Source: Corynespora cassiicola | Lineage: Eukaryota; Ascomycota; Dothideomycetes; Pleosporales; Corynesporascaceae | Assembly (NCBI GenBank): GCA_022059125.1 | Contig: JAEUWY010000009.1 | Location: 1 to 64,000 of the forward strand | Reading direction: 5' to 3' | DNA length: 64,000 nucleotides | In this document: positions 1-64,000 of the stretch, piece after piece | Layout: the number at the start of each line of letters is the position of its first letter | How positions within the stretch are numbered: the first letter of the stretch is position 1 | Program-made: the position numbers and the translations under genes | The notes under the pieces: model-generated | What the model saw: the letters and a program-made list of their open reading frames with translations, nothing else | Databases searched by the model: none | What the model was told of the DNA's origin: nothing

Positions 1-245
1 TGAAGTCTCTGCCTTGGTAAGTGACTGAGGTGTTACTGGCACTATAATGAAGTTGAAATTGTATACAAACATGGAAAGGCTCTACAGGTCCTGGGGATAC
101 AGCGGTTGCACGATTGTATAACGAACGGCTCCTTGCCTAAGCACTGCAATTACTAGCGCCACAGAGGAGTGCTCAAGCTTGATTACTCGGATGCGACAAG
201 GAACTCGGACTGTTCCCTTCACATCAATGTATAATCTCTTCAACA

Positions 246-306
246 CAAGGTCAAGGCCAAAATCGGTCGGCCGTCATCCCTGCACATAGTGGCAAGATCT
301 CGCCAC
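246..306 (+). repeat. Terminal motif, outer left end of the NLR pair unit
   Basis: The motif starts CAAGGTCAAGGCC, then has GGTCGGCC and CATCCCTGC, and is followed by an inverted pair GTGGC (289-293) and GCCAC (302-306). The same motif in reverse ends at 13460, so the two face each other as terminal inverted repeats of a 13.2 kb unit. It lies 180 bp past the ancestral stop codon of the adjacent NLR. Related copies are at 15653, 21146, 25382, 28943, 38484 and 53089. I saw no clear target-site duplication in the flanks. Confidence 0.75.
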
Positions 307-425
307 AAAGTACTGAAGGCGCTGTTACATATCATGAGTAAGCATTAAATTACGATTTATTTACTTCATGTAAGCCGATCTCGTGGGTCTTAGTGACACA
401 TGAAGAAAGTGCTATTCTGGGAAAG

Positions 426-2488
426 TTAAATTGCGCCTGCTTTGCGTAGCAGCTCTGCAATGTCTTTGTGGCCTTTGTATGAAGCTGCCTGGAGCGCGTT
501 GCCGTAGACTCCACCCTGGGCGTTGACATCGGCGCCCGCCTTGACCAGCAGCTCTACAATGTCTTTGTGGTCTTTGTATGAAGCTCCCTGGAGCGCGTTG
601 CCGTATCCTCCACCCTGACGTTGACATCGGCGCCCGCCTTGACCAGCAGCTCTGCAATGTCTTTGTGGCCTTCTTCTGAAGCTGCGTAGAGCGCGTTGCC
701 GTATTCTCCACCCTGGGCGTTGACATCGGCGCCCGCCTTGACCAGCAGCTCTGCAATGTCTTTGTGGCCTTTGTATGAAGCTGCGTAGAGCGCGTTGCCG
801 TAGTCTCCACGCTGGGTGTTGACATCGGCGCCCGCCTTGACCAGCAGCTCTGCAATGTCTTTGTGGCCTTCCGCTGAAGCTGCGTAGAGCGCGTTGTCGT
901 AGTATCCACCCTGGGCGTTGACATCGGCGCCCGCCTTGACCAGCAGCTCTGCAATGTCTTTGTGGCCTTCCGCTGAAGCTGCCTGGAGCGCGTTGCCGTA
1001 GCGTCCACCCTGGGCGTTGACATCGGCGCCCGCCTTGACCAGCAGCTCTGCAATGTCTTTGTGGCCTTCTTCTGAAGCTGCGTAGAGCGCGTTGCCGTAT
1101 TCTCCACCCTGGACGTTGACATCGGCGCCCGCCTTGACCAGCAGCTCTGCAATGTCTTTGTGGCCTTTGTATGAAGCTGCGTAGAGCGCGTTGCCGTATT
1201 CTCCACCCTGGACGTTGACATCGGCGCCCGCCTTGACCAGCAGCTCTGCAATGTCTTTGTGGCCTTTGTATGAAGCTGCCTGGAGCGCGTTGCTGTACCA
1301 TCCACCCTGGGCGTTGACATCGGCGCCCGCCTTGACCAGCAGCTCTGCAATGTCTTTGTGGCCTTCTTCTGAAGCTGCGTAGAGCGCGTTGCCGTATCCT
1401 CCACTCTGGGCGTTGACATCGGCGCCCGCCTTGACCAGCAGCTCTGCAATGTCTTTGTGGCCTTCTTCTGAAGCTGCGTAGAGCGCGTTGCCGTAGACTC
1501 CACCCTGGACGTTGACATCGGCGCCCGCCTTGACCAGCAGCTCTGCAATGTCTTTGTCGCCTCTCGCTGAAGCTGCCTGGAGCGCGTTGCCGTATTCTCC
1601 ACCCTGGACGTTGACATCGGCGCCCGCCTTGACCAGCAGCTCTGCAATGTCTTTGTGGCCTTTGTATGAAGCTGCCTGGAGCGCGTTGCCGTATTCTCCA
1701 CCCTGGACGTTGACATCGGCGCCCGCCTTGACCAGCAGCTCTGCAATGTCTTTGTGGCCTTCTTCTGAAGCTGCGTAGAGCGCGTTGCCGTATTCTCCAC
1801 CCTGGACGTTGACATCGGCGCCCGCCTTGACCAGCAGCTCTGCAATGTCTTTGTGGCCTTTGTATGAAGCTGCCTGGAGCGCGTTGCCGTATTCTCCACC
1901 CTGGACGTTGACATCGGCGCCCGCCTTGACCAGCAGCTCTGCAATGTCTTTGTGGCCTTTGTATGAAGCTGCCTGGAGCGCGTTGCTGTACCATCCACCC
2001 TGGGCGTTGACATCGGCGCCCGCCTTGACCAGCAGCTCTGCAATGTCTTTGTGGCCTTCTTCTGAAGCTGCCTGGAGCGCGTTGCCGTATTCTCCACCCT
2101 GGGCGTTGACATCGGCGCCCGCCTTGACCAGCAGCTCTGCAATGTCTTTGTGGCCTTCTTCTGAAGCTGCCTGGAGCGCGTTGCCGTATTCTCCACCCTG
2201 GACGTTGACATCGGCGCCCGCCTTGACCAGCAGCTCTGCAATGTCTTTGTGGCCTTTGTATGAAGCTGCCTGGAGCGCGTTGCTGTACCATCCACCCTGG
2301 GCGTTGACATCGGCGCCCGCCTTGACCAGCAGCTCTGCAATGTCTTTGTGGCCTTCTTCTGAAGCTGCCTGGAGCGCGTTGCCGTATTCTCCACCCTGGA
2401 CGTTGACATCGGCGCCCGCCTTGACCAGCAGCTCTGCAATGCCTTTGTGGCCTCTCGATGAAGCTGCCTGGAGCGCGTTGCGGTATCG
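426..2488 (-). repeat. Array of 21 ankyrin-coding 99 bp tandem units
   Basis: Twenty-one units of 33 codons follow the pattern NALxAASxxGHKDIAELLVKAG. They are almost identical in DNA. Variation is concentrated at the residue after the GG pair (E, W, G, V, R, Y, D), at Q/Y after NAL, at the two residues after AAS (EE, YK, AR, AE, SR), and at V/A/T before Q. The inverted sister array has 16 units. Confidence 0.93.
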
Positions 2489-5328
2489 TCCACCCTGGGC
2501 GTTGGCGTCAGCGCCCTTGTTGAGCAACAATTTAGCTGACTCTTCCAACCCTCCAAATGCTGCATAGTACAATCCTGATGCTGGTTCCCTACCGTAGCCT
2601 CTATGAAAGTTCTCGTCTGGACGGTAAAGACTATAGCAAATCTTGTATGAACTGCTCTGAGAACAGAAGAGCCTCTCAATCAAACCTATTATTTCGCCGC
2701 TTTCGTGTTGAGCTGCACGAGCATGAGACATCCAGAACATTGCACAATATTCTGCGAACGGAAACTCTTTTCGTATCGTTTTCAACGGAAGAACTTGGTT
2801 GAAATGTAGCAAGTATGCCAGACATGCCCTGGCGACAGATGCTCTCGCAGCACTCTCTCGCAAGACTTGAGCTGTATCACTATCCAGTCGATCAGAAATC
2901 AGGTATTCCTTGACTGAAAAGTGTGCTAGTTGAAGCTCCATGTGTGTATCTTCGTTCTCACCTTTGACCGAGACCATAACCACCAGGCTCGAGCAGTAAC
3001 GCGTGATCTCCTGGGAATCAGGCATTCGATTCTTAGAAGAGAAGTATGGACTTCCGTCAACGTTGACCGCTATCGCGTCAACAGCTTCTTCAAGCCTCAA
3101 AGGTCGCTCGGAAAATGTTAAAAATTGAAGGATCCTCAACGCGGGTTTTTTGCAGCCTTCTGGAATGGCATTCAATATCCTCGCATAGGTCTTATCTAAT
3201 GTTTTTGGGAGCGAATCCAGCGCAGTCCTGAGGGTGGGGTAGTCCAAGCAGCCCTCCAGAACATCAATCTGGCACGCTACCCATCGGAACCTGTTCAGCA
3301 TTAGCACTGGTGTTGATAATGCAGATAAAAAAAGGCAGAGATTCTACTCACATGCCGTCGGCCTTTTGCGCAAGCCCCTCCTCAATCTCTTTCTGAACAT
3401 CTTGATGACCCCGCCATCTCTTCAGTCCTTCGCCCTCCCTGACTTTAGCGTGAATGTATGCCAGGATATCGTTATTAACAAGGTCGCTCTTGATAGATAC
3501 TCTGTTATTCTCACTAACTAGGCCGTCCATTTCTGACTGAATATCCTGCTCTTGCCGACTTGTCACGAGAAAGTGAACGTTCTTTTGCTCTAGCTCCACA
3601 AGATTCCGTATCCACAAAAGCAGGCCTTCCGTTGGGCTCCCCCTGCGTTCATGGCATTCGTCGATGGCATCTAGAACAATCCAAACCTCTCTAGTCCTCC
3701 TAATCATTTCCCGCAGAACCTTGCAAAGTGATTCGCAGCTTGGTTGCATATTTTTGTCCTTAAATGAAGAAAAGAGTGCATCTAACGGTTCCTGGGCACT
3801 CTTGCACGTATGATAAAGTTGGCTGATAAGAGAGCAGACTACACCTCTAAGAGTTTGCTTCTCGCTATCGGTAAAGTCAAAGTAGAAGTAGAGGAGGGGT
3901 TGGGTGGAACGACTCTTGAGATGTTCAATGATAGTAGAGCTAAGGATGGTCTTGCCGCATCCCGCTATACCATAGAGCCACAGGAAAGAATTTCTTTGCG
4001 ATTTCCATGTCGTAAATGCTTCGCTCTGCAAGAACCAAGATCCTGTACCTTCTTGTCGCTGCTGCAGCGCTTTGTTGTAGTTTGCTGATGGCTCAGGTGG
4101 TGACAGCCAGCGATGGAGCTCTCCTTGACGCTGTTCAACGACCAAGTCTTCTACACCACGACGTACTTCGTACACGTTTTTCTCAACTACTATTACATTA
4201 ACTAACATCTAGATTCTCTTAGACAAACTGACCAGAAGATAGGACATCGCTGATTCTCCTCTCAGCCTCTACCTTGTTGACCGGAATACGGTTCAGGAGA
4301 TCTTTTGCATACGCAGCCGCCGTCATGGCTGCATAGCCTTGCCAGTCTTTGTTCTTATGCGTGTCAGAGTAGTCGCAGATGCCGCGAATCACCAGGCACG
4401 GGAAGTGGTTCATCAGCCCAGCTGCTTCCATCTCGAAGCACAGCACGCCGTTTTCCTTGGCAAACTTGTCGCGAAGTAGAGCATCCTTCATCAATTGGTT
4501 TGCAGAAGCCACTATGCCATAATGGATTGCTGGATTGTCGTCATCTTGAGTCCTGGGGTTTCGCGGAACAAACTTGGAAGGATCATTGCCACAAACTTCA
4601 GCACAGGGCGCTTCGTCGTTGACAGGATGCTTCCATCCACCGAGATAAAGGCTGTCGGTTTCTGGGTCCGGTCGCTTGTACTTTTTCTTGAGGCGTGGGA
4701 TCTTTTCCAAAACGTTATTGATATCCTCCTCTAACCGATGGCCATGTAGTTCATACTTTGCCTCAAGGTCTCCGACTGCCGTCGCTAATACCATCGGTGG
4801 CTGATTCAAGTGTCCCGTTACCTGGAACTCCTCTCCCTCGATTGTCTTGCCAAAGTCGTACTGAAACACCCCACCTTCCTTGCTGTAAGGAGTACTGACT
4901 ACAATGTCGCCCAGACGAATGTCATGCTTAGAGCTTGGGGCGCCGCCGCCGATGCCAACCATCAACCCGATTCTGACATTGGGAAATGTGCGGAGCATGT
5001 CTCTTGCGACGTTTGCCGCAGAGGTCGTGCCATACACGCCCTTTGGCAGAACAGCGATAACAACGTTATGCTTGCCTATCTCGCCAAGTGTGTAGCTGTT
5101 GTTATCGTTCACGGGGGCGGACTCTGGTGGGTCGTGGGTTGCGTCGAGGTAAGCTTGAGCGGCGACGTACTCGGTGGTGATGGCGCAGATCCAGCCGACG
5201 GTATAGTCTCCATTTCCACGCTTCTGTTGCGATATGGCCGGCTGAGCTCCTTCCGGCTCCTGGCCCTCAAGCCTCTTTCTTGGATGTGAGGTGTCATGGT
5301 CTTCGCAAGCGGGCCGTTTCGTAGGCAT
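426..5328 (-). CDS. PNP_UDP-NACHT-ankyrin NLR protein, frameshifted near its C-terminus
   Basis: Likely a cytosolic STAND/NLR sensor of the fungal non-self recognition type. Exons: 4233-5328, 3352-4186 and 554-3290, with introns of 46 and 61 bp whose mirror images are in the 8872-13280 copy. The start at MPTKRP is where the two copies resume matching. An N-terminal nucleoside-phosphorylase-like domain (GIGGGAP, FEMEAAG, GICDYSD motifs) is followed by a NACHT ATPase with Walker A GIAGCGKT (about residue 438) and Walker B LDAIDE (about 537). Then come about 19 ankyrin units of 33 residues in frame. One C is missing at about 616 (GTCAGGG where other units have GTCCAGGG). The frame therefore ends at 554 with a short foreign tail instead of two more units ending at 426. 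The protein may still work; its ligand is unknown. Confidence 0.85.
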
Positions 5329-6251
5329 CCTGGCGTCGGGGAAGTAACCACTGCGCCAAACTTCGAGCGTGTCTAGCTTGTTCAAGGCCGTGCAAACCGA
5401 AAGATGCGGGATCTGGTGAAGAAATGGTGGCAACCCGGTACAGCAGAGGTTCTTCGAACACTCGATGGCAGCGATGCAGACCTGCAGCCCTGAGCGTGGA
5501 GAAGGGTACTCGGACGGGAAGGCGCTGTAGACGTCTCTTGAGAGCCGTAACGTTAAGACGCGATCACGACGAATCTGTTTACAAATGAGTAGGAAAGTAG
5601 GATGACTGTTTCAGCTGCGCGAGCGGGTCGAGGCAGCCTGTGTAGCTAGGCAGCACCTGCGAGATCAAAGCCGCTTGGGCAACACAGCTGAGGCCTTGTG
5701 CGGGCTGGGTTCAGCTGAACAGCATGGCTTCATGCAGTCTGCCACCAATGCCCAATAGCATGCACGCACCGCCGATGCATGCCAACAGAGAGCGAAAAGG
5801 CTATGCCCCCGCCCCGTCGCAGCGCGTCGCGCAGCCGCAGCCCGCAGCCCACAGCCCTAGCAGCGACCCTAGCAGTGGTTCTGGCTGGGGCGAGACTTGT
5901 GCGAGCGGTGCGAGCGGGCCGTCCATGGGTCGCGCGCACAACGCAAGCTGAAGTGATGGGGCACCTTGCAGGACTGGATGGGCGGTAGTGCGGCTGGAGG
6001 TGGAGCCGCACAGGGGAGGCTAGCGTCTTGAGAGGATCATCTCCATTACTAAGCTTGCCGTGCGATGGTGAGAATTTAACTTGCTGAGGGCAGCGATCTA
6101 CGTTAACCTGGAGCGGACCACTGTCCATATCCCTTTCTTTTCTATCTCTTTCAAGGCCTGCCTCATATGTGAATGCCTATCGATACTGCACAGTTCTATC
6201 AGGCTTTGGTTCTACAGCAATACTGATTGCTTCTTAAGCTCAGTGTTTACA

Positions 6252-7752
6252 ATGGCTATCATCCAATCTCTTGCAACAGTACTAGAATATCACTGTGAGC
6301 CCAAAACTAGTCATTGCATATCTGGTTCAAGCTCCTGACATTCTTTTAGCCGTGACTGGGACGTGGACATCGCGAATCTTAGACCTTTTGGGTCAGGATG
6401 TGACCCTACCAAAAGTGTGCTACGTGTGAGATAAGATAATATCGTTTACATACAAACCACTCATCTAACCAAACGTCCCAGTTTCCTAGAATCTGGTGAT
6501 TGGTACAAGAAGCATTGCTCCGCATCCGAGCGCAAGAAGATATTAGCGCCATTTCAAGTGCCAGACTTTCTCTGCAACAAGACTTGCACCGATCTCAATG
6601 GTTACTTTGGTTCTGAGAGCTCGTTTGTCTCCAACGATGGCGGAGAGAGCAAGCTTCAGAGTCTTGGTGTGTTATTTGTTGTTCCCATGATCGGCAATCA
6701 GCTTATCATTGAGTTACTAACCCAGGCACGTGGTTTAGAATCCTCACCAAGAAAGTTTTGAAGTCGGATGAGAGGAAAACAGACGAAGGCAAAGACTACC
6801 TCTGGTATGAGATGGGTTTCTTCACACGGTGGAACAGTTCGAGCACCTGCAGGGTCTTGTGCATCGGGACACCACGAGAGGTGACTGCCGAGCTTAAGGC
6901 TCTCCTCACTGCACCTCAGCCGCCGAGTTTTGAGTTCGAAGACCCTTTAGCAATACTCCGACCTCTCTTCGACGAGATTATAAAGCTGTGTGACGAAAGT
7001 ACACGGCGTGTGACTGAATCAGTCCGCGCCATCGAGCTTGTATGATGCCTTCAATACAATCCTCATCTGCTTGAGCGCTGACACTGTGTTTTCAGAATAG
7101 GAAGGAGAGGCCCGATTTTGAAGGATTACGCAATCTAGCGCGGCATACAGGGCACCTAGTAGAAGTAGAACAAGTCGCCATTGAGACGATAGAACAGCTT
7201 GTTCATCGACAAGAAAGCAACTTCGAACATCTGGGTGCACTCACCAAGACATATCAGGTGCAAGCAAGGGAATACCTGCTATTTCAGCTGCAGACGATGA
7301 AGAGCCTGAGGTGGCGTGCGCAGTCCACCCATGACCGGTTGGAAGAGGAGATTACTCTGGTAACGCACTTACCTGATGAGTCACGTCGTATGCGTGGTCA
7401 GAGCTAACTAAGCCATGTAGGCCTACAACATGCTTGCGAGCTCTGATAATGCTGTCATGAAATCTATTACTCTTCTGACGATGATCTTCCTGCCAGCGAC
7501 CTTTATATCGGTAAGCATTGCGAACATGTGCGGCCCAGTTTCCCAAGGTACTTATCTATGCTATCTCAGGCACTCTTCAGCACCACATTCTTCTCCTTTT
7601 CAGAGGATGGGTGGCAGTTCTCCCACAAATTCTGGGTCTATTGGGTGGTTGTCATTCCTTTGACTATTGTCGTACTTTTTGGCTGGTGGTGGTGGCTTGG
7701 AGGATCATATGAACTCATTCGATCTCGACGGTTGCACGACCGAAAAGGATAA
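6252..7752 (+). CDS. CorA-like divalent-cation transporter family protein
   Basis: Seven exons join in frame: 6252-6294, 6350-6425, 6482-6666, 6726-7039, 7096-7359, 7421-7510 and 7570-7752, giving 384 residues. The C-terminal half has the long helical region of fungal CorA-like proteins. Two membrane spans follow, around LLTMIFLPATFIS and the tryptophan-rich segment near the end. The classical CorA GMN signature is not visible at the first span, as is common in fungal relatives, so magnesium transport itself is not assured. The start Met is the least certain part because the frame stays open upstream. The gene lies in the spacer of the NLR inverted repeat and is present once. Confidence 0.75.
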
Positions 7753-8279
7753 ATGTTCCTGTTCGTCAGTGGGATTACTAGGACGTGGTTATCATAATGG
7801 AAGAGATTAGCTGCATTTTCAACTATTAAGCCAACTTTGAATGCCTGACAGAAAGTACCGGGCAGATGTGCCAGGAGATGGGTAGCACCTTAGTCGCCTG
7901 CCTCAATAGCTTATATTGCGAGAATTTAGCAAGCAGTTATACTAATTCGCTCTATTCAGTCCTAGCATTCTAGCTAACTAGACCTGGCCCACCGTGATAG
8001 TGCCGTGATCCTCCCAAACCAGAATATTTGCCCGGCGCGATTTCTGCATACGAACTTCTGTGGGAACATCACAGGGTCGTAATGAAGTTCGTATTCAGTC
8101 GCAATAACCATGGAATCAATCATGCTCCACTAGCGAAGCTAACGTACGTGATAAGCGAACGGGCCAGACAACGGACAGGCCGCCTCTAGCTCACCTCGTC
8201 TATGCCTTTGAGCAATTCCGACTACGCTGGTGGTGGATGCGACCGGCTGGTCTTGGCAAAAGTGGCCTGTCCGTTGTCT
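7753..8279. other. Gene-free spacer right of the CorA-like gene
   Basis: No supported gene was found. The right inverted-repeat arm starts at 8280. The segment CGGACAGGCC at 8171-8200 is echoed in reverse near 8265, a short local inverted repeat. Confidence 0.5.
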
Positions 8280-8871
8280 GGCCCGCTCGCACCGCTCGCA
8301 CAAGTCTCGCCCCAGCCAGAACCACTGCTAGGGTCGCTGCTAGGGCTGTGGGCTGCGGGCTGCGGCTGCGCGACGCGCTGCGACGGGGCGGGGGCATAGC
8401 CTTTTCGCTCTCTGTTGGCATGCATCGGCGGTGCGTGCATGCTATTGGGCATTGGTGGCAGACTGCATGAAGCCATGCTGTTCAGCTGAACCCAGCCCGC
8501 ACAAGGCCTCAGCTGTGTTGCCCAAGCGGCTTTGATCTCGCAGGTGCTGCCTAGCTACACAGGCTGCCTCGACCCGCTCGCGCAGCTGAAACAGTCATCC
8601 TACTTTCCTACTCATTTGTAAACAGATTCGTCATGATCGCGTCTTAACGTTACGGCTCTCGAGAGACATCTACGGCGCCTCTCCGTCCGAGTACCCTTCT
8701 CCACGTCCAGGGTTGCAGATCTGCATCGCTGCCATCGAGTGTTCGAAGAACCTCTGCTGTACCGGGTTGCCACCCTTTCTTCACCGGATCCCGCATCTTT
8801 TAGTCTGTACGACCTTAAACGAGCTGGACATACTTGAAGTTTGGCGTGGTAGTTGCTTTCCCAGTGCCGGG

Positions 8872-11800
8872 ATGCCTACGAAACGGCCTGCTTGCGAAGA
8901 CCATGACGCCTCACATCCGAAAAAGAGGCTTGAGGGCCAGGAGTCGGAAGGAGCTCAGATGGCCATATCGCAGCAGAAGCGTGAAAATGGAGACTATACC
9001 GTCGGCTGGATCTGCGCCATCACCACCGAGTACGTCGCCGCTCAAGCTTACCTCGACGCAACCCACGACCCACCAGAGTCCGCCCCCGTGAACGATAACA
9101 ACAGCTACACACTTGGCGAGATAGGCAAGCATAACGTTGTTATCGCTGTTCTGCCAAAGGGCGTGTATGGCACGACCTCTGCGGCAAACGTCGCAAGAGA
9201 CATGCTCCGCACATTTCCCAATGTCAGAATCGGGTTGATGGTTGGCATCGGCGGCGGCGCCCCAAGCTCTAAGCATGACATTCGTCTGGGCGACATTGTA
9301 GTCAGTACTCCTTACAGCAAGGAAGGTGGGGTGTTTCAGTACGACTTTGGCAAGACAATCGAGGGAGAGGAGTTCCAGGTAACGGGACACTTGAATCAGC
9401 CACCGATGGTATTAGCGACGGCAGTCGGAGACCTTGAGGCAAAGTATGAACTACATGGCCATCGGTTAGAGGAGGATATCAATAACGTTTTGGAAAAGAT
9501 CCCACGCCTCAAGAAAAAGTACAAGCGACCGGACCCAGAAACCGACAGCCTTTATCTCGGTGGATGGAAGCATCCTGTCAACGACGAAGCGCCCTGTGCT
9601 GAAGTTTGTGGCAATGATCCTTCCAAGTTTGTTCCGCGAAACCCCAGGACTCAAGATGACGACAATCCAGCAATCCATTATGGCATAGTGGCTTCTGCAA
9701 ACCAATTGATGAAGGATGCTCTACTTCGCGACAAGTTTGCCAAGGAAAACGGCGTGCTGTGCTTCGAGATGGAAGCAGCTGGGCTGATGAACCACTTCCC
9801 GTGCCTGGTGATTCGCGGCATCTGCGACTACTCTGACACGCATAAGAACAAAGACTGGCAAGGCTATGCAGCCATGACGGCGGCTGCGTATGCAAAAGAT
9901 CTCCTGAACCGTATTCCGGTCAACAAGGTAGAGGCTGAGAGGAGAATCAGCGATGTCCTATCTTCTGGTCAGTTTGTCTAAGAGAATCTAGATGTTAGTT
10001 AATGTAATAGTAGTTGAGAAAAACGTGTACGAAGTACGTCGTGGTGTAGAAGACTTGGTCGTTGAACAGCGTCAAGGAGAGCTCCATCGCTGGCTGTCAC
10101 CACCTGAGCCATCAGCAAACTACAACAAAGCGCTGCAGCAGCGACAAGAAGGTACAGGATCTTGGTTCTTGCAGAGCGAAGCATTTACGACATGGAAATC
10201 GCAAAGAAATTCTTTCCTGTGGCTCTATGGTATAGCGGGATGCGGCAAGACCATCCTTAGCTCTACTATCATTGAACATCTCAAGAGTCGTTCCACCCAA
10301 CCCCTCCTCTACTTCTACTTTGACTTTACCGATAGCGAGAAGCAAACTCTTAGAGGTGTAGTCTGCTCTCTTATCAGCCAACTTTATCATACGTGCAAGA
10401 GTGCCCAGGAACCGTTAGATGCACTCTTTTCTTCATTTAAGGACAAAAATATGCAACCAAGCTGCGAATCACTTTGCAAGGTTCTGCGGGAAATGATTAG
10501 GAGGACTAGAGAGGTTTGGATTGTTCTAGATGCCATCGACGAATGCCATGAACGCAGGGGGAGCCCAACGGAAGGCCTGCTTTTGTGGATACGGAATCTT
10601 GTGGAGCTAGAGCAAAAGAACGTTCACTTTCTCGTGACAAGTCGGCAAGAGCAGGATATTCAGTCAGAAATGGACGGCCTAGTTAGTGAGAATAACAGAG
10701 TATCTATCAAGAGCGACCTTGTTAATAACGATATCCTGGCATACATTCACGCTAAAGTCAGGGAGGGCGAAGGACTGAAGAGATGGCGGGGTCATCAAGA
10801 TGTTCAGAAAGAGATTGAGGAGGGGCTTGCGCAAAAGGCCGACGGCATGTGAGTAGAATCTCTGCCTTTTTTTATCTGCATTATCAACACCAGTGCTAAT
10901 GCTGAACAGGTTCCGATGGGTAGCGTGCCAGATTGATGTTCTGGAGGGCTGCTTGGACTACCCCACCCTCAGGACTGCGCTGGATTCGCTCCCAAAAACA
11001 TTAGATAAGACCTATGCGAGGATATTGAATGCCATTCCAGAAGGCTGCAAAAAACCCGCGTTGAGGATCCTTCAATTTTTAACATTTTCCGAGCGACCTT
11101 TGAGGCTTGAAGAAGCTGTTGACGCGATAGCGGTCAACGTTGACGGAAGTCCATACTTCTCTTCTAAGAATCGAATGCCTGATTCCCAGGAGATCACGCG
11201 TTACTGCTCGAGCCTGGTGGTTATGGTCTCGGTCAAAGGTGAGAACGAAGATACACACATGGAGCTTCAACTAGCACACTTTTCAGTCAAGGAATACCTG
11301 ATTTCTGATCGACTGGATAGTGATACAGCTCAAGTCTTGCGAGAGAGTGCTGCGAGAGCATCTGTCGCCAGGGCATGTCTGGCATACTTGCTACATTTCA
11401 ACCAAGTTCTTCCGTTGAAAACGATACGAAAAGAGTTTCCGTTCGCAGAATATTGTGCAATGTTCTGGATGTCTCATGCTCGTGCAGCTCAACACGAAAG
11501 CGGCGAAATAATAGGTTTGATTGAGAGGCTCTTCTGTTCTCAGAGCAGTTCATACAAGATTTGCTATAGTCTTTACCGTCCAGACGAGAACTTTCATAGA
11601 GGCTACGGTAGGGAACCAGCATCAGGATTGTACTATGCAGCATTTGGAGGGTTGGAAGAGTCAGCTAAATTGTTGCTCAACAAGGGCGCTGACGCCAACG
11701 CCCAGGGTGGACGATACCGCAACGCGCTCCAGGCAGCTTCATCGAGAGGCCACAAAGGCATTGCAGAGCTGCTGGTCAAGGCGGGCGCCGATGTCAACGT

Positions 11801-13280
11801 CCAGGGTGGAGAATACGGCAACGCGCTCCAGGCAGCTTCAGAAGAAGGCCACAAAGACATTGCAGAGCTGCTGGTCAAGGCGGGCGCCGATGTCAACGCC
11901 CAGGGTGGATGGTACAGCAACGCGCTCCAGGCAGCTTCATACAAAGGCCACAAAGACATTGCAGAGCTGCTGGTCAAGGCGGGCGCCGATGTCAACGTCC
12001 AGGGTGGAGAATACGGCAACGCGCTCTACGCAGCTTCAGAAGAAGGCCACAAAGACATTGCAGAGCTGCTGGTCAAGGCGGGCGCCGATGTCAACGCCCA
12101 GGGTGGATGGTACAGCAACGCGCTCCAGGCAGCTTCAGAAGAAGGCCACAAAGACATTGCAGAGCTGCTGGTCAAGGCGGGCGCCGATGTCAACGCCCAG
12201 GGTGGAGGATACGGCAACGCGCTCCAGGCAGCTTCATACAAAGGCCACAAAGACATTGCAGAGCTGCTGGTCAAGGCGGGCGCCGATGTCAACGTCCAGG
12301 GTGGAGAATACGGCAACGCGCTCCAGGCAGCTTCATACAAAGGCCACAAAGACATTGCAGAGCTGCTGGTCAAGGCGGGCGCCGATGTCAACGTCCAGGG
12401 TGGAGAATACGGCAACGCGCTCCAGGCAGCTTCAGCGAGAGGCGACAAAGACATTGCAGAGCTGCTGGTCAAGGCGGGCGCCGATGTCAACGTCCAGGGT
12501 GGAGTCTACGGCAACGCGCTCTACGCAGCTTCAGAAGAAGGCCACAAAGACATTGCAGAGCTGCTGGTCAAGGCGGGCGCCGATGTCAACGCCCAGAGTG
12601 GAGGATACGGCAACGCGCTCTACGCAGCTTCAGAAGAAGGCCACAAAGACATTGCAGAGCTGCTGGTCAAGGCGGGCGCCGATGTCAACGCCCAGGGTGG
12701 ATGGTACAGCAACGCGCTCCAGGCAGCTTCATACAAAGGCCACAAAGACATTGCAGAGCTGCTGGTCAAGGCGGGCGCCGATGTCAACGTCCAGGGTGGA
12801 GAATACGGCAACGCGCTCTACGCAGCTTCATACAAAGGCCACAAAGACATTGCAGAGCTGCTGGTCAAGGCGGGCGCCGATGTCAACGTCCAGGGTGGAG
12901 AATACGGCAACGCGCTCTACGCAGCTTCAGAAGAAGGCCACAAAGACATTGCAGAGCTGCTGGTCAAGGCGGGCGCCGATGTCAACGCCCAGGGTGGATG
13001 GTACAGCAACGCGCTCCAGGCAGCTTCATACAAAGGCCACAAAGACATTGCAGAGCTGCTGGTCAAGGCGGGCGCCGATGTCAACGTCCAGGGTGGAGAA
13101 TACGGCAACGCGCTCCAGGCAGCTTCAGAAGAAGGCCACAAAGACATTGCAGAGCTGCTGGTCAAGGCGGGCGCCGATGTCAACGTCCAGGGTGGAGTCT
13201 ACGGCAACGCGCTCCAGGCAGCTTCATACAAAGGCCACAAAGACATTGCAGAGCTGCTACGCAAAGCAGGCGCAATTTAA
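8872..13280 (+). CDS. PNP_UDP-NACHT-ankyrin NLR protein, intact copy
   Basis: Exons 8872-9967, 10014-10848 and 10910-13280 give 1433 residues without a stop. Intron 1 starts GTCAGT and intron 2 starts GTGAGT; both restore frame, joining VLSS to VEKNV and KADGM to FRWVA. Residues 1-45 are a basic leader. About 46-365 are a PNP_UDP_1-type domain. NACHT follows, with GIAGCGKT near 438 and LDAIDECHE near 537, then a winged-helix-like linker. Sixteen ankyrin units occupy about 912-1433. In known fungal NLRs the N-terminal domain is the effector and the repeats are the sensor; here this is inference by family. The PNP and NACHT parts match the copy at 426-5328 residue for residue after the leader. 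Its 3' end lies 180 bp from the terminal motif at 13460. Confidence 0.9.
11712..13280 (+). repeat. Array of 16 ankyrin-coding 99 bp tandem units
   Basis: Sixteen units of 33 codons are nearly identical to those at 426-2488, with the order of variants changed in the middle of the array. The final unit is short and ends in LLRKAGAI before the stop. The first units (R, E, W order) agree with the sister array, and the difference arises from loss or gain of whole units inside. Confidence 0.93.
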
Positions 13281-13399
13281 CTTTCCCAGAATAGCACTTT
13301 CTTCATGTGTCACTAAGACCCACGAGATCGGCTTACATGAAGTAAATAAATCGTAATTTAATGCTTACTCATGATATGTAACAGCGCCTTCAGTACTTT

Positions 13400-13460
13400 G
13401 TGGCGAGATCTTGCCACTATGTGCAGGGATGACGGCCGACCGATTTTGGCCTTGACCTTG
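13400..13460 (-). repeat. Terminal motif, outer right end of the NLR pair unit
   Basis: Reverse complement of the motif at 246: it ends GGCCTTGACCTTG at 13460, with GGCCGACC just before. The spacing from the NLR stop codon (180 bp) equals that on the left side. Confidence 0.75.
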
Positions 13461-13735
13461 CGTAAGGGACAATGAAATATCTTATCATTAGATAAAAACG
13501 CAATTTGAGTGTGAGGGTGGTTGCATGGTTAACGATGGTGCCCGGGTCTAGCTCCCGTGGTGGGGCCCACTCCGTCAGGGTAGCGCGATCATGCCAGAGC
13601 GCGGAAATAACGCGTGCGCGTTCACCTGGCAACCACCAACAATCACGCTCCCTGCACCTGTTGTACCAACGCTTCTACCTTCGCTGCACAGCACACAGGG
13701 CTGCGATACTGGGCGATGCTGCATCGTATCCGACA

Positions 13736-15292
13736 ATGAAACGCAAGGCTGATCGAAGCAGCACAGCATGCAAACGTCGTTGTACCCTATCTCATGGTTC
13801 GGTGCCCAAGAGCAGCCACCGAACCAAGTGCCTGCAGCCTGCATCGCAAACTACCCCGCCCATCCCACCGCAACCGTCCAAGTCTTTGGACAGCGTGCAA
13901 GCGCTCGACAATACTTTGAAATCGCAAGCGCAGATAAATTGGGCGGAGCGGGCACACTCCATCTCTGACTGGGCTTCTTGCGTTCCGACGAGCCAATCTT
14001 CCATCGAATCGATCGAATCGCCCCCACCTGGTGATGTGCAGACACCAGACGCCATGTCAGAAAGCTCGAGACTACGGAATATGAAGACGCAGCAGCGACG
14101 CCCGCGCTCATGCAGCCCGACGAAGAAGAGCCCGCAATATCGCAACACCGTCTTAAAGCCTGCCAACATCCTGGTTGATGTCGTCCACATCCTCCCTCCT
14201 GACATCGAGTCGCTCCTCCCCTTCGATCTCCGCGGCATCCTTGACCCCCAGCCTTCGGTTTCCACACCAACTGGTCATGATACTACTGCGCGCAAAGAAA
14301 AGGGTCACCAGGATAACACGAAGACAAGAGAACTAGCAAAGAGGATTGGACAGCTTGCGGCTGTGTATCGGGATGAGTCTCGCGAGCTCGCAGGGAAACC
14401 AGGCTCCGAACCTGAGTATCGAACACATCTCTACAGTGATGTAGTAGAGAAGCTGGCCAGATTCTCGACCTGGCGCCGCATTCTGAGCGCTAACTGTAGC
14501 GATAAGCTCTGGCGCGCCTCATTGAAGCCATCGAACCCGAACCCCATCTTGTCCTTACCATCCTCCACTTGGACACCTTTGATGCCGAATCCTATTGCTG
14601 CAAAAGCTTTAGGAGATGCATCGCCGGAGACATCACAGAATTCGTTGGACTCCACCGTCGTACGCGTGCGGCCCGATGGCCATCCCTTCAACTTCGTCTG
14701 CCCTCCACCGTCTATCGAGCCGAGCGAGTCCTCGACTACAAGCGAATCGGACGGCACGCTCTCGACCCCAAAACCCGACATAACTGTTGGAATCTCTCGA
14801 GATGCCTTCACTGGCACGCATGCGAGCCTGCTTGAGTATTGGCAAGCTAATGAGATGGTTCTCAGCGATCCACATACTACGCAAGGGGACATGCGCTTCC
14901 CTTTCCTTATATTCGAGGCCAAGGGCCTAGCGACAAATGGCAATCTGATCGGAGCGCAGAACCAGGCGGCAGGAGGAGGGGCATGCGCCATTAGATTACT
15001 GGATTCACTTGCTGCACAGGATACAGAAACCGGCGTACCACGTATCGTCTTCAGCGTCACGACCGAGGGCGCCATACATGAACTCTGGGTTCATTATCGA
15101 TCGACAGATGAGGACAATACGCAGAAGGATTATATGACTTGCCTAGGGACGTGGAGGACGACGCTGGATCGCCACAGCAGTGAGTTCGTGGCAGCGCTAG
15201 CAAGCATCTATTGCTGGGGCGTGGATGTATTCTATCCACAGATTAAGCAAAGCATGGATAGAATACTAACTGCAATGCCTACTGCCCAATAG
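13736..15292 (+). CDS. Fungal DUF7924-type protein, possible PD-(D/E)XK-like fold
   Basis: Single exon, 518 residues, starting at MKRKADR; an upstream ATG at 13535 is in frame but would add unlikely sequence. The first about 150 residues are basic, serine/proline-rich and probably disordered. The segment KPANILVDVVHILPP begins the conserved part. The core holds TPKPDITVG, DMRFPFLIFEAKGL and GGACAIRLLDSLA, which I recognise from a large ascomycete family often annotated DUF7924. The FEAKG segment after a PDI motif resembles the E-x-K of restriction-like nucleases; a nuclease role is inference only. The gene lies just outside the NLR pair unit and before the unit with the third NLR. Confidence 0.75.
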   Translation: MKRKADRSSTACKRRCTLSHGSVPKSSHRTKCLQPASQTTPPIPPQPSKSLDSVQALDNTLKSQAQINWAERAHSISDWASCVPTSQSSIESIESPPPGDVQTPDAMSESSRLRNMKTQQRRPRSCSPTKKSPQYRNTVLKPANILVDVVHILPPDIESLLPFDLRGILDPQPSVSTPTGHDTTARKEKGHQDNTKTRELAKRIGQLAAVYRDESRELAGKPGSEPEYRTHLYSDVVEKLARFSTWRRILSANCSDKLWRASLKPSNPNPILSLPSSTWTPLMPNPIAAKALGDASPETSQNSLDSTVVRVRPDGHPFNFVCPPPSIEPSESSTTSESDGTLSTPKPDITVGISRDAFTGTHASLLEYWQANEMVLSDPHTTQGDMRFPFLIFEAKGLATNGNLIGAQNQAAGGGACAIRLLDSLAAQDTETGVPRIVFSVTTEGAIHELWVHYRSTDEDNTQKDYMTCLGTWRTTLDRHSSEFVAALASIYCWGVDVFYPQIKQSMDRILTAMPTAQ

Positions 15293-15652
15293 AAACTTGT
15301 CTCTCTATTTTGCATCCTTCGGCTTGATTTGGACAGAATCATACACTCTTGGCGGAAAGCTAAGTGAAGGGCTTGTCGGGTATAACATAAGCAGGTTCAG
15401 TTTTTAAGCTATACGATATGAGGCGGACGAGCACAGGCTATCACAGTGGGTACGTTCCGACACGGGAAGGATCCATTTTCGCTCACGCTGTGGATCTTTT
15501 ATGGGTCGGGGATCTCATCTCAATAAGCCCTAGTCATGGTAACCAAAGCACTTGCGTATGCCGCATTTTTGATTATTGACAACTGTGTCCAAAAACAACA
15601 ATAGCTACCACACACTCTCTCTAACCAGAGCAGGAAAATGTCGCTTCCGGCA
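15293..15652. other. Intergenic, no feature recognised
   Basis: It separates the DUF7924-type gene from the terminal motif at 15653. I see no gene in it. Confidence 0.5.
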
Positions 15653-15710
15653 CAAGGTCAGGGCCGATGCGGGTCGGCCATCCTTCTTGTAAGTGGTGGC
15701 AATTCAAAGT
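15653..15710 (+). repeat. Terminal motif, left end of the third NLR unit
   Basis: CAAGGTCAGGGCC followed by GGGTCGGCC and GTGGTGGCAA. It pairs in opposite orientation with the copy ending at 21146, closing a 5.5 kb segment that contains only the third NLR. The distance to the NLR stop codon is about 280 bp. Confidence 0.7.
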
Positions 15711-15931
15711 ACTGTTTCTTGTGCTGCGTATAGTAATTGGTAAGCATGCCACCAAAGCTTAGCTGCCGCTTTAGCTAGCTCCTGCAATGTAAGATTTCTC
15801 TGTGCCTTCAATTTGACCTCAAGTGCTTTGAATTATCGTGACTGGAAATTATGCAGTTAGCACAAGCTAGCTATAGCAGCCTTTACTTTAGATTATTTAA
15901 ATGTATTATGACTGAAGAAATCGTCCAACTA

Positions 15932-18900
15932 TTAAGAAGAATACATAAACCCATCTGGGCCGAAGTTTACTGACAAATGAAAGTTTTTGCAGCCTACACC
16001 AATCACTACAAACAGCCTTCCATGAAGAGATTTCCCTGCGCATCTTTGACCTATTTATGTCAGGCTCGTGTACTAGGGAGCATCATAATAACTCACCAAC
16101 GCGCGTTCCATTCTTCGTAAAGAAGAACTCATCTTTATTCATGTCAGATCCACACCCAATCACATCGCCGACTCCATAAGTATCACCAAATTGTATCCCC
16201 TGTCCCTTTCCTAAGAACAGCTTGCCATCATCGCCATGGTATGCCCACGACCCTTTCTTCCATCCCGGCATCCCTGTATAGGGTGAGGTTGCATGACAAA
16301 ACCCAACTCCAATTATACTAAGACTGATTAGGACACCTTCACAAATATATTAGTAGATACTAAGAGGATCACATACCCATTTATCTCCACATTATGGATA
16401 GTGAACTCAAAATATACGAACCGCTGGCCTATAGGAAATGGATGGTTTGATCTTATCTGCACCTTGGACTTGCGCTCTTCGGAGTTTAGCTGATCTAAAG
16501 CAATTGTAAATATAGGATATTATATGGATAGGCCTCGAACATACCACTAATTGCAGCAGTTCCATTGCTTGTTATCCTGATGGTAGAGGCTCTTGGAGCT
16601 GTAAGTAGACTCGGCGCTAAACATTCATTCTGGACAGACTGTATATCATATTCATGAACTCCAAACATGTCGCGTATTTCTCGGTTGCCGGTCTGAAAAG
16701 CGATCATCGAAGGAGTCCACCCATGCTTATCCCTAGCTGCAGGATCAGCACCTCGATTAAGAAGCAGCTGAACTATAGGTACAGAGCAAGTGAGAATAGC
16801 CGCCTGGAGTGCGGTGCCATAGGCTTCACCATGCGCATCGACATCGGCGCCATTTTCGAGTAGCAGCGTTACGATCTGCTCGTGGCCTCCATAGGAAGCT
16901 ACATGGAGTGCGTTGCCGAAGTATCCACCTTGCGCGTTGACGCTGGCGCTGCAGTTGCCTTGTAGCCTCTGACTGAAGCAGCCTGGAGTGCGTTGCCGTA
17001 CCTTCCGCCCTGCGCGTTGACGCTGGCGCCTTTGTCGAGCAGCAGCGTTACAATTGCCTTGTAGCCTCTGTGTGAAGCTGCGTAGAGTGCGTTGCCATAC
17101 TCTCCACCCTGCGCGTTGACGTTGGCGCCTTTGTCGAGCAGCAGCGTTACAATTGCCTTGTAGCCTCTGTGTGAAGCTGCGTAGAGTGCGTTGCCATACT
17201 CTCCACCCTGCGCGTTGACGTTGGCGCCTTTGTCGAGCAGCAGCGTTACAATTGCCTTGTAGCCTCTGTGTGAAGCTGCGTAGAGTGCGTTGCCATACTC
17301 TCCACCCTGCGCGTTGACGTTGGCGCCTTTGTCGAGCAGCAGCGTTACAATTGCCTTGTAGCCTCTGTGTGAAGCTGCGTAGAGTGCGTTGCCATACTCT
17401 CCACCCTGCGCGTTGACGTTGGCGCCTTTGTCGAGCAGCAGCGTTACAATTGCCTTGTAGCCTCTGTGTGAAGCTGCGTAGAGTGCGTTGCCATACTCTC
17501 CACCCTGCGCGTTGACGTTGGCGCCTTTGTCGAGCAGCAGCGTTACAAGTGCCTCGTGGCCTCCGACTGAAGCTGCCTGGAGTGCGTTGCCGAAGTATCC
17601 ACCCTGCGCGTTGACGCTGGCGCCCTTGTCGAGCAGCAGCGTTGCAGTTGCCTTGTAGCCTCTGATTGAAGCTGCCTGGAGTGCGTTGCCGTACCTTCCA
17701 CCCTGCGCGTTGACGCTGGCGCCTTTGTCGAGCAGCAGCGTTACAAGTGTCTCGTGGCCTCCGACTGAAGCTGCCTGGAGTGCGTTGCCGAAGTATCCAC
17801 CCTGCGCGTCGACGCTGGCGCCCTTGTCGAGCAGCAGCGTTGCAGTTGCCTTGTAGCCTCTGACTGAAGCTGCCTGGAGTGCGTTGCCGAAGTACCCGCC
17901 TTGGGCGTCGATGTTGACATTTTGCTTTAGTAGCTGCCTAACGATCTCTGAACTCTTTTCCAAGGATGCATAGTACAATGCTGTAGTGTCATTTTCGTCT
18001 TTCTCAGATGCGTCACAGCCCTCTTCAAGCAGTCTGGTAACAGCACCGAGAAGGCCTGCAGAACATGCAAAGTGCAATGCATGTTTAGGTGCTATGCTAC
18101 CCGCCCACTGCTCTCTGATGACAGGCACGTCGTACAGACGAGTTCCGTATACAACTGTACTTGCGGAAACAGGTATAGAAATAGGGTTGAAGCGTTGCCG
18201 TATGGATTCGAAATCTACTTCGTCTCCTGATACCTTGATTTGCATGATTGCTGCAAGATATCGAGCCCCTTGTTGAAAGATTTCTTCCAGCCGCACCATG
18301 ACATCATGGCAACGGTCATCGCATTGCACGATATGATAATCAAAGTATTTGTAAGCGTATACAGCAAATTTGTTGTCCATTAGACGATGATAAAGATCAA
18401 TCTCATCTCGAACTGGATTGCAGAAGGCTGCAAGCTGAATATAGCTGAGACAAACCAAGCCTAGCTGTCCATGAATAAGGCTAGGATCTGAGAGTTGCTG
18501 TTTAATCAGGCTTCGTGATATTCCTTGAGAAGCCTCACTCAAGAACTCCTGGACAGTGTAGTGTATTGGGCGGATAGTACCTTGGTTCTCTTCCAGCAAG
18601 TTGCCGCAAGCATCCAAGATGACTTGTGGAGAATCAAGTCTGAGTTCTTTCAGATTCTGACAATTTGAATTGACTGCAAGCGCAATCTGCAGCTCTTCTG
18701 TACTGAGCGGTCTTTGTGCATAGAGCGTCCATGCAAGACTTCTTTGCGCGAGGTCCTTCATGTACGGAATTTGGCTTTCGATCCGCTCCAGTATTCGGAT
18801 ATAAGTGCTCGGCAAGCCCTGGGGCAGCACTTTCAACGCATCTTCGACTAATTCGGTTTTCTTGGCTTTGCTAAATCGACAAAGACTGTCGAGTTGTAGA

Positions 18901-20782
18901 TTTACCCAAAGAAACCTGTCTAAGAATAAGCTTATGACTATCTCTCAGAATGAAGGTGGACCAGTACGCACATTCCATCTGCCTTCGTAGAGAGGGTTTG
19001 GATAATCCTCTCTTTGAGATCGTCGTTGGTGATGTAAAGCATTTTTCCATGCTCCCCTTTCCGGAGCTTCTCAACTTGGCTTCGGGTAAAATTTTCGATG
19101 TCGGTCGCAACATTCTCAGCTGATATCTGAATTGTGGGGATGTTCTTTTCCTCGAATGCTGCAGCAATATCCATTTCCTTTCGACTCGTAACGAATACTT
19201 TGATGCGACCTGGAATTTGCATAGTCACTAAGCTAGTGATAAAGCCAAGAATATCCTGTCGCTCTTGCTCCGGACATTCGTCCAAAGCATCAAATACAAC
19301 ATATACCTGGGACAGGCCTTCGACAAGTGAGACGAAAATCTCCCGTGTACCCACCAAGGATGGGGGTAAAGCTTTCTGCTTGACTTGGAGCAGGTCGGAA
19401 GGTATCTGGTTCCTCCTTCGGCATAACTGCTTGATAAGAGCAGCTATAATCTGAGAGATGTCACTCAATTGCGAATCTCGATAGTTGTAGTACGCAAAGC
19501 AGATAGCAGTATCCTCTCGAAGCTCGTTCTCGGTCGTGATGTGTTCCAAGACGTTGGATCTGGTTGATGGATGAGCATGACAGCTGGAGTGAAATGTACT
19601 ACCCAATCACTTACGCAAGGACAGATTTGCCAATGCCAGCTGTAAGTAGTTAGTAAAATCCTGCTAAGGAATGTGTAGTCGCTTACGTTTTCCATAACAC
19701 TATAAGAGAGATGAGACAGGGCTATTGTACCACTCCTGATACTTCGGCTCTTTGACCAGCCACCAGCACGTTTGTTCGTGTTTCTTCGCATAGGTGTCCT
19801 GGTGGGTCTTTTCAAAATCGATACATGAGACCCATGAGAGGAACGCAGACTTCTCTTTTTCTAGAATGTATTAGAGTTGGATACACACAAGATCCAAAGA
19901 ATGAATTGACTCACTTTCTTCATCGCAACGCCGTACGTTTTCAGCTTCTCGCGACGCGTCATAATGCAGAGCCTGGACAGAGTGCAGGAGAACATCGAGG
20001 TGGTGACGCATATCTTCTTGGATAGACTCAAACTCTGACTCAAACGTTTCCCAATGCTGGCGCATGAAAGCTCGAACAGATGTCCACCTACGCCTATTTC
20101 CATTGACGTCGAGAAACACTCGACGTGCTTTCCAGCAGAAATCAAGAATATTGCCATAAATATTTACCACCATCTTTTCTACAAGGTCTGCATCTGCAAC
20201 GTGTGTGTAAGCTTCTAGCGGTCCCAGATAGTCTTCAAATACACAAGTCATATCGGTCAATCTACTAAAGAAGGTAGTAAACTTCAGAGCGAGATCAATA
20301 ACAATACGCACTGCGCCAACTACAAGAGATGCCACTTCTGGGTTTGCCTGAATGCCTATAGCTACGCCTCCCATGAATCTATTGAGCAGCCCCAGAAACT
20401 TTGAAAGACTCTCAGCATGAGCTCTAAAGGATGAGTCGTTCTTGTGTAACTCATCGTATGCCCTAACACCAGATAGCAGGTTCTGCTCGTCGATTGTTCC
20501 TGATGCATGCGCGAACGCTGCTCTTTCAACCTCTGGTATCTTGTCAAGGTGGATCGCGAGCGCTTTCTCAAACGCCGGTGTTCTCGATTTTGTAGCCGCT
20601 GCATTTGTGTTCGATACAAGAAGAGACGGCGCAGATGAGGAGGGCGAGATTGGTGCTGGTTGCGCGAGCAGTGGAGAGGCTCGGCGAGACGGGACTGGAC
20701 TGACAGTGTCTGGTAAGAAGAAGGCGGGTATGCGGGCGCGTATGCGATCTCGTTTCCGCATGATCTGGCGAGTTTGGGGCAT
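15932..20782 (-). pseudogene. Broken NLR: helical N-domain, NACHT, ankyrin repeats, SPRY
   Basis: Reconstructed exons: 19915-20782, 19687-19860, 19615-19639, 18972-19559, 16545-18915, 16377-16494, 16097-16323 and 15932-16050. Phases agree throughout if one 19 bp deletion is allowed, giving about 1502 residues. The N-terminal helical domain resembles the fungal STAND N-domain annotated DUF7708. The NACHT P-loop (GKPGIGKS) is split over three exons, one of only 25 nt. About a dozen ankyrin units of 99 bp follow, several identical. A C-terminal SPRY domain (GMPGWKKGSWAYHGDDG, FFTKNGTRVG) closes the protein. Lesions: TAG at 19700-19702 where LLWCYGK would need TGG, and the 19 bp deletion near 16949 inside an ankyrin unit. 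An active form in other strains is likely. Confidence 0.85.
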
Positions 20783-21099
20783 CTATAATGGTATCCAACT
20801 ACTTGAGTATCGTGTGCAAGAGAGTCGGTCGTCCCTTGGTGCGAAGGGGTAAGACGAGTTGCGACGTTGCGGGGTAGCTTGAGGCTTAGCGGGCTGCGCC
20901 TCCAAGGCAGCTTCCATCTGCATCATAGCTGTGACAACGCCTCTCGAAGTATCCTCTCAGAATTTCTCAGGCTCAATCGTTTCAACATGCCGTGAAGCTC
21001 TTGAACAGGCCAGTAGGAACTATTAGGCTAACTAGCCGCTTCGTTGCGCCGACGCTCGATTTATAAGCAGAGGACTGAGACTCCAGGTACTTCCTATTG

Positions 21100-21146
21100 C
21101 CACCAGCGACAGGGATGACGGCCGACCCATTCCCGCCTTGACCTTG
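21100..21146 (-). repeat. Terminal motif, right end of the third NLR unit
   Basis: Reads GACGGCCGACCC and GCCTTGACCTTG, ending at 21146. It is the inverted partner of 15653. The stretch between it and the NLR start (20783-21099) would hold the promoter. Confidence 0.7.
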
Positions 21147-23183
21147 CGAATATTTTTTTGAGGTCTAGTTGGCAAGACACAGAAAATATCTTAGGATGGC
21201 CGTAAAAGACAAGGTTGTGGTCATGGTTGGAGTCGTGGCGTGGCTCGATCACAAATATAAGTCGTGCCGAGCCGGTGCATCCGGACGCGACGCGACCTTG
21301 ACGCGTGCCCCACCAGATGATTTCGCCAAGGCATCTCAGGGTCCGTAGAAAACCCGGCTTGGCGTCGGCGCTTGTCTCAAGGCACTAGCATCTCCAGCTC
21401 CCTATCACTGCAACATCTTGCCTTGAATCGTTCGAACCGCTGAGCTACACGTCTGCGCATTTTCAACGTCAGCACACTTCTCTCATGGATCTTCTTTGGT
21501 CGTCCCACGACCCCCGTTCGTGTCTACTCTTCGAGCGCACCATCCGTTTCGTTTCATCGCAATGACAAGCGCATCTCGATCAGCGATAATCAAGGCAAAG
21601 CCTATAGGCCACGGGCTGGATGCATTTCGTGAATCTGCACAGTCCTTATCTGATTCATTCAGTATATTCATTCCCGCTGAGGCTCTCGAACAAGTCGACA
21701 ATGAAGGTAAGAGCACCCGACGTTTCATGGCGCCTTTCTGACCAACATAGCCCTCCAGGATCTTACACTTGATCTAGTGCTAGCACTCCAATCGCTTCCT
21801 GCTTCTCGTGCATTACCGTCTAGCAGGGGAGGGAAGAATCTATTCGGCGATCTTTCTCAGCTCAACCAGGCTATCAGGAAGTTGGTGGCCAGTATCGACG
21901 TGCACTTCAAATGCAGCAAGCTTCTCCCACGTATCCAGGTTGTTCCTCGTTCTAGACGGTGAGGGTGTTCGTGAGCCCCCCATACTGTCAACAATCGTGT
22001 TTTGGAGGCGTCGGAGGTTTTCACAAGTGAGAGGCAATGGATACGTTATCGATGCAGGTGCCGGGACGGTGGCAGGTGTAGTCGTAGCTAGTTCAGTCGG
22101 TTGCGGGGATGCAGAGCTCCCGTGGGCGCAACGACGCTTACGCGCCCGAAGATTGTGTGCGCAGCTGTTCGAGCGCGACCGCTTCCGCGATACCATTAGA
22201 CGACGGTAGATCCGGGCTTGGTGCTTCAAGGTTGTGAGCGTGGCTATGAAGAAAGCAGTGGTTTGCGCGTTCCAGATGATGTTGTTGCTGTGTTGAGCAA
22301 CCGTTGTTGTCATGTTCCAGCGAGACGAATTGCCAAGCCACTAATCGGTGAGGTCAATGCACTAGACCAATCAGGAAAGGCGCGTTCTGGTGCACCCACC
22401 CGTTCCCCAGTCGTTCTCGGGTGCCATTCCTTCAAAGTGGCGGGGCTTGCATGGGAAACAGATACTAGGCATTTTACAGATACTCACAGCCAGCCAAGGA
22501 CTTTGGCAAATTCTATCTTCAGCTGCCCAGATCGTATGTATCAGGCCGTGTGCCCTTACTCGAGCGCGCCAAACTACCTTTCAATTACATGTCGTCACTA
22601 TATTGATAAGGCATGAATATCCTGCACTTTCGTGGAATTTGTGTGTGGAACTCAGATTCCGCGTTGATTTTTAATATTTTCCTGACTGGACTGCTTACCA
22701 TCATCGACCTTGGGGCATTTGTTTCACTCAAAACGTTTCCTTTTCCAAGTTCTAGGTAGACAGACATTCGTAATAACGTAACAGACTAAGTTTATAGACA
22801 TCTTCAGAATCTGGCAACAATCATGTTCCCCCACACAGTGAACCAAGGTTAGAAGTGCCACAGAGGAGGATAGAGTTATCTGAATAAGCCAGGCTGTATC
22901 ACTGAGAGATAGCTCGAAGATGTGGTCAAAGCCAATGGGGCGAAATATGTGACATTCGTGTATTGATGCATCTCCAGACAAATGAAATGATTGGACGTTA
23001 CAGTGATATTTCGTTGAGAGTTTATTTTGACAAGGTTGCCCGTATGGTCATTGTTCCATAAAATGCGTCCATGCCAACTTGTGTTAGAAAAGCGCGTAGA
23101 CGATCTCTCTAGAGTCCATGGTGGCATAGCTAAGTACCGAGAGAGTTAGCTCAAATGCTTCCATATGTATAAAGTCACATTGA
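21147..23183. other. Mostly gene-free stretch with a possible gene fragment
   Basis: The only coding-like signal is on the minus strand at 21840-22313. Its predicted residues contain a basic RKRSRSN/RARKRR start and a TWEKLAAFEVHVDTG segment. It recalls the N-terminal parts of DUF7924-like fungal proteins but has no continuing core. I treat it as a likely relic with low confidence. I recognise nothing else here. Confidence 0.3.
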
Positions 23184-23720
23184 ATGCTCACGCAGAATGA
23201 CTTGTTGGGTATCTTCCATCGACACCATATCAACACCATGGCTTATCTTCAATCTTTGCAGGACAAGCTTGGCTACCACTTTATCAACTCGAACTTGCTT
23301 GATGAGGCTTTCATCGCTGCAGGAGCTCCAGTGTCTCGAACTGACATCGAGGGACCGGTCCAAGGCAATAAGCGCCTTGCTCTCGTTGGTGATGCAGTGC
23401 TGCGGCTCTGTGTGCTAGATGAGTGGTATCCTGAGGGAGCTGACACGGGTAAGATCAAAATAGCAATGCTGAATACTGCTCATAAAGATACAGAAACCGG
23501 AGACAATCTCGTGGAGGATGTAGGAACAAATGAAAAACTGAAACAAATTGCAAATGAATGGAAGTTGGCTGATTTTCTCAAAGAAAACCCATGCCAACAG
23601 GGTGAAAAAACGAAGACCACTCTCGCCTCAACTGTGGAGGCAGTTATTGGAGCGGTATGGTACGACTCTCAAAAAGATATTGCCGCCGTTCAGGAGCTTA
23701 TAAAGAAGCTCAAGAACTAA
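23184..23720 (+). CDS. Small RNase III-like domain protein with altered catalytic residues
   Basis: Single exon, 178 residues; the start could instead be the Met at 23238 (MAYLQS), which fits the family's usual start better. The fold signature is clear: LGYHFINSNLLDEAF, NKRLALVGDAVLRL and STVEAVIGAVWYDS. In canonical RNase III the first motif reads ERLEFLGDA. Here the two glutamates are K and A while the aspartate remains. In the second motif (normally D-x-x-E-A) the aspartate is S and the glutamate is kept. There is no double-stranded RNA binding domain. It may bind RNA without cutting, or form part of a heterodimer; both are inference. It is far shorter than Dicer or Rnt1-type enzymes. Confidence 0.75.
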   Translation: MLTQNDLLGIFHRHHINTMAYLQSLQDKLGYHFINSNLLDEAFIAAGAPVSRTDIEGPVQGNKRLALVGDAVLRLCVLDEWYPEGADTGKIKIAMLNTAHKDTETGDNLVEDVGTNEKLKQIANEWKLADFLKENPCQQGEKTKTTLASTVEAVIGAVWYDSQKDIAAVQELIKKLKN

Positions 23721-25381
23721 GATGGCGCGTGATGAGAATGGGAACGTCGCATTCATTGGGTTTTCCAACATTATTCCATTTGTTACTAGTCAATCAATAA
23801 AAAGCATCTTCCGAAGAATACTAGACATTAGCGCCAGAAAAGATCATCCTCTGAAAGTGAATCCTTCCACACGAGTAGAATATGCACGAGTCAGACTATG
23901 CACTTTGCGCAAATCTGAATAATCTCATTGGTATCGGAGAATTTGAGAGTGATCATCTCACCTCACTACCCCGCATCACATGTGAATCAATGCGAAACTT
24001 GGTAATTGGCGTTCTTGATACGCAACGCTCCTCGCTTGAACGTCATTTCCGTGCTCACGAAGGGGTGACCTAAGAATGGGAGCAAAGCCAATCTGGAAGT
24101 CCTTGCCACTTCCATTGAGTGCATTCCTCGCTCTCAGCCTCGTTTTCTTATTGTATGAGACTTACTTGCGCAGGCATAATGAGGACGTTGTTGCTTTAAA
24201 TCAGAAAACTTGAATGTAAACGGAATGATTGTGGTGGGATGCTTCTGTGAGACATCGAGTCTATGGCTACGTGGCTGCTAGCTGGGCAGAAATGGCTGCT
24301 GAACGTAAGCCCTAAAAGGTAGCTTGCCCTCTCAAGAAGTTCGGTAGCGTTGACTCCAGCTTCTGCAGAAATTAACTTGTCACATAGAAGAACCTTGAAT
24401 CTTATCATCTTAGCTCATGTTGGCCCTGTAATGAGTGGCCTCGATTCGTGTCCTCTCCACACCACCACTCGACACGTCTGAAGCCGATACCATGGTATTT
24501 CATCTTCGAGAAAAGAAAGCGACTGATTATTCAATGGCTCTTGAAGTCGCAGCCAATGAGTCAAGTACACATACTCAAGGTTAGCTACGAACAGGAATCG
24601 GACACAGTGCAGCATCTCGCCACAACACCAGTTTCCAGGAAAAGATTGTCTGCCCATGGATTTCCACATCTCTTCGTTGTGGCTGATCGAGAGAATGACA
24701 TTGCGGAATGCTGGCATCTAGTATTAGCTGTGACGGACTGAAAGGCGACAGATATAACAACATTACCGTGATTCGTTTTGCAAGTCTACGCTGCACCACA
24801 TGTAGCTCTGTCAATGAAATATATATAAGTCTAAGCTAAGGCACAAAGACAGTGGCGTGATGGACAGGTCCATTTTGGACCTCCGCTTTGCGAGGGGGTT
24901 GGTGGGGCCATTACAGGGATAACCCCATGACGTAGCTTCCCAAATTAGCAACGAAATCTGCAAAACGACTTCAACGACGCCGATCAGTAATAGCTTGCTT
25001 GCCCGCGCTCCAAGGTGGAGAAAAGGAAACGGCTTTTGTATGTTCACGACAAGATTTCACCACGTTCACTAGAAGAACATTCGTTATGCAAATTCTAAAA
25101 GCGCCAACGGAATCAATCCTGTAGGCATCCCAAATCACTATTCCTTCCTCTCGTATCAGTGGCGGCAGCCGTAGGCGTGTATAACAGCCTATACAGACAG
25201 TGTAACTCTCTTAATCTACCTAATTTATCAATTCGGAACATTAGGGTTGCCTTTGCCTCCTAAGTTCCAAGAGCTACAACGGCTGTCGAAGCCTCTGTGT
25301 GCCAGTTCGTGTACATCCTAATACCTTGCACTCTTTTGATCTGTATTTTTATTCCACCCGGTAATTCTAACGCCTCCAGCG
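23721..25381. other. Intergenic, no supported gene
   Basis: Short open frames on both strands (for example minus 24415-24717) show no recognisable domain or splice pattern. Nothing is annotated. Confidence 0.45.
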
Positions 25382-25480
25382 CAAGGTCCGGGCCGGAATG
25401 CGCCAGCCGTCCTCCCTACTCTTGGTGGCGATTTGCCACCCCCTATGCACCTTGCGTTGCTTACTTTTATTATTATTATT

Positions 25481-25839
25481 ATGGATTATGTCCTCTGTAA
25501 GTATGCCCCCCGTATTTTTTGCTTCAAGTTTGATTGAATTTTGTACGAACACTGTCGCATAGATCTTAGATTGCCATTGGTACTATCGTAAGTGCGAGAA
25601 CCTCTTTCCCTACTGCGCGCAAACATTTCCTTCCAGAATTTCTCTCCCGTTTTAATACTAAATTCGCCTTCCCGACTCGTAAGCACATTCAATGCTCATG
25701 GACTGGTGTGACAGATAAGTTGGAGGAGAGGACATTGGCTTCCTTCGTTTCACTACTTGAGCTTTGTAATGCTCAGAGAAAAACCATAGATTCATTCATC
25801 TCCATTTTGAAGGCTGCTAAGAGAGAGCAGGCTTTGTGA
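25481..25839 (+). CDS. Possible small three-exon gene, unknown function
   Basis: ATG at 25481, then exons 25481-25496, 25570-25587 and 25637-25839 joined by GTAAGT donors give 78 residues. The last exon has a helical, leucine-rich look (SFVSLLELCNAQRKTIDSF). The 18 nt middle exon is suspicious. An identical mirror copy lies at 28486-28844 on the minus strand. I do not recognise a family. Confidence 0.25.
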
Positions 25840-25983
25840 GACAATCTACACACTAAGATCTTTCTATCGAAGAGTTTCTCAATCAAAAGACAGTAACGGA
25901 CTCCCCTCTCTGATTTTACGACCCTCTCTTTTTCAACGTCTCTTAACCTTCCCCATTATCTACACTGCACGCCTGCAGATTGT

Positions 25984-26451
25984 CTAACCAGTCGAGCAGC
26001 CATAACGCTGGATGATCTCGGACCTTGCACCGTTGAGCGTGCGGAAGTAGGCGTCGTCACCTCCTGCGCCCAAGACCCAGCTGCTGTCGATGAACCAACC
26101 ACCGGCATCGTTCCAAGCCTGAACATTGCTTCCGGCGTTTGCTATGGCTCCTGTTCAATCGGATTAGCTGATCTGTTACTTTACGTGACTGTTTTGGGTT
26201 GACTCACTCCCACGGAAAGAGTCGCGGAAGTTGTTGTTCAAATTCTCGGGGTTGGAGGAAGAATGGGTGCGACGGCGAGTCAGACCGAATTCTTGCCAGG
26301 TGCCAATGTTGGCAGCGTTGAAGTGGCACGCACGCTCTTCAAGGATGCTGATAGGCGCGGGGGTAACATCGGCAACAGGCTCAGCAGCAGGAGCTGCGGT
26401 GGATAGCATAGGAGCTGCGAGAGCGAGGAAAACGGTGAAGTACTTCATCAT
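25984..26451 (-). CDS. Small secreted protein, left palindrome copy
   Basis: Exons 26208-26451 and 25984-26150 with a GTGAGT intron give 136 residues. The N-terminus MMKYFTVFLALAAPMLSTAAP is a clear signal peptide, followed by a short acidic pro-like stretch and a charged RRRTHSSS segment. The mature part has two cysteines (ACHFNAAN near residue 47 and RYGCSTG at the end) and WNDAGGW. It is identical to the copy at 27874-28341. A TATA-like TATATAG lies at 26527-26533. Size, signal peptide and setting suggest a secreted effector candidate; the family is not recognised and function is unknown. Confidence 0.75.
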
Positions 26452-27791
26452 GTATTTGGGGCCGTTAGGAATTAGAGACGATGGAGTTGTAGCGATGATT
26501 CTTGATGTTGCAGTGAATCCCCTTCTCTATATACCTAGCTCCAGATTGATACCAAGACTCAGTATGGCGTGAACAATGTCGAAGTGCTGGGCAAGTCTTC
26601 CTCTATTCCGCTAGGATTACCAATACGAGAAACGACTTTGCATGGCGGACTTTTAAATTGAATCTTCAAAGCGTTTTTAAGCCAGCTTACTGGTCGGAAA
26701 GGTTAAGGATTCGTTATGAACTGGTATTGTGAACCGAATTGTACCCTACTAACAACTAAGACTCTGAAAGTCACTTCTAGCTCGGGAGTATTGTCGGGGG
26801 TTTGGAATCAAGCCTGCACCAAAGGAGTACTAGTGAGCATTCGTAAAACGGCTATATTTCTTGGCAAAGATCGTTCCGGCCGTACAGTAGTGCCCACCAA
26901 GTAGCCCCGCCTCCTCCTCGTAATTCCTTAATAACTAATCTTCATGTAGAAGGGACATTTTGAGAAGGAATATTGCTATGTTCCTATGGCATGTTCGCTA
27001 AGCATTCTTAGATACTTAGCATCCTTACAAAGCTTGGCACTGTAGACTTGATGCGTGATGTAAAATGCAACGGCCGTAACTACGTACTGGAGCATGGTGG
27101 AAAGCTTCGTGTAGAGCTTGTAGTTCAGAAATGAGTGATTTCACTTGTTAGACATTCCAGCGGGTACCGTGAGAAAAAGAATTGACTAATCTCCAATCAA
27201 AATGCAAGCTCCACACGAAGCTTTCCACCATGCTCCAGTACGTAGTTACGGCCGTTGCATTTTACATCACGCATCAAGTCTACAGTGCCAAGCTTTGTAA
27301 GGATGCTAAGTATCTAAGAATGCTTAGCGAACATGCCATAGGAACATAGCAATATTCCTTCTCAAAATGTCCCTTCTACATGAAGATTAGTTATTAAGGA
27401 ATTACGAGGAGGAGGCGGGGCTACTTGGTGGGCACTACTGTACGGCCGGAACGATCTTTGCCAAGAAATATAGCCGTTTTACGAATGCTCACTAGTACTC
27501 CTTTGGTGCAGGCTTGATTCCAAACCCCCGACAATACTCCCGAGCTAGAAGTGACTTTCAGAGTCTTAGTTGTTAGTAGGGTACAATTCGGTTCACAATA
27601 CCAGTTCATAACGAATCCTTAACCTTTCCGACCAGTAAGCTGGCTTAAAAACGCTTTGAAGATTCAATTTAAAAGTCCGCCATGCAAAGTCGTTTCTCGT
27701 ATTGGTAATCCTAGCGGAATAGAGGAAGACTTGCCCAGCACTTCGACATTGTTCACGCCATACTGAGTCTTGGTATCAATCTGGAGCTAGG

Positions 27792-27798
27792 TATATAG
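27792..27798 (+). promoter_or_regulatory. TATA-like box of the secreted protein gene
   Basis: TATATAG lies 76-82 bp upstream of the ATG at 27874; the mirror copy is at 26527-26533. Confidence 0.45.
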
Positions 27799-27873
27799 AG
27801 AAGGGGATTCACTGCAACATCAAGAATCATCGCTACAACTCCATCGTCTCTAATTCCTAACGGCCCCAAATAC

Positions 27874-28341
27874 ATGATGAAGTACTTCACCGTTTTCCTC
27901 GCTCTCGCAGCTCCTATGCTATCCACCGCAGCTCCTGCTGCTGAGCCTGTTGCCGATGTTACCCCCGCGCCTATCAGCATCCTTGAAGAGCGTGCGTGCC
28001 ACTTCAACGCTGCCAACATTGGCACCTGGCAAGAATTCGGTCTGACTCGCCGTCGCACCCATTCTTCCTCCAACCCCGAGAATTTGAACAACAACTTCCG
28101 CGACTCTTTCCGTGGGAGTGAGTCAACCCAAAACAGTCACGTAAAGTAACAGATCAGCTAATCCGATTGAACAGGAGCCATAGCAAACGCCGGAAGCAAT
28201 GTTCAGGCTTGGAACGATGCCGGTGGTTGGTTCATCGACAGCAGCTGGGTCTTGGGCGCAGGAGGTGACGACGCCTACTTCCGCACGCTCAACGGTGCAA
28301 GGTCCGAGATCATCCAGCGTTATGGCTGCTCGACTGGTTAG
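27874..28341 (+). CDS. Small secreted protein, right palindrome copy
   Basis: Exons 27874-28117 and 28175-28341 give 136 residues, identical to the copy at 25984-26451. The intron is GTGAGT...ACAG; an alternative AG three bases downstream would also keep frame. Transcription of the two copies diverges from the central loop. Whether both promoters act is unknown, but the upstream 660 bp is shared. No domain is recognised. Confidence 0.75.
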
Positions 28342-28485
28342 ACAATCTGCAGGCGTGCAGTGTAGATAATGGGGAAGGTTAAGAGACGTTGAAAAAGAGA
28401 GGGTCGTAAAATCAGAGAGGGGAGTCCGTTACTGTCTTTTGATTGAGAAACTCTTCGATAGAAAGATCTTAGTGTGTAGATTGTC

Positions 28486-28844
28486 TCACAAAGCCTGCTC
28501 TCTCTTAGCAGCCTTCAAAATGGAGATGAATGAATCTATGGTTTTTCTCTGAGCATTACAAAGCTCAAGTAGTGAAACGAAGGAAGCCAATGTCCTCTCC
28601 TCCAACTTATCTGTCACACCAGTCCATGAGCATTGAATGTGCTTACGAGTCGGGAAGGCGAATTTAGTATTAAAACGGGAGAGAAATTCTGGAAGGAAAT
28701 GTTTGCGCGCAGTAGGGAAAGAGGTTCTCGCACTTACGATAGTACCAATGGCAATCTAAGATCTATGCGACAGTGTTCGTACAAAATTCAATCAAACTTG
28801 AAGCAAAAAATACGGGGGGCATACTTACAGAGGACATAATCCAT
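28486..28844 (-). CDS. Possible small three-exon gene, mirror copy
   Basis: Mirror image of 25481-25839 with the same splice sites; the call rests on the same weak evidence. Confidence 0.25.
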
Positions 28845-30657
28845 AATAATAATAATAAAAGTAAGCAACGCAAGGTGCATAGGGGGTGGCAAATCGCCAC
28901 CAAGAGTAGGGAGGACGGCTGGCGCATTCCGGCCCGGACCTTGTCAAGGTAGGATGCGGTGTTTCTCGTTGCTTTGAGGCACGGAAAATAATGTTACTGT
29001 ACAGTAGCATCTGTAGATTGGGTGGAGCGGGATCGAGCCGCGAAGATATGCGAATCGGAACTAGGGTTCAGAAGCAGGACCGAGATGCATGCTCCAGAGC
29101 GGGAGCTAAAAACAGGCCTGCGCGGTGACGGTTTTTGGGTCAGCATTTGGCTACTTTTAGACGAGAGCCACCGAAAAATGCCGCTCAATATAGTAACGTG
29201 CGTCAGTTAGCACGTGATAACGCGCTAATCGGCGAGTCGGTGTGAAAGCAAAGAACCGCGGAGCTAGGCACCCATTATCTTTCATATTACTAACGATGTT
29301 GGATCCATTCAATAGTTCTTTAGCATCTGAGCACCATCTTGTCGATGAAGGCATATAAAAAATCCACTGAAGTTGACCGCAGCATAGGATGGAGCCTTGG
29401 TCGCAGCGAACCACCCGCTATAATCTGCATGTCGATATTTTCGCATAACCTCTGTGCCTTGTGAGACGCAACAAATGCAGTTCGCAACTACCTCGGACAC
29501 TATGTATCGCACCAAGAGCAGGCAACAAATGCGTCCGAAGTTACTCCGTGATTGCTCGTAAGAGAATGTTGGCAAGGCTAGCCTCATCCAGCGCCAAACC
29601 CCTACAGAGTAGATTCTGAGGGCTGGCTGGAATTCAGCGTACATCCTAGGGCTGCCATTCTCTTTACAGTCGCTGTCTCTGTAAGAGCCACGAGCTCGGC
29701 CTCTCCTTGTATCAGTCCAACTGGCGATGTTGGATCATCACACGTGTCTATATCAAACTCACAATCCTGCATCTTTACCTACTAGAATTTCCTCCGAGGT
29801 ACTAATTGGCAGCCGTAACCATTTTTCTACCGGTGCAAAAGCTAGAACGACAGCCAGAGCTGCATTTCGAGTGCTGCCTATCACTAGCTCTACATATCTT
29901 CTTTACCGCGACCGCTGGAATCCTTCAGAACTTGAATCAAAGCTTGCCTATTCTAGTCAACTGAGGCACATAGGTTACAGCCTCAAAGGTTCTTTATTTT
30001 TACACCAAGCAACGAACATTAACCTCATGTACCACCATATGAGCTGGAAAGCCATGTAGAAGATCAAATACCAACTTGAAATGATGTCGCTCGTAAATTA
30101 CAGTAGGACCCCATTCCAAATTAAGTCAACACCACTAATGACCTGAATCACTGTATAGAAAGAACCATTCCTGGAAAAAAAAGATTTCCGATACTGTTCT
30201 GCGGAGTTGGAAACTAGGTGGCAATTGCTACCTGGTGCCTGAATACCACAGAAGAGAAGGAATGTACCCTTGTACTGGCTATCAGACTCAGCCGGGGGAG
30301 GAAGAAGCTTACGTCCACACTGGACTTCCTGCTCTTGAAGAGCCTAGATGATGTGGGTCTTCAATAAACCTCCTAGAGCCAATTCCTCAGGGATACCGAG
30401 CTCACCGACCAATTCTTCCAGGCTCGGTAGCTTCTTTGGGTTGGTTAGAATATTACTGAAACCCGGCCTCACGCTTCTGGGCAATAATGAGTGTTTTGCC
30501 AGCGATATTCATGCCCTCAGCAGCTACTGTATTGCATACTATATGATTCTGGATACTAAACTCAGAAGGCTGTCCTGGTGGCAGCTTTCTAGTTCCGCCT
30601 GCCTTGTGCTTATCATTAGATTTTTAGGTACGAGTATTTCGAGTTATGCTTATGAAA

Positions 30658-31108
30658 TTAAGCAGGACATCCACCGCCATTGTAGTCCACGCACGTAGCT
30701 CTAACCATTTCGTTGGAGGGATTGAGGCCCCCAGCCCAGCTCCTGCATTGATCGTCGGTCCATGTACTACCCGTTATACACTACGTTAAGAGCACAGTCA
30801 GCGTTGCTGTGGCCACAGATAAGAGAGTAGAGGTGCCAGAAGTATTTAAGTAGGCGAGGATCAATCACGTACATAGTTATAATTTCCGGCCTCGTTGTGG
30901 CACAGCGTTCCGCCAGCTTGCTGGCAAGGATTGATTGCAACAATAACTGGAGCACCAGCATTACTGGTATCGTCAACTATGCAATAGCAGGAGAAAGAAC
31001 CTGCTACAAGAGGCGCGCTGTGCATTTATCAGTATCCTGTTGCCGTACTTTTAGCTAGAGAACGTACCAGGTTGCAATGCCCGCAAGGATAGCGATATTG
31101 GATTTCAT
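30658..31108 (-). CDS. Cysteine-rich small secreted protein, left copy
   Basis: Exons 31068-31108, 30873-31017 and 30658-30780 give 102 residues. The second intron ends CTTAACGTAG with a CTGAC branch-point-like sequence just before it. Start MKSNIAILAGIATC looks like a signal peptide. The mature region has CYC, then cysteines in PCQQAGG, TLCHNE, YNYCITG, DDQCRSW and TCVDYNGGGC. This spacing recalls ascomycete secreted effector-like proteins, but I cannot name the family. An identical copy is at 36319-36769. It is transcribed away from the 32015 gene, sharing a 0.9 kb divergent intergenic region with it. Confidence 0.7.
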
Positions 31109-31189
31109 GGTCCTTAGCGCTGAAGGAGTGGGATATGTGTACGACTTGAAATGAAAAGGTGTTAAGGCCAATAACAAGGCAACTGCAAG

Positions 31190-31196
31190 CTTTATA
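31190..31196 (-). promoter_or_regulatory. TATA-like box of the cysteine-rich secreted protein gene
   Basis: TATAAAG on the minus strand lies 82-88 bp upstream of the ATG at 31108; the mirror copy is at 36231-36237. Confidence 0.45.
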
Positions 31197-31882
31197 CGTG
31201 CACGCACGCACACACACTTTCTTGCCTTTCTAGTTCGGCTGCCCATGTTACTCTGGATCATTGCGTACGCAGCGTCGGCTTTTTGCCACCGAAATTACGG
31301 TTCTGGGCAGAGCAATTTTTTTGGTTTCTTACGCCGGAAACTACGATTCTAGGTAAAAGTAGGTTCGGCCCTTTGTTGATGTTGTTGCTCTTAGTCCCTT
31401 CGGGCATTTGGTCGGGCATTTGTCCAGGTTCTCTTGGCATGCAATTCCGACTCTTCCGGCTCTCAGCTTGACGCTAGCTTTTAGTTGAATGCAGTACCGC
31501 AGACTCCAAAAAAGCAAACCGTAAGAGAAGGGCAGGTCAGCTACTATAGCATGATTGTAGCAAGCAGCTAGACTTCCTGTAGCAATATGCGCATACAAAT
31601 CGTCTAGCAGAGACTGTCCGACTTTTCGCAAGGTTAATGTGGTTTATGGTTAGAGTGTTAACACCATCGCAGTGGTCTAGTAAAACAGTCCGTGAATTTA
31701 ACCTCACAGCAACACGACAAGACAAGTGTCAGCCCCCTCCGATATAAGCTGATATTCTGTATTCAGTTTAACGTAGTGCACAGATCGCTACTAAATCTGC
31801 TTATCTTGATCCTTGGGGTTAAGATTGACGTTGGTCCCTTATAATAGGACCGAGAAGAATGTGCTCCCTGCAAACCAAAGTG

Positions 31883-31889
31883 TATATAA
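31883..31889 (+). promoter_or_regulatory. TATA-like box upstream of the 32015 secreted protein gene
   Basis: TATATAA lies about 126-132 bp upstream of the ATG at 32015; the mirror copy is at 35538-35544. Confidence 0.4.
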
Positions 31890-32014
31890 CGGCAATCCAT
31901 TGTTCCACTCATTGTCGTCTACGGCCTCATATTCTGCTCTTGCAAAACTTCTAAAGAATTAGGCGCAGCCTTTATAGCATACTTGTTCCTTGCTGTCAGC
32001 GAACCACTCCCACC

Positions 32015-32495
32015 ATGCACTTCAAGATCAACGCCCTCATCTTTTTGACTGCCTCAATCCACTTGGTGGCTGGCCATCCTTCTGATCCGGTTACTGTGAA
32101 GGCAAACCATGCTATCGGTGGAAGACTGGCAGCAAGGCAGACGCAGTACAGCTGCCATACGGTGGCATCTAACGACCTTGGGGCATGTAACAACGCAATC
32201 ACCACCCTACGAGGGCTCGAAGCAAATGGATGCAACGTCTGGGGTGTGTTTTTCTCTTCCGATGTCTCTCTTTGCCCTTGCGTGTAATATACTGATCGTT
32301 ATTAGCTTGTATAACCTCCTGGGGCTCTTCTCTTGCTGCCTGCTCTGTAGCTGTAGGAGAAGCTGGTCTTAGTAAGTTATACCTACCCTGTTCCAAGGTT
32401 CTAATACTGATCTTCACTCAGACCCAATAGCTGATCTTTCCTGCCTTGGGGCCGTTATTACTTATGTAGATAGCTGTCAAAATTGTGGGCTATAG
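32015..32495 (+). CDS. Cysteine-rich small secreted protein, variant 1
   Basis: Exons 32015-32243, 32306-32371 and 32422-32495 give 122 residues. Signal peptide MHFKINALIFLTASIHLVAG is followed by a mature protein with eight cysteines: one in exon 1 at YSCHTV, then GACNN and NGCNV, and five in exons 2 and 3 (ACITSWG, AACSV, LSCLG, SCQNC). The palindrome arm ends at 32312, seven bases into exon 2. Exon 1 and intron 1 are therefore shared with the gene at 34933-35412, while the rest of exon 2 and exon 3 are private. Probably secreted; function is unknown. Confidence 0.75.
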
Positions 32496-34932
32496 TTACA
32501 TTTCCATAAGAAAAGCTTAATTACAAATCAGCAATTTGAATTGGCAGTAAACCTCTCCAAGATTGACTGAATATCCTACTATATCCAAATTTTTCGATGG
32601 CACGTACCAAAAAGCTACATTGCTGGAGGCTGCTCAGTTTTGCTGATTCTTAAGGTCCCAGTATCAATCTAGTCACCCATATAGAAAGTAGGTGATAGTA
32701 GTGATATCTTCTCACCTTCACTGTAAATATCGATCCAATCAAGGTCCAAATGTTAACTCCATATGATGCACCCAACAGTCAGGTGGACATAGATAGCGAG
32801 TAGTATTTTATGGACGCATGTGCTTGCGTGAGGTATGCTCGCAGGGACTGATCACGATCGCTGAATTACTCTGATATTCGCATTCACCTGATATGATGCA
32901 GTCAGATTCTTTTGTACGATGCCTGATATGATTGAGGAAGCGTTTCCACCGTTACCGGTTTAGGTTATCTTACAACTGAATCCCAATACCTACACTGATA
33001 GAATTGCTCACGTACAAGACCACACACAACACCGCAATTATGTTAGCCTTTTTCAAAAAATGTTCCGGTCAATGAACATCGCAGAAGAAGGGCCTCCGCT
33101 CCAGACATAAACCCGCTCACATAAAGGAACACCAATATTCCATTCTACAAAGAATAGCGAGCTTCAGTTCAACTAAAATTATTCTACAGAACATATCACA
33201 GGCATCAAATAATATAATTTATGCCTATATTTGGGTGCTTGTGACGGCAAAGAGCCGGGCTTCCCGTGAGACACTTTTTCGGAACACAGTTTGTGAACAT
33301 TCTTTTATCGTGATATTTCAGAAATGATGGTAGAAAAGGTCCAAAAGTTTCCATGGAAATATTAATTATTGCTTTGGTGAAACGTTAGCAGAGAGAGAGC
33401 CCTATATGCCCATAATATATGTTGACCTTCACGTGACTAGCATCGTTGTGGTATGTTTGCTTTTGGTATATGAAACCTACCATCCCACGCACTTCAAACA
33501 GACCCTAGTCCATGGAGGATATAAGTACAGAGCGGTAGTTATCTATAGCAATCAACTCAGTCTTCATTCTTCTTCCCCACACCCATACTTTAGAATATAT
33601 TTATTAGATTGATCAAAATCAGGTGTTCTTTGGTTAGCAAACCCTCTTAGAACTTCACCATCTCCGACCCATTCCTCAGAGATGTTGGGTTATTCAAGGG
33701 GCTACTTTTACAAAGGACGTGGCGGCGGTCAATAACATTATATCTTGCGGCGTATTAGAAGGGGCTCCTGTTTCCTCAATTCTATCTCTAAGTCAGATCT
33801 ACCTCTCATCATGTACATAATTTTTATGATAGTTAAATCAATGTTCACAGTCCTGACAGAAATTAACTTAGAAATTTATCAAATCAGGATGGCACGTTTG
33901 AACAGACTTTGGCAACAAAATTAAATGATAGATTCTGTCATGACTGGTTGTTAATAAGCAAGTTTAATTTTAAGAAATTCTCGTTACAAAGTATTCTGTG
34001 CAACTCTCTAGTGTTTTTTTCACTGTAGAATATGACGGCTGGCATGGAATTCTTTGTCGCGTTTTCGTGCGTCGAGAGTCCGAGGGGTACAGCCTTTCCT
34101 GCAGGCCCTGGAAGGCCACCGGCAGCGCCGGTGGCGGCAAAAGCAAGAGCGGTATTCATTGCGACGGCGAGATGTTCCCTTTCCTGGATCCGAATCTGGA
34201 TCTGGATGTTCTGGATTCCCTGGGTTCCCTGGATTCCTCAGATATTCTCCTCTTTTGAAACTCGACCTGTTTTTTTTGTGGAGGAACTGGGACTGTACTG
34301 TGGACTCACCCTTTGCCGTTTGTATATTCTCGCAGGATGTTGGGACGCGTTCCCTCATCTCTGGCTTGGGTGTCTTTGTTGAGCCTGCCATCCGTGGCTG
34401 GCACTCCCGTTGGGCGCGAGGCCTGCGACCTCGCGCCGCCCAGGGTTGAGCTATCGTCTTTTTCAACAGAAGACCTGGGTCCTCTGGTTTCGTTTTCGTC
34501 TCTGTGAGCCCCAAGCCTGTGGCGTGCTGTGGGTGGTACTATGGCTGTGCACGTGCCATCTCGGTCGCCCATACGCCTCTGGCATTCGTCGAGTGATTGG
34601 ATCGCTCGACATTGTATATTGTGTTTTCAAGCCGGGCAAAGTTTTATGGGCTTTCATTTCGTGATACTCCTATATTTTGTGTATCGTACAATTTACTAGC
34701 GAAGAATAAGCTCTAAAGAATTCACTGTGAGCTTGATCCATGCTGACAAGTTGTTAATGCGCGCCAACCACATATCGATTGCCTCTGAGAGTATCTTCCC
34801 AATTTCCATCAAAGTAGAAAGAAATCATTTGAATTCATCTGAAACTAAAGAGCCACCGCTGAACAGAAATTTGATTCTCGCATGCATGTTACGAAAATTG
34901 ATCTACTCAATGATGTTCCAACTCAAAAAATA
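32496..34932. other. Spacer of second palindrome, no recognised gene
   Basis: AT-rich from 32500 to about 33950. It turns GC-richer at 34050-34520, where overlapping open frames occur on both strands; these encode low-complexity P/G/R-rich sequence with no domain. I annotate no gene here. Confidence 0.4.
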
Positions 34933-35412
34933 CTACAAACATCCATCACATTTGCTATCAGCAGTTGCTAAGCTCGCAAAACAGAGAACATCTGCGAGCG
35001 GGTCTTGAATGACGTAAGCGTTTGTTTAAAAAAAATGGCACGACAGAGAACATACTTAAGCCAAGCTCCTCAGCGGCAGCGGCACAGCTTGCGGAACTGG
35101 ATGCGACAGCACCGATACAAGCTAACAACGATCAGTATATTACACGCAAGGGCAAAGAGAGACATCGGAAGAGAAAAACACACCCCAGACGTTGCATCCA
35201 TTTGCTTCGAGCCCTCGTAGGGTGGTGATTGCGTTGTTACATGCCCCAAGGTCGTTAGATGCCACCGTATGGCAGCTGTACTGCGTCTGCCTTGCTGCCA
35301 GTCTTCCACCGATAGCATGGTTTGCCTTCACAGTAACCGGATCAGAAGGATGGCCAGCCACCAAGTGGATTGAGGCAGTCAAAAAGATGAGGGCGTTGAT
35401 CTTGAAGTGCAT
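34933..35412 (-). CDS. Cysteine-rich small secreted protein, variant 2
   Basis: Exons 35184-35412, 35056-35121 and 34933-35003 give 121 residues. Exon 1 (signal peptide plus about 56 residues) is identical to that at 32015. Exon 2 has the same 66 nt length but reads ACIGAVASSSASCAAA instead of ACITSWGSSLAACSVA, and exon 3 has NPLADVLCFASL against NPIADLSCLGAV. Intron 2 differs in sequence and starts GTATGT. The two genes point towards each other across the spacer. The C-terminal halves are homologous but strongly diverged, while the N-terminal halves have been homogenised. Confidence 0.75.
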
Positions 35413-38400
35413 GGTGGGAGTGGTTCGCTGACAGCAAGGAACAAGTATGCTATAAAGGCTGCGCCTAATTCTTTAGAAGTTTTGCAAGAGCAGAATATGA
35501 GGCCGTAGACGACAATGAGTGGAACAATGGATTGCCGTTATATACACTTTGGTTTGCAGGGAGCACATTCTTCTCGGTCCTATTATAAGGGACCAACGTC
35601 AATCTTAACCCCAAGGATCAAGATAAGCAGATTTAGTAGCGATCTGTGCACTACGTTAAACTGAATACAGAATATCAGCTTATATCGGAGGGGGCTGACA
35701 CTTGTCTTGTCGTGTTGCTGTGAGGTTAAATTCACGGACTGTTTTACTAGACCACTGCGATGGTGTTAACACTCTAACCATAAACCACATTAACCTTGCG
35801 AAAAGTCGGACAGTCTCTGCTAGACGATTTGTATGCGCATATTGCTACAGGAAGTCTAGCTGCTTGCTACAATCATGCTATAGTAGCTGACCTGCCCTTC
35901 TCTTACGGTTTGCTTTTTTGGAGTCTGCGGTACTGCATTCAACTAAAAGCTAGCGTCAAGCTGAGAGCCGGAAGAGTCGGAATTGCATGCCAAGAGAACC
36001 TGGACAAATGCCCGACCAAATGCCCGAAGGGACTAAGAGCAACAACATCAACAAAGGGCCGAACCTACTTTTACCTAGAATCGTAGTTTCCGGCGTAAGA
36101 AACCAAAAAAATTGCTCTGCCCAGAACCGTAATTTCGGTGGCAAAAAGCCGACGCTGCGTACGCAATGATCCAGAGTAACATGGGCAGCCGAACTAGAAA
36201 GGCAAGAAAGTGTGTGTGCGTGCGTGCACGTATAAAGCTTGCAGTTGCCTTGTTATTGGCCTTAACACCTTTTCATTTCAAGTCGTACACATATCCCACT
36301 CCTTCAGCGCTAAGGACCATGAAATCCAATATCGCTATCCTTGCGGGCATTGCAACCTGGTACGTTCTCTAGCTAAAAGTACGGCAACAGGATACTGATA
36401 AATGCACAGCGCGCCTCTTGTAGCAGGTTCTTTCTCCTGCTATTGCATAGTTGACGATACCAGTAATGCTGGTGCTCCAGTTATTGTTGCAATCAATCCT
36501 TGCCAGCAAGCTGGCGGAACGCTGTGCCACAACGAGGCCGGAAATTATAACTATGTACGTGATTGATCCTCGCCTACTTAAATACTTCTGGCACCTCTAC
36601 TCTCTTATCTGTGGCCACAGCAACGCTGACTGTGCTCTTAACGTAGTGTATAACGGGTAGTACATGGACCGACGATCAATGCAGGAGCTGGGCTGGGGGC
36701 CTCAATCCCTCCAACGAAATGGTTAGAGCTACGTGCGTGGACTACAATGGCGGTGGATGTCCTGCTTAATTTCATAAGCATAACTCGAAATACTCGTACC
36801 TAAAAATCTAATGATAAGCACAAGGCAGGCGGAACTAGAAAGCTGCCACCAGGACAGCCTTCTGAGTTTAGTATCCAGAATCATATAGTATGCAATACAG
36901 TAGCTGCTGAGGGCATGAATATCGCTGGCAAAACACTCATTATTGCCCAGAAGCGTGAGGCCGGGTTTCAGTAATATTCTAACCAACCCAAAGAAGCTAC
37001 CGAGCCTGGAAGAATTGGTCGGTGAGCTCGGTATCCCTGAGGAATTGGCTCTAGGAGGTTTATTGAAGACCCACATCATCTAGGCTCTTCAAGAGCAGGA
37101 AGTCCAGTGTGGACGTAAGCTTCTTCCTCCCCCGGCTGAGTCTGATAGCCAGTACAAGGGTACATTCCTTCTCTTCTGTGGTATTCAGGCACCAGGTAGC
37201 AATTGCCACCTAGTTTCCAACTCCGCAGAACAGTATCGGAAATCTTTTTTTTCCAGGAATGGTTCTTTCTATACAGTGATTCAGGTCATTAGTGGTGTTG
37301 ACTTAATTTGGAATGGGGTCCTACTGTAATTTACGAGCGACATCATTTCAAGTTGGTATTTGATCTTCTACATGGCTTTCCAGCTCATATGGTGGTACAT
37401 GAGGTTAATGTTCGTTGCTTGGTGTAAAAATAAAGAACCTTTGAGGCTGTAACCTATGTGCCTCAGTTGACTAGAATAGGCAAGCTTTGATTCAAGTTCT
37501 GAAGGATTCCAGCGGTCGCGGTAAAGAAGATATGTAGAGCTAGTGATAGGCAGCACTCGAAATGCAGCTCTGGCTGTCGTTCTAGCTTTTGCACCGGTAG
37601 AAAAATGGTTACGGCTGCCAATTAGTACCTCGGAGGAAATTCTAGTAGGTAAAGATGCAGGATTGTGAGTTTGATATAGACACGTGTGATGATCCAACAT
37701 CGCCAGTTGGACTGATACAAGGAGAGGCCGAGCTCGTGGCTCTTACAGAGACAGCGACTGTAAAGAGAATGGCAGCCCTAGGATGTACGCTGAATTCCAG
37801 CCAGCCCTCAGAATCTACTCTGTAGGGGTTTGGCGCTGGATGAGGCTAGCCTTGCCAACATTCTCTTACGAGCAATCACGGAGTAACTTCGGACGCATTT
37901 GTTGCCTGCTCTTGGTGCGATACATAGTGTCCGAGGTAGTTGCGAACTGCATTTGTTGCGTCTCACAAGGCACAGAGGTTATGCGAAAATATCGACATGC
38001 AGATTATAGCGGGTGGTTCGCTGCGACCAAGGCTCCATCCTATGCTGCGGTCAACTTCAGTGGATTTTTTATATGCCTTCATCGACAAGATGGTGCTCAG
38101 ATGCTAAAGAACTATTGAATGGATCCAACATCGTTAGTAATATGAAAGATAATGGGTGCCTAGCTCCGCGGTTCTTTGCTTTCACACCGACTCGCCGATT
38201 AGCGCGTTATCACGTGCTAACTGACGCACGTTACTATATTGAGCGGCATTTTTCGGTGGCTCTCGTCTAAAAGTAGCCAAATGCTGACCCAAAAACCGTC
38301 ACCGCGCAGGCCTGTTTTTAGCTCCCGCTCTGGAGCATGCATCTCGGTCCTGCTTCTGAACCCTAGTTCCGATTCGCATATCTTCGCGGCTCGATCCCGC

Positions 38401-38483
38401 TCCACCCAATCTACAGATGCTACTGTACAGTAACATTATTTTCCGTGCCTCAAAGCAACGAGAAACACCGCATCCTACCTTGA
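35115..38483. repeat. Right arm of second palindrome, two secreted protein genes
   Basis: Reverse complement of 28944-32312. The region 36770-38483 mirrors 28944-30657 and holds no convincing gene. A short coding-like stretch at 36905-37083 (MNIAGKTLIIAQKREAGF, then LEELVGELGIPEELALGG) would need a one-base shift or an unseen splice. Confidence 0.95.
36319..36769 (+). CDS. Cysteine-rich small secreted protein, right copy
   Basis: Exons 36319-36359, 36410-36554 and 36647-36769 give 102 residues, identical to the copy at 30658-31108. TATAAAG is at 36231-36237. The final exon ends DYNGGGCPA before TAA. The CYC motif and six or more further cysteines suggest a disulfide-stabilised apoplastic protein; this is inference. 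Confidence 0.7.
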
Positions 38484-38545
38484 CAAGGTCCGGGCCAGAA
38501 TTGGTCGGCCACCCTCCCTGCGTAGAGTGGCAAGGACTCGCCATA
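38484..38545 (+). repeat. Terminal motif beside the fourth NLR
   Basis: CAAGGTCCGGGCC, then TTGGTCGGCC and CCCTCCCTGC, followed by a partial GTGGC/GCCA pair. The following 120 bp match the 3' flank of the first NLR pair (TGTTACATATC, AAGTAAGCAT, GCTTTGCGTAGCAG). The first 13 bases also belong to the symmetry of the palindrome ending at 38483. No partner end was found to the right. Confidence 0.75.
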
Positions 38546-38661
38546 CCCCACTGAAAGTGCTGTTACATATCCTAAGTAAGCATGAATTATGATTCTTTTA
38601 CTTCGCGTAAGCCCATCTCCTGGTTCTTAGTGACCTGCGAAGAAAGTACTATATGAGAAAG

Positions 38662-40671
38662 TTAAGTTGCGCTTGCTTTGCGTAGCAGCTCTCCAATGTC
38701 TAGGTAGCCTCCCCACGAAGCTGCCTGGAGCGCGTCGCCGTCTTCACCCTGGGCGTTAACATCGGCGCCCACCTTGACCAGCAGCTCTACAATGTCTTTG
38801 TGGCCTCCTGCTGAAGCTGCCTGAAGCGCGTTGCCGTAGTATCCACCCCGGGCGTTGACATCGGCGCCCGCCTTGACCAGCAGCTCTGCAATGTCTTTGT
38901 GGCCTTTCTCTAAAGCTGCCTGGAGCGCGTTGCCGTAGAATCCACCCTGGGCGTTGACATCGGCGCCCGCCTTGACCAGCAGCTCTGCAATGTCTTTGTA
39001 GCCTCCCGCTGAAGCTGCGTAGAGCGCGTTGCTGTCTCCTCCACCCTGGGCGCTGACATCGGCGCCCTCGGCGAGTAGCTGCTTGACCACTACATAACGT
39101 CCCAAATGTGCTCCCACTATGAGACCTATAGGAACCCTGGGGTTGGGTGTGTATTTACTCTGCCAGTATATTGTCGACCACGCTGAGTACGCTTTCGAAT
39201 CCGGGTCAGATACTCTCAAAGCAACAGAGACTATAGCAGCATCGTCTTCCTTAATACAGGCTTCACGAAAGTGAAGACCCCAGAACCTAGCCGAGTAGTC
39301 TAGCAAAACCTCATTATGGACATGGCGGTGGGTCTCTGGGGTTGAACCTGCTAGTAGACCAGTGTCAGAGTTGAAGAAGTTCAGATAGCGCACGCAGACC
39401 TCTGCAAGAGTATTGTGTGCCTGATGGATAGCAATAGAGCATTGCCATTGTGGCTCCGTGGGGATGGTATTGGACATTGACAAATTGGCGAGGAGGAACT
39501 CCCGAGCCGTCTGGTGCAGAAAATAGATTTTGCCATGATGGACCGAAACGAACAAGCCGCACCAAGATCTGAGGCGTGACTTGAAGTCGTATTCCTCTTC
39601 GACGTCGAGGTCGTCAATAGTTTGCAACGATTCATCTATATTCACGGCGAGATTCATCTCTGAGAGAGTCAGAGGCCGGCCTGCTGCTAAAATGATGCTC
39701 AAGGCCTTCTGAACCATTACGTGTTCCTTTGACTTGTTTAGGATCCGCTCATATGCTTGTTTGATGTTCTTTGGTAGCGTTTTCATACTTGACTGCACCC
39801 CCTTTGCTGTCTTTTTGAAGTCTTCAGTCTTCAAGTAATCGAACACAAGATATACCCAGAGGTATGTGCGATGCGTAACTTCAAGCAGTTGGCTTGCTAA
39901 GTGATCCTTGACTGTGTCTGAGAGCCCTTTCTCCCTCGCTAACCGTTCCACTCGGAATTCGATGACGAGGTTCACCTCTTGGCTTATCGTCTCTGACTCT
40001 TCCTCTCCCGGTATGCGAATACGTGGGAAAGCGTCCAGCAGGCCTCGGAACTTGGATACGATCTGCTCGTACGGCCGGCTCGTCAGAAGATACTTTAGCT
40101 TGCCATAGCTCAGCTGATCGCTGCGCATTTGGCTTTCCACATTTCGCATCATGTTCTCAAACTCCGACTCGGCACATTCGTCCAGGGCATCTAAGACTAT
40201 GATAATAGACCCGGCCTGGGGGTCTTTCACAGCATCTCCTAAGATGGCCCAGAGCGAGTTCGATGAGTTGATAAGACCTGACCCTTCTCTTTCGAAATGC
40301 TTCATGACATGTTGGATCAGGAATGGTTTCTGGGAGAAGAGTTGGTGGAGCAGGGCACAGAGTGCTTGACGAACTGTATTCTGGTCTTGGTCTTTGAAGA
40401 AGAAGTAGCAGAGAGTTGCCGACCGTGGCAAGGCATGGTCAATCAGGTGTTTGGCCAAGACCGATTTTCCACACCCAGGGTCTGCTGACACCAGCAGGGG
40501 GCCTGAGTCCTGTTTTGACCATTCCTGAAAGTGGCTGTGGTTAAGGAACTACATGCACGTGTCTTCTATTCGGTCTTCCACGCGGTCTTTGTACCACTCA
40601 TACGTAACGTCCTCGGTGCTCTTGGTGAGACGGAACAATTGGAGGCACTCGTTTTGCTGCGCTCTCTTGAC
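38662..40671 (-). pseudogene. 5'-truncated NACHT-ankyrin NLR with in-frame stop
   Basis: Coding frame from 40671 down to 38662. It begins VKRAQQNECLQLF and YEWYKDRVEDRIEDTC, which is the linker before NACHT in many ascomycete NLRs. TAG at 40549-40551 replaces the tryptophan of the conserved C-x-WFLNH motif. NACHT follows, with Walker A PGCGKS and Walker B VLDALDECAE, then a winged-helix region (HQTAREFLL) and four to five ankyrin units of about 33 residues. No N-terminal domain is present upstream and a TGA precedes the frame, so the gene is cut off. The ankyrin units and 3' flank are nearly identical in DNA to the NLRs at 426 and 8872, whereas the NACHT is of a different subgroup. Confidence 0.82.
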
Positions 40672-41568
40672 GTGTTTCCGTCAATTCAAATATCGCACCA
40701 TTCACATTACTTGCCTCTCTTCATCTGATGATATCACGAACATTGGCTACATATGATTCAATTCCGGCTATGGAATATCGTTTTTAAACCGGGTTTTGAA
40801 TCTTTGCGTTACAACAGAGCATCTTGTGGCTCGCTGTTACCTTGTCCCGTCACCCCCGAAGCACACAATATCATTTTTCACTTTTTATCTCCTCTTAGTC
40901 ATTGTAGTCGCTAAGATTTAGATAAGAGGTGGAGCTCCTAACTTCAAGTGGGAACTTAATTCTTTGCTGACAATTTGCTTGGCCCTGCTTATGCACTATT
41001 TCTGGTACAGTTACTGTACATTGCCTTTAAAATGACGATGTTACACCGTGCTCAAAAAAATCAACGTTGTGTCCGCTATTCTTTTCTGTGCATATACTTC
41101 GCCTGTCCTTAGCCTTTTTCCAGGCTTTGGCTAACCGCCCTCCGTTTGCATTTCTATTTATTCATAAAAGATCTATTTACAGTCGTTTCCAGTTTTGTTC
41201 CTCCAGGTTTTTTTTAGCAAGCTACCGGCAGATTGTATTTCTGTTCAGGCAACCGTGTTGCAGATTATCTCTGCGCTATTCCCGCGAGCGCTTCACACGA
41301 TGTAGAGGTCTACGGTGAACCTGTCGATCACTTCGTTCGCCGTCTTTACTCATCTTCTTGAGCCGGTCTTCGCGTTCAATAACAACTGAGCCGCTGCTTG
41401 CAGTAACTGAGCTCGTGGAAATAAGGGAATACATTTTAGAGCCCTATCATAAGGCTTGAATAGTTACTTGCTCTGCTCAAGCCCTTCTTGTTGCATCCAT
41501 AAATGTGGGATGCTGTCCAGATCTCGCGACTGTGCTTTTACCCCTGGCCGCCTTTTTCAGACGACAAT
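40672..41568. other. Intergenic, no supported gene
   Basis: Sequence past the truncated NLR edge; I see no domain, and no right-hand copy of the terminal motif. Confidence 0.45.
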
Positions 41569-42517
41569 TCACAACTCAGTTTCAATTCCATCGCAAACAC
41601 ATGGGGAGGTTTCAGCCAGGCCAACTTTGTGTACATGTCGTTTAGAGATCTTTCCAGACCCTGTTCCACATCGTGGGCAAACCCCCATCCCATCTTCGTA
41701 GCGACTGTCAGGCACTAAACGCGAGCAGTCTCGAGATCCGGCGTGAGCATAACGACAACCGTCACAGAAGAAAATGTACCGGGTGTTGTCTTCTGTTTTG
41801 CGCTTGTGCATACCACTTAGCAAAATATCGGTCGCCAAATCCGCATTCGAACGCAGGAGTTCGACTGTACTTTCCATTCCGAGGATCGAATCCAGTACAT
41901 TTGGACGATTTGCAACAGAGGATATGACTAACCACCGCAATTCCTCATGAGCTGGCGATTCTATTGTGTAGTGGTAGATTAAGCCAGCAATAGTGACCCA
42001 ATCGCCATTTTCGACAGCATTTACGGTGCTCGCAAATGAGATCTGTGCAAGCTTGTAGAGTGATGCACAGTCGTATTTATCGGCGATTATAGCAACTTGC
42101 GCATGAAGGAGGGATTCGGAGACATCGTATTTGGAGGCATCATAGCCTGCACGGTAAAAGTACGATACCATACAATCAATAGCATTGGCGAATTCAGGAT
42201 CATCGTGTAAAGCGATTGCTTTGCTGGTATTCTCCTGTAATATATTTAGGAGTCGTAACTTGTTTTAGCCTACGACTGCTTACGTCAAAATCTCCAGTGA
42301 AAGCCTTTTGAACCCATTTAGAGTGGCTGCATGCGAGAGCTTTGTGGATTTGCCAGGACTTTTCGCCAAAACTTAGAATGAGATCTGACAGTTCACCAGT
42401 CGTCAGGTAACTATGATGTGTCAGTGGCAGTGATAGATGATTATTTATCGCGGTGGTGGATTGACTATGAGTGTGCAGCTGAGTTGATTGTCTGAAACTA
42501 GGTGTGAGAGCCCTCAT
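41569..42517 (-). CDS. BTB/POZ domain protein with cysteine-rich tail
   Basis: Exons 42284-42517 and 41569-42234 with a GTAAGC intron of 49 bp give 299 residues. The BTB core is clear: LSDLILSFGEKSWQIHKALAC, SKWVQKAF, then FYRAGYD and ADKYDCASLYKLA, as in the many short ascomycete BTB proteins of unknown partner. The last about 55 residues add a CDGC pair and a CPRCG pair with nearby histidines, which could bind zinc. BTB domains dimerise and often act as substrate adaptors of cullin-3 ligases; this role is not shown here. The start is the first Met; the leading 30 residues may be untranslated. Confidence 0.8.
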
Positions 42518-44553
42518 AAGGAGGTGCCTGATCTACAGTGCTAACCGAGGTAGGAATAGTACTACATCGTTAACCCATACCGTGATATTATTAAAGGTGG
42601 CACGTTGATCACCAGGGAATATGGTAATCGTGCACAAGTTTCTTCCAGTCGTCCAAGTCAGAAAAACATACTTTGAGAGATCACGAATAAAGTTTTCGGC
42701 AGCCATATTGTCTAAAAACCAGAGGACGAATCGTTGTCAAAAAGAGAGAGCCGATGAAACCCTCGCGATTTTGACCATGATAGCTACATCAGTGTGTCGC
42801 TTATGTCGTGTAACATTTACACGTCACTGTAAGCCAATTATTTGGCGACACGAAGCTCTCGTTACATGCTATTTTTATTGAGCTTAGTACCTAGGCTATC
42901 GAACCACAGCGTTAGTAGCGGTAGAGCACAGGTCTAGGTATGGAAGCGGCGAAGTTGCTTATGACAAGGGGCAGCATGACACCATAAAGAACAGCGCGGT
43001 AGGCGAAGAAAGCGGTGGATGTGGAAATGAATAGTGCCGTGGAAATTTGTCGGGCGCGCAGCAGCGGGCCGTGATATCAGCCTATTTGGTACTATGTGGC
43101 GACCGACAGTCCGTCAAACAAAAATAATGATGAGCTGCCTTTGCTCTTTTACGATACCTTCGTATGCGTTATTTTGATGATGGCAATTCCATTCGCAAGA
43201 AATCGCTTACGTGTCTTATATCATGGCCATACTGTCGGAGGGGAATGACCTTTACCACGCGCCAACTGCACATCTCGCTCATCCATAGCTATACGAGGAT
43301 CGCCACCTCCACGATTTCTATCTGCTAACGATTTCAAAAACCCCCTTAAATAAGCCTTCGTTCAATATTCCGAGTAAGCTAACCTATATCCTCTCTACTT
43401 AACAGTGGAGGTACTCCAACCATCGCTGTTTTCTTCAGCACCAAGCGTGCCAATAGATAACCAGAAAAATTACTTGCAAGCTCTTCCATTTCATTATCCA
43501 AATTTTAGATTGCATTTATAAAGTTCCAAGCGGCGCAAATGTTAACAAAGCGTGCGTTTTTCTTGTCTGCTTCCTAGGCGGTGAAACTTTTCTCTTCATC
43601 AAATGGAAAACGTTATACAGTCTCCACTCGAAAAGCAGTCCGATCCTCATGTACTCTTTCCGCCTGAATCACGATTTATAGGATATCGAATTGAGAAGCT
43701 GTGGCCGGGAATTTCTTAGCAGAATGAGCACCGGATAGCAAATTTATCTAATGTCCATCATTACGTGTAAAGAGAGGGGCAAAACGGTCTATCACTCGCT
43801 CGTATTTTGTCGCGCGCGCTCAAGAGTCGCAGACGGTTGCGAAAGGATAGTATGCGTTGTAGGGAACGCCTTACGTCAGCTTTGATGGCCCTCCTGTGGA
43901 TAGTCGAAATATAGAGAATGACTGAGAGGTCCACGGTGAACCTCTCCTCTGCACGAGGTCGTTGACAGAGTAGCGCGGAGGTGGCACCTAGGTCATGCGG
44001 GGCAGTCCCGCACTGTGGCCATGAAAGGGGGCCTGCTATTTTTGTCAATTTTGCCGCCGAGCCGTCCAATCACATCAACCATTGCGTGCATAGGCCACTG
44101 CTCCAGGATAACGCCCAAGCACAGACCAGGTTTACCGCTCGTGGCTTGGAAGCGGACCCGTAGAGCCTATTGCGGCATTTCTGAGGCACGTTCTAGTCCC
44201 GACTCATATATTGAGACTCTGTGGCGGAAGAACATATCAAATTCTTTCCTTGCCTTTGCCACTCTTCTTTGCCATGCCACTTATTTTTCTTACCAGAGCT
44301 TTTGTTATACAGGTTATTACAGTAGTAAAATGTATTACTTGTACCAAACGTTCAAGCAAATCACGCGTGTGTACTTATCACGTGAGCTGACTATGTGTCT
44401 ATCTGTAGGCTGTTGCCTAGTCTCAACCTCCACTAGATAAACATTTTTGATCTTCTTCAACGTTGTAACCTCTCCGTATAACAGTTAATCTGCTTTGAAT
44501 CCAACGTATCATACATTTTGTCTGTTCTGCATACATGTTTTGAGCTGCCAGTT
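42518..44553. other. Long stretch without a recognised gene
   Basis: Mixed AT-rich sequence. Short open frames near 43760-44440 on both strands have no domain. Upstream of 44554 this includes the HET gene promoter. Confidence 0.45.
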
Positions 44554-46545
44554 ATGAGCGGAAAGTTTAAATATCAGAATCTCATACGCTCTAGGCGCGA
44601 AATAAGACTACTTGAGCTACTTCCAACAAGTCACCATCTGAGCAAATTTCGGCCCGCATGCCGGATTTTCCATGTCAGCCTCGATGAAAACCCGTCATTC
44701 TTAGCTTTGTCGTACGTTTGGGGAAACAGGAGTGACACAACGATGATATTAGTGGACAAGAGGCCTTTTCGAGTCACGCGCAATTTGTTCGAGGCAATAA
44801 TTAGCCTTCGAGAAACAGAGAAAACAACCATATGGATTGACGCCATTTGTATCAATCAGTATGATGATGAAGAGAAGGGATGGCAAGTCGGACTGATGGG
44901 CAAAATTTATCGACAGGCATGCGGGGTGCTTGCTTGGCTCGGAGCACCAGCGGAAAACAGCGATACAGTGATGGACTATCTCAACGTATTAGGAGGTAAA
45001 GCTGAAGTATGCGGCCTTCATACCGGACCTGGCGAGTGTATGCGAATATGGCGGGCGATGACGACAATGCCTTCGTACATGGACGATCCCCACAATGTCG
45101 TCTTCAAGATTTGGCTTGATGGGAGAGTGCTACCGGTGTCAAAGTATGCACTAGAACGCCTTTTACATTCTATCAGTGGCTGGGAGTCTCACAATCAACT
45201 GCTTCCTATAGCTGGTCTGAAGCGCCTCTTCCGACGAGCATGGTGGGGACGAGTTTGGGTTTTACAAGAAATTACGCTTCCAGAACGTGCTTACTTCGTT
45301 TGTGGGGCAAAAAGAATTACCCGCCGTAGATTTCGAGCTGCTTTCAACGCGTACTATGCCTTATGGTCAATACTGGCATTAAAAAAGCAGCAACAACCTC
45401 TAACATCTTATCACTGGGACATCATGTTCGTGGCATCGCATAGGACCCACGTCATGCTCTCAATGTCAAACATATATCGGACTGGGACTTTTCCATTAGT
45501 GGCATTACTTCGCGCAACATGTGTTGGAAATATACACCACCTTAAAGAAGATGGCTCCCAACATCTGGAATCGACTGACCCACGTGACAAAATATTTGCG
45601 CTTCTGGGCCTTGCAAGGGATAAAGAAAAATTGGAGTTATTAGGTGTTTTCCCAGACTACACAAAGTCTAAAGAAGAGATATACGCGACAACCATGGTTG
45701 CTTTGCTACAGCAAGGCTATATGTCAATGTTGTCACTCTGTGGTTTCTCTGGAAAGTCAAACGCCTGGCCTTCATGGGTTCCCGACTGGTCTCTACCTAT
45801 GAAAGAAACCTTGCAAGACGTTGAGCCTGATCATCTCACCTTACATCCTAAATTCAATGCATCTGGTTTAAAAACTGAAAGCCACGTTATCGTCTCGAAG
45901 AGAAGCCAAGGCTTTTCAAGAATTTCTGTCATGGGGAATATTTACGACAAAGTTCTTGAAGTCGGAGATGTCCCTAGGTTCCCCCCTACAGGGACATGTA
46001 TTTTCCCAATCGATTGGCTGTACGAAATCCTACGTCTCACCTACGACGCCAAAAATATCTACGCCGATTTCAGTGAGCGTTTGCAGGCGGTAGTACGATC
46101 GTCACATGCAGCTATCGGATACGGAGAGGATGTATTTCTGGAAAAAATCAGTCATTTTTCCAATGCTTTGCCTATCTTCAAGAGTGGACTTCCCAGTATT
46201 GAACGAAAGGACATCAAAAAGGATCTCCGGGGCTTCCTGGCCAATATAGAGACTGTACAGCTGCTCAGAAGTAAAGGGGCAGATCCATCTCAGCTCATGA
46301 GAGATCTAATGAGGATCAGCCCAAGACGATCACCATTTGTCACCGAAAAAGGGCACCTCGGTCTGAGTTCTCAGTATATCAAACCAGGTGATCTTGTTGC
46401 CGTGGTTGGAGGTGCACAGGTCCCTTTTATCCTCCGAAAGCGCGATAGCCAAAAGTACGAAATTATTGGTGAAGCGTACGTGGACGGAATCATGAATGGA
46501 GAGGCAGTGAAAGATTGCAAATGGGAATACGTAGAATTGGTGTAG
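44554..46545 (+). CDS. HET-domain protein (heterokaryon incompatibility type)
   Basis: Single exon, 663 residues, from the first in-frame ATG (MSGKFKYQN). The HET core spans about residues 30-200: FLALSYVWGNRSDTTMI, then IWIDAICINQYDDEEKGWQV and IYRQACGVLAWLG, followed by the WWGRVWVLQE motif near 230. Further on are STDPRDKIFALLGLA and YIKPGDLVAVVGGAQVPF, usual in long HET proteins. HET domains are TIR-like and can trigger cell death in non-self recognition. Here no partner domain is fused. The frame is intact with no sign of mutation. It lies near, but outside, the inverted NLR arms. Confidence 0.92.
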   Translation: MSGKFKYQNLIRSRREIRLLELLPTSHHLSKFRPACRIFHVSLDENPSFLALSYVWGNRSDTTMILVDKRPFRVTRNLFEAIISLRETEKTTIWIDAICINQYDDEEKGWQVGLMGKIYRQACGVLAWLGAPAENSDTVMDYLNVLGGKAEVCGLHTGPGECMRIWRAMTTMPSYMDDPHNVVFKIWLDGRVLPVSKYALERLLHSISGWESHNQLLPIAGLKRLFRRAWWGRVWVLQEITLPERAYFVCGAKRITRRRFRAAFNAYYALWSILALKKQQQPLTSYHWDIMFVASHRTHVMLSMSNIYRTGTFPLVALLRATCVGNIHHLKEDGSQHLESTDPRDKIFALLGLARDKEKLELLGVFPDYTKSKEEIYATTMVALLQQGYMSMLSLCGFSGKSNAWPSWVPDWSLPMKETLQDVEPDHLTLHPKFNASGLKTESHVIVSKRSQGFSRISVMGNIYDKVLEVGDVPRFPPTGTCIFPIDWLYEILRLTYDAKNIYADFSERLQAVVRSSHAAIGYGEDVFLEKISHFSNALPIFKSGLPSIERKDIKKDLRGFLANIETVQLLRSKGADPSQLMRDLMRISPRRSPFVTEKGHLGLSSQYIKPGDLVAVVGGAQVPFILRKRDSQKYEIIGEAYVDGIMNGEAVKDCKWEYVELV

Positions 46546-47364
46546 TAGGCATGCAAAGGGAAGATTGGTTTCAATCCAAAGAACTTAAGTATTTATTCAG
46601 AACTTTACAAATATTGATAGAAGCCGGTAGATATGGAATCAATAAGCTAGATGGTATGCCTCGGTGAATATCTCTCGTGACATATCATAATTCTTGTTTC
46701 TCATTTGGGGATTAGTTTGCATCTAGAGCCATTTTGATCTCAATTAAGCAGCCAGTGGGGTATGCTGAGAATCCGGATGGGCGGACTCCCACATTTAGCT
46801 TAAGATCTACGACAGGAGCTAACGCAGGCTTGCAGTAAGCGACCACAACCAACTCGTGTTTCGACCAGACCAAGTAAGGGCAAGAGAAGTTTGGTCTGAA
46901 AGCTCATCGAGGGCTGCGACTAACGAACACACTTTTGGTTGGGGGGCGCTTATCTAGCCGATGGGATATGGGTTCAATGCTGAGTCCGCTCATATCATGT
47001 CAACGATCCAAACGCTCCGTCTAGCGATCGGCCTCAGTAACGTTATCTGTAAAAATAGTTGCTGGACTTGAAAACGAATCGAGTGTGTACAGTTTCTTTA
47101 TGCTGTGATTGACTCAACCTTCGATGCAACAGGGAAGCGCCGACTCTAAAGCGGTAACAGGAATCATAGCAGTCTTTGTCGTCATTTATCACAAATTTTG
47201 AATATATGCGATAAAGTGTAGCTAATATTCAATACTTTGTGAACAAGCCATGAAGTCATAGTTGTGGTCAGTACCCAAACACGGTCGGGTTGCCGAATGC
47301 TAAGCGGGTCTTGTTGCCAAGACACATTAGTCTATTTTAGGCCCCTGGGCAAGATCGTGTTGAC
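46546..47364. other. Intergenic, no supported gene
   Basis: No open frame with a recognisable product. Confidence 0.5.
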
Positions 47365-48839
47365 ATGGCGACCGCCGGCTCAGTGTGTCACCCACTAACA
47401 AACAGCAACACAGCGAGCGCACTCTCATGCTGCACATGCCATCAGGAAGCGCGTTTATGTATTCCTCCTGCGACTGATCCATGTTTGTTTAGCAGATACA
47501 TGCCTTACGAGTCTCTCCAGGTGCGGTCGAAGTACGATACACCTTCGCACAAAGATGGCGGGCAGAGTCTCCCGACAGACCTCAATCATCAAGTGTACCT
47601 GCGCCATCCAGGCTATAGCGATACGGGGAACATTCTGCTAGCTCTCCCTGCCTTGGATCATCCTCAGGGTGGTATTCATCACGAAACAGCACGGGTCGCT
47701 TGCGCCATTCTCGCCAATAACAGATGGGAGGGATTCTTGACGGAAACGAAGGCAGGGCCACCTGTCCAAGCAGGACCGGATGAGGTTCTGCGGGGAAAGA
47801 ACTACTATTTTGTAGTTTCTCGGGAGGATGCTGATGGTGAGCAAAGTGCGATTGCATGTATGCACACTTGCCTGCTGACAAGGTCATCTCAGAGAAATAC
47901 GCCGTTATCCCGTCCTTCAGCCACTGGCGCTTTCCTCACGATGATCTCCCCCGGTCGTGGACGTCATGCGAACCTCCTAAGCTTCCTCATGATAGACCGC
48001 TGCCCCGTCAAAGCAGCCTAGCCGAAGCGACACTGGCCCGAGACATCTCTTGTCGTATAACGAACCATATTGAGGGCACGGAACATGCACACTTGGTCCC
48101 ACGAAGCGAAGAGCGCTGGTTCAGCGAGAACGGCATGTTCCGATACACAAATCAACAGCGGCCGGGGTCTGAGCCAGTTGATGATGCTCAGAATGCTATG
48201 CTCCTCCGTTCGGATGTTCACACGATCTTTGATCAGAAACGGTTTGCTGTGGTTCCCAAGAGCTCAACCCTCCTCGTCCACATTATGGCTCCCGGATCTT
48301 CACTAGAACTTATAAACCTTTATCACAACGTATCGCTGCAGCCGCTCGTTGGTGTCGCAGTCCAGTATCTTCTAGCTCGATTTGCCTGGACCATCTTTGC
48401 GCACTCAATCAACTTCATACAGCAGGGCTTGAAGCGAACCCTGTGCATCCGTGTTGGTGATGGAGAGACGAGCACCAAGGAGTTTTCAGGAGAACAATGT
48501 AGGCAGCTGTTCATCCCGAGGCCCAAATCTCGGAGCCAGAGCCCACGAAAACGACAACGTGACGCTTTCTTACCGCCGCCAGAAGAAGAAAATGACGAGG
48601 AGTATATCAGGGGCCGCAAGAGAAGACGTAGCTCCTATTCCTCAACACCGAATACATCGTTCGATGAAGAGCTGTGGACGACGTCACAAGATACTATGTT
48701 GGACTCGGATCCGGAGGCTGAAAGCGGGGATAGAACCACGAGCATTTTTGGCGGTGAGGACAAGCCATCCAAAAGCCAGTTTCTGGCCGGATCTTGTAAC
48801 GAGCGCGTTCCTGAAATGGGTTTGATCGTGAGAACATAG
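47365..48839 (+). CDS. HNH nuclease domain protein
   Basis: Exons 47365-47836 and 47893-48839 (intron GTGAGC...TCAG, 56 bp) give 472 residues. The C-terminal half carries the fungal HNH_2-type core: CRITNHIEGTEHAHLVPRSE, then DDAQNAMLLRSDVHTIFDQKR, with the histidine pair and asparagine of the fold. The N-terminal 130 residues include a region typical of the same fungal proteins. The last about 120 residues are charged and low-complexity with KRQR and RGRKRRR stretches that may direct it to the nucleus. Such proteins are frequent in accessory regions of ascomycetes and their substrate is unknown. Confidence 0.82.
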
Positions 48840-49038
48840 CCATGCTGTAATGAAGCTTATCTCCTATCCCTCCTTACATCTATCCGGAGTGAGCTGGCTC
48901 ATACTGTGTGATTTTGAGTACAACCCTACCCTGGTTAATTGCCTTCTTGCTGCGATAGCGATTCAACATGGACTCAACTATAGGAATTGCTAGCTGGAAT
49001 CGCAGCTATCAACTTTTTCCAGGAACTTGCGTGCCTGC

Positions 49039-49041
<3 letters not shown>

Positions 49042-49128
<87 letters not shown>
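49042..49128. repeat. (GT)n microsatellite of about 43 units
   Basis: An uninterrupted GT dinucleotide run of about 87 bp. It lies about 300 bp past the stop codon of the LINE reverse transcriptase frame, on the side of the LINE 3' end. Confidence 0.95.
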
Positions 49129-49130
<2 letters not shown>

Positions 49131-49432
49131 TTCTATTGTGGCCATGCACCCTGAGGGTATGGGCCGTTACGAAGCGCCAGCTACATACATCTTGCTACTC
49201 TACATTTTCTCCATTTCAGAAGCCAACCGTGAGACCTGCTCATCCTTTTTCTAACACCATGCTTAACGAAGGAAAGTAGGAAAAACAGATACACTACCGT
49301 TTGGGAGTCGACTGGACGAGCTCAGAGATCGAGTCTCGACGCCTCATCCGCAGGTCTGCTCCTGCGTCGTGCGCTTCTTGATCGTCAGCGCACTGGTCGA
49401 GGCATGTTTGGACACGCTCGCCACAAGTCCAC

Positions 49433-52400
49433 TCAGATCGCGGTAGATGGTATTTCCAGCGCTCTTCGCTCGTTGTCTTCCTCTTCTTCGCGTGCTTCGT
49501 CTTGGTCGTGGCCCGAAAGCCGTCCTGTATCCTTTGCAAACTCGATCGTCGCCCTCACAGCGCCCATGTCTGGCCTCCATTGCTCAATAGGCCCGTCTAT
49601 GCTCTCGTCCCCTTCCTGCCTGCTCGAGTAGCCTCCCAGCGCATACGAAAGATCTCCGAATCGCTCTCCGTGCTGCTGCCTCATCTTTGTCCTTGCCTGC
49701 GTCCACCGCCTGCACGAGAATAGGAAGTGCGCGACCGATTCTATGAGTCCGCATTCGCATGCTGCCGTTTCTTCTGCTTGGATCTTATACAAGTACGCCT
49801 TGAGGAAGCTCTTGCCCGTTCGTAGCTGCGTGAGGATCGCTGCCTCTGCGCTTGTCAGCTGCTGGTACATCCCAGCCGACAGGCCTAGATGAAGCGCTGC
49901 ATCAATCTTCCGGGTGAATCTGCCTATATCCTCTCTGCCCACCAGAGGTGGTCCTTCTGTAGTTCCTGTTCTTTTCAGCGCCAGTCGCGATAGGTACCAC
50001 GGATGTCCGTTTCGCCTCGGCGGCTCCTCGCTCTCCATTCTTGTTGCTGCTTTCGCCAGCTTGTGCGCTCGTTCATTGCCTTGAATCTCGACATGTCCGG
50101 GAACCCAGTACAGTGTGACTTTGGTCATCCGTAGCTTCTTTATGATCTCCGTCACCACCTCTTGACACGCACCCGCCCTCCAGCTTTGTATCGATAGCAG
50201 CGCCGACTGCGAGTCCGAGAAGATCCGCAGGCTGGACGCAGCTATCGGCCGTCCATCCCTGTCGCGGGCTGTGCAGACTGGACTCCATGGCCAGTTGGCC
50301 GCTTCGTCGATCGCCAGCAGCTCGGTGAGATGAGGGTCTGCCTGGTCCGGGCTGGCTACAGTTTTCGAGATACCCGCGCGGCTGGGCAGCGTGTAGATGC
50401 CGACTCCGGCTCGTCTGTTGCGCACCGACCCGTCGACGTAGATGTCCGCCTGTCCGGGCGCTCGATCTTGAATAATGGCTTCCGCATGCTCTTTGTCCTT
50501 GCACAGCACCACCTCGGGCCTGGCCACCCACGGCGGACACGCATACGCCTTCACCTCCATCACCTCGTCCATCTTGACCTCCTCGCACATCTCTGCTATC
50601 CGCTGAAGCGGCGATCGGTGCCGTCTGCACAGCCTCTGCCGTCGAAGCATCCAGTGCGGATGCGACTTCCCTAGTTTGTGGATCGAGACCCAAAACGCGA
50701 TCGCTTGCTTGCGCAGTCTCTGCTCGAGCGGCAGTAAGCCTGCTTCTACCTGCGCAATCGTGAGTGCCACCGTGCGGAAGCCTCGGATGACTGCTTGCGC
50801 TGTGATTCTTTGTGCCTGCTGGAGCAGCTGCATCTGCTCATGCGCGATGAGCGGAAACCATATCGGCGACGCATAGTCGGCCACCGGCAGTACCGCGCTT
50901 ATCGCCAGCTGTTTGACTGTCTTTGGCGGAAGCCCTTTGAGTCGCCGCAGAGCCAGCGCTACCTTGGTCGCTTTGCCTGCCTTGTCTGCGAGGTGTGCCT
51001 TGAACCGCAGCTCTTTGTCGAGTGTCACTCCGAGAATTCTGACTTGGTCCGTCGGCTCGATCTCGCTTCCCTTGAACCGGAGCGGCGCAGTGCTGTCCCG
51101 GCCTGCGCCTTTGTATCGCGTGAGGTGGATAAACGACGTCTTAGCTGCCTCAAACTGTGCCCCGCTCGTTCGCTCCCATCTTTCCAGCATCGGTACCACT
51201 TCGTCTTGGATGATCCTCGTGTTGGCGTCTGCTGACGGCCCCACGACCCACGCCGAGTAGTCATCGACGAACGCCATCGGACTGCCATTCTTGGGTGCGC
51301 TCTGCACCAGATCTGCGTTGAAAAACAGAAAAAGGATGGGAGCGAGTGCTGATCCTTGCGGAAGCCCAGCTTGCGGGAGTTCCTGCATTGCCGACGTGAA
51401 GCCGTTGACGAGAATGCACGCCTGCCGGTCCGTGCAAAAGTCTTGCACCCACCGAACGATCGTCTCAGGGATCTGTCGCCGCCGCAATCTTCTGATTTCT
51501 GGGCCTGTAGCCACGTTGTTGTACGCGCCTTTGACGTCGAATGACACTAATGACAGCGTCTTCATGCCTCTCCACGCCCTGAATATGTCCTCGCAGAGGA
51601 ACGACAGCGCGTGCGTTGTCGACCGCTGCTTCCGTGCTCCAAAGTGCGTCTTCGGCAGGAGATTGTATTCCTCCACCAGATACGCGATCCTCTCCGCTAC
51701 TACCGACTCCAACGCCTTGCCCAGCGTGGGCAGGAGCGAGATGGGCCGGTAGTTGTTTGCGACGGTGTAGTCTTTGCGTTTCGGCTTTCGCAGCGGCACG
51801 ATCTTAGCCACCTTCCATTCGCATGGTACTTTGCCAGTCTCGAGCGATTTGCTGAAAAGCAGGGTGATCTCGTCCTCCAGGACGGGCCATAGCTCTCTCC
51901 ACACTCGTGCCGGCAGCCCGTCTCTGCCCGGCGCCTTATCTGGACTAGCCCGGAAGACGGCCGCCTTGACTTCGTGTTTCGCGACTGGCTCCCACGGCAG
52001 CTGGCTGTATGTGCTTGGGCCATCTTCAGGTTCACACGGCGGCGGGATTGGAAAGAAAGCTTGGAGCAGCTCCTTTGCTATGTCCTCGTTCTCCGTCACC
52101 GTCTCCTCGTCTTGTCCGGCTTTCTTGATGGGCGGCACTCTAGCAAAGGACGAGCCGGCTTCCGAGTCCAGGTACTTGGCTGCCTTCCATATGTTGTCGT
52201 TGTCGCTGAGGAACTCTTCCCAGTGTTGTTTCCTGTGCTGTCGGATTGTCCGGTGGAAGAGTCGCTTCGCTCGTGTTGCTGTGTTGCGTACCTCTGCGTC
52301 TTCGCGGCCTTGCCTCCGCATCGCGCATGCCCGGTTCCTCCAGTACGTATACGACTTCCTCAGTACTGTAAGGTTCTCATCGCACCACCGCTAGTTGGAT

Positions 52401-53088
52401 TACATTCTCAGTATATCTGCCTAATAGGCAGAAGCGCCACAGGGGTAACTGCCTACTAGGCAGCGAGTGGTGCTAGGCGGGTGGAGCAATGTCTAGAACT
52501 ATAAGATGTTCATAGATCTCACTCATAGAATAAAGCTTCACTTGTTCCTAGCTCAGATCTTCAACTCCGCTTCATATACGGTGAAGGCCGAGCCCGCGGG
52601 CAGTGTGCTTCTAGAGCACGGCTGGCCCATGCAGTAAGTCGGCTCGCCATGTCATCCACGTCCTCTGTGGGGAAGCCCTCCTCTTTCTGCCGCTCAACTG
52701 CCTCCCTGATCTTGTCCCACGGCGCATTCTTGAAGAGCAGCCTTTCCGAGACCTCTTCTCTCTCTATATCCATGTAGAAGCTCGTTCGGATCGCTCGGTG
52801 GTCTGATCCGTATTCATTCTCCCAGATGGAGCATTTGGCCAGTTCGCTTGCCAGTCTGGGCGTCGCGAGCATCAGATCGATCGTAGACCTGCGTCCTGCG
52901 TCGCTCACAAATGTCGTCTCTCCTACCGGCAGCAGACTCTGTAGCGACAGGTCTGCCATGAGGTCGATGATCGGCTCGCTCTTGTCCTGCCTCGGCGCAT
53001 TGGCCACATGCACTCCTCACCACAGCGGATGGTGTCGATTGAAGTCGCCCGCAATCACCACCTCTATGTGTGGATCGAAAAGTCATCG
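49433..53088 (-). mobile_element. Degenerate Tad-like LINE (endonuclease, RT, RNase H)
   Basis: On the minus strand. An AP-endonuclease part (52567-53060) reads VVIAGDFNRHHPLW, then a TGA, then STIDLMLATPRL and GSDHRAI. After the inserted LTR, the frame 49433-52392 is open, with WWCDENLTVLRKSY, the RT motifs AGLPQGSALAPILF and FVDD, an RNase H domain (YVDGS, FSDSQSAL, WVPGHVEIQGNE) and a C-terminal CECG...H...C zinc-like motif. The 5' end, with any ORF1, is cut by the terminal motif at 53089. The endonuclease stop and both insertions mean it is not autonomous, although the RT frame is intact over about 980 codons. Confidence 0.92.
52393..52566. mobile_element. Solo LTR, 174 bp, inside the LINE
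   Basis: Termini AGTTGGATTAC and CTTCAACT form a short inverted repeat. The flanks are a perfect 5 bp target-site duplication CCGCT (52388-52392 and 52567-52571). It contains mirrored CCTAATAGGCAG and CCTACTAGGCAG segments. It interrupts the LINE exactly between the endonuclease and RT parts. Length and 5 bp duplication fit a small Ty1/copia-type LTR left by recombination; terminal bases differ from the usual TG...CA. Confidence 0.78.
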
Positions 53089-53150
53089 CAAGGTCCGGGC
53101 AGGAAAAGGTCGGCCGTCATCCCTGCTTGCGGTGGCGAAACTCGCCTGGT
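53089..53150 (+). repeat. Terminal motif inserted in the LINE
   Basis: CAAGGTCCGGGC, then AAGGTCGGCC and CATCCCTGC, followed by GGTGGCGA and a partial inverted GCC. LINE coding sequence stops right at its first base. The motif points right, so the unit it belongs to would extend over 53089 onwards; no closing copy was found before 64000. Confidence 0.7.
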
Positions 53151-54059
53151 GTTACCATCTCCATACTAACACCTGAAGTCTCAGTTACAATGCCCATAAG
53201 TATCTATTATGTACACCTTCGTGAACCTAAGAAGAACTATAGCAACTGTTGTGACAGGGTACTTTAAAGTCAACTATATTTACCTGTGCGCCGCTGGCCT
53301 GTCAAGCAGTGGCTCGCTCCCGGAATCTTTCAACGCTATTGGCAGGGAATTGGTTCCGACAGCGTTCTATGGGCTATCAGAATCTGCTCGATCTGGAAGT
53401 CATGGATCCGGCGGATTCAAACGCTTGCCAATGAGCAATAGCGTGGAGCTATGGTTCGAGAATGGGGTGACTAGCACATCATGTCAACAGCTGAGCATCT
53501 TTGCCATTGGGAGCTCTGTCATGATTTCATGTACTCAAGCTCCTTTTACATCGCTACCAGTGGATCAGAAATTTAAATGCATCTACTGACAACCTTAATA
53601 AGATATCTTGCTGTGCAATTTCTGCTTGTTCATTGGCATGCAGGCGGCCTCTGATGTCAGATCTCACGCTATGTCATTGCCCCATATCTTCGCGTGATAA
53701 CAGTGGATCGGAACTTTTACCCGAAATTTAGTGTGGCTTGAAACATCGACCTAAGCGATTGATGTAGCGCTCGTCCCATTGCAGAAAACAATTGAGAAGT
53801 GGCAATTGAGAATCGCCTCCACAGTTGATAATTGGGCAGGGTCAAGGACCCGGATTTGTACGCTACCGCGGACCAAATGCCTCAGGAACACCATCCTAAA
53901 TTTGTACATCAACGATGTAAGCATGATCCATAATTTCGATCACTCCGGCGATGACGTCATTAGAGCAATATGTGTTGATAAGACAAGTTCATGTCCATGG
54001 CGACCACAATTCTATCATCGAGGAAACACCATTGAGTGGGTTGCAGTGAATGCTCCGCA
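53151..54059. other. No recognised gene
   Basis: An open frame at 53209-53589 has no recognisable domain. The sequence lies between the terminal motif and the kinase-like gene. Confidence 0.4.
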
Positions 54060-55556
54060 ATGGCTTCTTTTATCACACAGCAAGACGACTTACATAAATC
54101 CCCTGACACCACCGATAACGATCGACATGACTCCAAAAGACGAGCACGTGCAGCTGTCGACCTGAGAGCGATAGGCTTGGTTGAAACATCAGGATTTCGG
54201 AAGATCGAGTGCGCTCTGGTTCGTTACTGGCAACAAATGCCAGAAGGACCTATGCATCTGAAGCTCCTCGCTGTGAGTCTGGCTTAATAAGGATGATGTT
54301 GACCGCTTGCTAACAATAACTCTTAGTAGTACGAAGAAATCTTTGTTCCTCCACAGTCAAGATCTCTTCTTCTAGGCCTCTTCAAGGGCCTTGAAACAAA
54401 AGCGAACCTCACAATCCAGCTAAATGATACTCTTGGACGTTTTTTCTCGGATGTAGTCAGCTGTTTCACCCAAAGCCATGGTGTTTCCTCGTCGTTTATT
54501 GATGTCATAGGCTTACACATCAGTATGGAATTTGCTCTGGCTTCCTCAGCCATCGCTCATGCGGTCGGTACCGACTCTAGATGGGACAAAATTGTGGCAT
54601 TTGAGACAGGGGTCACCATCGTTACCAACTTTCGCTCTCGTTCTCAAAAATCCAGTTATCACACACCACGACTTGACGCCTTCGCAAATAGGCATCTGTT
54701 TCAGCACGCGACCAAGTTTCGAGTCTGCCTCGATATCGGCGATTTTGCAAGCCTTTCTTTCATACCACCTGGAACGAAAAAGGACAATCTCAAGACAATT
54801 GTCAGAAACTGTGGGCCTGGAAACATGTTCATCGACTACGCCATGCGGTATATTACATCAAACAGACTTGAAACGGACTATGATGGTACATGGGGTGCTC
54901 GAGGTAGCATTGATTTCAGTGTCGTAGATCGTTTTGTCAACAGGCATGACTATCTTGACAAACAACCGTCTCCGGAAATCATCAGAGAGATGTTTGGAAA
55001 CCACGAAGCCCAGGATCTCGTTGAAGAGTGCATAGATTTAGGAATGAAGTCTGAAAACATCATCGCAACCGTCACGCGAATCACAGCCAGGAACCTCGCA
55101 AGACAATATCGTCGCATCTTAGCTGACCACTTCCATTCCGATGTGGAAGTCGACGAAGCTTTTATCTGCGGCGCTGGCGCAGAAAACTGTAACTTTGTCA
55201 AGTTCTTCGCTGCTGAGTTCACACCAACCGCCATCTTGACGTGTTTCAACGACATTGGAATAAGCGGGAAAGCGAAGCAGGCTGTTTCGTATGCCTACAT
55301 GGGACTGAATATCGCTTTAGGAGAGTCATTCCAGTCCTTTACAGTCGGGAAAGAGGAAATTTTCACAGGAGATATTGTGTACGGAAGGCGATGGGAAGAA
55401 TTTGGAAACCAAATCTTGAAAACTGAAGGAGACAAACTGCAACAGGATCGGTTACATAAGCCTTTGAACGACTGTCACCCTCCTATTCGGTCTGCCATTC
55501 CGATTCCAGAACTTCTAATCGATCCAGCTTTGTTACGTGAATATGGCCAATCGTAG
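54060..55556 (+). CDS. Anhydro-N-acetylmuramic acid kinase homologue, altered active site
   Basis: Exons 54060-54272 and 54330-55556 (intron GTGAGT...TAG) give 479 residues. The overall pattern is that of AnmK/UPF0075: ALVRYW near residue 38, LNDTLGRFFSDVV, FIDVIGLH, VCLDIGDFASLSFIPPG, GPGNMFIDYAM near 233 and a C-terminal ICGAGAENC-type segment. In bacterial enzymes, which phosphorylate recycled cell-wall anhydro sugar, the ATP loop is GTSMDG, then HGQT, and an aspartate lies two residues before GPGN. Here those places read ETSGFRK, LHISM and NCGPGN. The family is also found in many filamentous fungi, which lack peptidoglycan. This copy is probably catalytically changed or inactive. Confidence 0.8.
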
Positions 55557-55793
55557 CAGTAGCGTTAAGCCTGTCGCTACCTGCCATTCAAATGTCTGAG
55601 CAAGTGCAGGTAAATAAAGTTGATTAGCAGATGCGGGTCGTGTTTATCTAGCTTTTGGTCCTAGCTTAGCTGGATTTATTGACTCATCGAGCACTAAACA
55701 CCGTTTGATATCATAACTTCTGTTTCTCCACCTGAAACATTCTCGATTTGGATCACTTTTTGATGTTTTGTGTCTTATGCCGGCTTTGTCTTT

Positions 55794-58255
55794 CTAAAAT
55801 ATTGTATCATACCTAGTCTGCAAATCTGAAACAGCAAGTAAGTTTGGGTTCGCAGCCACCTTCCATACTCTCAACGCTACGCAGTACGCCCGTTGTGCCA
55901 AAGGATCCTTCATCTCGCGCAGCCATCGCAGTAGCTTTCCGACGTAGCGCACTGATGAGCTATCATTACGAGACAGAGGAAGTGAAGACGAAAACTCCAG
56001 TAAAAATACTGAAAACGATTGCATCAGATAGTGGACAATGCTCCACCATGGCCCGTTCTCATAAAGAAAGACAACATCAGGCTGGTCCGGTAGCAAATCA
56101 ACAACAGCCTTGGCTGACCCAATACAAAGCGTAGTCATACGACGATTGAAAAGCAGGAGATTATCTTCGTTATTGCCTTCTCTGCCTTCTGTATCCAAAT
56201 TTCCAAAGCACGGACGTGTTGCTAGAATCCTAGCACTGTGGAAATGAAGTCCCAGAAGTAGGTGCTCTCGCAGGAAAGTTCGTGACATATCAATTTCTCC
56301 TGGATACTCTGTCTGAAAATTCAAAATGGGAGGCAGTGATGCCATCCAACCATCAAGACGCTGGTTAAATCGTCTGATGTGTTCCTGAATTTCATCTAGA
56401 GACTGGATTATCGTGCCTGGTGCGTACAGCGTTGACAGCATGTCTTGCGTGATTATGCCAATCTGAGACACAGCCTTGAAATAAGATCCAGAAATCGATT
56501 CTTTTTCTCTTTGCTCGTTCCCAAGAAATGCAAGAGGAAAGCTCGTTAGAATAGAGGATGTCGGAAAAGCCAGGCTTGTCGCTGATAAAGCAAGGTCCGA
56601 TGGTGCATCACCGCGTCTGTAACGATTTTCTACTCCGTCTTTTGTAATCAGTTCTTCTGAGAGAGTTAATGGCAATGGAACAGAACATTGCGAATCGACC
56701 ATGGTGCTCGGACGTCCTGTGATTATGCTGAGCAGGCGTTCAAGACAGTATAGACTCCACCAAACGCGCACCAATATCTCTCGCTTCGCAGCTGTGGTCG
56801 ATGGATCATCGTTACGAACATGAAGGCCGAGGGAGTAAGCAAAACGTAATGCTGTGCCTACAACTATCCATGCACTTGGAACAAGACGATCAGCGGGTGT
56901 TCAAACCAACGAAAGAGCTCAGGCTGCTTATTATGAGATGACACCATTACTTACCGGCTCATTTGCCCAATCGAAACATAATAGAAGGCTAAAAGTCCCG
57001 TCATTTGAATCTGAAGTACATCTGGATAAGCCAGAGGCGAGATCTCAAAGAGACCAAGCTTTCTGGCTCTAGTTTGATATATAGCATGGTATTCTGTGTC
57101 TCCTCGCGAGCTGGTCCTCACTAAGCGCGAGTACCTTGCACCTATGGCAAACACAAGGTTTATCACGATCTTCCACCGAGGATCCGGGCGAGCCGAACTG
57201 CTGGATTGCGGCGCATCGAAGTACTCGTCAAACTTATCTTCTAGCAATATCCGCGGCAGTATGGGAAACGAGTCCTGGACCGTGGATATGTAGCACTCTA
57301 GCAGATTTCCAGCCGTTTCGCGTGTCGGCATATCAGGGGAGATGATGGAGAAGTCGGGATTGACACTCTCCGCATCCATGTAGAATGAAAGCGAGCTCAC
57401 TTGACCGAGGGCTCCCTGCACACAAGACGGCTGCTGTCTACACCTGAGCTGTAGTATTATATCTCGCAGCCACTGGACTTCCGAGCTCTTTCCTACGAAT
57501 CCAATTGCTCGCACTCTTTCGTCACTAAGTTGGTTTTCGTTAACGAGGTCCAGCGAGTTGTTGTTAAAAGGATGCGGTGGTTTGTGCAATGCCGACACAG
57601 CATTTTCTGGCTGTAGAAGCGAACCTTCGCTTTTAATGCTAGTCTCAGAGTGCGATCGCGATTGTGGAATGCTGGGAACATCCTCTGCAACCTGGGTACA
57701 TGTTAGCAATCAAGGTCGGCGGGTGATCCATTGACGGGACCGAGTCACACCGCATCTAACAGTCCACTTATTGTAGACCGTTCATCAGCACATGCACGGT
57801 CCTTCAAGTCGTTCAAAATATTTGCCATCTGAGCACACTTCTCAGTAAGTCTAAGTGATTCATCAGCAACCAATGCAAGAACCGAATAAGCATAAAGAGG
57901 CATACGTTTTCAGTCGGTCTCTCCGAGACTTTGAGTAGCTGCAGTCTCTACTCTTTGCCTGACAGTGCTTGCACTGCGGTGTATCGCCAGAGCATCTTAT
58001 CTTGTGGTTCCTGCATGCTGTGCATGCCCGTGAGACGCGTCGTGTGCTTTTCGCGTTTTGTTCTTGAGGGAGCCGTTTCAAACGGGGAATTGCAACTTTT
58101 CTCGACGACGCGGACGACGACGGAGCATGACCAAAGTCGTTAGACTGCATGTTCGACGGCTGGTTCGTGTGCGTATTCAAAATCGTCTCGTCGCATGCAG
58201 AATCGCCACCAGGACCGCATTTGATGTTGCGTGATGAGAGGCCTGCGGGGGTCAT
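55794..58255 (-). CDS. Zn2Cys6 transcription factor with fungal-specific regulatory domain
   Basis: Exons 57906-58255, 57751-57850, 56955-57691 and 55794-56874 join in frame to 755 residues. The DNA-binding cluster CTACRNHKIRC...CKHCQAKSRDC lies near residues 80-107. The exon-2 segment (LTEKCAQMANILNDLKD) looks like the dimerising coiled coil. The middle-homology (Fungal_trans) domain starts about residue 230 (DSFPILPRILL) and includes VRVWWSLYCLERLLSIITGRPS. It is a nuclear regulator with no clear target. It converges with the kinase-like gene, 237 bp between stop codons. The gene has no visible lesion. Confidence 0.9.
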
Positions 58256-60074
58256 TTTACGGCCTATCTATATTTGGCCAGAGTGGGTCCCGGCCCGGCA
58301 CCTTTCGTCTGGGCATAGCTTTGTGTCACCTTTCAGTCACGTGATATTGATACTCTTCTGTCTCTCCTTGCAGAATGTTACTTCATTTGACAATTGTTTA
58401 CTTAATGCACACTTTTAATGCTGTCCGGTTTATTTCCCGTTAGATTTCTGTAGTAAATTCCTGTATTCTTGCTGGTGATACGCAAGCCGGTGGCGCCCTC
58501 TGGCCCTTTCCAGGATTATCGACGTTCTGCTGTTGTTGAGCCGCGAACTCGGTGGTTTTAGATGTTTCATATACCAAATGTCTTCTAAGATAAATTATAC
58601 ATTTGCAAAAAAAAACTCAGTACAATGCTGAAGCGATAATGCTATCATGGCAGAATATTGATGCATAAGATCAAACCCTCTGCGGCAGATTATCACGGAA
58701 GCGGAGAGCCGATGGTCAGTCTTGGCAATTATATCATTCCGCATCTGAACCCCACGCCACATGACGAATCTGAAAGGTGGGGCAAGCTGCTGATCATATT
58801 GATAGCATCCATTCTTGTGCCGAACATTCAATTGATTATCAGGAGCTCTTTGAACTATTTGGAACATGTAGAACCTAACATAATACATTACCGCTATCCG
58901 TCAAATCTACTTTGAGAACTGCGTCCGGCTCAGCCCAACTTTCTCCTGTGGTCTTTATATGTTGTATGTACTGTGCAGATTGTCCTCTTGCTTGGTATTG
59001 CTGCACAAACCAGCGGCCAATGCCATCAAGGCAATTCAAACAGGACTCTACACTCAGTCGCATAGACCCGCATGTGTGCAAACACTTGATCTTGACCGTA
59101 TCAAGAGTAGGAATTTGTAGCAGAGACACCAGGCATAAATCTCGCGCAACCTCATCGACTGACTTTGATGTGAACATGCCTGGACATGTTGGATCGGGTT
59201 TCAGTAGTCCATCGCAATATAAAACGAGAGTGTAACTCCCATAAATTGCTGTTTGTTTCGTTGTCGAGTTCTGTAAGTCGGTAAAAGTTTCGCTGTCATT
59301 ATTGTATGTTTGCTTGGATGCTGGAAAATCTTGATCAGCATCCTTCAAACACAGACGAATAAGAACGCGGAATCATAGCAGGTCTACCTTGAGAAGTTGT
59401 CTTTAAGAAGGGCATAGTCCTACTAGCTATGGAAGAATCATCAGAATAATTGTAAATCTGAGAGTATGTAGATAAGAAGGCAAAGGGCCTTTTCACTTTG
59501 GGATTTCATCACCTTGTTTCCGGGCCTCGCGATTAGATATGACGGCATCTTTCCGACGATCTTGATTTGTTTGTTCGTAAACCCAGGCTATAGGACTCCG
59601 AACCTAATCTATCCTGGGTACATGCTGATTGTCGGTTGATTTAGGCACTATTAGCTAATCAAGCTCGCCACCAAAAGATACTACGTTGATAACTAATTAC
59701 GACACAATTTTTGCTCTATCAAATATCTACAATGATAGCTTACTTTCATCAAAATTTTCGATACCTCTGCTGACTAGATGTTTTGTATCAGAAGAAACCT
59801 TGTCAACCAGGCACGAACATTGTTGTTGTTACAGTAATTTCTGACAAGCTTCCTAAGAAAGAGCTTACCGGGGCTTCTTGTACAGAAGCGAAATTTCACA
59901 AGAGTTCGCAGGAATTAATTGCAAAGCTGCACTGGTGATACATGTATATTCTGCTTTGAGAATGGCGTTGTAGACACAGGTTGTACTCCAAGCATACACT
60001 TTATAGAGGATGCAAAAGTCGTCGTGTACGCAAAATCCCTCGAATTGTATCCTACTAGAGAGTAATTGTGTTAA
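58256..60074. other. Intergenic, one unassigned open frame
   Basis: A minus-strand open frame at 58875-59348 lacks an upstream ATG and shows no domain I recognise; it has several cysteines. The rest is AT-rich and holds nothing I can name. Confidence 0.35.
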
Positions 60075-62003
60075 TTACTTCCGTGAATCAGAATGTACAC
60101 GCTTTGCGCGCCATACACTCAAAGCCTGTAACGACGATATAGTAGAAGAATGTCGAGGCCCAAGGACTACTTCTCGAAGTTGACAGCACCGTTCCATTAA
60201 AGCAATCGCAGTACTTGGATATGCCTTGCTATCCAATGCGAATGCGATGTTGTTCATGCTGGTCAACGTCTCAGGGTGTCGCTCGCCAAGTATAGTCCTT
60301 CTTATCTCCATTACTTGCCTCAGCAGCTCTTCTGCAGGGCCCCATCGGCCCCTAAGATTATATGCTAACCCCAACATTTCAACGCTATTCAGAGTGTATT
60401 TATGTGATTCACCCAACGTCATCCTCCTTGCCTTTACCGATTTTGCAGCAAGCTTTTCGGCGTCAGTTGCGCTCCCTTTCGCTAATGCGTACCATGCCGC
60501 GTGATACATCAGAGTAGCCCATTCTGCAAGAGACTGCTCCCCTTCAGGTTTTTGGTATGCAGCAGACATGGCGTGTGCGAAAAATGCCTGACATACCTGC
60601 CAATTTTGGTGCTCCCCTGTAGGAAATTTGGCGTTGAGATGATAGATGAACTGTTGATTCCATCGATCAAGCTCATTGTTTGCTTGCAGCCATTTTCGTG
60701 TCATCAGTCGCACGATAGCGTACATCTCGCAAGTTGTCCCGTCAGCGTTGACTGAGATGAAACAGTAATTTCGCAGCATGGCCAGGTCCTCTCGAAGCCT
60801 ATCATTGTTTGTACTAGACGCTGATGAGCCGTATCCTTTATGATCTGGATGTTCTTCCTTCGATCTACCGTTCTGGCTTCGGAGTAGGACTGCAGGGATT
60901 CCTTGCCGATCGAAGAAGCTCATGAACGAGAGCAGGTTGATTGCAGATGGGCGGATCTTACGAATGTAATCAAACGATATCTTCCAAGTATTGATGAGAC
61001 AGTTCTTTACCTCCCGTTTTTGAGTCCGCTGGCTGCCATCGTGGCTGGCGGCTGTCTCATGGTTGTACCACTTTATCTTTTCGAGGTAGTGCCTCACAGA
61101 ATAATGTGATGCCCTCTGAGAGATATGTGCTGCCGCTTGCGCAATAGCCAGGGGAGTATACCTAAGTGCTGCAACAAGCTCTGCCACATCATTCCTACTC
61201 ATTTGAGACCCTAGTTTCTTCTCAAAAAGCAGAAAGGCCTGTGCCTTATCCATCGGTCCTACATTGATAATGCCACACTGCTGAACTATTTTCCGAGCCT
61301 CTTCTTTGTCCCGCATTGTAAAAAGAACAGAACCACGCTCACAATGAAAATGGTGTCCTTGCAGTTTTATAGTGGTAGTTTCCAAATCGTTAGCTAGGCA
61401 GCCTTCCTTATTCGCATTGGCATTCAGAAGTCCAACGTCGCGCAAATCGTCAAAAATAAGTATCCACTTTTCCTTGCTTTCCCATAACCAGCAATATACT
61501 AGCTGAAATATATCGTTCCTTGGGTTTCGTCGACCCGGGATCCTAACGTTGTCGGCAATATCGCGAAAGCTCTGCTCAAATCGGGCCGCGTTGCTGGCAA
61601 TGACCCAGAATACCCATGTTCCAGGCGAACGTTCATGAGTTCGAAATGCATATTCGATGGCAAGATAGGACTTGCTGCTTTGCAGTCAGCACCAATCACG
61701 TCCAGGATATTCTGTACTCACCCAACACCGCTCAGACCGACAAGCGCGGTCTGCGATCCTGGTACAGCGCATTTTTGACAGATTTCATAGAATGTCGCGC
61801 TTCGGTCCACGAAACAAGTATCGCGGCTGTAGGGTATTAAGACTGAGGGGATTGGAGGAAATTCCACTGGTTCTTAAGTAGAGCTGTCCATTAGCATTTA
61901 ACTCCAAGGACTGATGATGTTGTATTCCCATAGTGGCACTCTCGCAGGTCTTTTGCAGCTTACCGGGCGGAAGGTTGAGTGTGATGTTGATAGGGCTGTT
62001 CAT
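60075..62003 (-). CDS. NB-ARC NTPase with C-terminal TPR repeats
   Basis: Exons 61964-62003, 61722-61842 and 60075-61674 join in frame to 586 residues; the first exon and start Met are the weakest part. The Walker A GLSGVGKS is rebuilt across the 47 bp intron. Walker B is WILIFDDL, the RNBS-like segment is SVLFTMRDK, and the GxP motif is RYTPLAIAQAA. Two or more kinesin-light-chain-type TPRs follow (RRMTLGESHKYTL, RTILGERHPETLTSM, LREVVLGPRHSST). No N-terminal effector domain is fused, unlike patatin- or PNP-type family members. It probably belongs to the STAND/NLR-like repertoire; its partner domain, if any, is not in this gene. Confidence 0.8.
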
Positions 62004-62941
62004 GAGACGGACTTCGATACCGTAGTTTCCACTGCTGAAGGACAGAGCGTTGCGTCAGCGATGGCGTTTGCAGCCAAGCATCGGCAAAACCTCGGCTTGC
62101 CGATTGATGGTGGGCAGCCCTAAGCTAGTCTGCCACCTTGGCCTACGTCAGGCATGCAAAGCATGCTTCTCCCTAGATACTTGTAAGAGCGTGTGTTGCA
62201 AAGTGCCAAATATATACCCAACGAATGACTTTGGCCAACCTCGACTAGACACTGTTAAAGTAAGTGATTGAGTAAATTTCTATGTAGGTAGGTGGGACGC
62301 CTTATATATATACGCGTATCCAACACCTGTTACATCTACGCTTCAGCCACCGTGACATTTTGACGGACTCCATCGCAGATACTGCAAATATTACTCTGGG
62401 CAATGTGCTGGATATTGACGACAAGAGAAACTCCCCTCAATCTCCCATGGCAAGTACATCGCCCTATTCTGTTACATATAGCATCTAATTCCTCAAAATT
62501 TGAGCTTCGCGGATAAGTACTGACAAAGTCACGTGCAGGAAGTCAATGTAATCGAACCGATTTCAGTTGATTGTCAAATAAATACTATAAAGAAATACAA
62601 TAAAAAACAACTTGGCTTTGAAATCCAAATAACAGTTTGAGCAGCAGGGTAAGTATGGTTGTGAAGTTTATTTGCGCCGGCCACATGCTCAGTTGGTCCC
62701 GTGATGTTTTACGTGATCAAGACCGTTAGCGTCGGTGTGTCAGCGTCATAAGCCTGTGAGCCCTGCCCATTCATCGAATCCTAGCACCCACCTTAATTTA
62801 GATGAATACACTGCCAATTCAACAAAAGAAATCTCATGCGGAAGTTTCTGCGAACCGAATTTCGACTGTATGAGCCAGTAGAGCTATCGCGCAACATTAC
62901 ATTCCTCATCAACAGAGGCGGCAAGCTCTTGACAAAGAGAG
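62004..62941. other. Intergenic, no supported gene
   Basis: Region between two divergently placed genes. I found no open frame of note. Confidence 0.5.
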
Positions 62942-64000
62942 ATGCGCACAACAGAGGCGCGGGCGAAGGGCCCAACGGAGTTCATCTGGAAGCCCGACTT
63001 TCACGCTAACACCACTGGGACGAATGCAAGTTCACTATGCCGGTCTGTAAGTCGAAGTCCCCTGGGAAGCTCCCCTACCAGAGGTTCGTCACAGTCTATT
63101 GTTCTTGACGATACACAATACTTGGAGAAGCCGTCGGTTCTCGCATACGATGAGGCTTGGCTCCTTCGGCATTATAGTCAATATCTCAGTCGTTGGCTCG
63201 ATTGCACCGATGGGTCGCGCCAGTTTGGTTTGGTGGTGCCACAGGAGGCTAAACACTGCCCCGTGCTTCGCTGTGCGATTCTGACGTTTGCTACTTGTCA
63301 TTGCAACGACGATACCGCTGCTCGCGCTACATACCAGGAATGTATCATGTTGCTCATCCACCGTCTCGATGCGAACCCTGCAAGTCACGATGAAAGACTC
63401 CCATGCGCCATGGTAATTCTGAGTCTCTGTAAAGAGCTCCTATGTAAGTATCAAAAGTCTACATAACCCGCGTCTAATGCTTCGCAGTTCCGCTAAAATC
63501 AGCGCTACGTGCAGAACATCATATAGCAAGGCTTGCAGCAGTGCTTCGTAATTCTCAAGGCGATAGGTTTGTCGACCCATCGACTCCTACTTTACGCGAA
63601 GCTGCGTTCTGGGTACACGTTCGCCAATGTCTCTACCACAGTACCATCAACCAAGTGCCCCTTGATCTGGATTTCTCGCTGCAGTTGCATCTGAACCCTG
63701 CCTCAACACAAAAGTCACATGGTTTAACCCGATTACAGTTGGGAACAGCTTGGGCCAATCAAGCGACATGGAATGCCGCATGCGTGGCTAACTTCTGTTT
63801 TGGAGGTGCCCAGGCGCACATCGAGTCAGTCAACAAGAACCAAGAATGGCAGCGACTCTGGGACACAAACAGAGATTGGCTCAGAGAGAGGCCGCCTGAG
63901 TTTGATCCAATCTGGGCAGGTCATATGCAGGGCGACAGTGGGTTTCCTGAGGTTTGGTTTGTTGCTGATTATCACGGTATGTTGGCCTGGATCATGTATT
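62942..64000 (+). CDS. Fungal-specific transcription factor-type protein, partial
   Basis: Exons 62942-63443 and 63488-64000, running off the window. The GTAAGT intron joins in frame (KELL to FPLKSAL). The segments REAAFWVHVRQCLYHSTINQVPLDLDF, near residues 200-225, and WQRLWDTNRDWLRERPPEFDPIW are typical of the Fungal_trans_2 type. No Zn2Cys6 cluster is seen in the first exon or in the 300 bp upstream. It either lacks one or starts further upstream through unseen exons. Confidence 0.72.

Follow-up and report, generated by a model that had tools for sequence, protein, structure and literature searches.

We read the window, the 64,000 nucleotides at the start of a 124-kb contig of Corynespora cassiicola (C9:1-64000), as cargo of a Starship-like element with cassettes exchanged at a shared terminal sequence, and we put the probability of this reading at roughly 0.53. 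NLR genes and, probably, genes for secreted proteins would lie in cassettes that have one inverted terminal sequence as their common border. It is exactly at this sequence that the cassettes seem to have been moved or exchanged, which suggests an unrecognised route for the reshuffling of fungal immune genes. The reading bears on two questions, namely how Starships gain or swap cargo and by what routes besides tandem duplication the NLR repertoires of fungi diversify. No printed description of such motif-bounded cassettes was found in the open-licence papers searched. All comparisons were made within one genome (44.35 Mb in 23 contigs, written as C1, C2 and so on).

The Terminal Motif and Its Units in the Window

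The original prediction listed eight sites of a motif that begins with CAAGGTC, at 246(+), 13460(−), 15653(+), 21146(−), 25382(+), 28943(−), 38484(+) and 53089(+), and all eight are present on the correct strands. It also placed GGTCGGCC about 18-20 bp into the motif. This sequence lies at offset 19 in six of the eight sites, but both ends of W3 (25382 and 28943) have CGCCAGCC instead. CAAGGTC occurs 23 times in the window (8.4 expected) and GGTCGGCC six times (1.1 expected); part of the excess arises because palindromes copy sequence. The border consensus of the cassettes is CAAGGTCnrGGC...GGTCGGCCGTCATCCCTGC, inverted at the two ends. The three inward-facing pairs described for the window (246/13460, 15653/21146 and 25382/28943) were confirmed, and the features are as follows.

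246..13460, no single strand: W1, divergent pair of NLRs (NACHT-ankyrin) on arms about 93-98% identical, separated by a 2.36-kb spacer; each end has the motif
246..320, forward: left-end terminal motif of W1; identical copies (100%) at 13460(−) and C6:2721188
13386..13460, reverse: terminal motif, right end of W1
13461..15652, forward: outward interval with DUF7924 gene (ORF 13505-15292)
15653..21146, reverse: W2, single NLR (DUF7708, NACHT, ankyrin); copy at C1:384317-389040
15653..15712, forward: terminal motif, left end of W2
21087..21146, reverse: terminal motif, right end of W2
21147..25381, no single strand: outward interval with RNase III-like ORF (23184-23717)
25382..28943, no single strand: W3, palindrome; arms 1739 bp, 99.9% identical; two copies of a small protein
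28944..38483, no single strand: W4, 9.54-kb palindrome; arms 3369 bp, 99.97% identical; motif outside both ends
38484..40563, reverse: motif and NACHT-ankyrin NLR; right end of unit not found
53089..53148, forward: terminal motif, no partner detected
C9:67078-68123, reverse: DUF3435 recombinase, 3 kb past the window; 5' edge at about 69583

The two ends of W1 are identical across their first 60 bases, as are those of W3, and in both units the outer flanks are dissimilar. In W2 the motif is only partly common to the two ends. The ends of W4 start with TCAAGGTAGG, and no Pfam match was found in the two W4 ORFs scanned. The small protein of W3 looks secreted, as judged by eye, and has no Pfam match; because W3 carries this protein, the terminus is not NLR-specific. 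A one-arm relative of W3 lies at C6:2814906-2816538. The idea that the W3 palindrome is younger than this single-copy form was dropped, because a DDE_1 gene directly adjoins the C6 relative.

All four NLRs had been said to end 178-280 bp from a motif. This is true of the right arm of W1, whose last long ORF (the ankyrin ORF by its position in the arm) ends at 13280, 180 bp from the motif, and of the NLR at 38484-40563, whose last long ORF ends at 38662 (178 bp). In the left arm of W1 the frames are broken and the last long ORFs end at 412, 426 and 554 (166-308 bp). The statement does not hold for the W2 NLR, whose last long ORF ends at 16899, 1246 bp from the motif. Searches of the window with a bacterial tRNA model and Rfam gave no match. 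A transcription terminator was rejected as a full account of the motif, because the motif stands 5' as well as 3' of single genes.

Distribution and Pairing of the Motif in the Genome

We searched the genome with a 27-bp pattern derived from the window, and the islands are defined by that pattern. There were 42 exact places and 23 with one mismatch, 65 together; at least 35 places with two mismatches were found among the matches listed, and up to three mismatches gave 268 matches versus 95 for the reversed control. The 65 places are mainly in islands on C1 (95-510 kb), C2 (4.74-4.82 Mb) and C6 (2.72-2.84 Mb). C8 has a further island (1.35-1.38 Mb), as do the contigs C3, C9 and C22, which are each 116-124 kb long, and C13 and C17 within their first 40 kb; C11 and C15 have a lone place each, and C4 has two. 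A list of 83 sites was made up of these 65, of 17 two-mismatch places in islands and of one alone on C16. The 17 listed two-mismatch places omitted from it are 16 outside islands and C6:2791588 inside; an omitted place at C2:2318792 may be a real motif site.

A lack of pairing bias had been named beforehand as evidence against the units, and a bias is present genome-wide. Among the 65 places, neighbours less than 16 kb apart faced inward in 18 cases, outward in 14 and the same way in 10 (inward excess by strand shuffling, P = 0.0005). Without C3, C13, C17 and C22, the counts were 16, 13 and 7 (P = 0.0004). For the 83 sites they were 27, 19 and 9, and 0 of 100,000 shuffles reached 27; the 18 extra two-mismatch places in this test were picked by position or likeness, and the 27 inward units include six on the partly duplicate contigs C3, C13, C17 and C22. 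Pairing used neighbouring sites only, and by this measure the ordered 83-site list has no clear nesting of units.

Contents of Units and Intervals

Unit architectures were read from Pfam scans of single ORFs. The inward units mostly hold NLR/STAND genes of differing architectures. These genes often form divergent pairs with near-identical members, symmetrical from motif base 1 onward. A PF24883 (NPHP3_N) match was found in 18 of the 27 inward units, and 27 of the 110 NPHP3_N loci of the genome lie inside units, which hold 0.49% of its bases. The architecture is NACHT-ankyrin in W1, W2, C2:4754483 and U4 (C6:2774758-2784948), HET-NACHT-WD40 at C2:4764247 and also at C2:4771000 (judged from NACHT and WD40 parts), HET-NACHT-ankyrin at C1:374995, and NB-ARC/NACHT-TPR in U3 (C6:2751072-2760935) and at C6:2835386.

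Nine of the 17 fully read units are at least partly palindromic: W1, W3, U2 (C1:328600-341267), U3, U4, C2:4740237, C6:2888521, C1:97085 and, in part, C6:2721188. The arms at C1:97085 are older (77-89% identical). Among the nine units with two PF24883 loci, of which two are on C13 and C22, the loci diverge in eight and converge in C1:97085. A transposon in the spacer was considered as a general property of palindromic pairs; among six spacers compared, this was true only of C1:97085-109042 (DDE_1). Arms within a unit (U2, 96-98%; U3, 98%) are as a rule closer than U2 is to U3 (94-97%), so the palindromes point to a second process, probably inverted duplication with conversion between the arms, for the divergent near-identical NLR pairs.

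Among the 19 outward intervals shorter than 16 kb, 16 measure 1.8-5.1 kb. PDDEXK_12 nuclease genes are found in the intervals at C2:4751988, C2:4761085, C2:4768610, C1:372716, C6:2832315 and C1:379265, and a fungal-type kinase gene in that at C1:341268. Genome-wide, 18 of 19 PDDEXK_12 (PD-(D/E)XK) loci are at most 10 kb from a motif and none is inside a unit. For fungal-kinase loci the corresponding figures are 10 of 15 and none, the other five being weak or broken matches. Nuclease and kinase domains never occurred together in the one kinase ORF and six nuclease-matching ORFs scanned singly, with exons unjoined.

The kinase gene may be mobile. Named homologues of a neighbouring kinase are from ascomycetes, for the most part Dothideomycetes; the top match is in Lepidopterella palustris (70% identity), and the closest named one by identity is in Corynespora cassiicola (92% over 60% of the query).

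Starship-Like Setting of the Islands

Starships are described, in the available parts of two papers, as giant transposons with a DUF3435 captain at the 5' edge and accessory cargo that includes NLR and DUF3723 genes (PMC12506042, PMC12134995). We recognised captains from ORFs and domain matches. There are six DUF3435 loci, all in or within about 120 kb of islands; those on C1, C2, C9 and C22 are at most 27 kb from a motif, and for those on C6 and C8 the nearest listed motif is 118 and 61 kb away. The captain copies on C9, C2 and C1 have a common 5' edge (C9 at about 69583, C2:4736461 and C1:491476) with unrelated DNA upstream, and at these three edges, the ones examined, DUF3435 is the first gene and points inward. 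The captain modules of C1 and C2 themselves each terminate at a motif junction. All sites of the 83-site list are downstream of the captain on five of the six captain contigs; C1 has sites on both sides, many of them upstream.

DUF3723 has five loci, on C2, C3, C6 (two) and C8, all inside islands or at most about 120 kb from them, and none on C9. NLR and DUF3723 genes, both typical of Starship cargo, are both present, the NLRs in the window itself. The 5' targets on C2 and C9 (TTACTATCTATA and TTACTAACTATA) fit TTAC-N7-A, which we take to be the Starship target site; the AT-rich surroundings hold more such strings. Because 3' ends of giant elements were not found, we call the islands Starship-like regions with DUF3435 and DUF3723 genes.

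Probable Exchange of Flanks and Units at the Motif Edge

Two cassettes each have more than one full-length location within the genome. The copy of W2 on C1 matches in two pieces (93% and 98%) that reach both ends; it is 770 bp shorter, the difference being inside the ankyrin array, and both outer flanks are unrelated to those of W2. U2 and U3 have a common interior (94-97%) and different flanks.

Near-identical flanks also adjoin unrelated units, and it is at the motif's outer edge that the sequence changes. The flank at the right end of W2, which is the left end of the interval 21147..25381, matches the flank of U1 (C1:126300-131772) at C1:126300 with 99.5% identity along 730 bp, whereas the DNA of W2 and U1 has only about 60 bp of motif in common. 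The right end of the same interval is 91% identical over 1.5 kb to the flank of C1:131772. The flank with its end at C1:374994 is also found in front of U2 (99.7% in the 1.5 kb compared) and at C1:169069 (98.6% over 2 kb), where TTG alone separates it from another nuclease module. The latter is a direct flank-flank junction, and TTG is the last three bases of a cassette end. At C2:4740237 and C1:495710 the flanks are 100% identical over 600 bp, the motif differs at four of its first 12 bases, and the interior is unmatched. Flank copies outside the motif list, at C1:495710 and C6:2747954, adjoin degenerate motifs. All flank matches that reach the junction have a single orientation, and many outer flanks are themselves recurrent. 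Movement at the first base of the motif, as originally predicted, is thus supported by the W2 copy with both its ends and by the change of partner at the motif edge.

Transposition, Recombination and Assembly

The cassettes could be non-autonomous TIR DNA transposons, moved in trans by an outside transposase and inserted preferentially beside certain modules, with duplications that were lost or measure 0-2 bp; we consider this account somewhat unlikely. It would explain the common terminal inverted repeats with a sharp outer edge, the end-to-end copies of units at new places and a weak preference for CCATCR in the flank directly before motif base 1. The TTG joint at C1:169069 resembles a 3-bp footprint and also fits transposase excision, which counts against exchange at the shared sequence.

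Against this account, target-site duplications of 1-12 bp were not above chance in 17 units (2-bp flank match in 3 of 17 versus 2.19 expected from re-paired flanks, P = 0.38; none longer), in agreement with the earlier statement that no clear duplication was found. For 13 joined flanks, no uninterrupted empty site was found among 40 scored of 76 candidates; one query ran 23 bp beyond its joint, at C1:169069. Members of one flank family meet different units at the same base, and the site list, paired by neighbours, lacks clear nesting. DDE_1 genes occur in three distinct units, in one of them between their own 65-bp inverted ends (83% alike). A transposase with the termini of the cassettes was not found in DDE_1 and hAT searches; the hAT search gave no match, and its control was equally silent. 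The window had been described as free of transposase, and indeed C9 has no DDE_1 match, but the DUF3435 recombinase lies just past the window and a reverse transcriptase ORF inside it (49433-52321).

The earlier idea of non-autonomous cargo units is thus borne out in the shared termini and the movement at base 1, but not as ordinary TIR transposons, given duplications at chance and recurrent outer flanks. We prefer cassette exchange over classical transposition because duplications are missing and flanks are recurrent. Three points leave a transposase some of its probability: the joint with TTG, the weak flank preference for CCATCR and an empty-site search that scored 40 of 76 candidates.

Ordinary homologous recombination, with unequal crossing-over and gene conversion in a repeat-rich island and the motif as a surviving conserved intergenic element, is in our view quite improbable. 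Homogenisation is evident from near-identical arms and repeat arrays, and some contigs have long identical stretches in common. However, crossovers within the 27-60-bp motif should produce chimeric motifs, and W2 has both flanks changed. We compared motif variants across 49 sites, without C3 and C22. The mean differences in the first 12 bases were 1.40 for same-flank/different-unit pairs (30 pairs), 1.40 for unrelated pairs (1058) and 0.91 for same-unit pairs (85); the pairs lack independence, and those of the same unit also comprise the two ends of palindromes. Variants of these bases are wholly independent of the flank, and motif variation tracks the unit more than the flank; recombination within the motif is disfavoured by this comparison. 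Across all 27 bases the values were 4.83, 5.42 and 3.34, so same-flank pairs are slightly more alike than unrelated ones, which fits homologous recombination and runs counter to our preferred reading.

It is extremely improbable that the palindromes or duplicate arrays are assembly artefacts: the arms of U4, W3 and W4 are 99.9-100% identical and parts of C2 and C6 recur, or have similar counterparts, in the arrays of C3, C13, C17 and C22, but the arms of W1, U2, U3 and C2:4740237 differ by 1.5-6.5%, the W1 flanks are dissimilar, and the pairing bias persists without those four contigs.

Proposed Mechanism and Known Systems

For exchange at the shared terminal sequence, we infer that a nuclease or recombinase would cut at or within the CAAGGTC edge and rejoin the ends. 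Cassettes would thereby be exchanged between captain, nuclease and kinase modules in a shufflon-like manner. The captain tyrosine recombinase and the PD-(D/E)XK proteins of adjoining modules are candidate enzymes only. Because the CAAGGTC bases hardly vary, a crossover cannot be placed within the first motif bases, and a recombinase with a short core would leave the same picture as a cut made exactly at base 1. The distance of the C6 and C8 captains and the C1 sites upstream of the captain run counter to this reading.

Bacterial shufflons are prokaryotic systems of small segments with a known recombinase and inverted sites between modules. The islands would resemble them in the inverted sites between modules, in duplication-free exchange and in the maintained orientation. 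They differ in that no recombinase is tied to the motif here, which also counts against our reading.

The islands are like Starships, as far as the available parts of the papers describe them, in having captains with a common 5' edge and unrelated upstream DNA, an array downstream in five of six cases, and DUF3723 and NLR genes. They are unlike them in that the cargo is divided into cassettes that have a single inverted terminal sequence in common; neither 3' ends nor direct repeats of the elements were found. ToxTA/ToxhAT is presented in part of one paper as a non-autonomous passenger transposon inside the Starships Sanctuary and Horizon (PMC12506042), and our cassettes resemble it as gene-bearing units with inverted ends nested in a Starship. 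However, TA target duplications and an empty site are described for ToxTA (PMC12506042), and neither was found here, with 40 of 76 empty-site candidates scored. Moreover, one terminus here serves many different genes.

Clustered NLRs occur in Sordariales (PMC12258605), and Spok-type nuclease/kinase killers occur on Starships (PMC12693581). Our islands are similar in their clustered NLRs and in nuclease and kinase genes as cargo. The available parts of these papers describe no cassette termini for either the NLR clusters or the Spok killers (PMC12258605, PMC12693581). Spok-type killers combine nuclease and kinase domains in one protein, whereas here the two were found on different ORFs, with exons unjoined.

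A more speculative reading, which we hold to be unlikely, is a eukaryotic shufflon-like system in which an enzyme recognises one 27-60-bp border and swaps NLR cassettes among captain, nuclease and kinase modules inside Starships, with genes kept whole. If true, it would allow cargo to be swapped between Starships and would assemble new islands of immunity and conflict. With a common border at the exact points of exchange, both Starship cargo gain and fungal NLR diversification would become testable.

Ankyrin Arrays and Palindromes

The ankyrin arrays of the window NLRs are made of 99-bp units and lie at the following positions:
353-2631, ankyrin array
16946-18037, ankyrin array
38685-38984, ankyrin array

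In the divergent NACHT-ankyrin pair at 246-13460 (W1), identity within the array was 87-99% in most 300-base windows, and a single 98-bp step was found in the left arm. The long ORF is open in the right arm and broken near its end in the left arm.

The 9.5-kb palindrome at 28944-38483 sits between two outward motifs, and its own ends start TCAAGGTAGG, which is close to the first bases of the motif. By eye, similar-looking ORFs were seen in the single-copy middles of two NLR palindromes, W1 (spacer 5921-8279) and the C6 unit U4 (spacer in L046); judged in the same way, they possibly encode a CorA-type membrane protein.

Other Genes in the Window and in Motif Units

Between 44 and 57 kb the window also contains:
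44518-46545, HET-domain gene
47856-48839, HNH_2 ORF
49433-52321, reverse transcriptase/RNase H ORF
54525-55556, AnmK-like kinase piece
55793-57113, fungal transcription-factor stretch

Of the reverse transcriptase ORF, 1.5 kb is repeated with 96.5% identity at C8:1362940-1364429; this copy stops outside the motif at C8:1364440, 11 bp away from it. A second copy of the transcription-factor stretch (96% over 1.3 kb) lies behind the motif of C1:155349.

DDE_1 transposase genes were located inside motif units:
C1:101774-103474 (L053), within the spacer that separates the arms of an old NLR palindrome
C6:2891540-2893365 (L071), flanked by its own 65-bp inverted ends

The C3 Contig

On contig C3 (119 kb), two 1.5-kb flanks from C2 are repeated at 100%, but the contig also carries a locus of DUF3723, a Starship accessory gene family, that scored like the one at C6:2673 kb. 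Because of that locus, C3 may be a separate mosaic copy rather than a redundant contig.
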